Both the position numbers and the translations under genes were made by a program. From Nereocystis luetkeana (Eukaryota; Sar; Phaeophyceae; Laminariales; Laminariaceae): DNA of 64,000 bases. The first letter of the stretch is position 1. Every line of letters begins with the position of its first letter. Under the pieces are notes generated by a model. It was given only the letters and a program-made list of their open reading frames with translations, was not told where the DNA came from and searched no databases. Below, one piece after another: positions 1-64,000 of this stretch. The stretch lies in contig JARUPZ010000005.1 of NCBI GenBank assembly GCA_031213475.1, forward strand, positions 8,056,988 to 8,120,987. Direction: 5' to 3'.

Positions 1-650
1 CAGCCAGTAGTTTCCAATCGCCGAAGTTCGTTTGGAAAATTCCACGTAATTGACAGAACCCGTAATCACTTGGCCATTGGCCATCCAAGAAGTCCGAGCA
101 CGCTGGGGTGCGGGAAATGGTCGACCCTTTCATTCATTTGTTTGGACGATTCCACTTAATACGAAGCCCCCCGAAATCGGTGGTTTGGACAATTCCAGTG
201 AATAGGCAGCACTCGAAATCGTTTGCCTAGAGGTTTTCGATTAGCGGACAGCACCTGAAATCAGTTGTCTGATCAGATGTCTGGACAATTCCAAGAATGG
301 ACCAGCACCCGAAATCAATAGGCTGGACACTCTCAATTAACTGGCAGCCCCCGATATAAATTGTTTGAACAGTTCCAATTCATAGACAACCCTCGAAATA
401 TTTTTTTCACACAATTCCAATTAATAAGGTGGTCTTTGAAACCCATTGTCTGGACAATTCCAACTCATAGCCAATCGCCGAAATCAGGGGTCTGGACAAG
501 TTCCAGTTGATGGACAATCGCCGAAATCAATCGTCTGGACAGTTTTCAACTAATGGGCAATCGCCGAAACAATCGTTTGGACAATTCCAATCAACAGAAA
601 GTAGCCAAACCAATCGTCAAAAACAATTCCAATTAACAGCCTCCAAAATC
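1..650. repeat. Decayed satellite, unit about 41 bp
   Basis: The phrase TGGACAATTCCA followed by TTAATGG and AATCGCCGAAATC recurs about every 39-44 bp, most regularly between 327 and 620. At least 12 diverged units are visible and the array runs off the left edge. The 80-codon frame at 507-749 is a product of the repeat. Confidence 0.8.
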
Positions 651-2221
651 AATTGTAGACACCATACTCATACGAGTGCACTACACAACGTATTGAAATA
701 CAGCAGTAGGAATTGTCGAGGGTGTTGTCTATACTACATGCACGTGTAAGGCTGTTCAGATTTGCACGAAAGTTTAATCGCGGTTGAATATGTAGCAGGA
801 GTACTGGTAGATATGTATGGTCTACCAGGTACATGATACCAGATGCGATCGGGGTGCCAGGTGGGCCTCCGGCGGCTCCTACGCAGGGCTGGTTATGTTC
901 CTGCACCACTGGGTCGGAGCAGGATGCCCAATGGGATGGACCCACTGCGGGGTCAGAGCATCAAACGGGAACAGGGTGACAGGCGGTACAAAAAAAACAC
1001 GAGCAAATCCAAATAACCTTGCAGGCACGTGCAATTTCTCCGCCAGTGCAGTGCAGTTATCGCACGAAAGACAACAAGACAGCACAGCAAGGTTCTCTCA
1101 CGTCGGACGTCCTACAGCAGTACGTACAATACGCATACGTACACGCATACACCAGCAGTACTCGTATACGCGTACCACACACGGGGTCGGGGGGGCGGGG
1201 CACCTGCACAAGATTCTGTCTGCGTTCCACCTTTTGATGACGACGAAAAAAACAGCCGCCACTCCAAACCGTTGCTCGCGGAACGTTTGGCAAAGTTCCC
1301 CCCCCGGGAGCGTTTTCAAATTCAACGTTCAAGGCGCACCTGGCTGGCAAGGTATGGTGCCTGGTATGGCACTACGAATGTGGCATGAAATAATTTCAAC
1401 GCCTTCATCTTTACGCATATACGGCACTGGGGGGCTCTCAATAGTGCCGATGGAATAGTGCCACTGCTCCAAAATAATGCTCGTGAAATCGCGTTGGCAT
1501 GACTGGAGTCGTCAATACTGCCGGTACCGGCACTACTGGGAGCGGGCTCTCAATATCAATAATATTGTCAGTTACACTGCCTGCGCGGTTGTGATTAGTG
1601 CCGGTTCAGGCCTCCGCAACAGTACAAACCCTCCCAGCCCTTGGCTCAGCTTGCTGTAGATGAGGCAGGAGAGACACACGGCAGCACAGCAGTACGGTAC
1701 CGGCAACCACACGCGTGTACATCACACACCCCGGCAATAGAAGGTACTGCTGTTGTAGCACACCTATTACCAGGTACACATATGAAACCTACAAAAGCGA
1801 ACAAAACTGCAAGGCAATCCAAGATTCACAGCAGTAGAGGTAGAAAAAAAAAGAAATTTGGCCGTGTTAGAAAACGCCTATTTTCAAAAGGGGAAAACCA
1901 GCCTGGACCAGTTTTCCTCTTTCGCGTCTACTATTAGTAATAGGTGTCCAGGTCCCGGCCCCCTGTCCTGTGGAGCACGACAAGTAGAGGCACACTTACG
2001 TCCCGTCCAACCGGTGAATTGCTGTGCCGCACGACAAAAGACCCTGACGGCCGCGCACGCATGGAGAGCGACAACAACAACCGGTTTTCCTAGTCGAAAA
2101 TTGCGTTTCTTTCCGACAACAGCAGTGGGGGTGTCCGCGCACAAAATAAAATAGAAATGATGTGAGGCGAGAAAGGCCTGCTCATCTATTTTCCCCTTTC
2201 CGGCGACTATTATACTGTAGT
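651..2221. other. Non-coding stretch without a recognised gene
   Basis: I see no family match on either strand. There are scattered TACCAGGTA words (near 826 and 1768), a GGGGCGG/CCCC-rich patch near 1190-1310, and a phrase about TAGTGCCG that recurs near 1440-1620 and 4920-5040. The longest frame (817-1458) has no protein-like features. Confidence 0.5.
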
Positions 2222-4215
2222 CACAAACCCTCATAAAATATGGCACAAATATGACGGACGTATGCAGATTTGGATAGCAGGTCATAGGAGGGCCATATAC
2301 AGGTGGTGGGAGATTCGACCGCTGCATCCTGTTCGCCGACGAAAACATATGTTTCCGGGTGTTTTGGATTGGCCAAGCTTCGCCCCGAGAGTGGCCTCGG
2401 GCCACGTCTGCTCTTGGCGAGGCTTTGCGAGAAGGAGTAGCAGCTGCTGCTGCTGCATGCCTCTGCTGCCGGCTGCTGCAGTAGGTAGGTGCTGCTGCTA
2501 CTGCTGCTGGTACTGCTCCTGCAAGCGTGCTGCTGCTGCTGCACATCGCGTACTACTGCTTTTGCAAGCGTGCTGCTGCTACTGCTGCTGCTGCAAGTAA
2601 ATGTGCTGCTGCAGTGCAAGCGCTGCGGCAATCAAGCGCTGCTGCAAGCAGGCGCTGCTGCAGGCAAGATAGCTGGTTCGAGCAAAAGAGAGCTGCTGCA
2701 AGCGCAGTTGCAAGCGCTGCTGCTGCTGCTGCTGCTGCTGCAAGCTCGTGCACCGTTGCCGCCACGCTCCTGACCTTCGCCTCTACGACCCTTTGTCGGA
2801 CGAGGCGGACAACGAAGAAGGACGACGACCTTCTCGTAGTGGCGTTTTTGATTGCACAGAGAGCGTCGAGCGCAGGATGGACCGCACTTCTGCCTGAAGG
2901 TGCTCGGTGCTGCTTACTGCTTCTGCTGCTGGCCGCTGCAGGTAGGCCCTGCCGCTTTGCACGACTTCTGCTCCGCCTGCAAGTACCGCCGCTTCTGGAA
3001 GTGTTTTTCAACATCAAAATACACCAGGTAATATTGAGCGTTTTTTTCTTGTCGATTTATGCGCATGCCGGAAGGTTTTCGATTATGATCATCTTTCCGA
3101 CTCAACCTCTTTAGAACCGCAGTCCCGTTTTGGGGACAAACTACTTGAAATTTGATTGGGTTTGTCCCCAAAACGGAACTGCGGCTCTAAAAGGGTTGAA
3201 GCCTCCATCAAAACAAAATGTTCTGCGCAGACACCGAAAATATACCCAACTTTAGTATTGATAGTCTGTTTTTATGTTCCAAGAGTTGAGTTTCCCTTAC
3301 AGTCAAAATATAGCCAAGAGTACGTGTGTGCTCAATACTAAAAGGTTGTCTGCGCATGATATTTTTTGTTCCTCAGGGATTCAGGTCGGAAAGATGGTTA
3401 TAATTGGAGACCTTCAGGCACGCGCATAATTGGAAAACCAAAAGACGCTAGATATAGAATTCTTACGTTGGCGAAAAAAAAAAACACTTGCAGTAGCGGC
3501 AGCACTTGCAGACGGAGCACAGGTCGTGCAAGCAGCAGTACCTACCCGCAGCGGCCAGCAGCAGCAACAGCAGCAGCAGCAGCAGCAGCAGCATGCAGCA
3601 GCAAGCTGCAGAAGAAGTAAGAAGCAGCAAGCAACAACATGCAGGAGTGGGGTCTATTCTGCGCTCCTCGGCATTCGCTGTGCGATCAACGCCGCAACAT
3701 TTTCAACAAGAAGATCGCCCTCCTACTTTTTCGTTGTCCTCTCCGCCCGAGAAGGGCTCGTATATAGCGGCGAAAGATCACGAGTGTGGCGGCAACGGTG
3801 CTCGCGCTGCTGTAGCAGCAGCAGCGGCAGCAGTGCTTGCAACAGCGCTTGCAGCAGCGTGTGTTTGAAGCGGCTCTCCTGCTTGCAGCAGCGCTTGCTT
3901 GCGCTTACCGCAGTGCTTGCTTGCCGCAGCGCTCGCAGCAACAGCACTGCAGCAGCACACTACACACAGTAGCAGTGGTACGTGACGTGCAGCAGAGGCA
4001 TGCAGCAGCAGCGGCGGCAGCAGCAATTTGTTCTTCTCGCAAAAACCTCGCCGGGAGCAGACATGGCCCGAGGCCACTCCCGGAACACGCTTGGCCAATC
4101 CAAAGCGTGCGGAGAGTTTTCGGCGAACAGAACGCAGCGGTCGAATCTCATACCAGGTGTCACACAACCAGGGCACTACTGTATGAATAGTACAAATATG
4201 CTATCCAAAAATGCG
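2222..4215. repeat. Fold-back element with long CTG/CAG-rich inverted arms
   Basis: The left arm (about 2222-3104) and right arm (about 3378-4215) are diverged reverse complements. Landmarks pair in order: CTATCCAAA, CAGCGGTCGAATCTC, GTTTTCGGCGAACAG, TTGGCCAATCC, GGCCCGAGGCCACTC, then long GCTGCTG/CAGCAG arrays, GCAGCGGCCAGCAGCAG, and GTCGGAAAGAT at the inner edge. The spacer of about 270 bp holds a family-B MITE and a second inner inverted pair built on TGCGCAGACA. There is no open frame suggestive of a transposase. Confidence 0.8.
3106..3195. mobile_element. Family-B palindromic MITE (piggyBac-like) inside the fold-back spacer
   Basis: A near-perfect hairpin. Half-sites contain AACCGCAGTCCCGTTTTGGG and its complement around a short AT-rich centre (TTGAAATTTGA). 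It lies almost exactly at the inner edge of the left arm. Confidence 0.85.
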
Positions 4216-7200
4216 TAAGCTCGTAATATTTGCGCAGTTTGAATAGGCCTTTTGATTGAATAGTGCCGTCTGTAACGAGAGAATGGATGAGCATAATATT
4301 TCGTGACACTTTTTATTTTGCGCAGACACTCGAGTGATGATAGGTATCGATCGACCCACAAAAACACAACGTCAAAATCGGCCTTGACAGAGGCCTTTTA
4401 AAACAGTGGGTGTAAGGAAAAGGGTATTCAGAGGCGAAACGCCTTCCGCCCACAAACCCCGAATTTCTTGGATCTTCGATATCTCGAGACTACTACTGTG
4501 CCAATAATGCTATTTTTGTTTTTGTTGGTGTCATTGACGGCTGTCATAAATGACACTATTTTCGATTTTGGCAAAGGAAATACGTCACCAGGCATCTTGT
4601 ACCTGGTTCAAAACAAAACACGATCTATTTGAATACCGGTATCGTCGGAAAGGCAATTCTCAACTTTTCGTAGGAAAAATCGGCTGTTCTGGGGAGATGC
4701 CGCCCGCTACCTACAGAAGGCTAGGATGGCGATGCATCGCAGCCAATGCCTCTAAACCGGCTCGACAAGGCGGGCATGGACAACTAAATTTGAGAGGCTA
4801 TGAGGAGAGGAGGGGAGAACAGGAAAGCACAGCAGGAGTACAGAGTACAAGCAGCAGCACGTACTATATACGCACATCGTTTGTACAACTTCAATTGCTC
4901 AACAATTCGCACAAAATGTTCATCAAGCGTCCCGGCATAGGCACTATTGAGGGCATTTCAGACCCGAGCAGTGCCGTTATCGGTAGAGCATTCCCAAAAA
5001 AGCCGGTGGCCCGAATAGTGCCGCTTTTAGAGGGCTGGCACGTACCGGCGACGATCGGGAGCCCCCCACAGCAGTAGACACAAACCGAAGTATCCTATTA
5101 CATGCTACGGCATTCGGCGTGCAGCACCTCAGCATGCATGTATATAGAACATGTTGTTTCTTGTTCATTTTTGTTTGTGTTGTGGTTGTTGTTTGTTTTG
5201 TTATTTTCGTTCTCGTTGTTGTTGTTGCTGCTGTTGTGGTTGTTGTTGTTGTGGTTGTTGCCGTTGTTGTTGCTGTTGATGTTGTTGTCGCTGTAGTCTT
5301 CATACGTTCTTCACCCAACGCAGCGTCCTCGTCAAGTTTGGCGTGAAAAAAAAAGTTTCCGTCTGACTCAGAGTGACCGGTTTTCCTTGGCGGGTCCTCT
5401 GTAGGCCCTTGACGAACGAGCCCGTGCTTCTGTTTACCGTTTCTTAACTGCATGCACTTGTTTTTTTTGGGGGGGACGGGGGCGGGGATTACTCGAAATT
5501 AGTGCGGGAATATTTCGGCAGTAGTAAAGGGGTTCAGTGCTCCGGCGTTACAATAGGGTTTTCGCCTTGTTCAGAGAGAGTAGGCGTTTTTTTCACACGT
5601 TTATAGCCGGCCCACACGAGCCCATGCTTCTTAGTTCCTATTATTAATAGTTGAAATTAGAGCGCTCAGCAGCAAGAACCATACACCAGGTATACTACGT
5701 AGTAAAAACCGCCCACTCTGACCGAAGATGTAGTAAATATTTAGACACGAATACGGGCATCAAGCGGTTCTTATTTTCCGCGCAGAATGGCAATCCTACC
5801 AGTACCAGGGATAGTATAAACCAACGTATGCCCAAGGTCGATGTCACAATGAGGTTTCAGTGTTCTTCAAAAGAGCAGGCGTTTCTTTTCGGCGGGACCA
5901 CGTAATGTACGCGGTTGGCGAGACCATGATTCTCAGTTGGTTGATAGGGTATATAAGTGCTTGGGGTCCTCGATCGGAAAATAGAAAACAGAAAATAGAA
6001 AATATTGATAAGCGTCAGGTGCATCTTTGTGAGTCTTCAACCCCCGGCAAGAAACGCAGCCGCAAATATCGTGTACACACCCATAGACCACACTTCCACT
6101 CGATACTCCCGAAACATGTGGGAAAAAAAAAATCCGTGTACTATTAATACTAATATTAATAGCACGATACAACAATGGAATCTTAATCTTCATCTTCCGC
6201 GCGCCCCCGAACGCGTCTCGCGTGGCGCACCGCGCATCAGAGACGAAAGGACAGCCCTTGGAGCACGGTGGAACACGGAACACGTGGTTCCAGTCACCAT
6301 GTATGTGGCCATGGCCGTTGCCATCTTCATTCGTGGAATTATGGAGCGGAACGTGTCACTGAGTACCAGGTACATGTCATCGAGGGACCTGACTCCAGAA
6401 GGCGCCCGTTCAAAAACTGCACCAACCCACGTTTCGGCGGGCAAATTGCCTTGATTTCGGGTCGATTCACTTTCGGAGAAGGGTGGGCAGGGTAGAGAAG
6501 ACGGTGGGAAGGTTAGGGGGGGGAGGGGGGGTACTCATTTGTTGCTTGACATAATAATTTGACTATTAACCACGCATCCCTTTCGAGACGGGAGGGGGGG
6601 GGGGGAGGCAGCAGGTGCTTGTCTGTGCACCCGGTATTTGTCTCTCTTTGCAAGTCCTACACAAACGTCGGGGTACGAAAAGACTAATGTCACCCTGCTG
6701 GCTCTTGCTCTCTCTCGGGTTCGAATCTCCGCCGGTTATTTCACTGTACGTGGCTTTTTACTTTTTACTTTAGATCGATGGTCCCGTCTCCGAATTTTTT
6801 AGTGTATGTACACATTGTACGAGTGAGAAAAAAAAACTCCATGAAAACGGACGAACGACGAGCAACGAACTGCTGTACGAGGACGTAAGTGGGGATCCTG
6901 AACCCTGTATGTAAACAAAAAAAACATATAAAGAAGGGAAGCAAGTGCCGGGGGGGGGAAGGAGAAGGGAAGCCTCTTCAAAATTTTAACGGCTGGGTGG
7001 GCCTTTCGTTTTCATTCAGCCACTGAAAACGTCATCAGAATTTTTACCTTGCGTCAGTCACCCCACGTCCGAACGCCTCCCTCCAAAGGGGAGCATTGTT
7101 CGCAAATCTACATTAATGTACTTTCCCGCTTGACTCAACTCGTGTATACGCTGGAGCGTTCGCCCTTGGAGACCTTCTCATATCGGTTAAATACAAAAGA

Positions 7201-9364
7201 AGTGCATCTCCATAGGTACCGTACAGAACATGCTGTATCCAAAACAACAGAAGCGACCTATCCCGTCGGGAACAACCAAAACCGCAGTCTCTCACTCACC
7301 CAAGTGCTGTCTTCGTACACAAGAGTGCACGATTTGAGCGCGAGCGTTATCATGTCGGGGTCGGCGGGGGGGGGGGGGGGGGGGAGGGGGTGTTGCATGT
7401 ATGTACAACTCCTCGTAGTGTCCGTTCCGGGTACAAAATACGCAATTCTCTTAACAAACCCAGCAGCGCCGGGATGCTGCATGCTGGTGGCCGATATTGT
7501 GATCGTCATGAAAATTCAGACATGTTCTCCCGTTCAAGCCTGATGTCGGCCTCGTAGTTTCAGGGTGTGAAGAGAGGGAGGCTGATGGTGCGCTACCTTT
7601 AGGTTCTGTACAAAGCACTGCAGCAGCAGAGTATCGTGCACGATGCAGATCATACTAGGTGCCTGGTACGTACCGTTTTGCTGTCTGCACGTATCACGTA
7701 GGGCATTATATATTTCAGCCATGGATGCGCTGGTCAACCTGTCCTAGTTCTGCGCGGTTCTTGAACTTGGGGTAGGTTTTCATATTTGTTGTGGTTATTG
7801 GTTACGCAAATAGTCCCCGAAAAAAAAGCCTCGATCTACGTTGGGAAAAAAAATATTAAAAAAAATATATATATTTTTTTTTTGGCTCTAGAATCGAGAG
7901 CAGTAGTAGCGCAGCAGCAGCAGCAACAACAGCAGCAGGAGAACAGCATGATCACAGCAGTAGTAGCGTTCGTAGCGTGCTGCGTTTCAGGTGTTGCCCA
8001 CCCAGCAGCACCCCACCCAGAGCACCGATCGTCGTGTGACATTACCAATATACGCAAAAAGGGACGGCAGCGACCCATCCCCTACAAAAAACGCCTCAAT
8101 GTAGTTTGGGGGTGCGGTTCTTGCGTGCGCGTTTCACATTTATATGTACCTACATAGGAGCCATCTGCGGTTTTAGTCAGTTCAATACGGCAAAAAGCAG
8201 AATATGGGCTGCTTAGACCTATGCCAATGGAAACGCGAAGTTCATAAATTTTTTTCAAATATATGGCTTTCAAAAAACAGCCGAAAATTTTCTCGTACCG
8301 CCGCTGTGGGAAAAAAAGAGAAAACTGTTCGATTTTTTCTTTTTTTTCCCCAACGGCTGCAGGCGGCGCAATTTGTGTTTTTCTAGTCGCAAATTGTCAA
8401 CACGGTAATCGAAACCAGCTCGTGCGACGATCGACGCTCGATCTCGACATAGACTCAGCCCACGGCCAATCCACTCGGTATCTGGCAAGCCCAACGAGTA
8501 TAGATGACGGCCTCGAAGATATCAGGCGGATCCATGGTCTAGGGGGCGAGAGCTTGCCGGCGGCGTCCTACGGAATCCTCCCAAACCTGAAAAAAGTCTA
8601 TTTTTTGCCATTCGAGACGGATGGAGAAGTTTTGTCTTCTGTTTTGTGCAAACCAGCGGCCAAAAGTTTTTTTATCACACGCCTGGTCAGCTCCCGCCAC
8701 ATGACACCGGCCATGGTGTGAAGACGGTGACCCTAGGGTGGGTCGGAGCCCCTAACGAGCGCACTCCGTTCAGAATTCATGACGCATTCGTTGGTTTTGT
8801 TGATCGATGTCTGTCGAGGACTCGGAATCTCGCCGCTTCGAACCAAAGATCGGCCTGAGTTTTTTTCAAGCCGATGTTGGCCCAACATCGGCCCCAGATT
8901 TGCTTTTTTCGGGCTTTTCCAAAAGTTAGGAACTTTTTTTTTTTTAGGTGGCCCATAGGAAGCGTGTTCTGAATTTTTTTCGCGGGTATCTTTGAAATTC
9001 AAACCTTTTATTGCAACTTCGCTGTACCATTGGCATAGGTCTTACGGGTAATTATCGCAAAACAGGGAAAATTCAAGACACGCCCCCGGCAGGGGACCTA
9101 AAGGCACATTGTACACCAGATTGTGCGGAATTGTTTTTTTTTTCTCAAGCAACATTTGTACGTATTTTTTTTCGGAGCGGGTGGAATATCGTACACACGA
9201 GGGTGTTTCGACTTGTTGGCTACCCAAGCCGTCATCGGTATCGCAGGGCCGAAGCGCAAGCTCGAAGTCCGGCCGCGGCAACCAGCAGCCAGGGGGGTGT
9301 ACTGGTGTACTACTGCTGTATGGTTTTCGTAAATAGAGAACACGGGGCGTTGATGTTTTTAGTA
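4216..9364. other. Long gene-poor stretch
   Basis: No gene is recognised. It contains a TTG/GTT tract (5163-5295), G-rich tracts (6517-6610, 7363-7390), a CAG/CAA tract (7903-7940), and a 130-bp segment (about 4470-4600) whose phrase GGTGTCATTGACGGCTGTCA recurs diverged near 28140-28280. Open frames here are short, overlap on several strands and show no family motif. Confidence 0.5.
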
Positions 9365-9445
9365 GTGCAGTCCCTTTGAGGAGACAAGCTATTTAGATTG
9401 GGTATGGTTTGTCCGCAGAACGGGACTGCGGTCCCAAAATGGTCA
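9365..9445. mobile_element. Family-B MITE, diverged copy
   Basis: The right half (GTTTGTCCGCAGAACGGGAC) is clear and the left half is decayed. It is the first of four copies lying within 480 bp. Confidence 0.65.
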
Positions 9446-9467
9446 AGAGCAATTTCTTGAGGCTTAA

Positions 9468-9567
9468 CCCTTTTAGGACTGCAGTCTCGTTCAGGAGACA
9501 ATTTTGGGACAAACTACTTGGAATTTGACACGTGTGTCCCCAAAACGGGACTGTAGTTCTAAAAGGG
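9468..9567. mobile_element. Family-B MITE with TTAA flanks
   Basis: The element reads CCCTTTTAGGACTGCAGTC to TAAAAGGG and is bounded by TTAA on both sides (9464-9467 and 9568-9571). TTAA target duplication plus a CCC terminus is the signature of the piggyBac superfamily. Confidence 0.85.
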
Positions 9568-9632
9568 TTAAAAAACCGGTCGCGACAAGCACGTAATGGT
9601 CCAAAAAAACGACATACAATACGAGTGTGTAA

Positions 9633-9720
9633 CCCTTTTAGGACTGCAGTCCCGTTTTGGGGACAAACTACTTATAAGTTGACTGGTTTGTCCCCGAAAC
9701 GGGATTGCGGTTCTAGAAGG
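9633..9720. mobile_element. Family-B MITE
   Basis: A full palindrome with the centre ACTTATAAGTTGACTGG. The right flank is TTAA and the left is GTAA, so one target base has changed. Confidence 0.85.
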
Positions 9721-9754
9721 TTAATATTAATAGTAACTCGTACTCGCAACAAAA

Positions 9755-9844
9755 CCCTTTAAGCACCGCACTCCCATATGTGGGGACAAAGCTCTCTAAC
9801 TATCAGTGGTTTGTCCCCAAAACGGGACTGGGGTCCTAAAAGGG
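9755..9844. mobile_element. Family-B MITE, diverged left half
   Basis: The right half is intact (GGTTTGTCCCCAAAACGGGA ... AAAAGGG, then TTAA). The left half is altered (CCCTTTAAGCACCGCACTCC). It is the last of the 9365-9844 cluster. Confidence 0.8.
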
Positions 9845-9955
9845 TTAACAAGTTAGAACCGTGTGCGGTTATCAACCGCGATCCGCGAATACATACGCGC
9901 GTCCCTGGTTTCAAGACCATTGCCCCCCCCTATACGTCAATACGTGAGAAATACG

Positions 9956-10037
9956 TACAACTCTGTCCCCAAATATAAGGACCTTTTAACACTAAAATTC
10001 ATACAAAATGTATCTTATATTTAGGGACACAGTTGTG
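9956..10037. mobile_element. Family-C Stowaway-like MITE
   Basis: The terminal inverted repeats are ACAACTCTGTCCCCAAATAT and its complement ending GGGACACAGTTGT. The element spans about 80 bp with an AT-rich centre, and the left target is TA. The ACTCTGTCCC...AATATAAG layout resembles plant Stowaway (Tc1/mariner) MITEs. Confidence 0.75.
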
Positions 10038-10102
10038 AGACTGAGTACATGCACTCGCGGGATGCGGTGAAGGAGCGTAAACATAGTTACGGGTGAAGCG
10101 TG

Positions 10103-10103
<1 letters not shown>

Positions 10104-10136
<33 letters not shown>
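10104..10136. repeat. CAG microsatellite
   Basis: An uninterrupted CAG run follows GTGAAGCGTGAAG. A second CAG run lies at about 10756-10783. Both only create poly-Ser/Ala/Gln frames. Confidence 0.9.
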
Positions 10137-10137
<1 letters not shown>

Positions 10138-10751
10138 CATGGGCGGCTGCATGCTGCACGATGTGAGAGGAAAAAAAACACACACATTTTACTTTTGTGA
10201 CGCAAAAAAGAGCAAGCTGTAGGAGTGGTATTTTGTACGTGCGGACGTACGATCATGCAATGTTACAACATTACGTCGTATACGTATAATATGTACGTAC
10301 AGCGGCGGCGCAGCAGAGACAGCTACAAAGCAGAGCATTACTCGTACGTATACCTGGTACAGCAGTACCTTGATTACTGCCACCGGTACGTACGGCCGTG
10401 CAAACGGACGGACAAACAGAGCTTTATGTTGTAGGTGCCAAAATGTTGACTTGTCGGCCTGTCGGTGTTTGATGGAAAAATCCAAAATGACTCGTGCAAT
10501 GATTCCTAAATATGCAGAATTGCGGGTCGGCGGGTCGGAAGCTCACAGCCATGATCACAACTATCAAGTGGGTCGTATGAGCATTCACTATTATGAGTTT
10601 TTCACTGCCAGGTTTACGAGTATTCATTATTCACTACAATACGAGTATTCACTGCGCGTACTGACAAGGCTACTTACGGACGACGTACTGCTGCTGCGAA
10701 TTACACTACTGCAGCCGCTGTACTCTAGTGCTGTACGTGCTTATTTGGTCT

Positions 10752-10784
<33 letters not shown>

Positions 10785-10899
10785 CGGCGGTGGCGCGGCG
10801 GCAGCGGCGCACGCAGTACGTACGTAAGGATCATGAAACAATGCTTTATTGCCGCTCCCTCCGCTCCGCTCGCCATTTCACTCTATCTTGTACAACGAA

Positions 10900-11225
10900 T
10901 ATCGCGATTTGTGTTGGATATATTGGATATCCAAGGAGAAACGAGTTACAGATGTAGACACGATACCGAAAACACACAACACAAAACTGTCGGCATAGAC
11001 GTACGATATACACGTACGATTTCGATACTTGATAGATTGAAGCTTTCGTTCGATATTTGCCACAAAGAAATAAACAAAAACAATAAAAAAACACGGGGAT
11101 GCCTGGGTATCGGAGGGCCAAACGCGTTCGATATTTTGAAATATCGCAACTTCGATGTGTCGATACACCAAAACTTCTCGATACGATATCCATCACTAAT
11201 AATCGCGATCGACATTATCGACACC
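10900..11225. repeat. Dispersed repeat rich in CGATAT/ATATCG words (copy 1)
   Basis: Many CGATA, GATATC and TCGATAC words occur, with the closing phrase CTCGATACGATATCCATCAC and ATCGACATTATCGACACC. A second diverged copy lies at about 49780-50050, with the same closing order. Dense subterminal short words suggest a non-autonomous DNA transposon of unknown superfamily. Confidence 0.5.
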
Positions 11226-11418
11226 ACGACAGCAACAGTAAAGGGCAGTCAACCAGCGGGCGGGTGGTCGGTGGTCAAGTGGTGGGCTTTTTACCGCGGA
11301 TACTACTGTCCATTGAGAAATATCACACTGCAATATCGCCATACAAAATTGTCGTGGAGGCCTCGAGACTGCTGTGCCGTTGCCCGCTCGGGAACGAGCG
11401 ACTCTTGCCTCTCGTTAA

Positions 11419-11524
11419 CCCTTCTAGAACTCCAGTCCCGTTTTGGGTTTTGGGGACACACGACTCAAATTTCAAGGCATTTCTCTCCAATTGTCCCAAA
11501 AACGAGACTCCGGTCCTGAAAGGG
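11419..11524. mobile_element. Family-B MITE with TTAA flanks
   Basis: CCCTTCTAGAACTCCAGTCC to GAAAGGG, flanked by TTAA. The TTTTGGG segment is duplicated inside the left half (GTTTTGGGTTTTGGGG). A family-A MITE starts 7 bp downstream. Confidence 0.85.
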
Positions 11525-11531
11525 TTAATAT

Positions 11532-11636
11532 TTACGGGGGGCCATAGTTAACAGGACCAAATATTGTTAGTAAAAATGGTTAAACATATAGGTTTTTATG
11601 TGTACCATAGGTCCTGTTAACTATGGTCCCCCGTAA
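11532..11636. mobile_element. Family-A palindromic MITE (TTACGGGGG, TA target)
   Basis: Inverted ends TTACGGGGGGCCATAGTTAA and its complement enclose AAATATTGTTAGTAAAAATG and an ATATAGGTTTTTATGTGTAC arm. Eleven copies of this family, about 105 bp long, lie in the window. Most are bounded by TA, the Tc1/mariner-type target. Confidence 0.88.
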
Positions 11637-11976
11637 TAGTAGCCTCGCTCCTTGGTCTTCCCTCTTGAGAACAGCGTCTGGACTGGCGTAAATTCGTGGA
11701 CTAAGCAGTACCGCTGTTGCAGTATACCAGGGAATACCGCACGCCACGTATCAGCAGTAGTTGCCATTCTTGGTTATTAGCCACCGAAAAACTGAAAAAC
11801 GAAAAACCGAGGTGAACATACCCGTACCAGGTGCGAGCACGTCGTAAGTTTTATACGGCGGTACCTAAAAAAACAACTATTAATACCAGGTATTAATATT
11901 AAAATTACACCGGCGGTACTCTGTCTAGCTACTCACTATAGTCGAGTATCGCTGTAGAGGTAACTTACACGTACGC

Positions 11977-12000
11977 CCCCCCCCCCCCCCCCCCCCCCCC
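11977..12000. repeat. Poly-C tract
   Basis: Twenty-four or so consecutive C residues follow GTACGC. Similar C or G homopolymers occur at 7363, 14265, 24109, 24313, 30199, 40449, 40732, 45136, 46889 and 54305. Confidence 0.95.
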
Positions 12001-12201
12001 ACCGCCGTCCTTCTGCCGGTGTCTTCCTCTCCTTCTTGTTACTTCGTCCGTGCCCAGCAGTTGTCTGTTCCTCTCGAGCACATATAAATGGTTTTCTTCC
12101 ATCATCAACAGCCTTTCTCATCTCCTTGCGTGATTTGAACTATTTTCCGTTTCATTTACTAAAAAATGCACCTGGAATATTATTTTTCATATATTCTGGT
12201 C

Positions 12202-12327
12202 TTTTTTTTTTTTTTTTTCTTTTCATCCCATTCATTATCTTCGCACATCTTCTCTCTCTCCTTCCAACTCGTAACTCAGATCCGGGGTCACATAGCAGGC
12301 TCTTCTCCCCCCTTCCCGCTACGGTTT
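12202..12327 (-). mobile_element. Family-D SINE fragment (3' part)
   Basis: A T-run and CATCCCATTCATTATCTTCG lead, on the opposite strand, through AACTCAGATCCGGGGTCACA to CCGCTACGG. The tRNA-like head is absent. Confidence 0.85.
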
Positions 12328-12409
12328 GTCTTGTGTTGACTGTTGATCGTTCTACAAATAGTGCCAGGCGCATTCGCATTTCACTTGCTTTACGAACACA
12401 CTATAAATA

Positions 12410-12513
12410 TTACGGGGGGCCATATTAAATAGGACCTGCGGTACAGACACAACCTGTATATTTCGCTTTTTTTTCTAACAATATTTGGTCCTATTTACTA
12501 TGGTCCCCCGTAA
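12410..12513. mobile_element. Family-A MITE
   Basis: TTACGGGGGGCCATATTAAA to GGTCCCCCGTAA with TA on both sides, a clean target duplication. Confidence 0.88.
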
Positions 12514-13573
12514 TAATTTGCGATAGTTGCTTGCTTTGGTTTTTTTTTGTCTATTGCTACAGATTTATTAATAGTATCTCTCTCAGGATAAGGAATAAGG
12601 ACGGACACTGGGTGTACTGGTGGAGTTGGGTAGAAAGAACGGTTTAATGCGACGACAACACACACAAGTTATATACCCTAGTACCAAGTAAACAAAAAAA
12701 ATAAAAACACATGTGTACCTCAGGTATCATACTGCATATATATACCTGATACCACCACAAGTACATTATCTACACAACATTTGTGTCTGCAGTATTTCTT
12801 TCTACTCAACTATTAATACAATACATCAAAGTACACTCAGTGTCCGTCCTGATTCCATGTCCTAGAGAGATACACATGGCGTGGTCGCAGACTTACTGCT
12901 GGGTGAGACAGAGGAAACCAAAAATACGTATGTGTCGCAAACGAATCAAGGTGGCAAGTGAAATGTTCACGTACTGTTGTTGTTGTTGTTCTCACATTAA
13001 CTCTCTGACGAAGGAGTCCGTGGTCACACATAGGTGATGTACCAGGTACCGGGTACGAGAATACAGCGAAATAACTCTGTACTGGCTGTAATGTATACCA
13101 GGGTACCAGGTATATAAATATACATATATTCATCGGCGTATTGTCTGTACCTGTGTACTTGTTGTCCTGTTGGATGATCATATCTTGACAACGTGTTACA
13201 CAATTTCAATGCATCTTGCCGCGGTACACATGCATGCAATTTAGATAGTGCACGAGCTGTCGCGAGAAACTCGCTCAGCAGCATATTTATGCCTGTCGTC
13301 AAATTGTGTGCGTTGGGTCTCTTGATGAAAAACCCGAGTTTAATCAACAAAACAAAAAAAATGATACTGATAGTACTGGGTACGAAAAGAACACACGACC
13401 AGCAACTACACTATTTAATGGTACGCCGATAACACGCCACCCCACCAGCCACCGTTGACCTGCCCGGCGCCGATCACACACCCTCACACCCCTAGCGGTC
13501 CTGCCACACATCCAGAACACTCCTGTACTACAACTCTGTAAAGCAAATACGCGTACGATAGCACTCTGTAGTG

Positions 13574-13679
13574 TTACGGGGGGCAATAGTAAATAGGGCC
13601 TACGGTACACACAAAGCCTTTTATACTTCCCTCTTTTTTACCGACAATTTTAGGTTTTATGTACTATCGTACCCAGTAA
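13574..13679. mobile_element. Family-A MITE, diverged right end
   Basis: TTACGGGGGGCAATAGTAAA to CGTACCCAGTAA. The palindrome is still clear, but the right terminus and left TA have drifted. Confidence 0.8.
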
Positions 13680-13789
13680 TAGCGTACCTCGCCAGGTACC
13701 CGAGTGTCAAGTTTGTTGGGAGGTGCGTAGAGGCTGTGCTGTCGAAAGTGATTGCCCACCAGGGATAAACACGAGAGAAGAGGAGAGCG

Positions 13790-14175
13790 CGGCAGACATA
13801 GCGCAGCGAGCCATTCCCATCTAAAACAAAAGGGTGCGCGCGGTCTTGGCGGCGGCTGTCCTGCCGCGTGACGCGGTTGTGAGTGGGCCCGCTGTGCCCT
13901 CCGACTGCGCCGACGAGATAAAAGATCAACTGCTTGCTGCTGCTGATGGTCCGCAGATGCTGTGGGTAGAAGGGACAACAAATGCATACCAGGTATATAT
14001 ATGCAGGACACGAGAGACCAGCACAGCACAGCACAGCAGGTTTATGTAGCCCACCGACACATTCCCATCCAAGACATTGGACGCGCAAGGCCTCGGCGGC
14101 GGCTGTCCTACCGTGTGGTGCTGTGGTGTGGGTGCAGCCCGCCGTGCTCTCTGTCTGCTCTGATCTGATGGTTTG
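13790..14175. repeat. Two diverged direct copies of a GC-rich segment
   Basis: The order CATTCCCATC, then GCGCG, GGCGGCGGCTGTCCT, GTGGTGTGGG/GTGAGTGGGC, and GGTCCGCAGATGCT/GGTTTGCGGACGCT appears at 13810-13965 and again at 14056-14187. A third piece in opposite orientation lies near 55600-55690. Confidence 0.6.
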
Positions 14176-14681
14176 CGGACGCTACTTGTTGAACTGCAGT
14201 GGTGGACGGTGTTCCGTTTTTTTTTTTTTTTTCGGAGATCATGTCCTACAGCGATTTCGAAAGAGCCCCCCCCCCCCCCCCCCGAAAAAAAGGTGCCGAG
14301 CATATTAGAAACTCGCACTCGCTCGTAATAAAGAGTACCAGAGAATAGAATATATATCGTACATACTGCAGATGTGCACGGTTTGGAGCATATTGTGCTG
14401 TAGTTGTTACTGAAGCCGCTTTTGTTGCTGCAGCCGCGGGTGCTGTGAACCATACCTAACGTCGACGTTTCCGACCCTCTCTTACGAGCTACACACTCAC
14501 CAGGTACTGACGAGACAAGAGGCAGGTTAGGACAGCTGTACGACCTATAGTATGTACAGCAATACAACAAAATAATATCATACGAAGTACCTGTATGATG
14601 CGATGTACCTGTATGATGCGATGTCTTTCCCGCTTTCCGATATACCAGGTATATCAATAGGAATCAGAGTATTAGACTTGA

Positions 14682-14771
14682 CCCTTTTAGAACTGCAGTC
14701 CCGTTTTGGGGACAATCCAGTAAAATTCTGAAGTATTTTTTCCCCAAGACGGGACTGCCGTACTGAAAGAG
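14682..14771. mobile_element. Family-B MITE with TTGA...TCAA flanks
   Basis: CCCTTTTAGAACTGCAGTCC to ACTGAAAGAG. Its flanks are TTGA and TCAA instead of TTAA, symmetrical with each other. It is followed closely by TACCAGGTA and GGTACCAGG words. Confidence 0.85.
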
Positions 14772-16089
14772 TCAAGCGGTACCAGGTACATCAACAACGC
14801 CTGGTACCAGGCGCACTGATTGTCATTACTATTCTGAAGCGAAAAAAGCAGGAACCTACCTATTAATAGTATAATTTTAATTTTTGCACAAAAGTATCAT
14901 AGCGCAGAATTGAAATAAGTCCGATAGTCGGCACCTCCAGGAAACGGCCGACCAATATTTAATAGTCCAACTATTAATATTGATACCAACTACAGCAGTA
15001 GATGGTGACGTATATAAGTGTGTGTGTTCTTCACATTAAACCGTTCTTTCTACCTATCAAGTACCAAGTCACTGCTCTAGGAATTATAAAGTACGGAGTC
15101 GGACGTACCTACTGCTTTGGTTATTGAGTCTGGAATTGGAGTAGTGCTGTTGTACGGACGTATTGGCTTGCCTCGTACCCGATCACGTACTGCTTGCTTC
15201 TACGTAACCGTTTTCTACGATAGGTCTGTCAGCCTGTCAATAGACGTCGATCCAATGGTTGATGGCGGAGAAAAACCCTCTGGAAAAAAATGGTTTCGAG
15301 TCCCAAGCCTCTTCGCTGTTTTCTCCTCCTCTTGCCCCAAAGAGCGGAGAGAAAAAAAACTCTCGAATCTCAAAACCGTCCCGCTCCGCGTGGGATCAGG
15401 TCCGCATCAGGTCCGAATGGGAGCGCGGCGGTGCCAAGCGGGAGCAGGGTGTCAAGAAGCATAATTCTCCCTGTAATAATAATCCCAGACTAGGCAGGGG
15501 TGAGTATTCCCCATTGGGACATACCTGGTATCTAATACCAGGTACGTGGGTATACGCGCGACTGCTAGTGCTGTTTTTTATGCCGTCTACTATTAATACG
15601 AATACCAGGCTGTTTTTTATGCTGTCTACTCAAAATATTAATTCAACACCAGGTACTACAGCAGTAGGTATGATACACTGCTGTTGATAGTTGTGATGCG
15701 GGTGTAGGCTACGAGTGGTATACAGCACCTGCAGGACGTAAAGGTATCTGGTTCACCAGCAACACAAACCCGTGAGTCGTGGCAGGCAGTACTTTTGTAA
15801 TACCGTAATAATTAGTTACAGCTTGGACTACAGAGGTAGCTAACCCGTGAATGATGATGAAAAAGTATACCTGGTGTACATAGTGGTAACAGGTAAGAAA
15901 TAAGCTGCGACTACAGGTATGCGACAGGCAAGTTATGAGCAGGCACGCGAGTCAGGCGAGGCCAGGCGCACACGGGCGTCATTGAAAGAGGAACAAAAAC
16001 GACGAAAACACCCTCTTTGCCTCCTTCTTGGCTCTTCTCGCGGCATACAGCCCTACGCCTACGTGTACGAGGCTACATATATATATATG

Positions 16090-16249
16090 TTTTTTTTTTA
16101 ATTTTTTCTCATCCCATTCATTATCTTCGCACATCTTCTTCTCTCTCTCCTTCCAACTCGTAACTCAGATCCGGGGTCACATAGCAGGCTCTTCTCCCCC
16201 CTTCCCGCTACGGTACGTGCCTTCATTTTTATCGCGAGAAGATTTCATA
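16090..16249 (-). mobile_element. Family-D SINE fragment (3' part)
   Basis: T-rich tail, CTCATCCCATTCATTATC, the AACTCAGATCCGGGG core, then GCGAGAAGATTTCA. The copy stops before the tRNA-like head and is joined to unrelated sequence. Confidence 0.88.
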
Positions 16250-16654
16250 GCACTGCCCGTCTACTGCTGAGGAGGTGAAAGATGCATGCTCTATGATTTT
16301 ATATATATCGAATCGTTACGTGCTCCTGCTGCTTGCTGCACTTCTATTAGACATATCAATATGAAAACATCGGTAGTACGGGTGGTACATCGCACGCCGT
16401 ATCGTACCATACATCCGTATTGACATACTGGACGTACCGCCTGCGCCACGAACAACACGAGAACACCACCAACCCATATTCCGTCTCCCCAAAGGTGAGT
16501 CCGAACCATCATCGGAGCCCAGCCAGGTATCATACGAGTATCAGGGATCACATTCGAATCACACGCACAGGGCAAGAACGGAGAGCTTCTCCGCAAGTAT
16601 ATTATACCTGGTATACCTTTAGTCGGTAGTAGTATTATAGTATAACTAGTGGTA

Positions 16655-16759
16655 TTACGGGGGACCCTAGTTAACAGGACCTATGGTATACATAAAAACC
16701 TATATATTTAACCATTTTTACTGACAATATTTGGTCCTGTTAACTATGGCCCCCCGTAA
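16655..16759. mobile_element. Family-A MITE beside a TAG microsatellite
   Basis: TTACGGGGGACCCTAGTTAA to GGCCCCCCGTAA, bounded by TA on both sides. This copy carries no footprint word and serves here as the reference for reading insertions in other copies. A TAG/AGT microsatellite follows at about 16772-16830. Confidence 0.9.
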
Positions 16760-17061
16760 TAGTAGTATTCAATAGTAGTAGTAGTAGTAGTAGTAGGAGT
16801 AGTAGTAGTATTAGTAGTAGTAGTAGTAGTACCGTATCACACCCGGGTGATACGATAACACACCCCCTTGGACGAATTTCATAGATGATTTTATCCCAAA
16901 CCAGGAGGGGGGCACCCAACGATAAAGATATTAAGGCATTAAAGCTGTCTCGTGATCACAGACTAGATTGTGGTCGTGACTTGATGTGCGAGAACAACAA
17001 CTCTGTCTGTACCTCGCCACCTACCAATCGAGGATGATGATAGTTTTAACCAGGGTCTTAA

Positions 17062-17156
17062 CCCGTACTATTAATAGGACTGCAGTCCCGTTCCGTGGCG
17101 AACCACACTAGTTCCAATTAGTTTGTCCCCAAAACGGGACTGCCGCCCTAAAGGGG
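17062..17156. mobile_element. Family-B MITE carrying a TATTAATA addition
   Basis: The left arm reads CCCGTACTATTAATAGGACT where other copies read CCCTTTTAGGACT, so TATTAATA (17069-17076) replaces a TA. The right arm is ordinary. Left flank TTAA. Confidence 0.85.
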
Positions 17157-19019
17157 CTAATACTATCAATAATCAGTCCACAGCGGCAAGCGACGGGGAG
17201 GAGTAGCGCGGATAACAGCCATCAATCGTCGGGTTCATGGAACGCGACCGCTTCCGCCATTATAGCAGGTCAAGGTACACGGTACCGCTGCACGCCTGAT
17301 GATATAAGCCAGTGTAAGAAAGCTGTAAGTTGCCCCAAGTATATACCAGTACGATACGTACAACATGCAATATCGGGGGACTATTATTAACAATATTGAT
17401 AGCAGTTTCACGCATGATGCCAGAAAAGTACTACCGAATACCTGTCACACATGCATACCTAAGCTATCGCAGCGCCAAGGCTTGGTTGTGCGTATTGATA
17501 GTATTAAATAGCACGTACAAACATTGAAAGCCGCTCCCGCTTGAATACCTTCAAAGCATTGTCCTACGGATAAGGTGGGCTGAGGATCACAATATTAACA
17601 CTAATAACCCTGGAGGGCTGAACTGGCGGAATCTGGGAAGCAAGTATTTAGCGCCGTCGTGTAATCGGTACTTGTGTCATGCATCGTACGAATTACTTGT
17701 CAATTCCGGGCTGTCCCCCTGTGCAGCTGCTTCGCAGGCGCTGGGCCGGCCAGGCCCGTCGACTGGGGGCGAATGTATGTGAGTACAAAAATACAATTAA
17801 AAAAATTGCAGAAGTAAAAAAAAACAAGAGAAAGAAACCATCGGATTAATATTCGTACATTTAATTTACTGAAACGTACACATAACCACATAAACGGATA
17901 CATACGTATTATACAAGCGTATACAATAGGTTGTTTGGTGCCGGCGATACATGTCAGATGTCAAAGACTTCGCGACGACTAGGCATGAGAGAGCGGGAAG
18001 AGGAGACAGCAGAGGATTGGGCTTGCACAACGAGACAGGGCCGCTCTGGCAGCGTTGGCGGTGCTGCCTCCTACTCCCACAGCCCACTATAAAGACCAAC
18101 GCGACTGACTCTTTCATGAGAAAAAAATAATCACGAGCGAGGGAATGCTCTGTCGTTGGTCGTAGGGAAAAACTAAACACCCAATAAAATAGAGCTGCAA
18201 AATTATACCGCGCGGCGTGTGGAAAAAGAGAAAATAATAAAAATATGGACGAAAAAGGTTCGTGGTCGACTGGTGTCATACTGCTGTCCTTTCGTGTCTT
18301 CTTTCCCGTTTCGTGTTGTGAATCGTGAGCCACCCTCCCTCGGGTGTTCTGCCTTGGGCGACAAAGCCCGCAGAACGGCAAGCTATTATGTAACTAATAT
18401 TAATAAATCCTGCTGTTGCTGCTGCCGCTGCCGCCACTGCTGCTATAAAACATACCGGTATTCAACACAACATACTGCAGTTGTACACATGTACCAGGTG
18501 TGACATGGTATAATATTTTATGGTGTATGTGCGGTACTCAGTACATACTACCCTCGAGCGCACCGCGCGAACGCTTACACGCACACGTGTTGCAGCCACT
18601 GCTGCACGCTGCACGTCGACTTATTTACGAATACCGCCTTTCGTCCGAGGACACCGACCGGACCGCGAGTGGTAAAAAACAAATAACACAACAAATAACT
18701 CTTTCACACCAGGTACTAATGTTGTAAGTAAATACTAATAATATCGTATTGTCATTCATATTATATACCATGGTAGTCTTTACAGCGGCAGCAGAATAGT
18801 ACCAGGTATACGACAGAGCGGCAGTAGTGCTCGAACAGCACGACTCTTGTTTCTTCGTTTTGTACCACGCGAGGCCTCCCCTCCCCCGTGACGCGGGGCA
18901 TTTCATCAACAACAGTTTTCACCGGGTCGGTACGCCCTGCAAACTAAGGACTCGTGATCTCGTGATAAAATACGGCGGCGTAGAGTAGAAACAGAAAAAT
19001 GAAATGTGAAAACACACAG

Positions 19020-19108
19020 CCCATTTTAGAACCGCAGTCACATTTTGGGGACAAACCCTTCAAGTTCTACGTAATTTGTCCCCCAAACGGGACTGCAGTT
19101 CTATAAAA
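19020..19108. mobile_element. Family-B MITE
   Basis: CCATTTTAGAACCGCAGTC to CTGCAGTTCTATAAAAG, palindromic with diverged termini. It lies just past the donor of the possible minus-strand exon. Confidence 0.82.
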
Positions 19109-19165
19109 GCAAATTTTGTGAAATACATTTAGGCCAGTCGTCCACCCAACCATTGTCGTACTCAC

Positions 19166-19820
19166 CAGGCAACCGTCTGTTGGTAGTAGTAGCAAAGCAA
19201 TTCGCTCCTCCTGCTCCTCCTCCTGCTGCATATCCTCCTGGAACCTCCCTCGCCTCGTGGTAATGACTAGCCCGGTCCGGGACAGCAGGGGAACCAGCCC
19301 TTGCGCCCGCGCCACCACAACCCCCAGCGGGGACAGCAGCGGCGGAACCCACTATGTCCACTGGAACCGGAAGGCTGGGCACTGCCGCTGCCACGTCTCC
19401 GTCCTCCCACTGGTTATCCGAGTCGCACTGTTGCCCCTGGGGGCTAACGGAAGGGGAGTTGGGAAAAGTATCCGCGGGCCCTGCTCCGGCCGACGATGGA
19501 GATGCCGCTGGGTTGTTTCTCCTGGCAGCGGACCATCTCCCACGAGAGTCTCCGGACCTTGAATGATAGGGGTGGAGGAGGGGGAGAGTAGGCAGGCGAG
19601 TTTGAGGTGGCGGTGGGGAGGAAAAAGAAAGAGGTGAAGGCGAGGCGAGTGGGGAAGGCTGGGGTCCGCTTGCGGGCGACGGACGGTGCAGCATTCGAAT
19701 GGGGAGCTCTCCTCGTGAAGGGGGGGAGGCAAACGGCGCTTGGATAATAAGCAGAGTAATAAAGTATAGGAGGGGCAAAACATATATATCGGATCCGATT
19801 TGAGGGGGAAAAAAATGCAA
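19166..19820 (-). CDS. Unassigned GC-rich open frame, possible exon of a gene divergent from the FKBP
   Basis: The minus strand is open for about 218 codons. The composition is rich in Pro, Ser, Gly and Ala, with an acidic patch (SDNQWEDGD). It ends at a good donor, TTGCCTG|gtgagt, whose GT is at 19165-19164. The segment is clearly more GC-rich than its flanks and lies about 600 bp upstream of the FKBP ATG in the opposite direction, as expected for a divergent gene pair. Against it: no domain is recognised, other frames in the segment are also long, and low-complexity GC-rich DNA stays open by chance. The frame beyond the donor runs into a family-B MITE, which supports splicing there. Confidence 0.3.
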
Positions 19821-19949
19821 GGAAAAAAAAAGCCCCTATTTGACCGAGAGAGGAACGCTCTCGAGAGACTCCAACGACCGCGCTCTCTGTAAAAGCGGCC
19901 AACGCTCTACCGTTTTGGGGAGAGCTCTTCGGGAGACCTCTCACCTCGG

Positions 19950-20437
19950 GAAGAAACGCATGACTCGCTCAAGGGGGATCTTGTGCGGTCAACCTCGACC
20001 TTGCTATCCGTCTTCACCCTTCACCCCTCCCGGCTCCTGCGTTTCAAAGCTTGGTTGCAGTGCGCTTGTGTTTCTGGATATTTGGTTTGCTCCCCTCCTC
20101 CGTCGCACGTCGCGTCCGTACCCTGTAATTCCTCGCTCAGCCACAAGGTGGATATAGGACTGCTATAATCCGGGAACTACTTGTCCACCTGGTTGGAGAT
20201 CCACGTTCGACGATGTGTAGGTATACCAGGCGGTCCGTCGCTGAAGAAAAAACGCAATCAAATGGGGAGGTCAACAAAATAATCCCCGGAAGTGTTGCTA
20301 TAGATATTATGGCGTACTAGAGAAGGGGGACTATCTTATTTTCCCCTCTCCAGACTCATCCATCTGCGGCCATTCCTCCGATCCCCGATAACATAGCTGT
20401 TGCTGCCAGTGCCGACTTCTGCCACTAGTGTTCAATT
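19950..20437 (+). promoter_or_regulatory. Upstream region of the FKBP gene
   Basis: About 490 bp precede the FKBP ATG. There is no clear TATA box at a usual distance. The context is ttcaattATGtct. The region contains one TACCAGGCGG word and is otherwise free of the MITE families. A shared promoter with the divergent minus-strand frame is possible. No initiation site can be read. Confidence 0.25.
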
Positions 20438-20506
20438 ATGTCTCTCTTCAAGACGCTGTTCCTGGCTTTGGCGCTTCTGGTGTCGGTATTCGCGGGCACT
20501 ACTCCG
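20438..20506 (+). CDS. FKBP exon 1 (signal peptide)
   Basis: This exon has 69 nt and 23 codons, starts at ATG and ends ACTCCG|gtgaga in phase 0. A Lys at residue 5 is followed by a Leu/Ala/Val-rich stretch and SVFAG, a plausible signal-peptidase site. No earlier in-frame ATG leads into it without a stop nearby. Confidence 0.82.
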
Positions 20507-23500
20507 GTGAGAAAAGTCATCTAGAATTGGAATGATCTTCGTTCTCGTATACTTTTAGGGAGTAGTAAAAGTTTGTTCTCTCACGTGCTCACGATGTGGG
20601 TACGAGTACCAGGCATCAGGTATCGACGTTTGCTGTAATCAAGGATCCCATGGAGAGTACAGCGCTTGACGATGCCCATGCACACTGGTCACGAGTCCGT
20701 GGAACAGGCCTCCCGACGTTTTCACCTGGTTGATATCCGAGGCCCTATCCGAAAACATCCCCAGAGTTCCTCTTCAACACTCTGTGAACATTCCTTGTTG
20801 GGATTTCGATGTTCTATCAAAACGTTACGCTACACCACACAAGATTAGGGGAGGTAGGAGGTACGAGTACATTACTGGTACAGAGCTACTCTACGTACAT
20901 ACGTACCAGAGGGCACCAGGTCCTCGCCCTCTTGCCGTCTTGGTCCAAGTTTCTTGCAGACTACAACATGTACGGTCTCGCTTTTGGCGTACTAGATGTT
21001 CGCATGAGACGAGCTACGAGTGCTGTGTGTTTATCATACCATACTTATCACGCGCCGCAGGCAGCATTCCCCATGTTTGATATTTGCCTGTTTTGGGCCG
21101 TTTTTTTTTCGTTTTTCCTGACGAGAGCAGGGTAGCAGGTAGCAGAGTAGGAGACACAGGCAGAGTGCAGAGTATTTATGGCCTGAGACACACGTCAGAC
21201 TGATGTAATACAAACACAAGTAATAATACAAGCAGTATTGCTGTTAATTTTGTGGTGTGTACCGTCTTCAACTCTACCCAACTCCATCCGGCACTCCATG
21301 CCATGAAAGATACAAGTCCCGTGGACGGACAGATACACCGGTATTGAGCACAAGGTACAAGTTCATGTGGGCACAACTGCAACAACGCCAAACGTACTGG
21401 GTACGGAAAAACAAGACAGCACGTGTCCGAGGTGCCATGAGAGTACGTGTATAAGTGCAGCAGTACGTACTGCTGTACCATAGAATATCCTTGCAGCACC
21501 CAAGATAGCACAGCCCCTACTGCTGTGCACGACGAATCTCCGACCCGATTATCTCCAAAACAAGGGGGATACAACTCGTACACACATGCACACCCCCCAG
21601 ATATCTTATCTCTCCATAGCCGGTCGCCCCGGTGGTTCAAGTGGTTAACCTCGAATTCTACTTGTTTGAGTCCTGGGTTCGAGCCCCAGGTGGGTCGGAC
21701 TTTGACTTTATTTGCAAAAATAAAAATAAAAAAGGATTCAATTGTTGAGAGCGCCTTGCAGCGTGGGTAGGCACAATTCGATGCCAGTCGACGAGGGAAG
21801 AAAAGGCTGAAATCTTCTCGCGATAAAAATGAAGGCACGTACCGTAGCGGGAAGAGGGTAGAAGAGCCGGCTATGTGACCCCGGATCTGAGTTACGAGTT
21901 GGAAGGAGAGAGAGAAGAAGATGTGCGAAGAAAATAAATGGGATGAGCAAAAATAAAATAAAATAAAAAAATAGGCGCATCTCTCAACGTTTCCACCCCT
22001 GCCACGGCGGTGGAGGAAATCAGCTTGGAAAATCGCCCGACTGGGGGGTGTCCCCTGTGGTAATCCAGTGCTGTGTATATCTTTGTAGCCCTTCTATAAT
22101 AGGAGACCGCAGTCCCGTTTTGGATGCAAACTATTAATACTTGCCTGGTATAATTTGACTGAGTTGTCCCCAATATGGGGACGGACTTGTAGTCCTAAAA
22201 GGGTTGAACCAAAAGTGCCGTATTGCTGGATTCGGTTGTGTTGTTCTGTCCAAGCGGGTGGAAACACGTGTCACACAGCTTTTTCCATTGGGGCCAAACA
22301 TTTACCGTAACTCCTTCAGTACTGCACTGCACTGCCAAGATGTCAGGAAACATATCATATGAAGCAAGACAAATTTTGCACTGCCGAGGGTGTAGGGCCG
22401 ATTGCTCCACACTAAAACCTAGTAATTTGGTGTCGGTCTAGGCCTGTCAAGACGAAGTGCTGTCTGTCAGGGGGTAAAAACGTAAAAACGCTCTCTCCTG
22501 GCATCTGTGCTGCACTGCTGTCTGCACACAAATGTGGCCCTAATTCTAAGGTTCACTCTTATCGGAGCGCGTTTTTTCCATAATTTCCAAAGTTTTCAAA
22601 TAATTGGAGATATGTATCAATATACGGAGGCGTTCTGTCACTATTCGTGAAATTCTCCAGAACCAAAAAGATCAAGTTCGTTAACATTCCAATATGTGGA
22701 AAAACAAAAAAAAAACAGGGAAATATGGAAGACTGAAAAATTGCCCGAAAAAAATGTCGAAAAAATGGAGAAAAACCTCCCCGTTAAGAATGACCTTAAG
22801 TAATCTATCCCCCAAACGGGACTGCACTCCTTAAAGAGGTCACTCTAGGGTATTTAGTATTCCCCGTTTCCGGGCTTTCGTCTTTACACCGTAGTCGAGG
22901 TACAACATTCAAGGTATATCGAACACGATAACGACGATGATAGCGACAACCGCAGTAATCAGGCAGCTACATATCGTATCACATCAGTTCGTAAACAGCA
23001 GGGCAAGAAAGAAGGGTGTACCAGTACGTACTCGTACTGTTTGCGCACCAACCTTAACCTGCGCAGGAAACGCCACGTATCCATTGGTATATATATATGT
23101 GCGAGTGCACCAATCAATATTATACCATTACTGCAAATGAGATCCATACGACTCTTATTAAATATTAGAATGCTGCTGTTATTGGTATCCAGTACCAGGT
23201 ACCTGGTACCTGATAGAGCTGTGAGTCGGCACGATTTACTGTGTAAGTCACCAACCATTAATAGTTGTTAGTCGAACTCCTGCCATAGCAGTTAGTCGTT
23301 TCCCGAAGGCGCCGAATTATAGGATACATTTATTCATGTGCGGGCGTCGATCCCCCGCCGGCTGGTCTGGCTCGCTTCTCAAGCCTGACTTGAGTCGGCA
23401 AGTCGGTTGCCCATCAGCTGGTTTCGCCAGCCGACTTTCCGACTATAGTTAGCTAGTCGGCTCACGGCACCTGCCGATTAGTTGTTAGTCATGAAAAGTT

Positions 23501-25188
23501 GCCGAGTCACAGCTTTAGTAATTTCATGTACGTACTGTGGTTTGTACCCGAAAACATGCATGAACGGCAGTCTACACTACAGCAGTAATATGCTTCTACG
23601 AGTAATAATAAATTGCCTCCGTACTGGATATGAAATACGAATAGGTGTGGCGTACTGCTACCCGAGTGTTGGGTACGGTACATCAAAACCCTGAACCCCG
23701 AACCCAAGGAAACGCTTGGTAAACGCTTGGGATTATACCGGTATCACTCAATCCCACAATATGTTCGTACCAGGTACTATCTACTACTGTATGTACCACT
23801 TCTGTGCTGTGCATGTTCAGGAACTATCGACGAACACGGCGACTTATTGTACGACAGCAGTAGGATGTCCCGTGCTCCGACTTGATGTTTCCGTCATCAT
23901 ACACCAAGTGCCTTGTACCCTGGCACCTGACAGGCACCTGACACCGCCGTATGATGCGTCTGACAAGGTAACATATCCACCCCCTCCGGCGTTTTTGGCA
24001 TATGATAACTTGGACGACGGGTAGAGTGTGCGCGCCGAGGGAACCGTCTCACGTTGAAAACCTTGCGTTGAGACATTTCCAAACCCACAATTTTCGTTGC
24101 GTGTGTACCCCCCCCCCCCCCCCTCCCCCTAGCCTCCCCCTAGCAGGATGCAGCTCACCCTTCATGCGACTCGCCCAACATCTCACGTTTCGCTTCGCGC
24201 TCGGTGCAAGCAATGTATGTCTGGTCGGTGAAAACCGGACGTGCTCCGTCCCGGCATTGTAGGGATGCTAGGGTATATGTTTTTACGACTACGGCCATGC
24301 ATGATAATGGGCACCCCCCCCCCCCCCCCCCTTGGACCCTTTCTGCACCGCAGTCCCGTGGGTGGGGTCAAACTACTCACCACATGCCCCTAAATATTAC
24401 AATCGTTTTTTTTTTTTTAGAATATTATTATACAAACATTCCGTATATTCATGGACAAGACTGGTATTATTTGTTGTGGCTTGTCCCCTTAAACGTTCCT
24501 GCTGTTTCAAAGGGGTAAAGGCACGATGTGGAGAGAAAAAAGGCCCGGAAGTTCATCCCAATCTTTACGGTTTTGCGGTATTACTAGCTTTGAGCGTTGT
24601 GCTCTCGTCTGATCGATAATTGTTCGGCGGTGATTTTGTGTCAATCCAATACGAAAATACTTGGCTGGCTTGATGTTAGTGCGATACTCTTCACTGACTT
24701 GCACAACGTGAGAGGTATACGTATGTAGGATATCGCTCCAGGGGATCTAATTTCTATCGGTAAAATGCCCCATCGATGGTAGAAACGACCGCGATGCCAC
24801 TACCCTGTACCCTCCTAATCACTAATATCAGACCACATTTTTTTTTTATTTATTTATTTTTCTCATCCCATTCATTATCTTCGCACATCTTTTTCTCTCT
24901 CTCCTTCCCACTCGTAACTCAGATCCGGGCTCACATAGCAGGCTCTTCTCCCCATTTCCCGCTACGGTACGTGCCTTCATTTTTATCGCGAGAAGATTTC
25001 AGCATTTTTTTCCCTCGTCGACTCGCATCGAATTGTGCCTACCCACGCTGCAAGGCGCTCTCAACAATTGAATCCTTTTTTATTTTTATTTTTGCAAATA
25101 AAGTCAGAGTCCGACCCTAGACGTAGATATCATACGTGCATAAAAATAGTGGTTTCATGTGAACATATGACGACACGCACGGACTACC

Positions 25189-25240
<52 letters not shown>

Positions 25241-28200
25241 CCATCCCATTTATTATCTTCGCACATCTTCTCTCTCTCCTTCCAACTCGTAACTCAGATC
25301 CGGGGTCACATAGCAGGCTCTTCTCCCCCCTTCCCGCTACGGTACGTGCCTTCATTTTTATCGCGAGAAGATTTCAGCCTTTTCTTCCCTCGTCGACTCG
25401 CATCGAATTGTGCCTACCGTTACGTACTACTGGTATTAATTAATTTATCAATAGTACAAGCGTGTTTACGCAGCAAAGGGGGAGGTGGGATTCATCTCGA
25501 CGGATGGATGAAAAGTGTGAATGGACTGCTGTGCGATCTACAGCTATGAATAGAGTACTTTTTTTATACTGAGGTATCGCGTCGCCTCCACTCTACTATA
25601 TACGTGTGTACCTGGTACCTGGTACGTATTATGGATTGAAACTAAGTACGTGAGGCCTTTCAGCGACGGCCGGAGACTAAAGACTGCACCCAAGGACGTG
25701 GCGTTATTACCCCCGCTTTTGATTCTGACAGACCGTATCGGCATAAGAAACCTGCAATCACAAGATAGGGTAACATTTTTTTTTCTGGCGGAGCGAGAAG
25801 GGGGTGGGCTTCTTGCTATCCCCTGCACGCGGCAAACGCCTACTTGAGGCTACGATCAGCAGACGTTCTGCTTTTTGTTTTATTTATTATCCTTATTTCT
25901 GGGCCACCTTTATCAAATTTCGTTTTCTTGTTGGAGGGCCGTTGCCACTACTACTGTATCTCAACACGGCATGCAAGTACAGAGAGCAATCAAGGGTCTG
26001 CCATAAACCTTCGTCTCCCTACACCCTCGGTTCTCCTCCACACCAGTAGATGATGGTGTTCTTTCGGATGGCTTTCCTTACGGGAATGGCAAGATGGGGC
26101 TTTCCGCTCTTTCTTTTCTATGCTCGTAGTACTGTCAAAATTCTGGAACCGCTCTTGGATTTCCGCGTTTTGGTTCCACCCTTTCTGCTCGATATTACTC
26201 TCGGTGGTTCACGTAAATGCCTACTCCTTGTAAAGCCGTTCATGTATTCGAAAAAAATGAAAAGCCTACCTGGTAAACTGCTGTGAGATCGGAAAAATTA
26301 AAAAAAAAAAAAAAAACTCGTGTATTCACGCATCTATAAGATGACATCGCGTGTATGATGTGACACACCTGGTGTGCTTGGTGCGGGGGCGTCGCGATGT
26401 GACGACCTCGCTCTTTTCCCGCTTTTTTTCCCTCTCCTTTTGCCACCTCCTGTGTCCTGTACGTATCGTGTTTGTCCCGTGCCCCGTTGCTCCGTGCCCC
26501 ACCGCTCTATGTTTTCCCTGTGTATGCTCTTGTGTCCCCGTGCCTTCATGTATACCTGGTACGGCGGTTACAGGAAGGGATTGCATTCTTGGCCGCCAAC
26601 AAGCTGAAGGAGGGCGTCACCGAGACGGCGTCTGGGCTGCAGTACAAGGTGCTCAAGTCGGGCGCCGAGGGCGGAAAAACGCCTCTCAAGACGACCAAGT
26701 GCCTGTGCCACTACAAGGGTGCGTGTTGTGTCGTGTGTTGCTACGGGCTCATGGCAGTTGTTTTTTTGTTTTGCCGCCGTAGCCCATAGTCTAGGTGTGC
26801 TGTGTTTCTGTTTATTCCGTATTTTTTTGTCGCCTTCTTTCGCGGCGTCTGTTAGCCGCGGCCCGGCGGATGCCCGTTTTTCCCTGCGCATGTATCTGGC
26901 ACCGCGAGTTGGGCTTAATTTTTACTTACTACCCGATTCCCGCGATGTTCCCAAGATACATGTGCATTTCCGATGATGTATGCCTGGTATACCTTTCTCT
27001 CTTTTTTAGGTTGTGAGGAGATGCATTTTCCCTCACCATCAACAGTTAGTCTACTACGTAGTGTATATATTTTAACAACAAATGACAGGTACGTACGACA
27101 TAATAATTCCACTCGACATATCAAAATCGGCCTTATCATGCCGGATCCTATGCAAATAACTTTTTTTTTGTGATTGAAAACGGAAGTAAGTTGGGTTTTT
27201 CACTGAGACAACAAATCCCACCACCATCTTCTCGTGATTTTTTTGGTTTTATCTCATCGGGGGATTAAAAAAAAACAGAACATAATTGAGATTTTGAACT
27301 CCACGACACGACCGAGCCATTCACGCCGGGTTGGGCGGAACGGAATGTGGAACCTCCGGGGGAGCTGCTTAAGGGATTTCCTAGTCGCTGGACCAGCGAG
27401 GAGCTTTCGCTCTCACGGAGCGTGACGTGCTTGCGGCGGTCGTCGTCAGAAAACTACCCGTTAGATGGTTTTGATACCGCTGCAGTCCCGTCCTATTCGT
27501 CCCATTGTTTTGCCCAGAGCAGCTGCAGTTGGGCAGCCGCAACGCACGCGATGGTGGCCAAGGTACTGATGCCCTCCCTCCCTCTCCCTGGTGGCCGATG
27601 CAAGAGTGCTGTGTCCCAGCTGTGTACAAGAGTAGCCGGGCACGTGGCGTCGTGACCCGTCATGAGCTCAGTCTATACATAACCCATACAAAAATGTCTA
27701 ATGCCTCCGAGGTCTCGTGCGAAAGCGTTTTCAATCCCCTTTCTGAAGTATTATCAAGTGGTTGAAAAAGGCCGCAAAAAAATGGTCGAACAAGATCATC
27801 GATAAAATCGAGAGGAACATTTTTTTCCCATAAACAGGCCCCATAAGACGCAGTTCTGATCGCTTTTGATGAAGTTTGGGACAAAATACCCGAAACCCCC
27901 TTAAATATGAATATACAATCACCCAAAATAATACCAGGTATTGTATAAGATCCGGCCTCAGGCCGTAAAAGAGAGGATTCAAGAAACCGGTATTTGTGTG
28001 GGAGGCTAAATATATACTGATGATGGGTATAATACATCGATTCCGCTCAACAAGTTATCAATCAGCCCTTGGCAAGCCGTAAGACAAAATATTACCAGGT
28101 ACAAGAAAATTGGCTCGTAGCGGGGAGGCGCCTCTTCCATAAATGCGTACCGATTTCGTGGTATCATCGGTATCTCGAGACTGCCGAGGGGTTATTTCGA

Positions 28201-31200
28201 ATCGTGTTGGTGTCATCGACAGCTGTCACAAATGACTGCCAGCTTCGCCATGTACGAGTTAGTGTACTGTTTTGGTGAGGGAAATACGTCTTGTGAAGAA
28301 CTCAGGCAAACGCAAGTGATGGTTTCGATTAAACCGACTATGAGGGGGATTTTTTTTGAGCCGTCGTTTTCCTAAAGATTATTTTTATAGCTTTTGAGGC
28401 TCCAGAAATGTGTCCAATTATGGAACCACCTGTACTGCTGCTGCTGCTGTGGCATTCGTTCATTGCCCGGTGATCCAACTATTGTGGCTTCTGATTTTTT
28501 GTAACGTGTTTTATGTACGTACGTACCATAGCATTGGCTGGTCTTCTTTGTTGCGCCAAAGAAGGCAAAGCCAACCCCCGCCGCGCCGCCGCGAGCGTCG
28601 TCTCGGTACCCAACTCCCGGTAGATTTCCGCCATCGCTGCTGCTGCTGCTGCTATCGCTGTCATGTTAGGGAGAAACACATATTACACGAGCGCCGTAGC
28701 CCGCAGGTACAGTACAGCTCGCCGTAGGTATGGTGCTTTTGACGTTGGTGGCGGATATACTCGGCAGATGGGCAGCAGTAGTACGGCTGCTGTAGTGATA
28801 GTACCCCAAATTCAAGTCACTCTCCGTTCCTGGAGGTACCATAGACCGCGCAGAACTCGGCTCAGTTCTGCGAGGGTCCGCCGAGTTTTGCCTCCTATAG
28901 GAACTGAGACCAAACCTATGGTTGATTTTCCTGTCCCATATGAGATGGTCATGATTTCTGGGCCTGCGAAATCCGTTTTAGAGCCGCAGTTCTGTTTTGG
29001 GGACAAACCAGTCAAATTTCAAGTAATTTGTCCCCAAAACGGGGCTGCGGTTCTAAAGGGGTTAAAAAATCCCATAGCAGTTAAGTCTTATCACTACTGT
29101 CATCGGAAAGGAGAGCAGGCCACAGCCTACCACTTCTTCGAGAAAATAGTGGAGGATCTCTGTGTACGAAACGAACATGACTGAACCTATGATAGGCCAA
29201 TCAAACACAATCAGAGCTAATGGTTGGCGTTAAGTCCCTTTGTCTCGCACCTGGTGCCAGGTATGTGTCAACCATTCTGATAAGAAGTCGTAAGCTCTAC
29301 TGCTGTAGAAAAAGGCGGTGCTCGGATAATGATATGAAGAGGTAAGGTTTTTACCACTCACCACTCATTAATACGTGTATGCGAGAACATGGTTGAGGGC
29401 CACTACTTCGTGTGGTGTGTGGTGTGTGTGTGTGTGTCCTCCACATTTGTGCTCCCTTATTTCTGCCATTAACAATATATACCCGTCGATTGTATTGTAG
29501 GACGACCGTCCCTCTCATTCTGAAAGTCCCGATGCTAAAGGCCGAGGTGAATTGAGACCCTGCAGTACCGGTGCGTGGGTGGGTGTGTGACGTGGACCCT
29601 CAGGGCGGAACACCTTGCCAATCTTCGAACGGCTCACCACCAATCCCTCTTGCGAGCCATTGGCTGCCAGCGCCGAATTCGTGCCGACAACGCCACCCTC
29701 CCGTACGCGAAGGCCCTCAAAATGACGTTCTTTCGTTGCGGGAGCATCGGAACGACCATCATCCGTAAACGGCGGCTCTTTCTTGCGGCGGCCGTGGCGC
29801 GGCGAAGCAAGGAGCGATTGCCCAGTCCGGTAGTGTTCGGGACGATGGCTGGTGGGGAGAACCCGAGACCTGGCCGACAGTTTGAGACTTGGCATAGATG
29901 TATAGTCGTAGACCTTAGGGAGTTCCGAGCCACCGAGGGATGAGCGGAAGGAACACTCCCCCTGGGTGTTTAGAGTTGAGACCGCGCTATGGTCCACTGC
30001 AGAAAAAAAGGCAGGGGAGTGGTGCCGGGAGGCCCTTGAAGCAGCCGAACGGTTCATGGGGAAGTAGCACAAGGATGAGGCACAGCTGAGTAGGCAGCGT
30101 CGCGTACCCGCCGTGGGAGGTGCCCAAGGGAATGGAGGGAGGGGGGGCAACAGGCGGAGTGGAAGGAAACCCGTCCAATGGGAATGAGCGCAGGCGCGGG
30201 GGGGGGGGGGGGGGGCAGAACGAGTCCAAGGGAAACCGCGGCTGACGAAAGTAGGAAGGAGATGGCAGACAGGGTGGCAAGGCACCAGGCCGCAACTGAA
30301 ACATGCCTATGCTACTCGTGCCGTTCGAACGTGATTTTCCTTCGTGGTATTTTTCTTCTGCGCTTTGATCCTCCCCGATGTTCTTATTGATACTTTTTTT
30401 TTTAATCGTTTCCCCTCAGTTCCTTTGTGGCCGAAGTCTTGTGAGCGTGGGCGGATGACGAGCCTGCTTTGCTTGTTGTCGTTCTTGTTTCATGTTTCGT
30501 ATCGTCTATCGCATCCTCTCCGCGGGGGGAGCATGGTTGACGAAAGCAGGACGGAGACCGCAGGCACGGGTAGCGACCGACGAGTTGTAGACCCTGTTTA
30601 TGCCATGAACACTCGTACCTCAAATTTTTGCGGCTGCCTGGAGTGTGTGTTCTTGTGCTTCGGTTTGCCTGTTGTTTCCCTTGTTGCTCACTTAGTCTTG
30701 ACCCCTTTAGAACCGCAGTCCCGTTTGGGGACAAAACTACTTAAAATTTGACCGGTTTGTCCCCATAACGGCACTGCGGTCCTAAAAGGGTTAATTAACT
30801 CTGTTTATGCATGTATCGGTATCGTTTCTTTAGCTCGTTCTGTGTTGTTCGCCACTTTCCCTACCGAGGGGCACGACGCCTTTTGTTTTTCTTGTTTTAT
30901 TTCCTTTTTCTTTCGCATTTATGTTTTGTGTTTGCTCTCTCTTATAGAATGTGTATGTCCTGCCTGTATTTTTCCAGTACGATGATGAACGTGGCATTGC
31001 ATTGTCCACTATGCTTACTGCAAAACACTAAGGTCTGTATCTGGTACTATATCTGTGGCGTAGTTTTTGTGACCAGAGAGCGTGTGTTCTCTTCAGGATT
31101 GATCTAAGGATTGAAGAATGGTCTCAGACACTGGTTGTGCTTGGACGCCGACGGGTAAAAAGAACGGTTTAATGTGAAGAACACACACAACATCCAGCAC

Positions 31201-34200
31201 AACCAGACTCCGTGCTGATTCTTCAGTACAAGCTCTGTGGTCACTGCTGCTGTGTGCCAGACGAAGATGGAACTACCGATGTATGAATGTACGAGTGTTC
31301 AATGGTAACAACCCGTACGATAAGCCATTCGGACCCAATCAAACATGGGTCGGAAATAGGGCCTTAGTCTCGTACACGTATATACGCACAGAATATGTGG
31401 GGAGATCTACGGATTAGGAAAACCGGTTTTTGTGGAATCCCTGGTATATGATATGGATAGTGGGGTCGTGCGTGCTTGGTTCTTTCTGGCGGGGCGCAAC
31501 CCACGCATGCTCTTCTTGCAGCCTGTCGCAAAGACATGAAGCTGTCGCGGAGAACTATTTCGGCTGGAACGAAAACAACACCTCTTACGCTCTTGTTGCG
31601 GCTGCTGCTGTCAAGTTGGTTGATGTTTTCGTATGCGTGCATCATATCACCCCAGGGCATGTGGACGGAGCGGGACGGAGTGCTTTGATGAGATCAAGAT
31701 GTTACTATTAACAAGAGTATGTTCGCCCTCCCGCCGGCTCCACACGCGTGGTGGCCACATTTTCCGTGGAAGAAAACGACTATTAATAATAAAAGCAAAT
31801 AACGATTAAAACAGACACTTCACGATATACAGCAGTAGTATTGTAAACCAGCTGGTTGAATGAAGCCTGTCACTCCAAAAAATATCCACCACGAAATGCC
31901 GATCGCAGTATCTACTCGAATTTCACGTGAGTGGAATTTACACTGATCGCCTCAACCAGCGGAAGAGATCAGCATAGCCATAATTTCAGTCGAGGTCCTA
32001 GAGCTGGCGCTAGCGGCGAAAATGTGTCCCAACCAGCCACGGGCCTTAAAAAAATGTTCTAAAAAAGTAGGCGTTTCCGCTGAAAGAAGCTTTTTTTTTT
32101 TGTGTACACGGTATTTTTTCGGGGGCGCACCGGTTCCAGGTACTCCAAAGCATGAAAAACGTTTCGCGCAAATGTTCACACAGAAGTTACTCCGTAGGAT
32201 CGACACCATCTCGTACTTTCGCGCTAAAAGTTGGTCCTATGCCGAAACAAAGTAACTATTACACGAGGCAACGCAATGTTTGTTTTTTTTTGTTCACTTT
32301 TTGCCGCACGAAAGTCCAAATATTCACATCGTTCTTTTGGAGTTGAGACCCTGATATTTGGGCACACGTGTTCGGTAAACCCCTTGCCAGGCCGTTGACG
32401 GAGGAGTGTTTTTTGTTATTGTTTTCGTCTGCAGGAAAAAAAGGTCGTGTCTGGAGACTCGGCTATCCCATAAAAATGCGAAAACGAAAACATCTGACGG
32501 AAAAACAAAAAACAAACATACACCCCATTTTGGTGACGGGTGGGTTGGCACAGGGGTTACATCGAACACGTGCGACAAGTTCCAGGTTCTTATCTAGAAC
32601 AAAAAAACGTCGTGGATATTGGTGGTGAAGTCAATTTAGGGCGGTAGGCCTGAAGCAGCCAGTACGTACGTACCTGGTATGATACACCCGCAGCGCGATA
32701 CTCACAGCGGCCGACTCGGCTACGTACGCACATCGATATTTTGCGTATTTAACCCGTTTAGCAGCCCACTCCCGCTTTGAGGACAAACTACGTGACACAC
32801 CGCTTGTAGACGTCAGGAGACAATACTTTCGCCCCTTTTGACAGACAGCAACTTTGCCTTGACATACACCAAACTACGTGACACACCGCTTGTAGACGTC
32901 AGGAGACAATATTTTCGCCCCTTTTGACAGACAGCAACTTTGCCTTGACATACATCCCTTGACGGACCCCGAGTTACTAGGTTGTAGTGTGGAACAAGCG
33001 GCCCTGCACCCTTGACGGCGCACGTTTTGCCCTGCTTGACATGTCTCCTGACGCCTTCTGCGTGGAATTAGTTACCTGTTTTGTTTCCTTGGAACCTATT
33101 AGTGCGGTAGGTTGACAGATCACGCACTCGTATACCGGTACCTGGTATGTTTCTATCCCGTGCAGCGCTACTATTACAGCAGTAGCACTAACGTACACAG
33201 CAGCTGTACTGCTGTTGTATTGATGGTGCTGTAGTGCGTTGCAACGATTGATGGAGCCCTTTGCCACGACCGCCTTTTGTTGGGGTTGTGGTCGCAAGCC
33301 AGCACTGACGACCTTACCGATGGGGACGACAACGGTATTGATAACAGCAGTATTATAGAGTACTGCTGAAGTTACCAGTCGCGACGTCATCATTATATCA
33401 TTAGTAATGAATGCCGTATATAGTGGTTTGTCATGCCCGATATTCCGAAAATAGTTCATTTATTTGTGAATCAACCCCCCAAGCGACAGGTGAGCCACCC
33501 CGAGGACCCGATGAATGTAACCCAAAGAGTGGTATGGAGTATATACCGGTATATATATATATATATTTTTTTTCTCATCCCATTCATTGTCTTCGCACAT
33601 CTTCTTCTCTCTCTCCTTCCAACTCGTAACTCAGATCCGGGGTCACATAGCAGGCTCTTCTCCCCCCTTCCCGCTACGGTACGTGCCTTTATTTTTATCG
33701 CGAGAAGATTTCAGCCTTTTCTTCCCTCGTCGACTCGCATCGAATTGTGCCTACCCACGCTGCAAGGCGCTCTCAACAATTGAATCCCTTTTTTTTTTAT
33801 TTTATGGAGGACTTTTATCAAATACCTGGTAATAATAATCCGCTATTCATATTCATATGTACTGCTGTATTAATATCAATAGTATTGATATTTTAATAGT
33901 AGCCGAGAAAACGATCGTCGTACTGGTATCCACAGCACGTTTGAATATATACAAGGAGATGTACTGTGGGCAGGTGGTGGCCGCGGAAGGCGAAATAGTT
34001 AACCCCTATAGAACCGCAGTCCCGTTTTGGGGACAAACTACTTGAAAGTTGAGTAGTTTGTCCCCAAAACGGGACTGCGGTTCTAAAAGGGATAAGGAGA
34101 GAGAGCTGAAATAGGAAGCGGGACGAAAGAAGAGCAAACAAAAAAAAAGGAAACTACTGCTGTACGATCTTATGGGGGGGGAAATGATGTCGGCGCGCGC

Positions 34201-36741
34201 GCAACTACTGCTGTTGGAGGTGTGTCGCCCTACCAGAAGCGGGAGCGGTGCTCCGTTCCGAAAGGGATGCGTGATCGATGGCCAAATGATAAGAGGCGAG
34301 CTACAAATGAGTACCCCCCCCCTCATACGACTACGGCCATGGATGAGATCGAGTACATATCTCCTATCGAGTACACCCTCCCCCCTCCCCCTCCCCCGCT
34401 CACACGAAAATTGTTTGCTGTCCCCGAAGTTCAGACACAAAATGATTGGGAGTATGATCCAATGTCTGTGCTGCTGTGGTAATCGATTCCGTTATACGGA
34501 GACTTGGGGGTTTTATTGTGCGAGGAGGGATTCTTGTTCTGGGGGTGTGTCCCCGGATGGAACCTCCGCTTGGGTGCCTGGCCCGCCTTTGGCCTTTGGG
34601 GCAGTCGACGATGATAATCACACGACTATTAATAATGCATATGAGGGGGCCGATGATAGAATAGCACGACTGGTTTATGTTGGGAGCCTGTGATACCAAA
34701 AGGAGACATACACAACTGGTGTGTGCTGGGAGCCTGTGGTGCAAGGACACGGCAGTTTTATTTTGACCTCTGGTGCTCTCTCGGACGGTGGAGCTGCCAG
34801 CCACGCGGTCAGAAGGGGACTTGTGTGTGTTGGGAGCCTGTGATGCAACAAGAACTCGGCAGTTTTTCACCTCTTTTGTCCTCTTGAAAACGACAGAGCT
34901 GCAGGCCACGTGGTGTACGTTACACCAGCAGCACATACTTGGCACCCTGTTATAAAACAGACAACTATCCCCCAACTGGCAAACCCCCTCTGCCCACGCA
35001 ACAGTAACTACGTACCAGGGTACTTCTTCATTATTTTAATCATTCAAAAGTAGGTACAGCAGTGTGTGCAATAGACTGACCATCTTTAGACTATTTTAAT
35101 TCGACTGCTACTGCTGTAGAGCTGCAATAGCAGTTTTGTTGAAGAAGCTCACGTAAGTTGTCACTCGCCGTCGGTCCCTCCCCCCCCTCCACTCTCTTGA
35201 GTCTAGGCGCTCACCTCCCCCTCCCTCCCGTGTCTCGCTGCTGCTGTTGCTGTGCCATTGGTTACGGTATCGTTACCGGTTGTTTTTGTACGTGTCGGGG
35301 CTCGGTGCGCGACGCATGCATCCCCCCCCCCCCCCTCTTTTTTTCCTCGCGGGAGTCCAGGCACGACCATCACGGGGGAGGAGTTTGACAGCTCGTTCAA
35401 GCGAGGCAAGCCCACGGCTTTCGCCCCCAACCAGGTGCGCCGTACGACAGCTTTCTTGGGTTTATTTTTTGTCCACCCACCGTCTTTTGCTACAGATAAA
35501 GAGTACGATGCGAGAGTTTTATCAGTTATTATGGTAGTGATCCCTCCTGTGATCGTTTATTTGCCTCTTTTTTTTGTAATAGCCGGGGTGGTTTTCACCC
35601 CATCATCCGGGGTGGTTTTACCTTATCGCCCGGGGGTGGCTTATCTTGTCATCCGGGGTGGTGTACATTACCACCCGAGGTGGTGTACCTTACCATCCGG
35701 GGTGGTTTACCTTATCACCCGGGGGGGTTTATCTCATCACCCTTGGTGGTTTACCTTACCACCCGGGATGGTTTACCTTATCACCCGGGTTGGTTTACCT
35801 TGTCACCCGGGGCGGTTTACCTTATCACTCGTGGTGGTTTACCTTATCACCCGGGGTGGTTTACCTCATCACCCGGGGCGGTTTACCTTATCACTCGGGG
35901 TGGTTTGTTTACCTTATTACCCGGGGTGGTTTACCTTATGTTATCACCCTGGGTGGTTCCCCAACAGCGGGCTCTCCGCCCACGCCAGGTACCCGGTTGG
36001 TTCGGATAGTTGTGCTCGTAGTAGTGTTGGATGGGAACACTCGGCTAGAATAGAAAGCCTTTGAACCGCTCCTTGGGTACATACAGTATGACGCGTTCAT
36101 CGATGATAAGGGTATAGGTTTTAGCCCCCGTTCCAAGGCACTTCTGTTAAAAGAGGGCTGCGGTCCCGTTCGAGGACAAAACATTCACGCTCTGTGACAA
36201 CTTACCGTAAGTAGACGTGTCCTCGAAACGGAACTGCGGTCCTAAAAGGGTTGATAAGAGACGGAAATACGACCGGGACTTCATATTCATGCGCACCGTT
36301 TTCTGCACAACCGTTGACCGGTCGACTCGGGGGGCGTCGGTGTATACGGGACCTCCAGCCCCACAAATCGCTATTCACAGGTCTCCCCTCATGGGGGCTT
36401 TTCCTACTGCGGTACTTGTGGTTCGGGCGCCCGCGACGGGCCTCGCTCACGCTCCACGACGACCGTGGGAACGTCAACGCTGACCGCGGACGACCACCGT
36501 AACCTCGGGCGCCATGACATCAACCGCAGCGAGTGCGCAAGAACGACGGCAATCCTTTCACGTACCATAACGCCGACAGCAACCGCAAAGGACAGCGGTA
36601 ACATGCGCCTACTGTAAACAACCCGACGATGACGATGACGATGGCGATATGAACCCGCTCGTTGCAGAGCACCGACCGCTGGCGTAGCAACAACCAATGC
36701 CTCTCGCACCGAAAACAGCCACAGACAGCAACTGCTGTTGA

Positions 36742-36794
<53 letters not shown>

Positions 36795-39700
36795 ATGCTG
36801 CTGCTGCTGCTGCTGCTGTGCCAACCAGGTGATCAGGGGGTGGACGGAGGCGATGCAGCTGATGAAGGAGGGTGACCACTGGGAACTTGTCATCCCCTCC
36901 GGTGAGGCCGCTATATCGACAGTCATTATCAGTATTGTGCATGCTGGCTGAGATACATGTAGAATATACGATTGATGATAAGCCTCGCAATACTGCTGCC
37001 GCTGCTGTACACCCGTAAAGACTTCGTATGCGCCGGCATATACCAGGTGTTCTACGAACGCTATACCTGGTACCAGGCACCAGTAAGTGTGCCAATAGGT
37101 GTGCCAGTAGGTGTGCCAGTAGGTGTACCAGTAGGTAGGGGTACCGGTAGGTGCGCCAGTAGGTGTACCAGTAGGTGTACCGGTAGGTGTACCAGTAGGT
37201 GTACCAGTAGGTGTGCCAGTAGGTGTGCCAGTAGGTAGGGGTACCGGTAGGTGTACCAGTAGGTGTACCAGTAGGTGTACCGGTCAGGTGTACCAATATG
37301 TGTACCGGTTAGGTGTACCGGTCGGGTGTACCAGTAGGTGTACCAGTCGGTGTACCGGTAGGGGTACCAGTAGGTATTAACCTCGGTATTAACGTGTTGG
37401 CCCTTTCGAGACCCAGCCACGAATTGCGACCGCAAACGGCAGAAAGGCGGTTCTATCAACCGTTTCTTGATCGTTGGTGAGTGTGGGCGCACAGCGGTTC
37501 GAGTACCAGGTATGTACTACTGCTGTAGCGTAGTTTCATCTCGTGCGCGTGGCGTGGAGCTGTCGTTGCTGATTCGCCTACGTAGATCTGCCCACACAAG
37601 AAAAGCTCGTTGCGTACTGTAGATGTGGCCGCGCAGCCATTACAGCAGTAGTCCCTTTCCAAGCGCGACGACTAAACGACGACCCCACGACACACCAACC
37701 AAGCAGACCTCTAATCGGGTTGGGGTTCCGGGTCTGGGGGTGGTGACCGCCGTCAGCCGAAACGGAAAGCAAAGTTACCGTCGAGAAAACATGCCTTACG
37801 ATCTCTTTGAAAAAACCCTGCTGCCTCACTGAAACAGCATCATTTTAGGTTGGCCCATCTGAAGAAGTCCCCCCCCGCGGGCACGTCTACAGCGGCTGCT
37901 GGCTACTTGCAGTTCAGACACCCAAATCCCACAGGCAGTACGTCCGTAGTAAGAGTAGTACCCGGGAACCACGCCTGCAGTCAGCCCTGCTCGTGCATCC
38001 CCCAAGCGAAGGGGGTCGCCTGGTCGGGTCAGCAGCCGCGGGTCTTTACCCATGTGTGCGTGCGCTGTACATCTTTCCTTAGTGGCATTCTCCACATTGG
38101 TACACTAACATACCTGGCATGGGACATGGAATAGAAAACGGGGGAGGTTGCTGTTGTGTGCTCGTAGTCCACTTATTTTTGTCGGTCGATTTTGTTTTTG
38201 CCGGAACTCCGCCGGACAAAGCTCCTTCGGGTAGGGCTGCAAGGGGCTGGGGTTAGGGTACAGAGGATTTAGGGTACGTAGAGTTTTTGGGCGTACTGAG
38301 TAAATTCTGCTGTTTGTCTCGAAGCACTGGAACCACACGGGGGGATCACATGGCATTTTCCCCGAATCCCGTGTTGAACCCCCCTCCTCCCCATCACTTG
38401 CTGTAGTTGTTTGGAGAAGGCGGCTCTTGCCGAAAAGTCGAGGGTAACGCAAATGTAATGATGTCCGGTCGACCCAGGCCTTATGATCCGTCTCAATCTC
38501 AGTCCCCCCTCCGTGTACTAGGATTGTTTACCTCTCCATCAGCTTGTAAATGTTTTTTTTTTCTTTTCTCTCTTTCATAGAATGTGTATGTCGTGCATGT
38601 CGTATCCAGTATAATGGCATGGCATTGCATTGTCTCCTCCGCGTACCGCATACCAGTGTATTGTCTCTGTGGCGTCGTTTTGTGACCACGTAACTGGTAC
38701 ACCTCTATTAAATAGTATTGAAGAATCGGCACGGGCACTGGTTGTTGCCGGATATTCGTCGACGGGTAGAAAGAACGGTTGAATGTGAAGAACACACACA
38801 CCTTGACGTCTCGGTGGCCCCCGAGACATCGATCGACCAAACCAAACCAACGAGAAGCTTTGGCGTTACCAACCGTCTACGAGCAGCAGCGTGAGCGGCA
38901 AGCAGCAGCAGCAGTACTGGGCAGGAGCATGTTGCTCCAGTGCGCGTACGTATGAACACGACTCCCTTGTACTGCCGTAACTCGGACGCCGATTTATATA
39001 ACCCCCCCGAATCGCGCACGTAGGTAGCCGTCGCTGTAGTCGTTGCTAAAGAGGGTTGTTACGGGGGACAATAGTTAAACAGGACCTATGGTACACACAA
39101 AAAACTATATATTCACTTATTTTTACTTACAATATTTGGTCCTATTTGCTAGGGTCCCCCGTAAATAGTAGCTCCCCCTCCCGCCTGCTCGCCCGAACCC
39201 AAGAATTCGCCGCGCTGGCCTGGAATATAACCCACCAGGTACGTTTGTTGTTCGTATGCGAGTCCGAACGACGACTATCATACACGCTACGTTTTGATGT
39301 TCTTATCAGAGTCCGACCGGGGATTATTGTCATGTTTTTCATCAGAGTCCGGCCGGGGATTATTATCATGTAAACTACGTTTTGTTGTTCGTGTCAGTCC
39401 GAACGGCGATTATCATACACCCGACATTGTGATGTTCGTATGAGAGTCCGAATTGTGATTATCATACAAGCCATGTCTGAAGTTGATATCAGAGTCCGAG
39501 GGGGGTCTATGCAAGCTGCGTGTGAGGTTTTTACCTCAGAGTCCGAGCTGGGATTATGTAAGCTGCGTTTTGATTTATCACATCGAGCCCCGAGCGGGGA
39601 TCATACAAGTATAGCACGTTTGAGGTTTACATCAGAGTCCGCACCTGGAATATATATATATAATCCACGTTCGGACTCTGTTCTGAACATCGAATGTAGC

Positions 39701-39928
39701 TTATATTGACGGCCACAGCGGTACTGCCAAGAAGAGACCGGCCTCTTTGAGCTCCTCAAGGCCTCGTTCGCCCTTTATGCACTATTTTTAGTGTACGGAG
39801 CGGCCACCCAAGGGGGTGAAACCCATGGGTCTCCTGCTGGATCATCTTGACATGAATCCCACCGCTTCGTCCGCCTCATGTGGTCTGGACTGATACATTT
39901 TCTGGTGGTTTAGCGGTAGTACTCCTGC

Positions 39929-39959
<31 letters not shown>

Positions 39960-42900
39960 GCTGTCGGGGTTTTTTACCCTCCGGCGGCGGAATGGAAAAG
40001 AGAGGAAGCTCAAGCTCACCACACTTCCCCAGACATCTGTAGTATGCCAATGTAACCCGTCGCTGCTGTTGTTCCCCGCGTAACATGCAAGAAAACAAGC
40101 CGGCGGAGAAATTGCACGTACTGTACTTGCTTGGCTCTCGGGTAGAATTAAAATAATATATTTTGTTCACCACCTGGCACCCTGTGTTCCCTATGGTACC
40201 TCGACCCCGCTGTTGGCCCATCCCATTTGGCGCCCTGCTCCCACGTATTGGTGCGGCAATACAATCAGCCCTCTGCAGGCGCCGCCAGAGGCCCACCTCA
40301 CACCCCGATCCCATTTGGTACTACAGTACGTAGGCCATACATCTACAGCAACTCCTGCTATGCATACAATCGTTTTGAATTTAGTGTATACCTGGTATCT
40401 GAATAGCCTTGCACGTACGTGCAATTTCTCCGCCTGTCGAGACAACAACCCCCCCCCCCCTCCCCCTCTTGGCAGTGGCCACACCAGAAATGAAACCATA
40501 ATCCATTGATGCTGTCATCCCTATGCAAGAAAATCCGCCTCTCAAAGCGGTTCTTAGTAGAGGATGCAGCCCCCCCCCTCGTGCGACTCGCCCAAGACCT
40601 CACGTTACGCTTTGCGCTTGGTGCAAGCAATGACTGCCTGGTCGGTGAAAACCCGACATGCTCCGTCCCGGCACTGTAGGGATGCGGGAGTCTGTGGTCA
40701 TTCGACTACGGCCATGCACGATAATAAGTACCCCCCCCCCCCCCCGCCCGGGCGAAGTTCCTATTGCGGGGGACCATAGTAAATAGGGCCAACTATTGTC
40801 CGCAAAAATACAGTAGGCATATATATATATAGGTTTTTGTGTACCACAGGTCCTATTTAATAGGGTCCTCCGTAAGTAGCTGATTTTCTCGCAAAAACCT
40901 GGAGAATGCAAACGCCGAGCGATGCGTCTATTATGCTTATGGAAGGATGTTGACGAGATCTTTCCAGAGCCTCCATTTTTGTTGTGTGTGTGTGCGATGC
41001 GTCTATACAATGCATGTTGTATGGAAATATCTTGATGAGTTTTTTCCAGAGCCGCCATTTTGTACGCTGTGTGTGCGCGATGCCGTCTATTATATGCCGG
41101 CATATGGGAATGTATTGGACGAGGTCATTCTAGAGCCACATTTTTCGTCACTGCGTGTGCCATGTGTCTCTGTACCAGGTATACTGTACGAAAATAGCTT
41201 GGCGAGGCATTTCCAGTGCCGCCATTTTTAGTCTTGTGCGATGCGATGCGATGCGTCTGTATCATCCATACTGCATGGAATTTTCTCGACGAGATATTTG
41301 CAGAGCGGCCCAATCGTTGTGTGCGTCGATGCGCCTACATGCCGGTTTGTGAGAACATCTTGACGGGGAGGTCTTACCAAAGTCATCATTTCCGTCTCTG
41401 TGGGCGCTCCCCTGCTCGGGAGGACAATAGAATGCTTTCCCGACATTGAGACCCCACCTTTGACTCCTATTTACGAGGCAGGGAAGCCCCGTATACTTAT
41501 TTATCAATATTGTAATTGCCCTGGGGAAAAAAGTACGAGCCGAGTTTGTCCATGTCCAGGGGAACATAACATATACGTGGTGTACCACTCTGTCCCGGAA
41601 AACGAAGAATATTTTCGAAAACTATTAAATACCGTCAAGTACAAAGGGTCCTTATGTAGAGAGACATAGAGTGGTGCAACCAAAAGGGTGGGTTTGGAAA
41701 TATATCGTCCAGCTCTTTCCATGATATCCGGTCGCCCAGGTGGTTCAAGTGGTTAACCTCGAATTCTACTTGTTTGAGTCCTGGGTTCGAGCCCTAGGAG
41801 GGTCGGACTTTGACTTTATTTGCAAAATTAAAAAAAAAGGGATTCAATTGTTGAGAGCGCCTTGCAGCGTGGGTAGGCACAATTCGATGCGAGTCGACGA
41901 GGGAAGAAAAGGCTGAAATCTTCTCGCGATAAAAATGAAGGCACGTACCGTAGCGGGAAGGGGGGAGAAGAGCCTGCTATGTGACCCCGGATCTGAGTTA
42001 CGAGTTGGAAGGAGAGAGAGAAGAAGATGTGCGAAGATAATGAATGGGATGGAAAAAAAAAAAAAAAAAAAATGGGACATACCGCCCGGCGTACGCGCTC
42101 TCTCCCCGTGGAAGATGTCAGGAAGGAGACAGCGTTTTCACCCCTTGACAAGACAGCAACTTATTAGCCTCGACATGCCTCGACTGACGGCAAACTGCTA
42201 CTGGTGGGTTTTTTAGTGCGGAGCACTCGGCCCTACCTATACCTAGACACCCTTGACAGCGCACGTTTTTGCCTTGCTTCACGTATCTCCTGACGTCATT
42301 TTTGTTCCCAGCTGTCGAGAAACGTAGCTTTTGATATTCATCCGAGGGGGTGTGCTGTCGTATAAAATGTGTTGTATGTGCGGTAAAGTCGACCGCGAAA
42401 GAAAGCCTCGCCGATGAAACCCGGGGTAGGCACACGCGGTGAATTCAGCCTTTTAAATTTCACAGCAACGATCGTGTGTATAACTATAAGCCCTGTTAGT
42501 TGGGCTGTGAGTGGGCTCAGTAAAAGTCGCCGACTGTCTAATTCGTTGTCTGTATGTACAAGGTAGATATTCTGGTTGTATATCTTGCGCCCAGGCAACC
42601 TGAGAAAAAATTCGCGTTTTGGTATGTGACTTATCATACCGCGTTTTTTAAGGCTCCACGCGTGTGTTTTTGTTGGTACTAGACTAGAGCCAGTTAGTTG
42701 CCTCGCGTTTGTCATCCAACTATTGCGGGGGACCATAGTTAGCAGGACCTATGGTCCACGCAAAAAACTATATATTTACCTATTTTTACTCACAATATTT
42801 GGTCCTGTTTACTATGGCCCCCCGTAATAATAAGTACCATTCTTGTCCCCCCCAAGATGTAGAGTCCGCCTGAATTGAATAAATAATCTTGAAAATATTC

Positions 42901-44379
42901 TTCACACGTTTCGTGAAGTCTAGCCAACTAATAACTCACAGCCTTATGATACGTGTGGAGGGGCCCAGGCGAAACCGACCAAAGCAATAATCTCACGTCT
43001 ACGTTTTTGTTCATGCGAGTATTAAGAGAAGGCCCAAATCGCTAAATGTATACAGCGGTGTATGCTTTGCGTGTAAAACAAGGCAGTTACTAGTGGAAAT
43101 TGTAAGTTATACAATCTCATGTTTGTATTTCAAGGGAGGACTATGAGTGTGGAATAAATCGAGACACGCCGTCTCACCACACGTCTTGGGTGGGCTGTCA
43201 GCCGTGAGAGCATGTACCTGGGATACTGTTGAAATGAGTTTTTGTATATATTATTCGTAGACGACGTACTTACTGTATGTAGTGTCATGGTGCGAACCGT
43301 GCTGTACCACTCGTTGTGTACCACTCGTTGTAGTGCTGTCCCGGTAGAAAGGACAGGATAGGATGCTATTTTATTTGGTATACAACAGCAGGTGGTATCG
43401 TATATCGTCCCCGAATCCGATCAGTACATTTTATTTTTTTCTCTTCGCGTGCCTGATGCTGTAAAGCCGTCTCTCCTTTTTTTTTCGCCTCTTTTCGCCT
43501 GTAGTCTCAAGAAGGGGTTTGTAAACAAAAATTAATATTTTTTGAAAGTGCATATTCACATGCATAAATAAAAACGAACGTCAACCATTTTCAACACTGC
43601 AGTCCCGTTTAGGGGGCAAACCAGTCAAATTCCTAGTAGTTTGTGCCGAAAGCGGGACTGCAGTGTTGAAAGGGTCAAGTGCTCGCATGGTCTCGCGCCT
43701 TGCGTTCTTACATAGACGTGAAACGTCGAAACCTATAGCCGCATGAATTGTATACCAGGTAGACTGTAGACACGCCCACTCCTTGAATTCTGCAGCTTCA
43801 GATTGTGTCGTCCCTCGTATACGGACTGTGTACCCTGCATGAGGCCATGTAAAACCCGTGGTGCGCGATCGAAGTATCACGCACGCTTTGGAAATATGAG
43901 ATCCGATGAAATCTTCGACCTGACAGCTGTTGTATTTTTTTTTTTTTTACGAATAATGCCGGTACCAGACAGAGCAGGCACAGCAGTACCGGGTATACCT
44001 CGGAGTATACACGCAAGTATCTACGAACACAAGATGACTTTTGTTACATTGACTGTTTGCTTCGGGGAGTACCTGGTGATAGCAGCGTGACATGTTCTGC
44101 TACTTCGTACGTACGTACGTACGTACATACATACTTCGTACATGGTTTTCAGGCGGTGATATTGTACAGGTGAAGCAAAGCTGTCGAGCACGATCGAACA
44201 CATCTGACCCCCTCCCCCGCTGCCCCGTCCAACCTCGCCCCTCTCGCCTGTCGCGCGCAGAGCTTGCCTACGGCGACGGTGGGCGCTCAGCTCTGATCAC
44301 GCCCGGCTCCGTGCTGGTGTTCGAGCTAGAGCTCATCGAAGTGCAGGGCCCTGCGGCCCAAGCAACCGCGGAATTGTAA
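20438..44379 (+). CDS. FKBP-type peptidyl-prolyl cis-trans isomerase, secretory, five exons
   Basis: Five exons join in frame: 20438-20506, 26574-26718, 35361-35434, 36829-36901 and 44261-44379, giving 159 residues. All introns are GT-AG, with lengths of about 6.1, 8.6, 1.4 and 7.4 kb. Residues 1-20 form a hydrophobic signal peptide. Residues 24-55 match the FkpA/Mip-type lead-in (EGVTETASGLQYKVLKSG). The FKBP domain fills about residues 56-150. Residues lining the FKBP12 active site are present: Tyr in HYKG, Phe-Asp in EFDSSF, Phe in TAFAPN, Val-Ile-x-x-Trp in VIRGW, Tyr in ELAYGDGG and Phe in LVFELEL. The His87 position is not conserved, as in many family members. The family catalyses proline cis-trans isomerisation. 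The signal peptide puts this one in the secretory pathway, probably the ER lumen, although the C-terminus (TAEL) is not a classical KDEL/HDEL. The ATG was chosen because it opens the signal peptide. No repeat interrupts the coding sequence. Confidence 0.9.
21620..21972 (+). mobile_element. Family-D tRNA-derived SINE, full length
   Basis: The 5' head holds a pol III A box (TGGTTCAAGTGG, 21633-21644) and B box (GGTTCGAGCCC, 21676-21686). The B box sits in an intact T-arm-like hairpin (CTGGGTTCGAGCCCCAG). A unique body (GTGGGTAGGCACAATTCG ... GTTACGAGTTGGAAGG) follows, then an AAATAAAAT-rich tail. Total length is about 350 bp. Confidence 0.92.
22089..22203. mobile_element. Family-B MITE with three micro-additions
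   Basis: Against other copies it has TATAATA at 22095-22101, TATTAATA at 22132-22139 and TGCCTGGTA at 22142-22150. The flanking family sequence is intact (AAACTA^CTTG, TTG^AATTTGAC). The ends are CCCTT and AAAGGG. Confidence 0.85.
22195..22410 (-). other. Small frame with two CxxC pairs, unassigned
   Basis: The minus frame of 71 codons contains QCKICLASYDMF and WKKLCDTCFHP, two CxxC pairs about 29 residues apart, as in small zinc-binding modules. It begins and ends without splice signals that I trust, overlaps a plus frame of equal length, and its end lies in a MITE. It may be a transposase relic or chance. Confidence 0.15.
23340..23500. repeat. Cluster of AGTCGG/CCGACT words
   Basis: Short direct and inverted AGTCGGC, GTCGG and CCGAC words occur about ten times in 160 bp. 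They can form several alternative hairpins. No coding frame. Confidence 0.55.
24142..24320 (+). repeat. Family-E dispersed repeat (copy 1)
   Basis: It reads AGGATGCAGCTCACCCTTCA, then TGGTCGGTGAAAACC, GTGCTCCGTCCCGGCATTGT, AGGGATGC, and ACGACTACGGCCATG, ending in a C run. Five copies share this order. TCGG...CCGA around GTGAAAA forms a conserved hairpin. Confidence 0.75.
24337..24515. mobile_element. Family-B MITE, strongly diverged and expanded
   Basis: CCCTTTCTGCACCGCAGTCC at the left and GTTTCAAAGGGG at the right, with an enlarged AT-rich centre. It abuts the C run of a family-E repeat. Confidence 0.55.
24840..25118 (-). mobile_element. Family-D SINE lacking most of its tRNA head
   Basis: The tail and body are complete through TTTGCAAATAAAGTCAGAG and TCCGACCC. 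The copy stops just inside the tRNA-like region, as in 5' truncation during retrotransposition. Confidence 0.9.
25190..25419 (-). mobile_element. Family-D SINE, 5'-truncated, with 51-nt poly(T)
   Basis: A pure run of 51 T (25190-25240), the complement of a long A tail, then the SINE body to GAATTGTGCCTACC, where it stops. It lies 70 bp from another copy in the same orientation. The unbroken homopolymer suggests a recent insertion. Confidence 0.9.
26574..26718 (+). CDS. FKBP exon 2 (Mip/FkpA-like lead-in)
   Basis: The acceptor is ggttacag|GAAGGG and the donor is TACAAGG|gtgcgt. The exon enters in phase 0 and leaves after one base of a Gly codon. It encodes the GLQYKVLKSG segment and ends at the HYKG turn of the FKBP fold. 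Confidence 0.9.
28973..29061. mobile_element. Family-B MITE
   Basis: TTTTAGAGCCGCAGTTCTGT to GGGGCTGCGGTTCTAAAGGG around TCAAATTTCAAGTAATTTG. Near-complete palindrome. Confidence 0.85.
29556..30080 (+). mobile_element. Non-LTR retrotransposon (LINE) 3' coding end, 5'-truncated
   Basis: The plus frame 29575-29943 reads CVTWTLRAEHLANLRTAHHQ, then LLRAIGCQRRIR, IIRKRRLFLAAAVAR, RLPSPVVFG and GGENPRPGRQFETWHRCIV. This order (WTL, LRxIxG-like, KRRL...GxVAR, LP..V.FG, G.RRPG...W) matches the segment after the polymerase domain in many LINE reverse transcriptases. The frame is interrupted after REFRATEG and resumes in another frame with FRVETALWSTAEKKAGEWC. No polymerase motif is present upstream, as expected of 5' truncation. 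It lies inside FKBP intron 2. The 256-codon minus frame over it is a shadow. Confidence 0.7.
30190..30216. repeat. G-rich tract
   Basis: GGCGCGGGGGG followed by a continuous G run. It causes the long Pro-rich minus frames in this area. Confidence 0.85.
30702..30790. mobile_element. Family-B MITE
   Basis: CCCCTTTAGAACCGCAGTCC to GGTCCTAAAAGGG, followed by TTAA and preceded by TTGA. Confidence 0.88.
30944..31200. repeat. Dispersed repeat ending AAGAACGGTTTAATGTGAAG (copy 1)
   Basis: It begins TAGAATGTGTATGTCCTGC, contains GGCATTGCATTGTC, TCTGTGGCGT and GATTGAAGAATGG, and ends AAGAACGGTTTAATGTGAAG then ACACACACA. A second copy is at 38577-38800. The end phrase also occurs alone near 12630 and, inverted, near 15030. 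The family is not identified. Confidence 0.65.
32753..32795. mobile_element. Family-B MITE, left half only
   Basis: AACCCGTTTAGCAGCCCACT followed by TTTGAGGACAAACTACGTGA. The right half is missing, and the 86-bp tandem repeat starts at ACAAACTACG, within the MITE centre. Confidence 0.5.
32784..32956. repeat. 86-bp tandem duplication
   Basis: Two almost identical units begin CAAACTACGTGACACACCGC (32784 and 32870) and end TTGCCTTGACATACA. Related diverged phrases (CCCTTGACGGCGCACGTTTT, TCTCCTGACG) continue to 33060 and recur at 42115-42300. Confidence 0.88.
33567..33804 (-). mobile_element. Family-D SINE, 5'-truncated
   Basis: From the T-rich tail at 33567 through GCTGCAAGGCGCTCTCAACA to a second T run at 33790. 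The tRNA-like head is absent. Confidence 0.9.
34003..34091. mobile_element. Family-B MITE, best-conserved copy
   Basis: Arms of CCTATAGAACCGCAGTCCCG and complement, with GTTTTGGGGACAAACTACTT on the left and AGTAGTTTGTCCCCAAAACG on the right, are an almost perfect hairpin. TTAA lies at the left edge. Confidence 0.92.
34310..34390 (+). repeat. Family-E repeat, 3' end only (copy 2)
   Basis: C run, then ATACGACTACGGCCATGGAT and GAGTACATATCTCCTATCGA, ending GTACACCCTCCCCCC. Matches the distal part of the copy at 62085-62265. Confidence 0.7.
34680..34930. repeat. Tandem repeat around TGTTGGGAGCCTGTGATGC
   Basis: The phrase TGGGAGCCTGTG(A/G)T occurs at about 34681, 34726 and 34837. The two longer units share GGCAGTTTT, TGACCTC/TCACCTC, GGTGCTCTCT/GTCCTCTTGA and GAGCTGCAGCCACG-like segments. 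The period is about 110 bp. Confidence 0.65.
35361..35434 (+). CDS. FKBP exon 3 (EFDSSF motif)
   Basis: The acceptor is ggagtccag|GCACG and the donor is AACCAG|gtgcgc. Two bases complete the Gly codon from exon 2, then 24 codons carry the EFDSSFKRGKP motif and the TAFAPNQ strand. A longer open frame runs on into the intron minisatellite, but the family alignment ends at the donor. Confidence 0.9.
35585..35960. repeat. 22-bp minisatellite in FKBP intron 3
   Basis: About 17 units of ACCTTATCACCCGGGGTGGT plus TT with point changes. Because 22 is not a multiple of 3, three units encode a 22-residue repeat, and all forward frames stay open, giving spurious proteins of 109-270 codons. Confidence 0.93.
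36143..36250. mobile_element. Family-B MITE, diverged
   Basis: AAGAGGGCTGCGGTCCCGTT to CGGAACTGCGGTCCTAAAAG. The centre is altered, but GAGGACAAAACATTCACG and GTAGACGTGTCCTCGAAACG still pair. Confidence 0.75.
36742..36819. repeat. CTG microsatellite abutting the FKBP exon 4 acceptor
   Basis: A CTG array with one GATGCTG interruption ends at GTGCCAACCAG, 9 bp before exon 4. It replaces the usual polypyrimidine tract. Confidence 0.95.
36829..36901 (+). CDS. FKBP exon 4 (VIRGW motif)
   Basis: The acceptor is ccaaccag|GTGATC and the donor is CCCTCCG|gtgagg. It encodes the V-I-x-x-W pocket motif and the WELVIPS strand. A CTG tract lies directly upstream, where a pyrimidine tract would normally be. 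The exon leaves after one base of a Glu codon. Confidence 0.9.
37080..37375. repeat. 12-bp minisatellite in FKBP intron 4
   Basis: About 24 units of CAGTAGGTGTAC or CAGTAGGTGTGC with occasional GGTAGGGGTACCG. Twelve is a multiple of 3, so one strand reads Val-Pro-Val-Gly repeats and the other Thr-Gly-Thr-Pro or Tyr-Trp-Tyr-Thr repeats. Confidence 0.95.
38577..38800. repeat. Dispersed repeat ending AAGAACGGTTGAATGTGAAG (copy 2)
   Basis: TAGAATGTGTATGTCGTGC, GGCATTGCATTGTC, CTGTGGCGTCGTTTTGTGAC, ATTGAAGAATCGG and the closing AAGAACGGTTGAATGTGAAG match the copy at 30944-31200 in order. Confidence 0.65.
39059..39164. mobile_element. Family-A MITE
   Basis: TTACGGGGGACAATAGTTAA to GGGTCCCCCGTAA. 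The internal arm ACTATATATTCACTTATTTT is intact. Confidence 0.88.
39230..39690. repeat. About 49-bp tandem repeat around AGAGTCCGA
   Basis: About nine diverged units, each containing ATCAGAGTCCGA, GGGGATTATTATCAT and CTACGTTTTGATGTTC. Spacing of the AGTCCG core is about 46-50 bp. Units decay toward the right end. Confidence 0.8.
39930..39964. repeat. GTT microsatellite
   Basis: A run of GTT triplets between TGCT and GCTGTCGG. Similar TTG arrays occur at 12975 and 59598. Confidence 0.9.
40570..40745 (+). repeat. Family-E repeat (copy 3)
   Basis: CTCGTGCGACTCGCCCAAG, GCGCTTGGTGCAAGCAATG, TGGTCGGTGAAAACCCGAC, CTCCGTCCCGGCACTGTAGG and CGACTACGGCCATGC, ending in a C run, collinear with the copy at 24142. 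Confidence 0.78.
40764..40875. mobile_element. Family-A MITE with a TACAGTA addition
   Basis: TTGCGGGGGACCATAGTAAA to TAGGGTCCTCCGTAA. The centre reads AAAAATACAGTAGGCATATA where relatives lack CAGTA. Confidence 0.82.
40905..41395. repeat. About 65-bp decayed tandem repeat
   Basis: The order GTGCGATGCGTCTAT, ATGCATG, GGAAATATCTTGACGAG and TTTCCAGAGCCGCCATTTT repeats about seven times between the TGCAAACGCC start and GTCATCATTTCC. Units are 60-75% alike by eye. Confidence 0.8.
41583..41676. mobile_element. Family-C Stowaway-like MITE
   Basis: Left end TACCACTCTGTCCCGGAAAA, right end GAGAGACATAGAGTGGTG. The termini are inverted, with TA at the left and TG at the right, one base drifted. Confidence 0.72.
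41727..42073 (+). mobile_element. Family-D tRNA-derived SINE, full length
   Basis: A box GTGGTTCAAGTGG-like and B box GGTTCGAGCCC are both present, followed by the complete body and an A run of about 20. The copy is closely similar to 21620-21972, but ends in pure A rather than AAAT repeats. Confidence 0.93.
42115..42300. repeat. Copy related to the 32784-33060 repeat
   Basis: CCCCTTGACAAGACAGCAAC, GACATGCC, CACCCTTGACAGCGCACGTT and CTTCACGTATCTCCTGACGT appear in the same order as in 32850-33060. Confidence 0.65.
42723..42827. mobile_element. Family-A MITE
   Basis: TTGCGGGGGACCATAGTTAG to GGCCCCCCGTAA, with TA on both sides. The internal CTATATATTTACCTATTTTT arm is intact and carries no addition. 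Confidence 0.9.
43585..43674. mobile_element. Family-B MITE, diverged arms
   Basis: CCATTTTCAACACTGCAGTC to GACTGCAGTGTTGAAAGGG. The arms changed in parallel (AACACTGC and GCAGTGTT), so the hairpin is kept. Confidence 0.82.
44261..44379 (+). CDS. FKBP exon 5 and stop
   Basis: The acceptor is tcgcgcgcag|AGCTTG. Two bases complete Glu, giving ELAYGDGG, then the final strand LVFELELIEV, a short Gly/Ala tail and TAA at 44377-44379. The reading frame continues from exon 4 without adjustment. Confidence 0.9.
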
Positions 44380-44539
44380 ACGCGCTCGGCGCGGGATTCC
44401 CTTCCGTGGGGGAGTGACGAAATCGAGTGCGGTTTGTCGATCGGTCGGTCCTTTGGTCTTTTTGAGTTGGTCGTATTTCACCGACGGCTTGGACACATTT
44501 TTTTTTTACATTATGAGTTGGTGCTTAATTAAAATACCC

Positions 44540-44870
44540 TTCTTGATCTGCACCAGAACCTTTTCGGGACAATGAACTCAGAATTTGAGTGGGTTCTGGA
44601 GGCGTGATGGAGAAATTTAACTTGTTGGTTAAAAACCCTGGGCGCATTGAATGAACGAGCGTTTTGGGGGCAATCAATTCAGAATTGGAGTGGGTCGTCG
44701 CAACCCTTTTGGAGGCGTTTTGGGGACTATCGGTCGTAAAATTAGAGGCATTGCTGAACCTTTTTGGAGGCGTTCTGGAGACTAATCTACCTGACGAACA
44801 GTGTGGCTCGGATCATTAGTTGGAAGCGTCGGCTAGAAAAGTCACTCACGTGTTTTGAGGACAGATTACT
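44540..44870. repeat. Decayed repeats downstream of the FKBP stop
   Basis: Phrases such as CCTTTTGGAGGCGTTTTGGG and AATTCAGAATTTGAGTGGGT recur about every 70-80 bp. The arrangement resembles broken family-B half-sites (CCTTTT...GTTTTGGGGAC). It may include the FKBP 3' UTR, but no polyadenylation site is certain. Confidence 0.45.
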
Positions 44871-46360
44871 TGGCATTTGTGTGGGATCAGTTCAAGGGAC
44901 GAGTCCCTCAGTCGTCCGAAAGTACACTATGAACAGTTCATAACAGTAGTAGCGTGGTGGCGTGTTTCAGCGAAACAAGCCACTCGAATGATTCTGGCCT
45001 ATAGGGATTTTCTCCCCGTTTCTTCTCGTGTTTCAGAGGCTAAAGGAGTTTGCTCACATCTCGGAACGCAGCTCGGAACAAGCGGGGAGATTGCGCCCGG
45101 CGGGCAAATTGCAGCACGGGGGTGGGGGGTGGGGGGTGGGGGGGGGGGGGGGGGTTACTTGCGTATATGCCACGGTATCGATGAAACCCGGCGCCCCACT
45201 CTTGATTGACACAACAAAAACGAGGCAGGTAATTCGTCGCCAAACATGCCTCAAATAACCCTGCGGTGAAGTGTACATTACCACCTGCATTATGTTCTGG
45301 CGGACAGATTTGCATCGAAAGAGGTGGCAAGCTTCCCGGTGCGGTCGCTAAAAGCTTTCTCCAAGTGTCTTTTTTCGATGCTGGCATTAAAGCTTGGTTT
45401 CGTGAGATACGCCGCTCCCTGGGATACCGCCAATTTTTCCTAAATTTTGAGCACCGCTCGAGACGACCCACCCAGAGACATCGGTCTAAAAGGGCATCGA
45501 GCGACGAGCCAAGACGTCTTGATGGGGTACAGCAGTGTTGATAGTGCCGGCTGCCCGCCATAGTATTAGTCTAGTGCCTTTGAAATCGCTTGGCACAGAT
45601 GGGACAAATAAAACCAGTGTGTGGCAGTGTGTGAGGTACTAGTGCCGGTTTCCGCTAGATGTATACCCTGGTAGTTCGGTATCGTTGCCCCTGGCGCATG
45701 CATGCATACCTACGCCGGCACTAACAACATAGGGAAACATTACTGCATCACCAAGAAAGCAGAAGCCCAAAACAACCCCCCCCCCCCCCCAAACCTTAAC
45801 ACCCTTGAAATCTTGAAAGACCTGTTGACCTTTTTTTTTGTTTGACGATTAAAAGAACGGTGTATATGTTTGGTGTCATCAACTGTCTACGAGCAGCGTG
45901 CGTATCAGCCGCCAGCATCACGGGTAGGAAGGATTCGGCAGCGCACGACTCCTTGCGTTGCAACTCGTACACCAACCTCATCACCCCCCCCCCCCGTATA
46001 TCACTAGAAGTCGTTTTGCTGCGATCGTCATTTTTTTCATATTGTCAATTTTCCTATCTCGAGTCCCAAGGCGGATTCATATCGATAAGAGTACAGAAGC
46101 ACGAAGCCAACACAACCCTGCCTCTTGGAAGACGAAATAATTGACCAGATGTCACGAGCCTGCGCTTCATAATAACCGAAGCAGCAGAAAACCGTCTTGG
46201 AGGACATTCTGCTGCAGTACGCGGCACAGCGGTTTTTGGTCTTCGTCACCCGCGGTAGTACGAGTACACTGCGGTATATAGGTGGTGACTCCATCATCGG
46301 GCCTTATCAGGGCCACGTCCACCATCCTACGCATGTGACGCTAGAGCTATGAAGACCCAG
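44871..46360. other. Gene-poor stretch
   Basis: Two overlapping open frames at 45266-45541 (+, 91 codons) and 45040-45561 (-, 173 codons) have no recognised motif. G and C homopolymers lie at 45136-45153 and 45776-45790. I see no other structure. Confidence 0.4.
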
Positions 46361-46369
46361 CAGCCCCAC

Positions 46370-46700
46370 GCCTTGCCCCCCTTTGGGCGACGAGCCTCGT
46401 TTTGCCGATGACCTCACTAAACCACCGCGCCGTCATTTTTTCATGAGTCGTAACCGGTCGTGCCACAGGCAAGAGTGCGGCCCCGCCCAACTTGGCTGAG
46501 AGTGGGGCCTCCCAATCACGCCATATTTAGCTGTAGGAGTGTCTGGACGCCCTAACCTGCTCCCGCTAATAGTAAAGCCGCCCAATCAATCATGCTGCAG
46601 CTGAGAGTAGACCCGCCTCATCGCGCTACGTCCACCCGAGCAAGAAGGGCCGCCCAATCGCGCTACGGCGCGCAGAAGAAATATTAGAGCCGTTTAATCG
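46370..46700. repeat. Decayed tandem repeat around GCCGCCCAATC
   Basis: GCCTCCCAATCACGC, GCCGCCCAATCAATC, CCCGCCTCATCGCGC and GCCGCCCAATCGCGC recur at roughly 60-bp spacing, with GAGAGTGGG/GAGAGTAGA between them. Confidence 0.6.
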
Positions 46701-47639
46701 AAGATGAGCCGCAACTCTACAGAGAAATATCCGTGCGGGAGGCCCTCCTCCTGCCATCCCGATCAGCATCCGCGTCGCACATTAATATCTGCCCCCGCTT
46801 CCCGTTTCCTCCGCCTCTTTGAGTGGCCAGACCAAAAGGTCTCTCACGACTCTACAAAGAAGTATCCGTGCGGTAGACCCTTCGCCCCCCGCCCCCCCCC
46901 CCCCCCCCCCCCCCCCCCCCGTCGAGTCGCCATGCACGGCAAAATCTGCATCGCTTTCCGTTTCCTCCACCCCCGCCTGTTGGTCGCGAATTGCCGAAGC
47001 GGATATCATTGCTGCGCGAAGCAAACCAGCGAGTCGCAAAAAGTGTCCCGGGACATGGGGGGCAAAGCGCAAGCGAGATTGAAAAAAAATATACCAGGTT
47101 CGTATGTGAAGAGCACGGAGGGCGATGTCGGGGGTTATTTACAGGATCCAAGATTTTGAGTCGGGGCATGTTGCGATTCATTTCACTCGGTAAAATAAAT
47201 CAGCGAGTGACGATAGCCGTCGCACAGAAGCGAAAAGGTTTTGTTGCCCGCAGAGCATGCAAAGTACCCCCACGGCCGCTTTCAACTGGAGCGACATCGT
47301 TCCACCTCCCGGACAGATAATCGATTCCCATTTTGATGATCTACTGATTATTGATAACATACATTTCCAGGCAGAACTCTTGCCGGGTGGGACCTGTACG
47401 TTTTCTGCACGATCTACGTACACAGCACGCGTTTCCCTGGGTTGAATCTGCCCTATACATGCGGCAGATCCTCCACAACATCTCACAGCGGCGGGTGAGG
47501 AACTAGATGATCTACAGCAGATAGATAGATATATCATGATCTATTATCTGTCGGAGATGTGCAGGTTCGGTAGGAACAGCGCGGGGAGGAATTGAGGCAG
47601 CCGAAAACGAACTCTTGCGAATACTATCGCCACCCTCTC

Positions 47640-48790
47640 CCACCACTTGAGAGGCATCGCAAGCCGTCGGAACGATTTCGAAACCACCAACGCCTCGCGC
47701 AACGAACCGCGCTTTTCGCGGGAGTCTCAGTTTGACGAGGCGCCGTAACGTCCATCGAAACAAACGCCTTCAATATATATATATATTTAAATCGCGTCAG
47801 CCACAACACAGCGGGGCGTCGAAAATTCCGTCGAAACGTACCATCTGACAAGAGGCATCGCAAGAGTAAACCGAAAACCACCTCACACTATCTGTGATGC
47901 AACGGGGCGTCACACTATCCGCCGAAACGGTTTCCAAGTACCAAGCATCGCAAAAGCAACCGAAGAACAGCGCTCGCGCCAATCCGCAATACAGTGGGAC
48001 GCCACAGTGCCGGTCGAGACGCCCTCAGCACGAGGCATTGCAAAATCAACCAGCTACCGTCATCCGCCACACCGAGAGGCGTCGAATTGTTCGTCAATTT
48101 TTTTTCCAAGACGAGAGAGGCACCCATCGCGCGGACAATGGACTTTCAGCTATCGCGAGACGTCACGGACATAACACATCAGAACACCCTCCAAGCCGAG
48201 GCATCGAACACACACGCAATCGAAAAAACAGCCTCTTGCGCCACCATCCGCCACACCAAGGGGCGTGTCCCCAAACATCCGGCGGCATGCTTTCCAAGGC
48301 GAGGCATCCATCGCAGAGAAAAATCGAACTTGTCTGGCGCCACCCGCCAAAGAAGGAGCGTCACAAATCTCACACGAACCATCTTTAACACCTCAAAGAC
48401 CGGGGTCGAAGAATCAATCGAGAGAAAAACTCTCGCGGCAATCTTGAATCGCTCAAGTATCACACGCAGCTTGCAAGGATGGCTTTTCAGGATTTTTTCA
48501 GGGCTGTCGACAGGCCAAGTCAAGCCACACGGGTCGGGTTGGGACAGATCAGGGTAACCTGGCCCGACCCGTGAGCCTCCGAAAACCTCCTGACCCGATC
48601 CGACCCATGAGGTTCCTGAACCCGACGCGTGGGTCGAGTCCTGACCCGTGAAGAGTCCCGCGAAAATTAAGAAAAATTGAATCTAACAGCTGAGGTGCCT
48701 AATTAGTTCCGAAAAATACACTAATACAACAGGGCGTCACGCGTCGCAAATATCTATCGAAACCCCTTCCTTAGACGAGACGTCGCGATC
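47640..48790. repeat. About 115-bp decayed tandem repeat
   Basis: Units follow the order GAGGCATCGCAAAA, CAACCGAAAACA, CGCCA-ATCCGCCACACC, GGGGCGTC and CGAAACGGTTTCCAAG. Roughly nine units are visible. A CCCGACCCGTGAG-rich patch (48525-48660) interrupts it before a last unit near 48730-48790. Confidence 0.75.
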
Positions 48791-48952
48791 CAGGGGAGTC
48801 ACCGACCTCCACCCTTTGAATGCTGTATGTGTGATGTGCTTTGAGTTATGATGCGTACTGCTGTTTCGTACCAGGTATTGTTCTATTTTGTTCCTGAGGT
48901 CTTCTTCCACCTTGGAATTATCGGAGGCTGTCTGTCCTGTGGCCACAAACTA

Positions 48953-49057
48953 TTACGGGGGACCATAGTAAATAGGACCAAATATTGGTAGTAAAAAAAT
49001 CGAAATATATAGGTTTTCGTGTGTGCCGTAGGTCCTATTCAATATGATCCCCCGTAA
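48953..49057. mobile_element. Family-A MITE
   Basis: TTACGGGGGACCATAGTAAA to GATCCCCCGTAA, with TA on both sides. It carries no addition and is the reference for reading 63509-63620. Confidence 0.9.
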
Positions 49058-49299
49058 TATGAGTACGGTATGGCGATGGGCCAATGCGAGAAACAACAGC
49101 AACAACAGCCCTTCACGAGAAATTGGTCTAAAAGAGAAAACAGGCACGGCCAAGGCAGCACACGGCTTGAAAACCCGAGCTTCGACAATTTAATTCGATC
49201 GGACGACCTCACAGCTGCCGTATTTGTATGCTCCGTACATGAAATGTTGCAAGACTGTAGCGTAGCGCCAGTGACATGCCGTTGCTCTGCTGCTCTCTA

Positions 49300-49402
49300 T
49301 TACCGGGGACCGTAGTAAAGAGGACCTACGGTACGCACAAAAACCTGTATATTCCCCTATTTTTACAGACCATATTTGGTCCTATTTACTATGGTCCCCC
49401 CT
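49300..49402. mobile_element. Family-A MITE, 240 bp from the previous copy
   Basis: TTACCGGGGACCGTAGTAAA to ATGGTCCCCCCTA. The right terminus has drifted from CCCGTAA to CCCCTA. Confidence 0.82.
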
Positions 49403-49779
49403 ATTGGGTGTTACTACTACACTATCCAAGGTTGGGTGGGAGGGATGTGTAGATGTCTCCGGGGGTTAGGGAAGCGGCCAAAAACAGGTACTTGGAAACC
49501 AAAAAAAGTACATCTGGATATATAGATAAGAAGCATCGAAACTATGCTCGGTCAAAAACAAAATGTAAACTTTCAGGACAGGGTACCTCTCGCTACAAAC
49601 AGGAACTCGTATTAATACGAGCAAGTGGCAATGTGCGTGCGCTGGGAAAAGGCATAAAACACAATTACAAAAACTGTTTCTGGAGATTTTCGGTCGACTG
49701 AGGCAGATCTCCATCTTCATTTATTTCAGCCTTTTCTACAGAGTCGCCGGCTGCACTGAGCTCAAATGAGGCCCCTATT

Positions 49780-50050
49780 GGTGTTGGATATCGGATATCG
49801 GATATCGGATACTTCGAATCGAGTTCGACATGATATTGTACCGATAAAAAAAAAACTATTAATAGTCGATACAATGTCGATCCTTGGTAACATCGAAGCT
49901 TTCGCCCGGCATCTGCACGAAACAGCATGGGGGATCCCAGGGGATGGATGGCGAAAACACACGTTCTCGATACGATACATCGCAAAATCCGATATTTCGA
50001 TGTTATCGAAACTTCCGATACGATATTCAGCACTATCAATAGCCACCATA
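49780..50050. repeat. Dispersed repeat rich in CGATAT/ATATCG words (copy 2)
   Basis: GGATATCGGATATCGGATAT at one end, many TCGATAC words, and CGATACGATATTCAGCACTA with ATCAATAGCCACC at the other. Partner of 10900-11225. Confidence 0.5.
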
Positions 50051-50145
50051 GTTTACGTGGCCGCCTAAATCAGCAACTTGCGTCGGTTGTGAAGTCGTCG
50101 TAGAACAATGATGCCGTCACACGGTAAAAACTGATAAAAAAGCTC

Positions 50146-52810
50146 TCAGCCGCTCCAAGTGAGGGGTGCTGTGTATACCTTGCTCGCGGCGGTCGCCATG
50201 TCTGCCTTCGCCCGCTCCAACGCGGACCTAGTCACAGGACTCGCCAGCATCCTGTCAATGGCCGCTTTCGGGGGGTTCCGGATGCGAATGTCGCGGTTCA
50301 ACATCCTGTCAATTTGAAAAACAGGCACGAAAATAGAACGGTGAACGAGAAACGCGCAACGACGCCAGCGGTGAGCGGCGGGCGGCGATAAGACGACAGA
50401 GCAGCGGTCGTTTAACGGAAGGCGACACAGCAGCGGTTATTCGGAGCACAGCGGGCGAGTAAGGGAGGGGGGGGAAGGGGGGGGCTGTACTCATGTTCAT
50501 GCATAGCCGTAGTGGTTACGACCGTAGGCCCTCGCATCGCTACGACGTCCGGACGGAGCACGCAGGGTTTTCACCGACCAGACAGACAATGCTTGTACCA
50601 CCCTAGCGCGGGGAGGGAAGGGCAAGCGACGAGACGCGCGGCTTGGTGAGAGGCCCCAAACCCTTTTGAAGCCCGGCCGAGAGGGCACAAACTACTGTGC
50701 AAAAAGGGGCACTCGAAAGCGAATCTGACCTCGACTGATAAAAGCGGGGAGGGAGAGAGGAGCAGAGGGAAGAGGGCACGGAGGGACGGGACTCGCGGCT
50801 TGGTGAGGTCCGATAAAAAAAAATCGAGGGTGGGCGAGAGGGGGGCGAGTGCCTTCAGAAAATGGCTCGTGAAAACGAAACCATTCTCGGGGATCGCGAG
50901 CGGGAAGGTAGGATGGGGGTTCTTAAGGTCGTGTCGCGTCTTGTCGCGGAAATGTAAGACAGTTGGCCACAGTGTCACAAGTGTATTTCACTCGTGCTAC
51001 GATACGGGTGCTGTACCTCATAGGGGTACTGTACCTTATAGGGCTACTGTACCTTGTAGGCGTGCTGTACCTTGTAGGGGTACTGTACTTTGTAGGGGCA
51101 CTGCACCTTGTAGGGTACTGTACCTTGGAGGGGTACCGTACCTTATTCTCGCCAAACTATTTCTGGCTGACGGGGTTCACCCAAAAAAAATACTGCTGTG
51201 CCCAACATTGTTGGAATACCATTTCGGATGTACAAAACATTCTTGTATTCCAATGCCCTATCGGGGTATGTACGTGGGCCATGGCGTTTTACTCATTGCG
51301 TTGGCGGTACGTTTTTTTCTCGGCATCGTCAGTTTTTTTTTTTTGTATGTGAGACATGGAGTTCCTTAATCTAGGAGGCTCATAAAGTGTAAAGACCGCT
51401 TGGTCTTCATGCTAGTGTCTAAACGGTCTTCATATTGCCGCCCACAGAGTGGTAGTTGCTGCCCCTACGATACCTCACGCCGGCTGGTGGGTTCTATTGC
51501 GGAGGTACGATAGTGGCGCACCCACCAGTACTATTTTCTGAAGCTCCTGACTTGACTATAGTATAGGAGCTCTGCGCCTTCACCAACAAAACTGATTTTG
51601 AGGAAAAAAAAAAAGAAAAAACAAAGTGCAATACGATGAGCAGTCCGAAAAATCTACATGAGCGCATCGCGCAAAATGTTGTCAAAACACTACCTAAGCG
51701 TTAATAATGTCCTTCCAACGATGTTGAGAGAACCCGATGAGCAGTCCCAACAATCTACATGAGCCGCATCGCGCAAAATGTTGTCGAAACACTACCTAAG
51801 CGTTAATAAAGTCCTTCCAACGATGTTGAGAGAACCCGATGAGCAGTCCCAACAATCTACATGAGCCGCATCGCGAAAAATGTTGTAAAATACTACTCGA
51901 GTGTTAACGACGGCCATTCCAACGATACTGGATTGAGGAATCCTGTCGGTCAGAAACCATTTCGGCCAAAAAGTGGGGTTATCAAACGCCCCTATCGTAT
52001 TACGCCTCCGCGCTCGAAGATGCTGCAGTACCAGTAGCATGACATGCCTGGCGCCAAGACGACTGCTGCACTTCGTACAAAACTGTCTTTATTAATAGTA
52101 GGGTTGTAGAGTACCCGCCTCGAACTGGCGGTCGGCTCAAGCGGAGAGGCAATGCCGTGCGCGCAGCACCTGCTGTGGCAGGTAGCACACACCAGGAAAG
52201 CAGACCGCGCAAACACACACACAAACTCTCACAAACACACACAGCAGTGGCACACATTTATCCTACTGTACGACACATACGTTTTACGTTTATGTATACA
52301 ACACACACATGAACACACATAAACGCACAAAAACTCACACATACCAATCAACACGGACACATGCACCTCGGATACATACTCACATACGTGGACACTGCAG
52401 ACTGCGCATGCGCGCACACGAATTTACACGTATATGTAAAACATGCTGGTATATACGATCACAAGACAACAGGAGACAGGCCTATTTGGACGTGCCAAGG
52501 CCCGTTTTCGCCTTATTATATCAGCTCTAGTATAGGGGTTCTGCATGTCCACAGGTCACACGGCGGTCTCCACATGAGGTTGTGCACAGCACACGAGAAG
52601 CCACACAAAAGGATACACCGCGGTCACGGCGTGCAGCAAGCGGCCCATGTCACAAGTGGCATGCCTCTCATCGCTGATCATCGCTCACAAGCAACCGAAG
52701 CCACGCACGAAGGCACACGAAGGATACCCCGCAGGCACCGCGTCAAGCTTTGATGATGATGCACGATGATGACGATGTTGAGTATTACGATGATGATGAC
52801 TATGATGAGG

Positions 52811-52842
<32 letters not shown>

Positions 52843-53323
52843 GATGACGATGATGTTCTCAGATTGGCAGCATTCACCTGAAACAAGCAAGCGGCCTACC
52901 GGTAGAAGGAACTATAGCACGTACCGTGCCTAACATCGCCGATCGACCACATACAGCCGAAGCCACACACGAAGGCAAATCACAAAGGCCACACCGCGGT
53001 CATCGCGTGCAGCAAGCGGTACCACGGTAGGTACATACCATTCTCAGCGGAAACGCAAGGGCCGGTGTGGTGCAAATATCAACTGCAAACGATTCCTTAC
53101 ATTTACGTTGAGAGCGATACCACCTGGAACAGCAGTAGTATACAAAAGATATACCCCGTACGTATCACTCATCACTGATTACTCACATGTAATCGAAGTC
53201 GTCCAGGCCAATAAGCCTGTCCGTACGGCCTACCGTGAGGTAGTTGGTCAAAGACATCAGTCCGGACACCCCGCCCATGGCGAGCGTGATGATCGCCAGC
53301 GGCGGCGCGGATTGCCACGGCAT
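50146..53323 (-). CDS. NDUFA1: Probable NDUFA1/MWFE-type subunit of mitochondrial complex I
   Basis: Two minus-strand exons (53323-53187 and 50305-50179) join across a GT-AG intron of about 2.9 kb. The product begins MPWQSAPPLAIITLAMGG, a short hydrophobic membrane segment, followed by a Gly-Arg-rich turn and DDFDYMMLNRDIRI. That layout (N-terminal transmembrane helix, then an acidic-aromatic stretch and an Arg-Asp-Arg-type motif within about 60 residues) is that of NDUFA1, a small accessory subunit in the membrane arm of complex I, in the mitochondrial inner membrane. Codon phase is kept across the splice (AT|G). After exon 2 the frame either reads on to a stop at 50146-50148 (98 residues) or is spliced at AAG|gtatac (50179) to an unseen exon. 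Animal and plant homologues are about 65-70 residues, so the C-terminal extension is unusual. The assignment rests on motif layout only. Confidence 0.68.
50179..50305 (-). CDS. NDUFA1: NDUFA1-like exon 2
   Basis: The acceptor is caaattgacag|GATGTT. The first base completes the Met codon, and the exon continues LNRDIRIRNPP and an Ala/Arg/Lys-rich helix. The copy of GACAGGATG inside the exon (in ...IDRML...) repeats the acceptor context, so a second in-exon acceptor is possible. Confidence 0.62.
50485..50600 (-). repeat. Family-E repeat (copy 4)
   Basis: G run, CATGCATAGCCGTAGTGG, GACGTCCGGACGGAGCACGC and GGGTTTTCACCGACCAGACA, the complement of the other copies. Lies inside the NDUFA1-like intron. 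Confidence 0.7.
50995..51150. repeat. 18-bp minisatellite
   Basis: About eight units of GTACTGTACCTTGTAGGG with variants. Eighteen is divisible by 3, so it reads as a six-residue repeat (LYLVGV-like) in one frame. Confidence 0.9.
51635..51935. repeat. 101-102 bp satellite, three units
   Basis: Units start GATGAGCAGTCC at 51635, 51736 and 51838 and contain AATCTACATGAGC, AAAATGTTGT and CCTTCCAACGATG. Units 1 and 2 are nearly identical; unit 3 is diverged. Confidence 0.93.
52745..52856. repeat. GAT/GTT/GGT microsatellite
   Basis: A GATGAT-rich stretch, then GTTGTTGTTGTTGTT and GGTGGTGGTGGTGG, all inside the NDUFA1-like intron. Confidence 0.9.
53187..53323 (-). CDS. NDUFA1: NDUFA1-like exon 1
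   Basis: This exon has 137 nt from the ATG at 53323-53321 to the donor TACAT|gtgagt. It encodes 45 residues: the membrane segment and the GLDDFDY stretch. The upstream frame stays open to 53503, but the upstream ATGs lead through sequence unlike the family, so the ATG next to PWQSAPP was chosen. Confidence 0.7.
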
Positions 53324-53503
53324 TTTTTCGTCGCCTCCTGCTCGCCGCGCCGATCCGGAGTGAAAAGACGGAATGGGAATGCAGACGACAGTCAGCAAGC
53401 GGCGTGAAAACATGTTCATAGGTACAGAAACGACGACTTTTCTCTCCTGAAAACAAATAAATAATATTCGTGCGCGATCTTCATGGCGAACTCCAGCAAG
53501 CAA

Positions 53504-54180
53504 CTACGGAAAGCCGTGTTGCTTTTACCCTAGGATTGGGTATGTTTTGCAGGCTGTGTGCAGTCGTCGCCAAAAAACTACACAAATAAGTAAGCCATGA
53601 TAAAATGTCGACCCATGCATGAGTAAAACAAGCGCAAGACACAGGTCGATTTTCTCGGAAAAGCCCTTCCTGCTCGACTACGCAAAACATGAACAAAAAA
53701 AGCGGTGATATGCGATCAAAAGCCACACCAGGTATGTGCCAACATTGCCGACAACGCCAAGACTGAAAGCATCTCGACATTTTCCCGCCTACTTTTTCGC
53801 AGTTTTGCGGGAAATTCTGTGTCCACAGCTTTTTAGCTCGCACTTCTGGGAAAATAGACCGTCTCGGCAAAACACGGGTGAAAAAAAACAGAGGTATTTT
53901 TCGGTGATCGCGAAAAACGGTCCATCGTCGCAAAATATCAAGACAGGAGCGCCGGTGCGAGCCGTACCGCCACCCGGTCACCTTACAGAATAGACCATTC
54001 CCAGAATCGTTTCCCAGGTCATGGCTGATCGCAGAAGGCACCGTGGACTACGATAGCTCTGTTCGTCCAGCCGGCAGAGCCGACAGAGCCGACGTGGCCG
54101 AGATCAGCATGGGATCGCCACCAACAGCATGCACTACTGTAGTAACTATTTGCTTGGCGTGGACGGCGTCGTGTCGAGCC
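53504..54180. other. Upstream of the NDUFA1-like gene, no gene seen
   Basis: This is the region upstream of the NDUFA1-like gene. A minus frame of 186 codons (53481-54041) lacks any family motif. There is no clear promoter element. Confidence 0.35.
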
Positions 54181-54182
54181 AA

Positions 54183-54350
54183 TTCGGCGCGAGAGGACGC
54201 GCGGAGAAAAGGCTGACTTCATCTCCAGATTTTTTTTTAAACAACAACAACAATGCGCGAACCGTGCGTAGTGGGGACGGGAGAGGAGATCCCGCCTTAT
54301 GTGACCCCCCCCCCCCCCCCACGATCAGAGTTACTACTTCAAGTTGAAGG

Positions 54351-54390
<40 letters not shown>
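54183..54390 (+). mobile_element. Old family-D SINE fragment ending in a GA microsatellite
   Basis: GGAGAAAAGGCTGACTTCAT, GAGATCCCGCCTTATGTGAC and AGTTACTACTTCAAGTTGAA follow the SINE body in order with many differences. The GGAGAGAGAGA of the SINE has expanded to a GA array of about 40 bp. Confidence 0.65.
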
Positions 54391-54393
<3 letters not shown>

Positions 54394-54889
54394 TCGTCGA
54401 GCCATGTACGCTTGTGAGGCACGGTCGCCCGCCTCTCCAGGAACCGGGGCACCCACCCGCCCCCGTGCGGCATGAAGCGATGGAGCGGACGAACTCCGCG
54501 CGCGCGTCTGGTTTCTGGCGATTCGATCGGGTATACGAGGAAGGAGTGTTGCACCTTCACGAAACGTCATACCGGGTATACTACTATGGTGTCCGAGTAT
54601 CAACATCATATCAACTATATCAATAGTAATCAGAACCAAATATGGTGTGCAAACGTAGGGGGAAGCATGATTTTCGGGTCCATCGTAGGTTCTGATTGAT
54701 AAGCAGTTTTTTTTTTTTTTTTTTTTTTTATCCTCCGGCGGATTGGTAAAAATAAGTACTATGCCGCCGCCCCCCCCTGCCGTAAGAGGACCCGCCGCAA
54801 CATTTTCGCGTTTCTGGGAAAAATACGTACGCGATCTACGAAAAAAAACAAGTACTTTCGTTATAATAAGGACGTGGTCGATATATATA

Positions 54890-54970
54890 TATATAGCCAC
54901 GTTGAGGCTCCGCCCGCCACCCCACCCCGCCCCGAACCGTACGATGGGCCCAAACCGCGAGGAGAATAAC
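54890..54970. repeat. GC-rich dispersed repeat (CCACCCCGCCCCGAACCGTA)
   Basis: CGTTGAGGCTCCGCCC, CCCCGAACCGTACGATGGGC and CGCGAGGAGAA. Inverted relatives are at 56205-56295 and 56535-56640. Function unknown. Confidence 0.5.
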
Positions 54971-55204
54971 TGAAATTCTTCCCTCGATCGGCCAGAATAC
55001 TTGAGTACAGCATGGGCCCGCCAACAAAAAACGCCTACTAGTAGTAAGCGCAAGCCTCGAGCCCTCATCGTGACCCCGTTCCTCCAACAGCCTTAAGCAT
55101 ACCCTACCACATACCACTCCGGGCCGAAATGTAAGAACCGTTTCGTCTTAAAATAAGTGCGTAAGCGCTCCTTATATTTCCGTCCAGATTGGTCCAAAAC
55201 AAGT

Positions 55205-55287
55205 TACCACTCTGTCCGAAAATATAACGACGATTCGAGTACAAATTTGATGATAAACGGTTCTTTACATTTCCGGACAGAGTGGTA
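55205..55287. mobile_element. Family-C Stowaway-like MITE with intact ends
   Basis: TACCACTCTGTCCGAAAATA at the left and TTTCCGGACAGAGTGGTA at the right, so TA|CCAC...GTGG|TA is complete. The element is 83 bp with the two TA copies included and has no coding capacity. Confidence 0.85.
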
Positions 55288-55299
55288 GGATTCAGCGCA

Positions 55300-58200
55300 G
55301 CCCTCGTCGCTGAGCATGATTTCTGACTCCAAGATTTCTTACAGTAGTGTCCCCCAAAAATGAGTCTTTTTTTCTTACTATTTTAATAGGGTAAGAACGA
55401 GCGACATGTGAGTGTTCTAATTTAGACGGCGCTTTTGTAAGGGACCTCCCCGTTAAGAAATCGCCGTGTCGTTTAGCACCGTATCCACGCTCACGGCCGA
55501 GATGATCCACGATGATCTCCGAAAAAATCCGCAACAGCGGAGTAACATCACACGTCAGATCCACCTAACACAATTTTCGCACCGCAGCAGCAGTACGCGT
55601 AGGACCAGGCACAAGGCACACGCGGGACCACAGCCGCCGCCGAGGCTGTGCGCGCCCGGTAGTGTCGAGGATGGGAACGCCTCGCTGGAAAACCTGCCGC
55701 GCGTCGCCGCCCTCCCGTGCGCATTCTGTTGTGCGCTCTCTTCTGCTGCAACCTCGCGAACTTTGATCTAACGCTGCTATATACTGCCGTATCGGAGGTT
55801 TCGGAAGCGTAGCGGGTCGAAAAATGCACCGTAGCTGTACACGCAGCGCGGGGTGGCTAGGGGCACGGGTGCGTTGGGGTATGACCTGCGGCGGGAAGGT
55901 CCACGGTGGCTGGTGAGGTCGGGTGTGCTCGACGGACTCGGACTCGGGTATTCGGTACTCGAACAAGAAAAACAACAGGAACTAGTTTCTCGCGCAGAAG
56001 TTGCTTCATTTTCTGCTTTTCGTAACCGGTACGTTTTGTTGTATGTTTGTGTGTGTGTGTTTTTGTTTTTGTTTTGATGTTGTTCGTTTTCCGTCAACGC
56101 GCACCGAAGCACACACGTTGGCGACAGTTACAAACATCCTGCTGTTCTCGGCGACAGCTATACTACGTTTTCTTAATAGTGGGCCTATAACGGCTGTAAA
56201 GCGGCCGAGGTGGAAAATTTCATGCCCTGTCCTCGCGGCTCGGGTCCATCATGCGCTTCGGGGCGGGGAGGGGCGGAGCGTCAACGTAGCTGTACCAACG
56301 AAACGTCAACGCCGCGCTATCCCCAACCACCCCTTCTGATAAGAAGGAGCCCCACAAAAAACTCAGCCCTAACAAAATTTCCGGACAAAATAGGAAAATT
56401 CGAAAAGCGGTTGCGCTGAACATAGTGTGGAACACACCCCTCTCACACAAGAGATCTACGTAACATACATAGCCGACGCCAATATCTCGGATTCCTAGCA
56501 TTTGAAGAGGGTCGTTACAACACCGGTGCACAACCCAGGGCGATCCACAGGAGCTTTCGCTCTCCACGACTTGAGTTAATCGTACGGTTAGGGGCGGGGC
56601 GGAAAGGGTCGAAGCCGCCCTGTCCAGTGGAAACCGCCGCGTGCGCCTCGAGAGCTACGATGCAGCTGTTGGCATGTAACTTCGCACTGCCTGACCTTGT
56701 TCGCGCGATCAATGCGATGAGCGCTTTCAGGCTGGGTGCGCGTCCGTTTCGACATTTTGTGGTGCTGTATACTGCGGTCTGTGATCTCGCGGAGCGGGGC
56801 GTCTGCCTGGGCAAAGCCCTTCCCGCCACCTCTCGTAAGAACATCTTTCATTCAAAGGTCGTCAAGAGTGCTAGTCCTTTCGGCTCCTCGTACCCTTAGG
56901 ACCGGTGGGACTCAATCCTTGCAGGCCTCCATGTACCGAGTAACTCCATCTTTTCAAGCCCGCACGTACCCTGAGGAATGGTGGGACTCAACATTTTTAG
57001 GCCCCCAGGTACCCTGAGCACTGCTGGGACTCCTCAGTCCTTCCAGCTCCCCAGGTATCGGTGGGATTCAGTCTATTGACGACTAGAGCTACAGCAGTAG
57101 AACTCTCCATTTTCTTATTCCTTGGAGATCTCAGGCTGGGTTTCTTGTGGGGGCTCCTTGTGAGAGGACCGGTACGTGTGTACCAGGATCATACAATCAA
57201 CCGTGCAAGGTGCGTGGTACCGCCGCGGTGAGAAGGACAAAGTGTGGCGCGGTTGGAAAGAAAACTATTAATGCAAAACGGTATTATTAATAGTACCTGC
57301 CTGGTACTCTGTACGACTGGTACAGGTACGAACAACAGCAATATTTTTAGGGGCGGGTGTGCGCGGGTATCCACGTCTCGTTGACGTGACTACAAAAAGA
57401 AGCCCGTTTCTCCGCCCCCCCCCCCCCCCTCCTACCTACCAGCAGAGAGCAGCGGCTAATATTGCCTATTGCCCCATTTGCAGCGGTACCCTTTTAGGGT
57501 TGCCCTCGGTCTTCCGATGGCGACGGCACTCCCACTCATACGTAAGCGATGGGGACTTTTATTACTATTAATATTGTATTAATATGAATACCAGACTTGA
57601 CAGTAGTAGTTGTTATTTAGACTGGTACCAGGTACCAGGTACCAGCTGTACCTGGTACCCTGGTATGTAACATGCTGTATCAGACGAAATGGACGAAAGC
57701 GGGTACGAAACGCGTTCTGACTGCGATGCCCGCTCAATGATCAACCCGACCAACCACTGCGAAGATGCCCCGTGTTTGTGATGGTACGGCAAGTATATAG
57801 TGCACAGGGAATCATGAAGGGTATTTTCCGGAAAGTGGTAACCTGCGGAAGCTCGCCCAGAAGCAAGGCGGCCGGGCGCAAAGCGGCAAAGCAGCGGACT
57901 GACCCACCACAAGGGTCGATGTAGGGCACGGCTTTAGAGCTTCACAGCAGCCGTGAATGCGGGCACTCGTGACCAAGGCAGTGCCCTCTGTCAATTTCAG
58001 ACCTCAAGGCACTCACTTTATCGCGTGTCCCTTACTTCCTCGCTTCCGGCTTCTTGCTCGTACCCGATGTGTCTTTGAGCTCAAATCACTCGTCTTGTAG
58101 GAGTTGCAAAACCTCGTAATGGCTTTATTATTTCGGGGGTGTAAAGGGTACGTTATTTTCACCCGGTGTCGTGTCCGCCGCCACAATGCCCGTCTTCCCA

Positions 58201-58395
58201 GTCTCGGTTCCGACCAGTGTGTGGCCGATACAGCGGTGCATAGGCAGCATGGCCTTACTTGATAATCCAGCCCCACTTTTCGGGTGAGAACTTGGAGAGC
58301 TTGGGCTTGCACTGCTGCTGCGAACCATGCTAAACACGGGTACTGATTAATGGAAGTGTTAATTTTACGTACAGCAGTACAGCAGTACTGAACCT
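55300..58395. other. Gene-poor stretch
   Basis: It contains the GC-rich repeats above, a frame at 56627-56899 (+, 90 codons) without known motif, and phrases ending ACTC with (C)AGGTACCCTGAG at 56885-57030 repeating about every 60 bp. No gene can be supported. Confidence 0.4.
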
Positions 58396-58398
58396 GAC

Positions 58399-58699
58399 TT
58401 GATATGTTCTTTGTTGTCGAACAGCCTTGGTTCAAACTCGGCATCCAGGGTCTGGCCTGGCACATTGCCGCACGATAGCAACGGCATGAGTACCATCAGC
58501 GATGCCATACGCTTGCACTACAAGCTCGTAAGCTCCGTGTGTCTGCCTACCCGCCTACCCCTGCTGTATTGCAGAGCTGCCGCGGCGATCTGTGCGCCAC
58601 TGCTGGCCTGGGCGTGGACCAGACACCTCCGCTACTGGTACTACGAGTACTCCCCCATCGCCTATCCCGGGGATGTCAAGACCAACCGTCTGCAGAGGA
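58399..58699 (+). other. Possible short exons of unknown gene upstream of the cyclase
   Basis: A segment after gtcgaacag (about 58425) is open, includes SNGMSTISDAIRLHYKL and ends at CTC|gtaagc (58527). A second segment after tgtattgcag (58574) is open and ends near GAGGAG|gtatgc. The joined frame remains open, but the intron would be under 50 nt, unlike others here. I do not recognise the protein. The minus strand of 58128-58337 is also open (69 codons), so the coding strand is not certain. Confidence 0.2.
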
Positions 58700-58960
58700 G
58701 GTATGCCAAAATATGGCTCCTATTATCACTTACTACGGTATGCAAAGCACGAATGCTTTCGTACCAGTACGAGATCTTGAGCACTCTGCAGTAGGCGTGC
58801 TGCTTGTACGCTTGCACGCGTTGATACCTTGCTCGTCATTGTGTATATGGTGCGGAAGTAGCGACCCGTAATTGTTGTAATTGTGCGCCTATCCGGCTCG
58901 TTGGTTTGAACCTTCATTTTGCGTCCCGCCCCAGACACGTGTCCACTATTATTAATAATA

Positions 58961-59079
58961 TTACGGGGGACCACAGTTAATAGGACCTACGGTACATACA
59001 AAAACCTACCTGGTATATATTTACCTACTTTCACTATTAACTAACAATATTTGGTCCTATTTACTATGGTCTCCCGTAA
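58961..59079. mobile_element. Family-A MITE with two micro-additions
   Basis: Ends TTACGGGGGACCACAGTTAA and GGTCTCCCGTAA with TA on both sides. Relative to 42723-42827 it has TACCTGGTA at 59007-59015 and TATTAACTA at 59035-59043, each in place of a single TA. Confidence 0.9.
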
Positions 59080-59929
59080 TAGTCGTACGCAGGTACGTGT
59101 GTTGCGTCCTGTATTTTCGTATTTTCTTCCATCGCACGCTCGAAGCCGCTACGTACCAGGTACGTACGCAAAGTTCAAGCAGTACCGCACAACACGCTAA
59201 CGACAACACGCCCCCTAGGACGATTTTCATCGCTGGGTTTCTCGACAACGCAACGGGGAGGGAGGGCGTACTGAATACGTCGAGCGACGCGTCTGTGCAA
59301 CCTTCTCGACGATTTTTTTCCGAAGCCACCTCTTTCGTCCAGGCGTTGTGCGTGCCCCCCCCCATGTTTTGGAGGAAAAAGTGTGCCTGAAATTCGTACC
59401 AGGGGGTGTGTTATCTTATCACTCAGTGTGATACGGTATGTGTCCTTTCACAGCGGTGGACAGGATGGTCTCGAAGGCCATCACACTCGTGCCTCACGTG
59501 GCTGCCTGCACCTTCAGCTGCTGAAGCTGCAGCCTCGTATAATATCGACAAAGCGATCGAAGCACACCAGTAATTATATGATAGGATGAGTGTTTGTTTG
59601 TTGTTGTTGTTGTTGTTGTTGTTGTTCTCACATCAACTCACAATACAATGCAGTCCGTGGTCGCAGGACAGGCTCCAATAACTCTGGAGTGGAAGAAATA
59701 CCTCGGTAGTAAAACAGAGGCAAAAAGAAAAAACAAGCATACGCACTCGACCACTGCGGACACCAGGGGTGTACCAGAACATGAGGCATTGCCAAACCGA
59801 GGATGCACTTGTGAAGCGATGTTTCCCTGAAAGGGGCTAAAAATCCTAAAAAACGCTTTTGGAAGCACACCCAAGTGTTGGTGATAGCATGCCCCCACAC
59901 ATAGGACCAATCACTGACAGATCATCTGC

Positions 59930-61019
59930 AAATCGCTCCCACACTTCATGATCTAGATATTTCAGGGCAGATAGATAATCTAGTCCTGATCTAGATCATC
60001 TAATTCATGTTGCGGGGTGGGAGCCGTATGATATATGACCTAGTACATATTTCCTACCCTGGTATTTAAATAGATTGGACTTGTACTATAATACAGATCC
60101 TTCACAGCCTCCCATAACGGCAGCTTATGATCTACAGTAGATGATCTATCTGTAGACATGATGTATCTGATTTTTCCAACGCGTAAAACACTTGGAAATA
60201 GACTAGATTTTGTGGTTTTAGCGGTGAAGGGACTGAAAATTCATTGACCCTCTCTTCCATTTCGTATATACACATGTATTTTAAACAAATTAAAAAGACG
60301 CCCTCCTCTGTGAGATTGAAAAATTCCCGCCATTCATGCATCGCACCCATACCCCAGCCTCTCTCTCTCTCTCCTTCCAGAGGGCGCTGGGAACAAAACG
60401 AATGCAACAGCGTTGGACGCACCTGTGGATGGCGTTTAAATGAGGACTGCCGTGCTCTTCCTGAAGACATGCCACTACATATGACCCGCTTGTATATAAC
60501 AATCGTTTGAACAAGATATGAATACGAAAGGTCCTTGTGCTGCAGCAGGGTGGTAAAAGGTGCATCGTACCCATACGCCATCCCGCCCTCTCTCGCCGAC
60601 AGAGAGCGCTCTTCGCATAGGAGAACAAGACAAGCAATACCAACAACATCAGCAACGCCAACCAAAGGTTTCTCACGTCGAACAGATAGATCGCGATCTA
60701 CCTGTAGATCACCTAGATCCTTACTTGCCGGTATGAGATGCTGCGTGGGACCTGTGTGATAACAGATCCAACGCAGAAAATATGTCCTAGATCATGCGGA
60801 TTATGAGGTGTCCACCCGGCAACATGAACTAGATCATACAGATCAGGAATCTATCTACCCTGACAGCTTTGCCTGGCAGATCATACAGCGGGAAATCGAT
60901 GATCTGTCCCATACACCCTCCCTCTCACCCTTCCAGAGGGCGCTCTTCCTACAGACTATACGCACATCGTACCCATACCCCACCCTTCCTCCCCCCCTCC
61001 CTTCCCCCTTTCCTTCCAG
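59930..61019. promoter_or_regulatory. Region upstream of the cyclase with GATCTA and CCAGAGGGCGCT repeats
   Basis: Words such as TGATCTAGATCATCTA, GTAGATGATCTATC and TAGATCATACAGATC recur from 59945 to 60900. A second unit (ATCGTACCCATACCCC, pyrimidine tract, CCAGAGGGCGCT) occurs around 60340-60385, 60558-60610, 60900-60950 and 60968-61030. The last copy supplies the likely splice acceptor of the first recognised cyclase exon. No promoter can be fixed. Confidence 0.5.
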
Positions 61020-61272
61020 AGGGCGCTGGGAAAACAGGACGAGCTCCTTGCCCGTGGGCTGGAAATTTTTCAGCGCCAAGGACTCCCACGAGCGAACGGA
61101 AGAGCGCTGGAGCGAGAGCGGTCTCAAGCTGACGGGGGAATCAGCCGGCAGGCAGTCGTGGGACAGGACGAACGCCGGGCACCAGCCGTCCCCGGATTAC
61201 GCGGACGAGGCGTTAATGTTCAACCCCGCGGTTAACCCCAACTCGGGGGATAAGGTCGTCCGCGCGCAGCAG
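61020..61272 (+). CDS. Oxidosqualene cyclase, first recognised exon
   Basis: The frame ends CGCGCAGCAG|gtgaga in phase 0 and holds ESAGRQSW and a Pro/Asn-rich linker. A strong acceptor (a pyrimidine run of more than 30 nt, then ccttccag) at 61019 suggests this is an internal exon. The frame is also open upstream to an ATG at 60808, and a second possible acceptor (tttttcag) lies at 61073. The initiator Met is therefore not settled. Confidence 0.65.
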
Positions 61273-63867
61273 GTGAGACACTCGGGGGGGGGTGCAGTTT
61301 GTTTTGGGGTGCAGCACGTCGTAGTTTTTGCTTCTTTCCGGCGACTGCTGAAACGAAGTTGTCCGGGACTCTGTGCTTAACGTCTGCGAGGGCTACTGTC
61401 ATTGTCTGCCATTGTCCTCAGATTCTATATACTGTATAACGTAGAGGGTGTTATGTCCCCGCTTGAAGAAGGCCGGTGTTGTGTTTGGAAACACATCGAA
61501 ACCTGAACTCGCGAGACTTTTCGAGGAAGAGCGAGAGTTAAGTCCTAAAAAAATAGTTGTAATATTTGCCCGACAGACTAGCCCGTGGTGACAAGACAAG
61601 ACATGCGCAACAATCAATTCTGGAAGAAAACACTTCAAGAAGAAGAGCTAGACTGTCCGTTTTAAGTTTTTTTTTGCGTGTATGTCGTATGCAGTTGATG
61701 TTGTCGCAAGGCCTTCTGTCCTTTATGTTTCGTCCTCTGTTGCCCTCTGTCCTTTGCCTCGTGTGTCTCTTGCCTTGCGTAATTTGTCCTCTGCCTCGCG
61801 TCCTTCCCGCTTTGCCTCGTGTCACGTGTCCCTCGCCTCGTGTGCTTTGCTTTGTGTCCTCTGTTCTGGTTGCCGCCAGCTACGGCAGTGGAAAGGTGAG
61901 AGGCCTGACGAGACGGAGACGCCGAAGGACGCACACGCCGCCGCCAAAAAGGGTTTCGCTTTTTATCAGGCAAGTCAGATTGTTCTGGAATGCTAGAAGA
62001 GGAAGGGAGGGAGGGAGGGAGGGCAGAGGGAGTGTTTCGCGTTCACTCAGGCAGGTTTTTGTTTATGTGGAATGCGGTAACGGGGAGAGGGGGGGTGCAC
62101 TCGATAGGAGAGATGTACTCGATCTCATCCATGGCCGTAGTCGTATGACCATAGACGCTCGCATCCCTACAATGCCAGGACGGAGCATGTCGGGTTTTCA
62201 CCGACCACGCAGACATTGTGAGGCAAGGTGTCCGGCGAGTCGCATGAAGGGTGAGCTGCATCCTACTAAGAATCGCTTGTAAGGCAGACTTGCATATGGA
62301 TGACAGCTTCAATGAGTTAATTTAGTTTCCGGTATGGCCACTTCCATATGGATGCCAGCTTCAATGAGTTAATTTAATTTCCGGTATGGCCACTTCCAGA
62401 GACAGCAATGGGAGTACTATGTAACTGCCTCTTGGGTGCCTTACCTTGAACACTGCGTGATACGATCAATTCCCTTGTGCGGAGTAAAGGTTCTTTACCT
62501 CGCACAAATGATCTAACTTGACAACCAACTGTGGGCGACCGCAAAAAAAAAAAGAAAAAAAAGACGGCACCCAGGTTGTCTAGCTCACGTAGTGAGCGGC
62601 ATGTTTTTCAGTGTCGTTGCCAACCGACACCAACCCAACCTATGTACAATAGGGGGGAGTGGGGGGGGAGGAGAGGAGAGGGGAGCGGGAAGGGGCTGTT
62701 TTGCGTTTCGTCAGGGGGTCATGGGGATGAAGAATGCGGCGAAGGGCGGGGGTCTGTCGTTTCGTCTTTTGTCAGGCGTGTTGCGTTGATTGGGAAAGGG
62801 GGGGAGGGGAGAGGGGGGATATGTTGTTTAACCCGTCGAAATGACGGGTGGGTGGGTGGGTCGGTTGGTTGGTCGAAAGGAGGTGGCAACACCGGTCGCA
62901 TGCGCGCGCGCACATGGAGTTTCTTGACGACCGTCGCCGAAATTCGTCGGGCCGTACGATACGAACTCGTTTTTTTTTTCCCCTCCAGCATCTCCCCTGA
63001 GAGGTGTACTCTGTCGTACTGATATATGGACACGTACACTACTTACGATGTACCGTGGTCGTACGTGCTGTAGTGGAGACCGCGGAAATTGGGCTATCGA
63101 ACCGTCACCAGTGCCGCCGCCATTCCGAGCCGCGAACCATACCATACTTTGAAGTTTATGATAGGTTGTTCGCAACGAATTCGGTTGGGACCGGTTCGGT
63201 AATTTGGTTCGGTTTTTTGTAGTCTGTTTCCTATAGAAGGGTAGCATCCCAATCCACGAAAAAAACGAGCATCCCTACCTCTACGGCTGTGGGGAAAAGC
63301 GGCCTAACGCACGCCTTGAACCTAGCCATTTTTCAGTTGAGTTCACCCTGGAGGCCTTCGAGTTCTCACCTGATACCAACCAACTCCTCAAATTTTTTGG
63401 TCCTCTCATATTTTTTTTTGTAATCCAAATCAAATTGGATTTGTCGCCGAACACCCGAATGGTACGTATTGTAGATTTGAAAAACCGTTTCCGTTACAAA
63501 ATGGTCTATTAGGGGGGACCATAGTAAATAGGACCAAATTGGTAGCGGAAATAACGAAATATATACCAGGTAGTTTTTTTTGTGTGTACCGTAGGTCCTA
63601 TTTAATATGGTTCCCTGTAATAGTCTACGAAATAGCTTTAGTTTTTACCATCGTTTTTTAACGTTTCATACAATACTCATGCTGCATGCGCACGCACACG
63701 CCGGCGTTCCGCAGATGCTACAATGCGACGACGGTCACTGGTCGGGCGACTACGGAGGACCCTTGTTCCTGATGCCCGGCATGATAATCGCCTTCTACGT
63801 CACCGGAACTCCCTTGGGGGAGTCGAGGAGGGGGGGCATGGAGGCGTATCTGCGCAACCACCAGCAG
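61020..63867 (+). CDS. Oxidosqualene cyclase (cycloartenol/lanosterol synthase type), N-terminal exons, runs off the window
   Basis: Three exons (about 61020-61272, 61880-61969 and 63715-63867) join in phase 0. The third encodes MLQCDDGHWSGDYGGP, then PLFLMPGMII, FYVTG and AYLRNHQQ, the highly conserved N-terminal block of eukaryotic oxidosqualene cyclases. The first carries ESAGRQSW, the GRQxW motif near the cyclase N-terminus. The second ends FAFYQ, which normally precedes the DGHW block. The enzyme folds 2,3-oxidosqualene into lanosterol or cycloartenol at ER or lipid-droplet membranes, the entry step of sterol synthesis. Only about 165 of the usual 730 or so residues are inside the window. 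The catalytic DCTAE region and the residue that separates the two products lie beyond the right edge, so the product cannot be named. The first-exon start is uncertain. Confidence 0.85.
61880..61969 (+). CDS. Oxidosqualene cyclase, second exon (GC donor)
   Basis: The exon has 90 nt and 30 codons. The acceptor is tgccgccag|CTACGG and the donor is TATCAG|gcaagt. The GC donor is required because FAFYQ must be followed directly by MLQCDDGHW of the next exon. The rest of the donor (CAG|GCAAGT) is the classical strong GC-AG consensus. Confidence 0.8.
62085..62265 (-). repeat. Family-E repeat (copy 5), most complete
   Basis: Read on the minus strand: AGGATGCAGCTCACCCTTCA, GTGGTCGGTGAAAACCCGAC, TGCTCCGTCCTGGCATTGTA, ACGACTACGGCCATGGATGA and GAGTACATCTCTCCTATCGA, ending in CACCCCC. 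Lies in a cyclase intron. Confidence 0.8.
62293..62398. repeat. 52-bp tandem duplication in a cyclase intron
   Basis: Two units start CATATGGATG at 62293 and 62345, share AGCTTCAATGAGTTAATTTA and TTTCCGGTATGGCCACTTCC, and differ at a few bases. Confidence 0.92.
63509..63620. mobile_element. Family-A MITE with a TACCAGGTA addition
   Basis: TTAGGGGGGACCATAGTAAA to GGTTCCCTGTAA with TA on both sides. Relative to 48953-49057, the ATATATAGGTTTT segment reads ATATATACCAGGTAGTTTT (word at 63564-63572). Lies in a cyclase intron, 95 bp before exon 3. Confidence 0.88.
63715..63867 (+). CDS. Oxidosqualene cyclase, third exon (DGHWSGDYGGP)
   Basis: The exon has 153 nt and 51 codons. The acceptor is gcgttccgcag|ATGCTA and the donor is CACCAGCAG|gttggt. 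It carries the most recognisable block of the gene. The intron before it (61970-63714) holds a family-E repeat, a 52-bp tandem duplication and a family-A MITE. Confidence 0.9.
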
Positions 63868-64000
63868 GTTGGTCGCTTGCCGCTGCTCGAGGTTGGCGGA
63901 TCGCGCGTTGTTTGTGCGTGCGTCTTGTTTTTTTTCATGGTTTTTGTTTTGTTTTAATTACATCGTGTGTGTTTTTTTTCGTACGTTCATTTTTGCGCTA

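Follow-up and report, generated by a model that had tools for sequence, protein, structure and literature searches.

In one source on Tc1/mariner excision (PMC3878927), the footprint of Sleeping Beauty and Frog Prince is given as C(A/T)GTA and that of Hsmar1 as T(T/A)A. The footprints of Sleeping Beauty and Hsmar1, we infer, can be explained if overhangs of 3 bases pair with a mismatch at the centre. Excision traces are normally few and varied, so that the number of jumps made by a transposon family is usually unknown. Here we describe a short word of a brown-algal genome, TACC(A/T)GGTA, which we read as such a trace. Like the footprints of Sleeping Beauty and Frog Prince, it combines a TA target that is duplicated, a footprint drawn from both ends, a central A/T and pairing through an inner CAG; unlike them, it carries one extra base pair per side, CC(A/T)GGTA, which would imply a 4-base and not a 3-base overhang, and it is present as 182,395 natural copies in one genome.

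For the Stowaway MITEs of grasses and the mariner-like elements Osmar5 and Ppmar2, diverse footprints of 1-4 end bases are described (PMC1925063, PMC9632168, PMC4561436). Shared with these are the TA duplication, the short inverted-repeat elements and the repeated insertion and excision at one site. The differences are that a single form dominates here (1,243 exact words vs 299 other CCA forms, for one pattern at one site) and that, compared with the grass mariner-like elements, no mariner-type transposase is tied to the elements. In Ectocarpus, 17 Mariner-Tc1 families with 11,912 copies are reported (PMC12477816), and the likeness again is that of a brown-algal genome in which TA elements occur and non-autonomous copies are numerous; in the main text of that report, no word begins with footprint, excision or mite. 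The highly iterated palindrome HIP1 of cyanobacteria shares with the present word its shortness, its palindromic form and its huge genome-wide excess; what sets the present word apart is that it is a scar of insertion, for which empty TA sites exist and whose flanks are those of a transposon's target. As far as we searched, what is new is how abundant the word is, the shape of the scar, from which a 4-nt overhang would follow, and the thousands of scars for every element: there was no genome-motif title among the matches listed for literature containing TACCAGGTA, and no matching title among those listed for genome-scale footprints or over-represented palindromes, which is no proof of absence.

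Abundance of the word in the window and the genome

The window, by which we mean the whole 64-kb stretch of DNA analysed (C5:8056988-8120987 of the assembly), holds 38 exact copies of TACC(A/T)GGTA, 23 with A and 15 with T at the centre, for a chance expectation of 0.44 and a maximum of 4 over 100 shuffles. The initial annotation had spoken of more than 40 copies, far above chance; the excess stands but the count is 38, and the 13 example positions it gave each lie 0-9 bases from a real copy, 10 of them within 1 base. As the word is self-reverse-complementary except at the centre, its two "orientations" are one word. A genome-wide count, of the kind that had been proposed as a check, shows that the word is not confined to the window: the 182,395 copies, about 1 per 2.5 kb, compare with 1,744 for the reversed control (465,085,209 bases, 1,987 contigs). 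Among TA-N5-TA words in 264 kb, CCAGG came first with 120 copies and the second word had 17. Most words (117/153) are isolated, with no adjoining scar, and in 353 kb there are 13 neighbouring pairs with a spacing of exactly 7 bp and a TA in common. The features of the window are listed below, where scars are putative and F1 and F2 are MITE families discussed in later sections.

823..831, +, scar TACCAGGTA, exact word match
1768..1776, +, scar TACCAGGTA, exact word match
6364..6372, +, scar TACCAGGTA, exact word match
10351..10359, -, scar TACCTGGTA, exact word match
11884..11892, +, scar TACCAGGTA, exact word match, TTAA-class scars on both sides
13040..13048, +, scar TACCAGGTA, exact word match
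13096..13105, +, variant scar TACCAGGGTA, 4+2 form, joined to scar at 13104..13112
13104..13112, +, scar TACCAGGTA, exact word match, joined to variant at 13096..13105
13987..13995, +, scar TACCAGGTA, exact word match
14643..14651, +, scar TACCAGGTA, exact word match
14780..14788, +, scar TACCAGGTA, exact word match
15522..15530, -, scar TACCTGGTA, exact word match
15536..15544, +, scar TACCAGGTA, exact word match
16605..16613, -, scar TACCTGGTA, exact word match
18766..18775, no strand, variant scar TACCATGGTA, 3+3 form
18800..18808, +, scar TACCAGGTA, exact word match
23193..23201, +, scar TACCAGGTA, exact word match, TA common with scar at 23200..23208
23200..23208, -, scar TACCTGGTA, exact word match, TA common with scar at 23193..23201
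23768..23776, +, scar TACCAGGTA, exact word match
25609..25617, -, scar TACCTGGTA, exact word match, TA common with scar at 25616..25624
25616..25624, -, scar TACCTGGTA, exact word match, TA common with scar at 25609..25617
26267..26275, -, scar TACCTGGTA, exact word match
26553..26561, -, scar TACCTGGTA, exact word match
27932..27940, +, scar TACCAGGTA, exact word match
28093..28101, +, scar TACCAGGTA, exact word match
32671..32679, -, scar TACCTGGTA, exact word match
33139..33147, -, scar TACCTGGTA, exact word match
33823..33831, -, scar TACCTGGTA, exact word match
35013..35022, +, variant scar TACCAGGGTA
37064..37072, -, scar TACCTGGTA, exact word match
37504..37512, +, scar TACCAGGTA, exact word match
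40389..40397, -, scar TACCTGGTA, exact word match
41173..41181, +, scar TACCAGGTA, exact word match
43753..43761, +, scar TACCAGGTA, exact word match
45664..45673, -, variant scar TACCCTGGTA
48869..48877, +, scar TACCAGGTA, exact word match
55112..55194, +, decayed Stowaway-like MITE, probable sister family, starts TACCACTCCGGGCCGAAATGTAAG
55205..55287, +, Stowaway-like MITE F2, TA, CCACTCTGTCC..GGACAGAGTGG, TA, probable sister family with similar target preference
57626..57634, +, scar TACCAGGTA, exact word match, chain start
57633..57641, +, scar TACCAGGTA, exact word match, in chain from 57626
57649..57657, -, scar TACCTGGTA, exact word match, in chain from 57626
57656..57665, -, variant scar TACCCTGGTA, in chain from 57626
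58959..59081, +, MITE F1, TA, TTACGGGGG..CCCGTAA, TA, scar at hot-spot TA
59007..59015, -, scar TACCTGGTA within F1; 16 F1 copies in 264 kb fit a single TA
59154..59162, +, scar TACCAGGTA, exact word match
60055..60064, -, variant scar TACCCTGGTA
63564..63572, +, scar TACCAGGTA in an opposite-orientation F1 copy; 10 F1 copies fit a single TA

Insertion at a single TA

Comparing the 120 words of the 264 kb with their paralogs gave 73 judged pairs, among which a single TA was better by at least 4 edits in 48, at 11 words (26 of the 48 pairs come from two F1 copies, 16 + 10, and some words are one site, leaving about 7 independent sites behind the 11); the paralog carried the word in 9 pairs and 16 were undecided. 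For control TA-N5-TA words, 96 of 644 pairs favoured the single TA, part of these being other scar types, e.g. TATTAA-TA. Where the alignment is clear, the two copies differ by 7 bp and no more, CCWGG plus one TA, and at L018:438 two tandem words, 14 bp, stand opposite a TA in the paralog.

The flanks of the scars form a dyad about the TA, WANNNNR-TA-YNNNNTW, which is also present in the 117 isolated words that were kept when words adjoining another scar were left out of the matrix. In these, A or G precedes the TA in 82%, with A at -6 and A/T at -7 and the mirror image on the opposite side, and the pair at -7/-6 is TA in 63/234 half-sites vs 5.5% in the background. On the flank weight matrix, the words score 2.44 (leave-one-out) and random TA sites -2.12.

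Three states at a hot spot in F1

The MITE F1 (TA-TTACGGGGG...) contains a TA, ATAAAAACC-TA-TATATTT, that has been hit repeatedly. Genome-wide, this site is found empty 5,589 times, with TACCWGGTA 1,243 times and with other CCA inserts 299 times (controls 0, 0 and 5), the patterns being unequal in length and anchor, so that the ratio of states is approximate. Both centres occur at the same oriented site, A in 63 and T in 37 of 100 listed scars out of the 1,243, counted by hand. The first 100 of the 299 other inserts, also counted by hand, comprise CCAG+TA (44), CCAGGG (24), CCATGG (11), CCAAGG (4), CCAGGC (3), CCACAG, CCACTG and CCAGGA (2 each) and 8 singles, with CCAC+TA at 0/100.

Reading 15 of the places with other CCA inserts, we found 11 to be short or decayed scars inside F1, and three (L063, L067, L074) that do not continue as F1, L067 running into telomere-like repeats. 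At L072 the hot spot is occupied by an element end, TA-CCAGTCCGGTCGAAAATATAAGCCTGATTTGG..., which starts CCAG and has 27-bp subterminal repeats, and whose upstream side, TATTACGGGGGACCATAGTTAATAGGACC...ATAAAAACC, is the left half of F1; it is the one element end among the places read at the hot spot, and no matching right end is in the end lists of F4, the element described below. Thus the empty TA, the scar and one element end coexist at paralogous copies of one F1 site. The three states that the initial annotation had proposed to look for are therefore seen at paralogous repeat copies, the element state from one end only. Part of the hot-spot scars, and of the scars inside MITEs in general, may have been inherited through MITE amplification.

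The spectrum of minor scars

A 12-bp tandem array at 37079-37375 of the window inflates CCAG and CCGG in the unmasked spectrum counts and was masked in the final ones. With the array masked, CCAG is found 35 times (11.9 expected) vs 19 for its mirror CAGG (15.7), and CCAGGG 16 times (1.0) vs 0 for CCCAGG (1.0). The dyad flank is present at CCAG, CCAGGG, CCATGG (n=3) and CCGG sites (uncorrected p 1.7e-3 to 1.5e-6), and is lacking at CAGG sites and at CCAC sites (16 vs 7.8 expected, flank score -2.01). Since slippage would give a symmetric spectrum, this asymmetry points to the minor scars being primary products of ends that start CCAG rather than CCAC. Counting against a pure CCAG reading are the mild excess of CCACG (8 vs 3.3 expected, flank p=0.019) and CCACGG (4 vs 0.8, p=0.053), both uncorrected and from the spectrum that includes the tandem array, and that of CCCGG (19 vs 3.2 expected), which has a weak flank signal (p=0.065, uncorrected).

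An element with CCAG ends

An element with such ends, F4, runs TA-CCAGTCCGG...ACCAGACTGG-TA, with ends CCAG...CTGG, a length of about 575 bp and some 20 copies. The exact 19-bp left end occurs 20 times genome-wide (control 0), and a similarity search returned the same 20, 19 of them at 97-100% and one at 93% over the first 63-88 bases, with one related but diverged end on C22 (83%). Inverted right ends number 14, giving lengths of 567-691 bp, most of 575-579. F4-like 12-bp ends number 110 vs 47 in the control, so that there are tens of such elements only. Searches for TIR pairs, anchored on TACC..GGTA or on any TA-flanked ends in 264-353 kb, returned no CCAG element among the matches listed. 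By size, F2 (83 bp) is within the <500 bp of Stowaway and F4, by its end coordinates, spans 567-691 bp; the ends of both seem to resemble plant Stowaway ends. F4 is presumably non-autonomous.

Ten F4 copies with different flanks were read at both ends (10 of the 14 right ends, four tandem copies on C9 being dropped), and all ten show TA-CCAGTCC...ACCAGACTGG-TA with the TA duplicated. Their flanks score 4.34 on the CCAGG dyad matrix vs -1.99 for random TA (p=7.5e-7, n=10; individual scores 4.47, 2.23, 5.51, 7.21, -0.77, 2.85, 6.45, 6.17, 3.46 and 5.82) and show no match to the TTAA-scar matrix. The base beside the TA in these copies is A (T on the right) in 18/20 half-sites and G in 0/20, where the scars have G in 38-46%. 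Among 15 unique left flanks (16 of the 20 ends were taken, leaving out three tandem copies on C9 and the hot-spot copy), it is A in 9, G in 3, C in 2 and T in 1. The targets of recent F4 insertions are narrower than those of the scars. At L090, an F4 copy occupies a TA that belongs to a chain of scars.

With its roughly 20 near-identical copies, F4 itself cannot have produced 182,395 scars. Probably an older or more active CCAG family made most of them, F4 being its living relative.

A model for the scar

We conclude, with a probability of about 0.88, that each TACC(A/T)GGTA is the scar of an excised cut-and-paste element with CCAG...CTGG ends, which had duplicated the TA on insertion and whose excision break was rejoined. 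Behind this reading stand the insertion of 7 bp at a lone TA, the dyad form of the target, the ends of F4, the target that F4 and the scars share and the three states at one site. As in Tc1/mariner-type footprints, insertion duplicates the TA (F4 in 10/10 copies; scars with single-TA empty sites) and the scar consists of terminal bases of both ends (CCWGG, CCAG, CCAGGG and CCATGG, against CCAG...CTGG).

What we infer beyond this concerns the length of the overhang, the way the ends are joined, which transposase acts and the role of F4-like elements as makers of all the scars. Cleavage of the non-transferred strand would fall about 4 bases into the element and leave CCAG 3' overhangs on both flanks, and these would anneal via CAG with a central A:A mismatch, as in Sleeping Beauty. 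Filling of the one-base gap on each side would then yield TA-CC(A/T)GG-TA, and failed or partial annealing could give CCAG (4+0), CCAGGG (4+2), CCATGG (3+3), CCAGTGG/CCACTGG (4+3) and CCGG (2+2). As F4 has T at its fifth base, the scar's GG must derive from the other end, and a 5-base overhang would yield the scar less neatly. The centre ratio of 63:37 rather than 50:50 at the F1 hot spot counts against this scheme.

With regard to the enzyme, a search for PF13358 (DDE_3) gave 0 matches, and PF03184 (DDE_1, the domain that a pogo/Fot1-like element with these TIRs would carry) gave 28, several with open frames, none of them tied to F4; on C34 the distance between an F4-like end, CCAGTCCGGTCCCAAATACAAAG, and a DDE_1 pair is 8.5 kb, which is a lead only. 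No F2 end lies within 20 kb of a DDE_1 gene among the first 100 of the 1,893 F2 places (C1 and the first half of C2), and Pfam scans of 20 long ORFs found one reverse transcriptase and nothing else. Among at least 120 matches to a reverse transcriptase from locus L011, four are named Ectocarpus, as would suit a brown alga, and one further match with an organism name is a fragment from a bacterial bin.

Alternative origins of the word

The initial annotation had derived the scars from the CCAC...GTGG MITEs of the window, our F2, with one end contributing three bases and the other two. One such MITE is clear and Stowaway-like (55205-55287), the second (55112-55194) is more decayed, and the view of the words as excision footprints recording very many past events agrees with the empty TA, scar and element end at paralogs; it is the CCAC source that is not borne out. 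F2 does have attractive properties for the role. Its ends, flanked by TA, are matched exactly at 1,893 places genome-wide (control 8); its scored copies share about 80-85% identity with the window copy, which would make it old enough to suit the decay of the word; and its 11 unique targets (compound-repeat copies and copies without TA at one side dropped) score like scars (p=2e-5 to 7e-5). CCACGG and CCACG are mildly enriched, as noted above, and of the first 100 inserts at the hot spot 5 are CCACGG, CCACAG or CCACTG. However, if the ends were CCAC, the main minor forms should be CCAC (4+0) and CCACGG (4+2), while CCAC sites lack the dyad and the same 100 inserts hold no CCAC+TA against 44 CCAG+TA and 24 CCAGGG. 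Moreover, CCAC overhangs are unable to pair with each other, and the element end at the hot spot starts CCAG. We therefore reject F2 as the direct source, a role that seems unlikely; judging from ends and targets, it is probably a sister family that shares the target preference. Its host repeat adds little: with a joined-flank query, F2 splits the halves in nearly all scored copies (40/184 candidates), so the three states could not show there, apart from one contiguous copy (C32:4663162, 153 bases for 160 of the query), and ten further F2 places gave no new usable site.

More doubtful still is an origin without a full cycle of insertion and excision, whether through insertion of short end fragments or through break and repair at a TA that adds CCWGG plus TA. 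This would account for the excess of scars over known CCAG elements, thousands to one, and for the one element end beside 1,243 scars at the F1 hot spot, but many jumps per element followed by loss of the elements would give the same ratio, and a full element, F4, has the same ends and the same target.

It is very improbable that the word is a functional site under selection, bound by a transcription factor, an insulator protein or a replication factor. The near-palindromic form, symmetric flanks and huge copy number of the word would suit a binding site. Inside repeats, however, it is a 7-bp insertion vs a single TA, it forms chains with shared TAs (the 13 pairs spaced by exactly 7 bp), and in its flanks it shows the preference of a transposon target. 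Its decay, too, shows a transition excess: the one-base variants, which the initial annotation had rightly remarked on, number 151 vs 57.6 expected (a sum that counts the CCSGG class, 15 copies, twice), transitions being 75 vs 20. The variants seem to fit neutral decay, unlike a conserved site, at an estimated 7% or so per site if the whole excess is decay and the double count is removed. A functional motif was rejected on the insertion, the decay, the TA-sharing chains and the target flank.

Spread by replication slippage, as a microsatellite-like or palindromic repeat, is hardly credible and was rejected, since in spite of the chains with 7-bp spacing most copies (117/153) are isolated, both centre forms occur at one oriented site, and slippage predicts CAGG and CCCAGG to be as frequent as CCAG and CCAGGG, the opposite of what is observed.

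A record of transposition

If excision of CCAG-ended elements is indeed the origin, the scars would be a genome-wide clock of transposon activity. Given that a single scar dominates, that there is a candidate for the source end and that the decay can be dated, the jump count and history of a family could be read from one assembly. The scar's form would also predict the cleavage (a 4-base overhang) and the end joining in an understudied lineage. At 7 bp each, the 182,395 scars add roughly 1.3 Mb to the genome, and for each surviving F4-like element there are thousands of them. Each TACCWGGTA supplies a half-site of the dyad (TA at -7/-6, G at -1), and it can thus be tentatively suggested that a scar is a preferred landing site and that the family enriched its own supply of targets by positive feedback, ending with about 180,000 scars and tens of F4-like survivors; we regard this as possible, though less likely than not.

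A second scar class is tied to another MITE, F1. TA-TTAA-TA occurs 106 times in 353 kb vs 2.3 expected, and F1 ends in TTA; a TTAA scar would be the expected product of TTA overhangs pairing through TA. This class serves as a positive control: with the TTAA-scar matrix, the 15 F1 insertion sites reach 3.15 vs -1.67 for random sites (p=2.6e-8), with the CCAGG matrix -4.11, and F2 sites (n=11) show the reverse, with -2.31 on the TTAA matrix and 1.75 on the CCAGG matrix (p=4e-5). By these reciprocal scores, the scar corresponds to the element in two families whose targets differ.

Second scar class and other over-represented words

Besides the TACC(A/T)GGTA scar, there is a second scar class, TA-TTAA-TA, which was found 106 times against 2.3 expected in the 353 kb of sequence used for scar counts, window included, and whose flanks agree with the insertion sites of the TTACGGGGG MITE, the element with TTA ends. 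The window itself holds 24 of these scars:

Window 5642, 6142, 6154, 9725, 11878, 11891, 12566, 12811 and 16 further positions: TA-TTAA-TA scars

In the same 353 kb, window included, a further word, TACAGCAGTA/TACTGCTGTA, was present in 42 copies versus 1.1 expected; the base adjoining TA in these copies is mostly C or G, and inverted ends do not account for the word in this set. The final scar counts were made with one stretch of the window masked, a tandem array that imitates TACCAGTA scars:

Window 37079-37375: 12-bp tandem array, unit ACCAGTAGGTGT

Elements and scars in the wider assembly

The CCAC-ended Stowaway-like MITE lies inside nearly all scored copies of a moderately repeated sequence, and thus it seems to have been carried along as this repeat spread:

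L025, L027, L031, L035, L042, L046 and other loci: AATACTCTACCG..GGTACGTACGAG repeat

Five copies of the CCAG...CTGG-ended element (F4) occur at C9:5355034-5820271, spaced about 113-124 kb apart, an arrangement that resembles a tandem segmental duplication of large size. At C54:10304-10660, an F4 end has several extra copies of the 27-bp subterminal repeat alongside. An inverted pair of matches to the DDE_1 transposase domain (PF03184) was found at C34:4445281-4457054; a terminal repeat similar to that of F4 lies at a distance of 8.5 kb, which makes this place a candidate autonomous element. Finally, at L067 (C1:21794857-21794905), which lies some 75 kb short of the end of the contig, a ATAAAAACC-TA sequence carrying a decayed scar switches abruptly after the scar to telomere-like (CCCTAA)n repeats.
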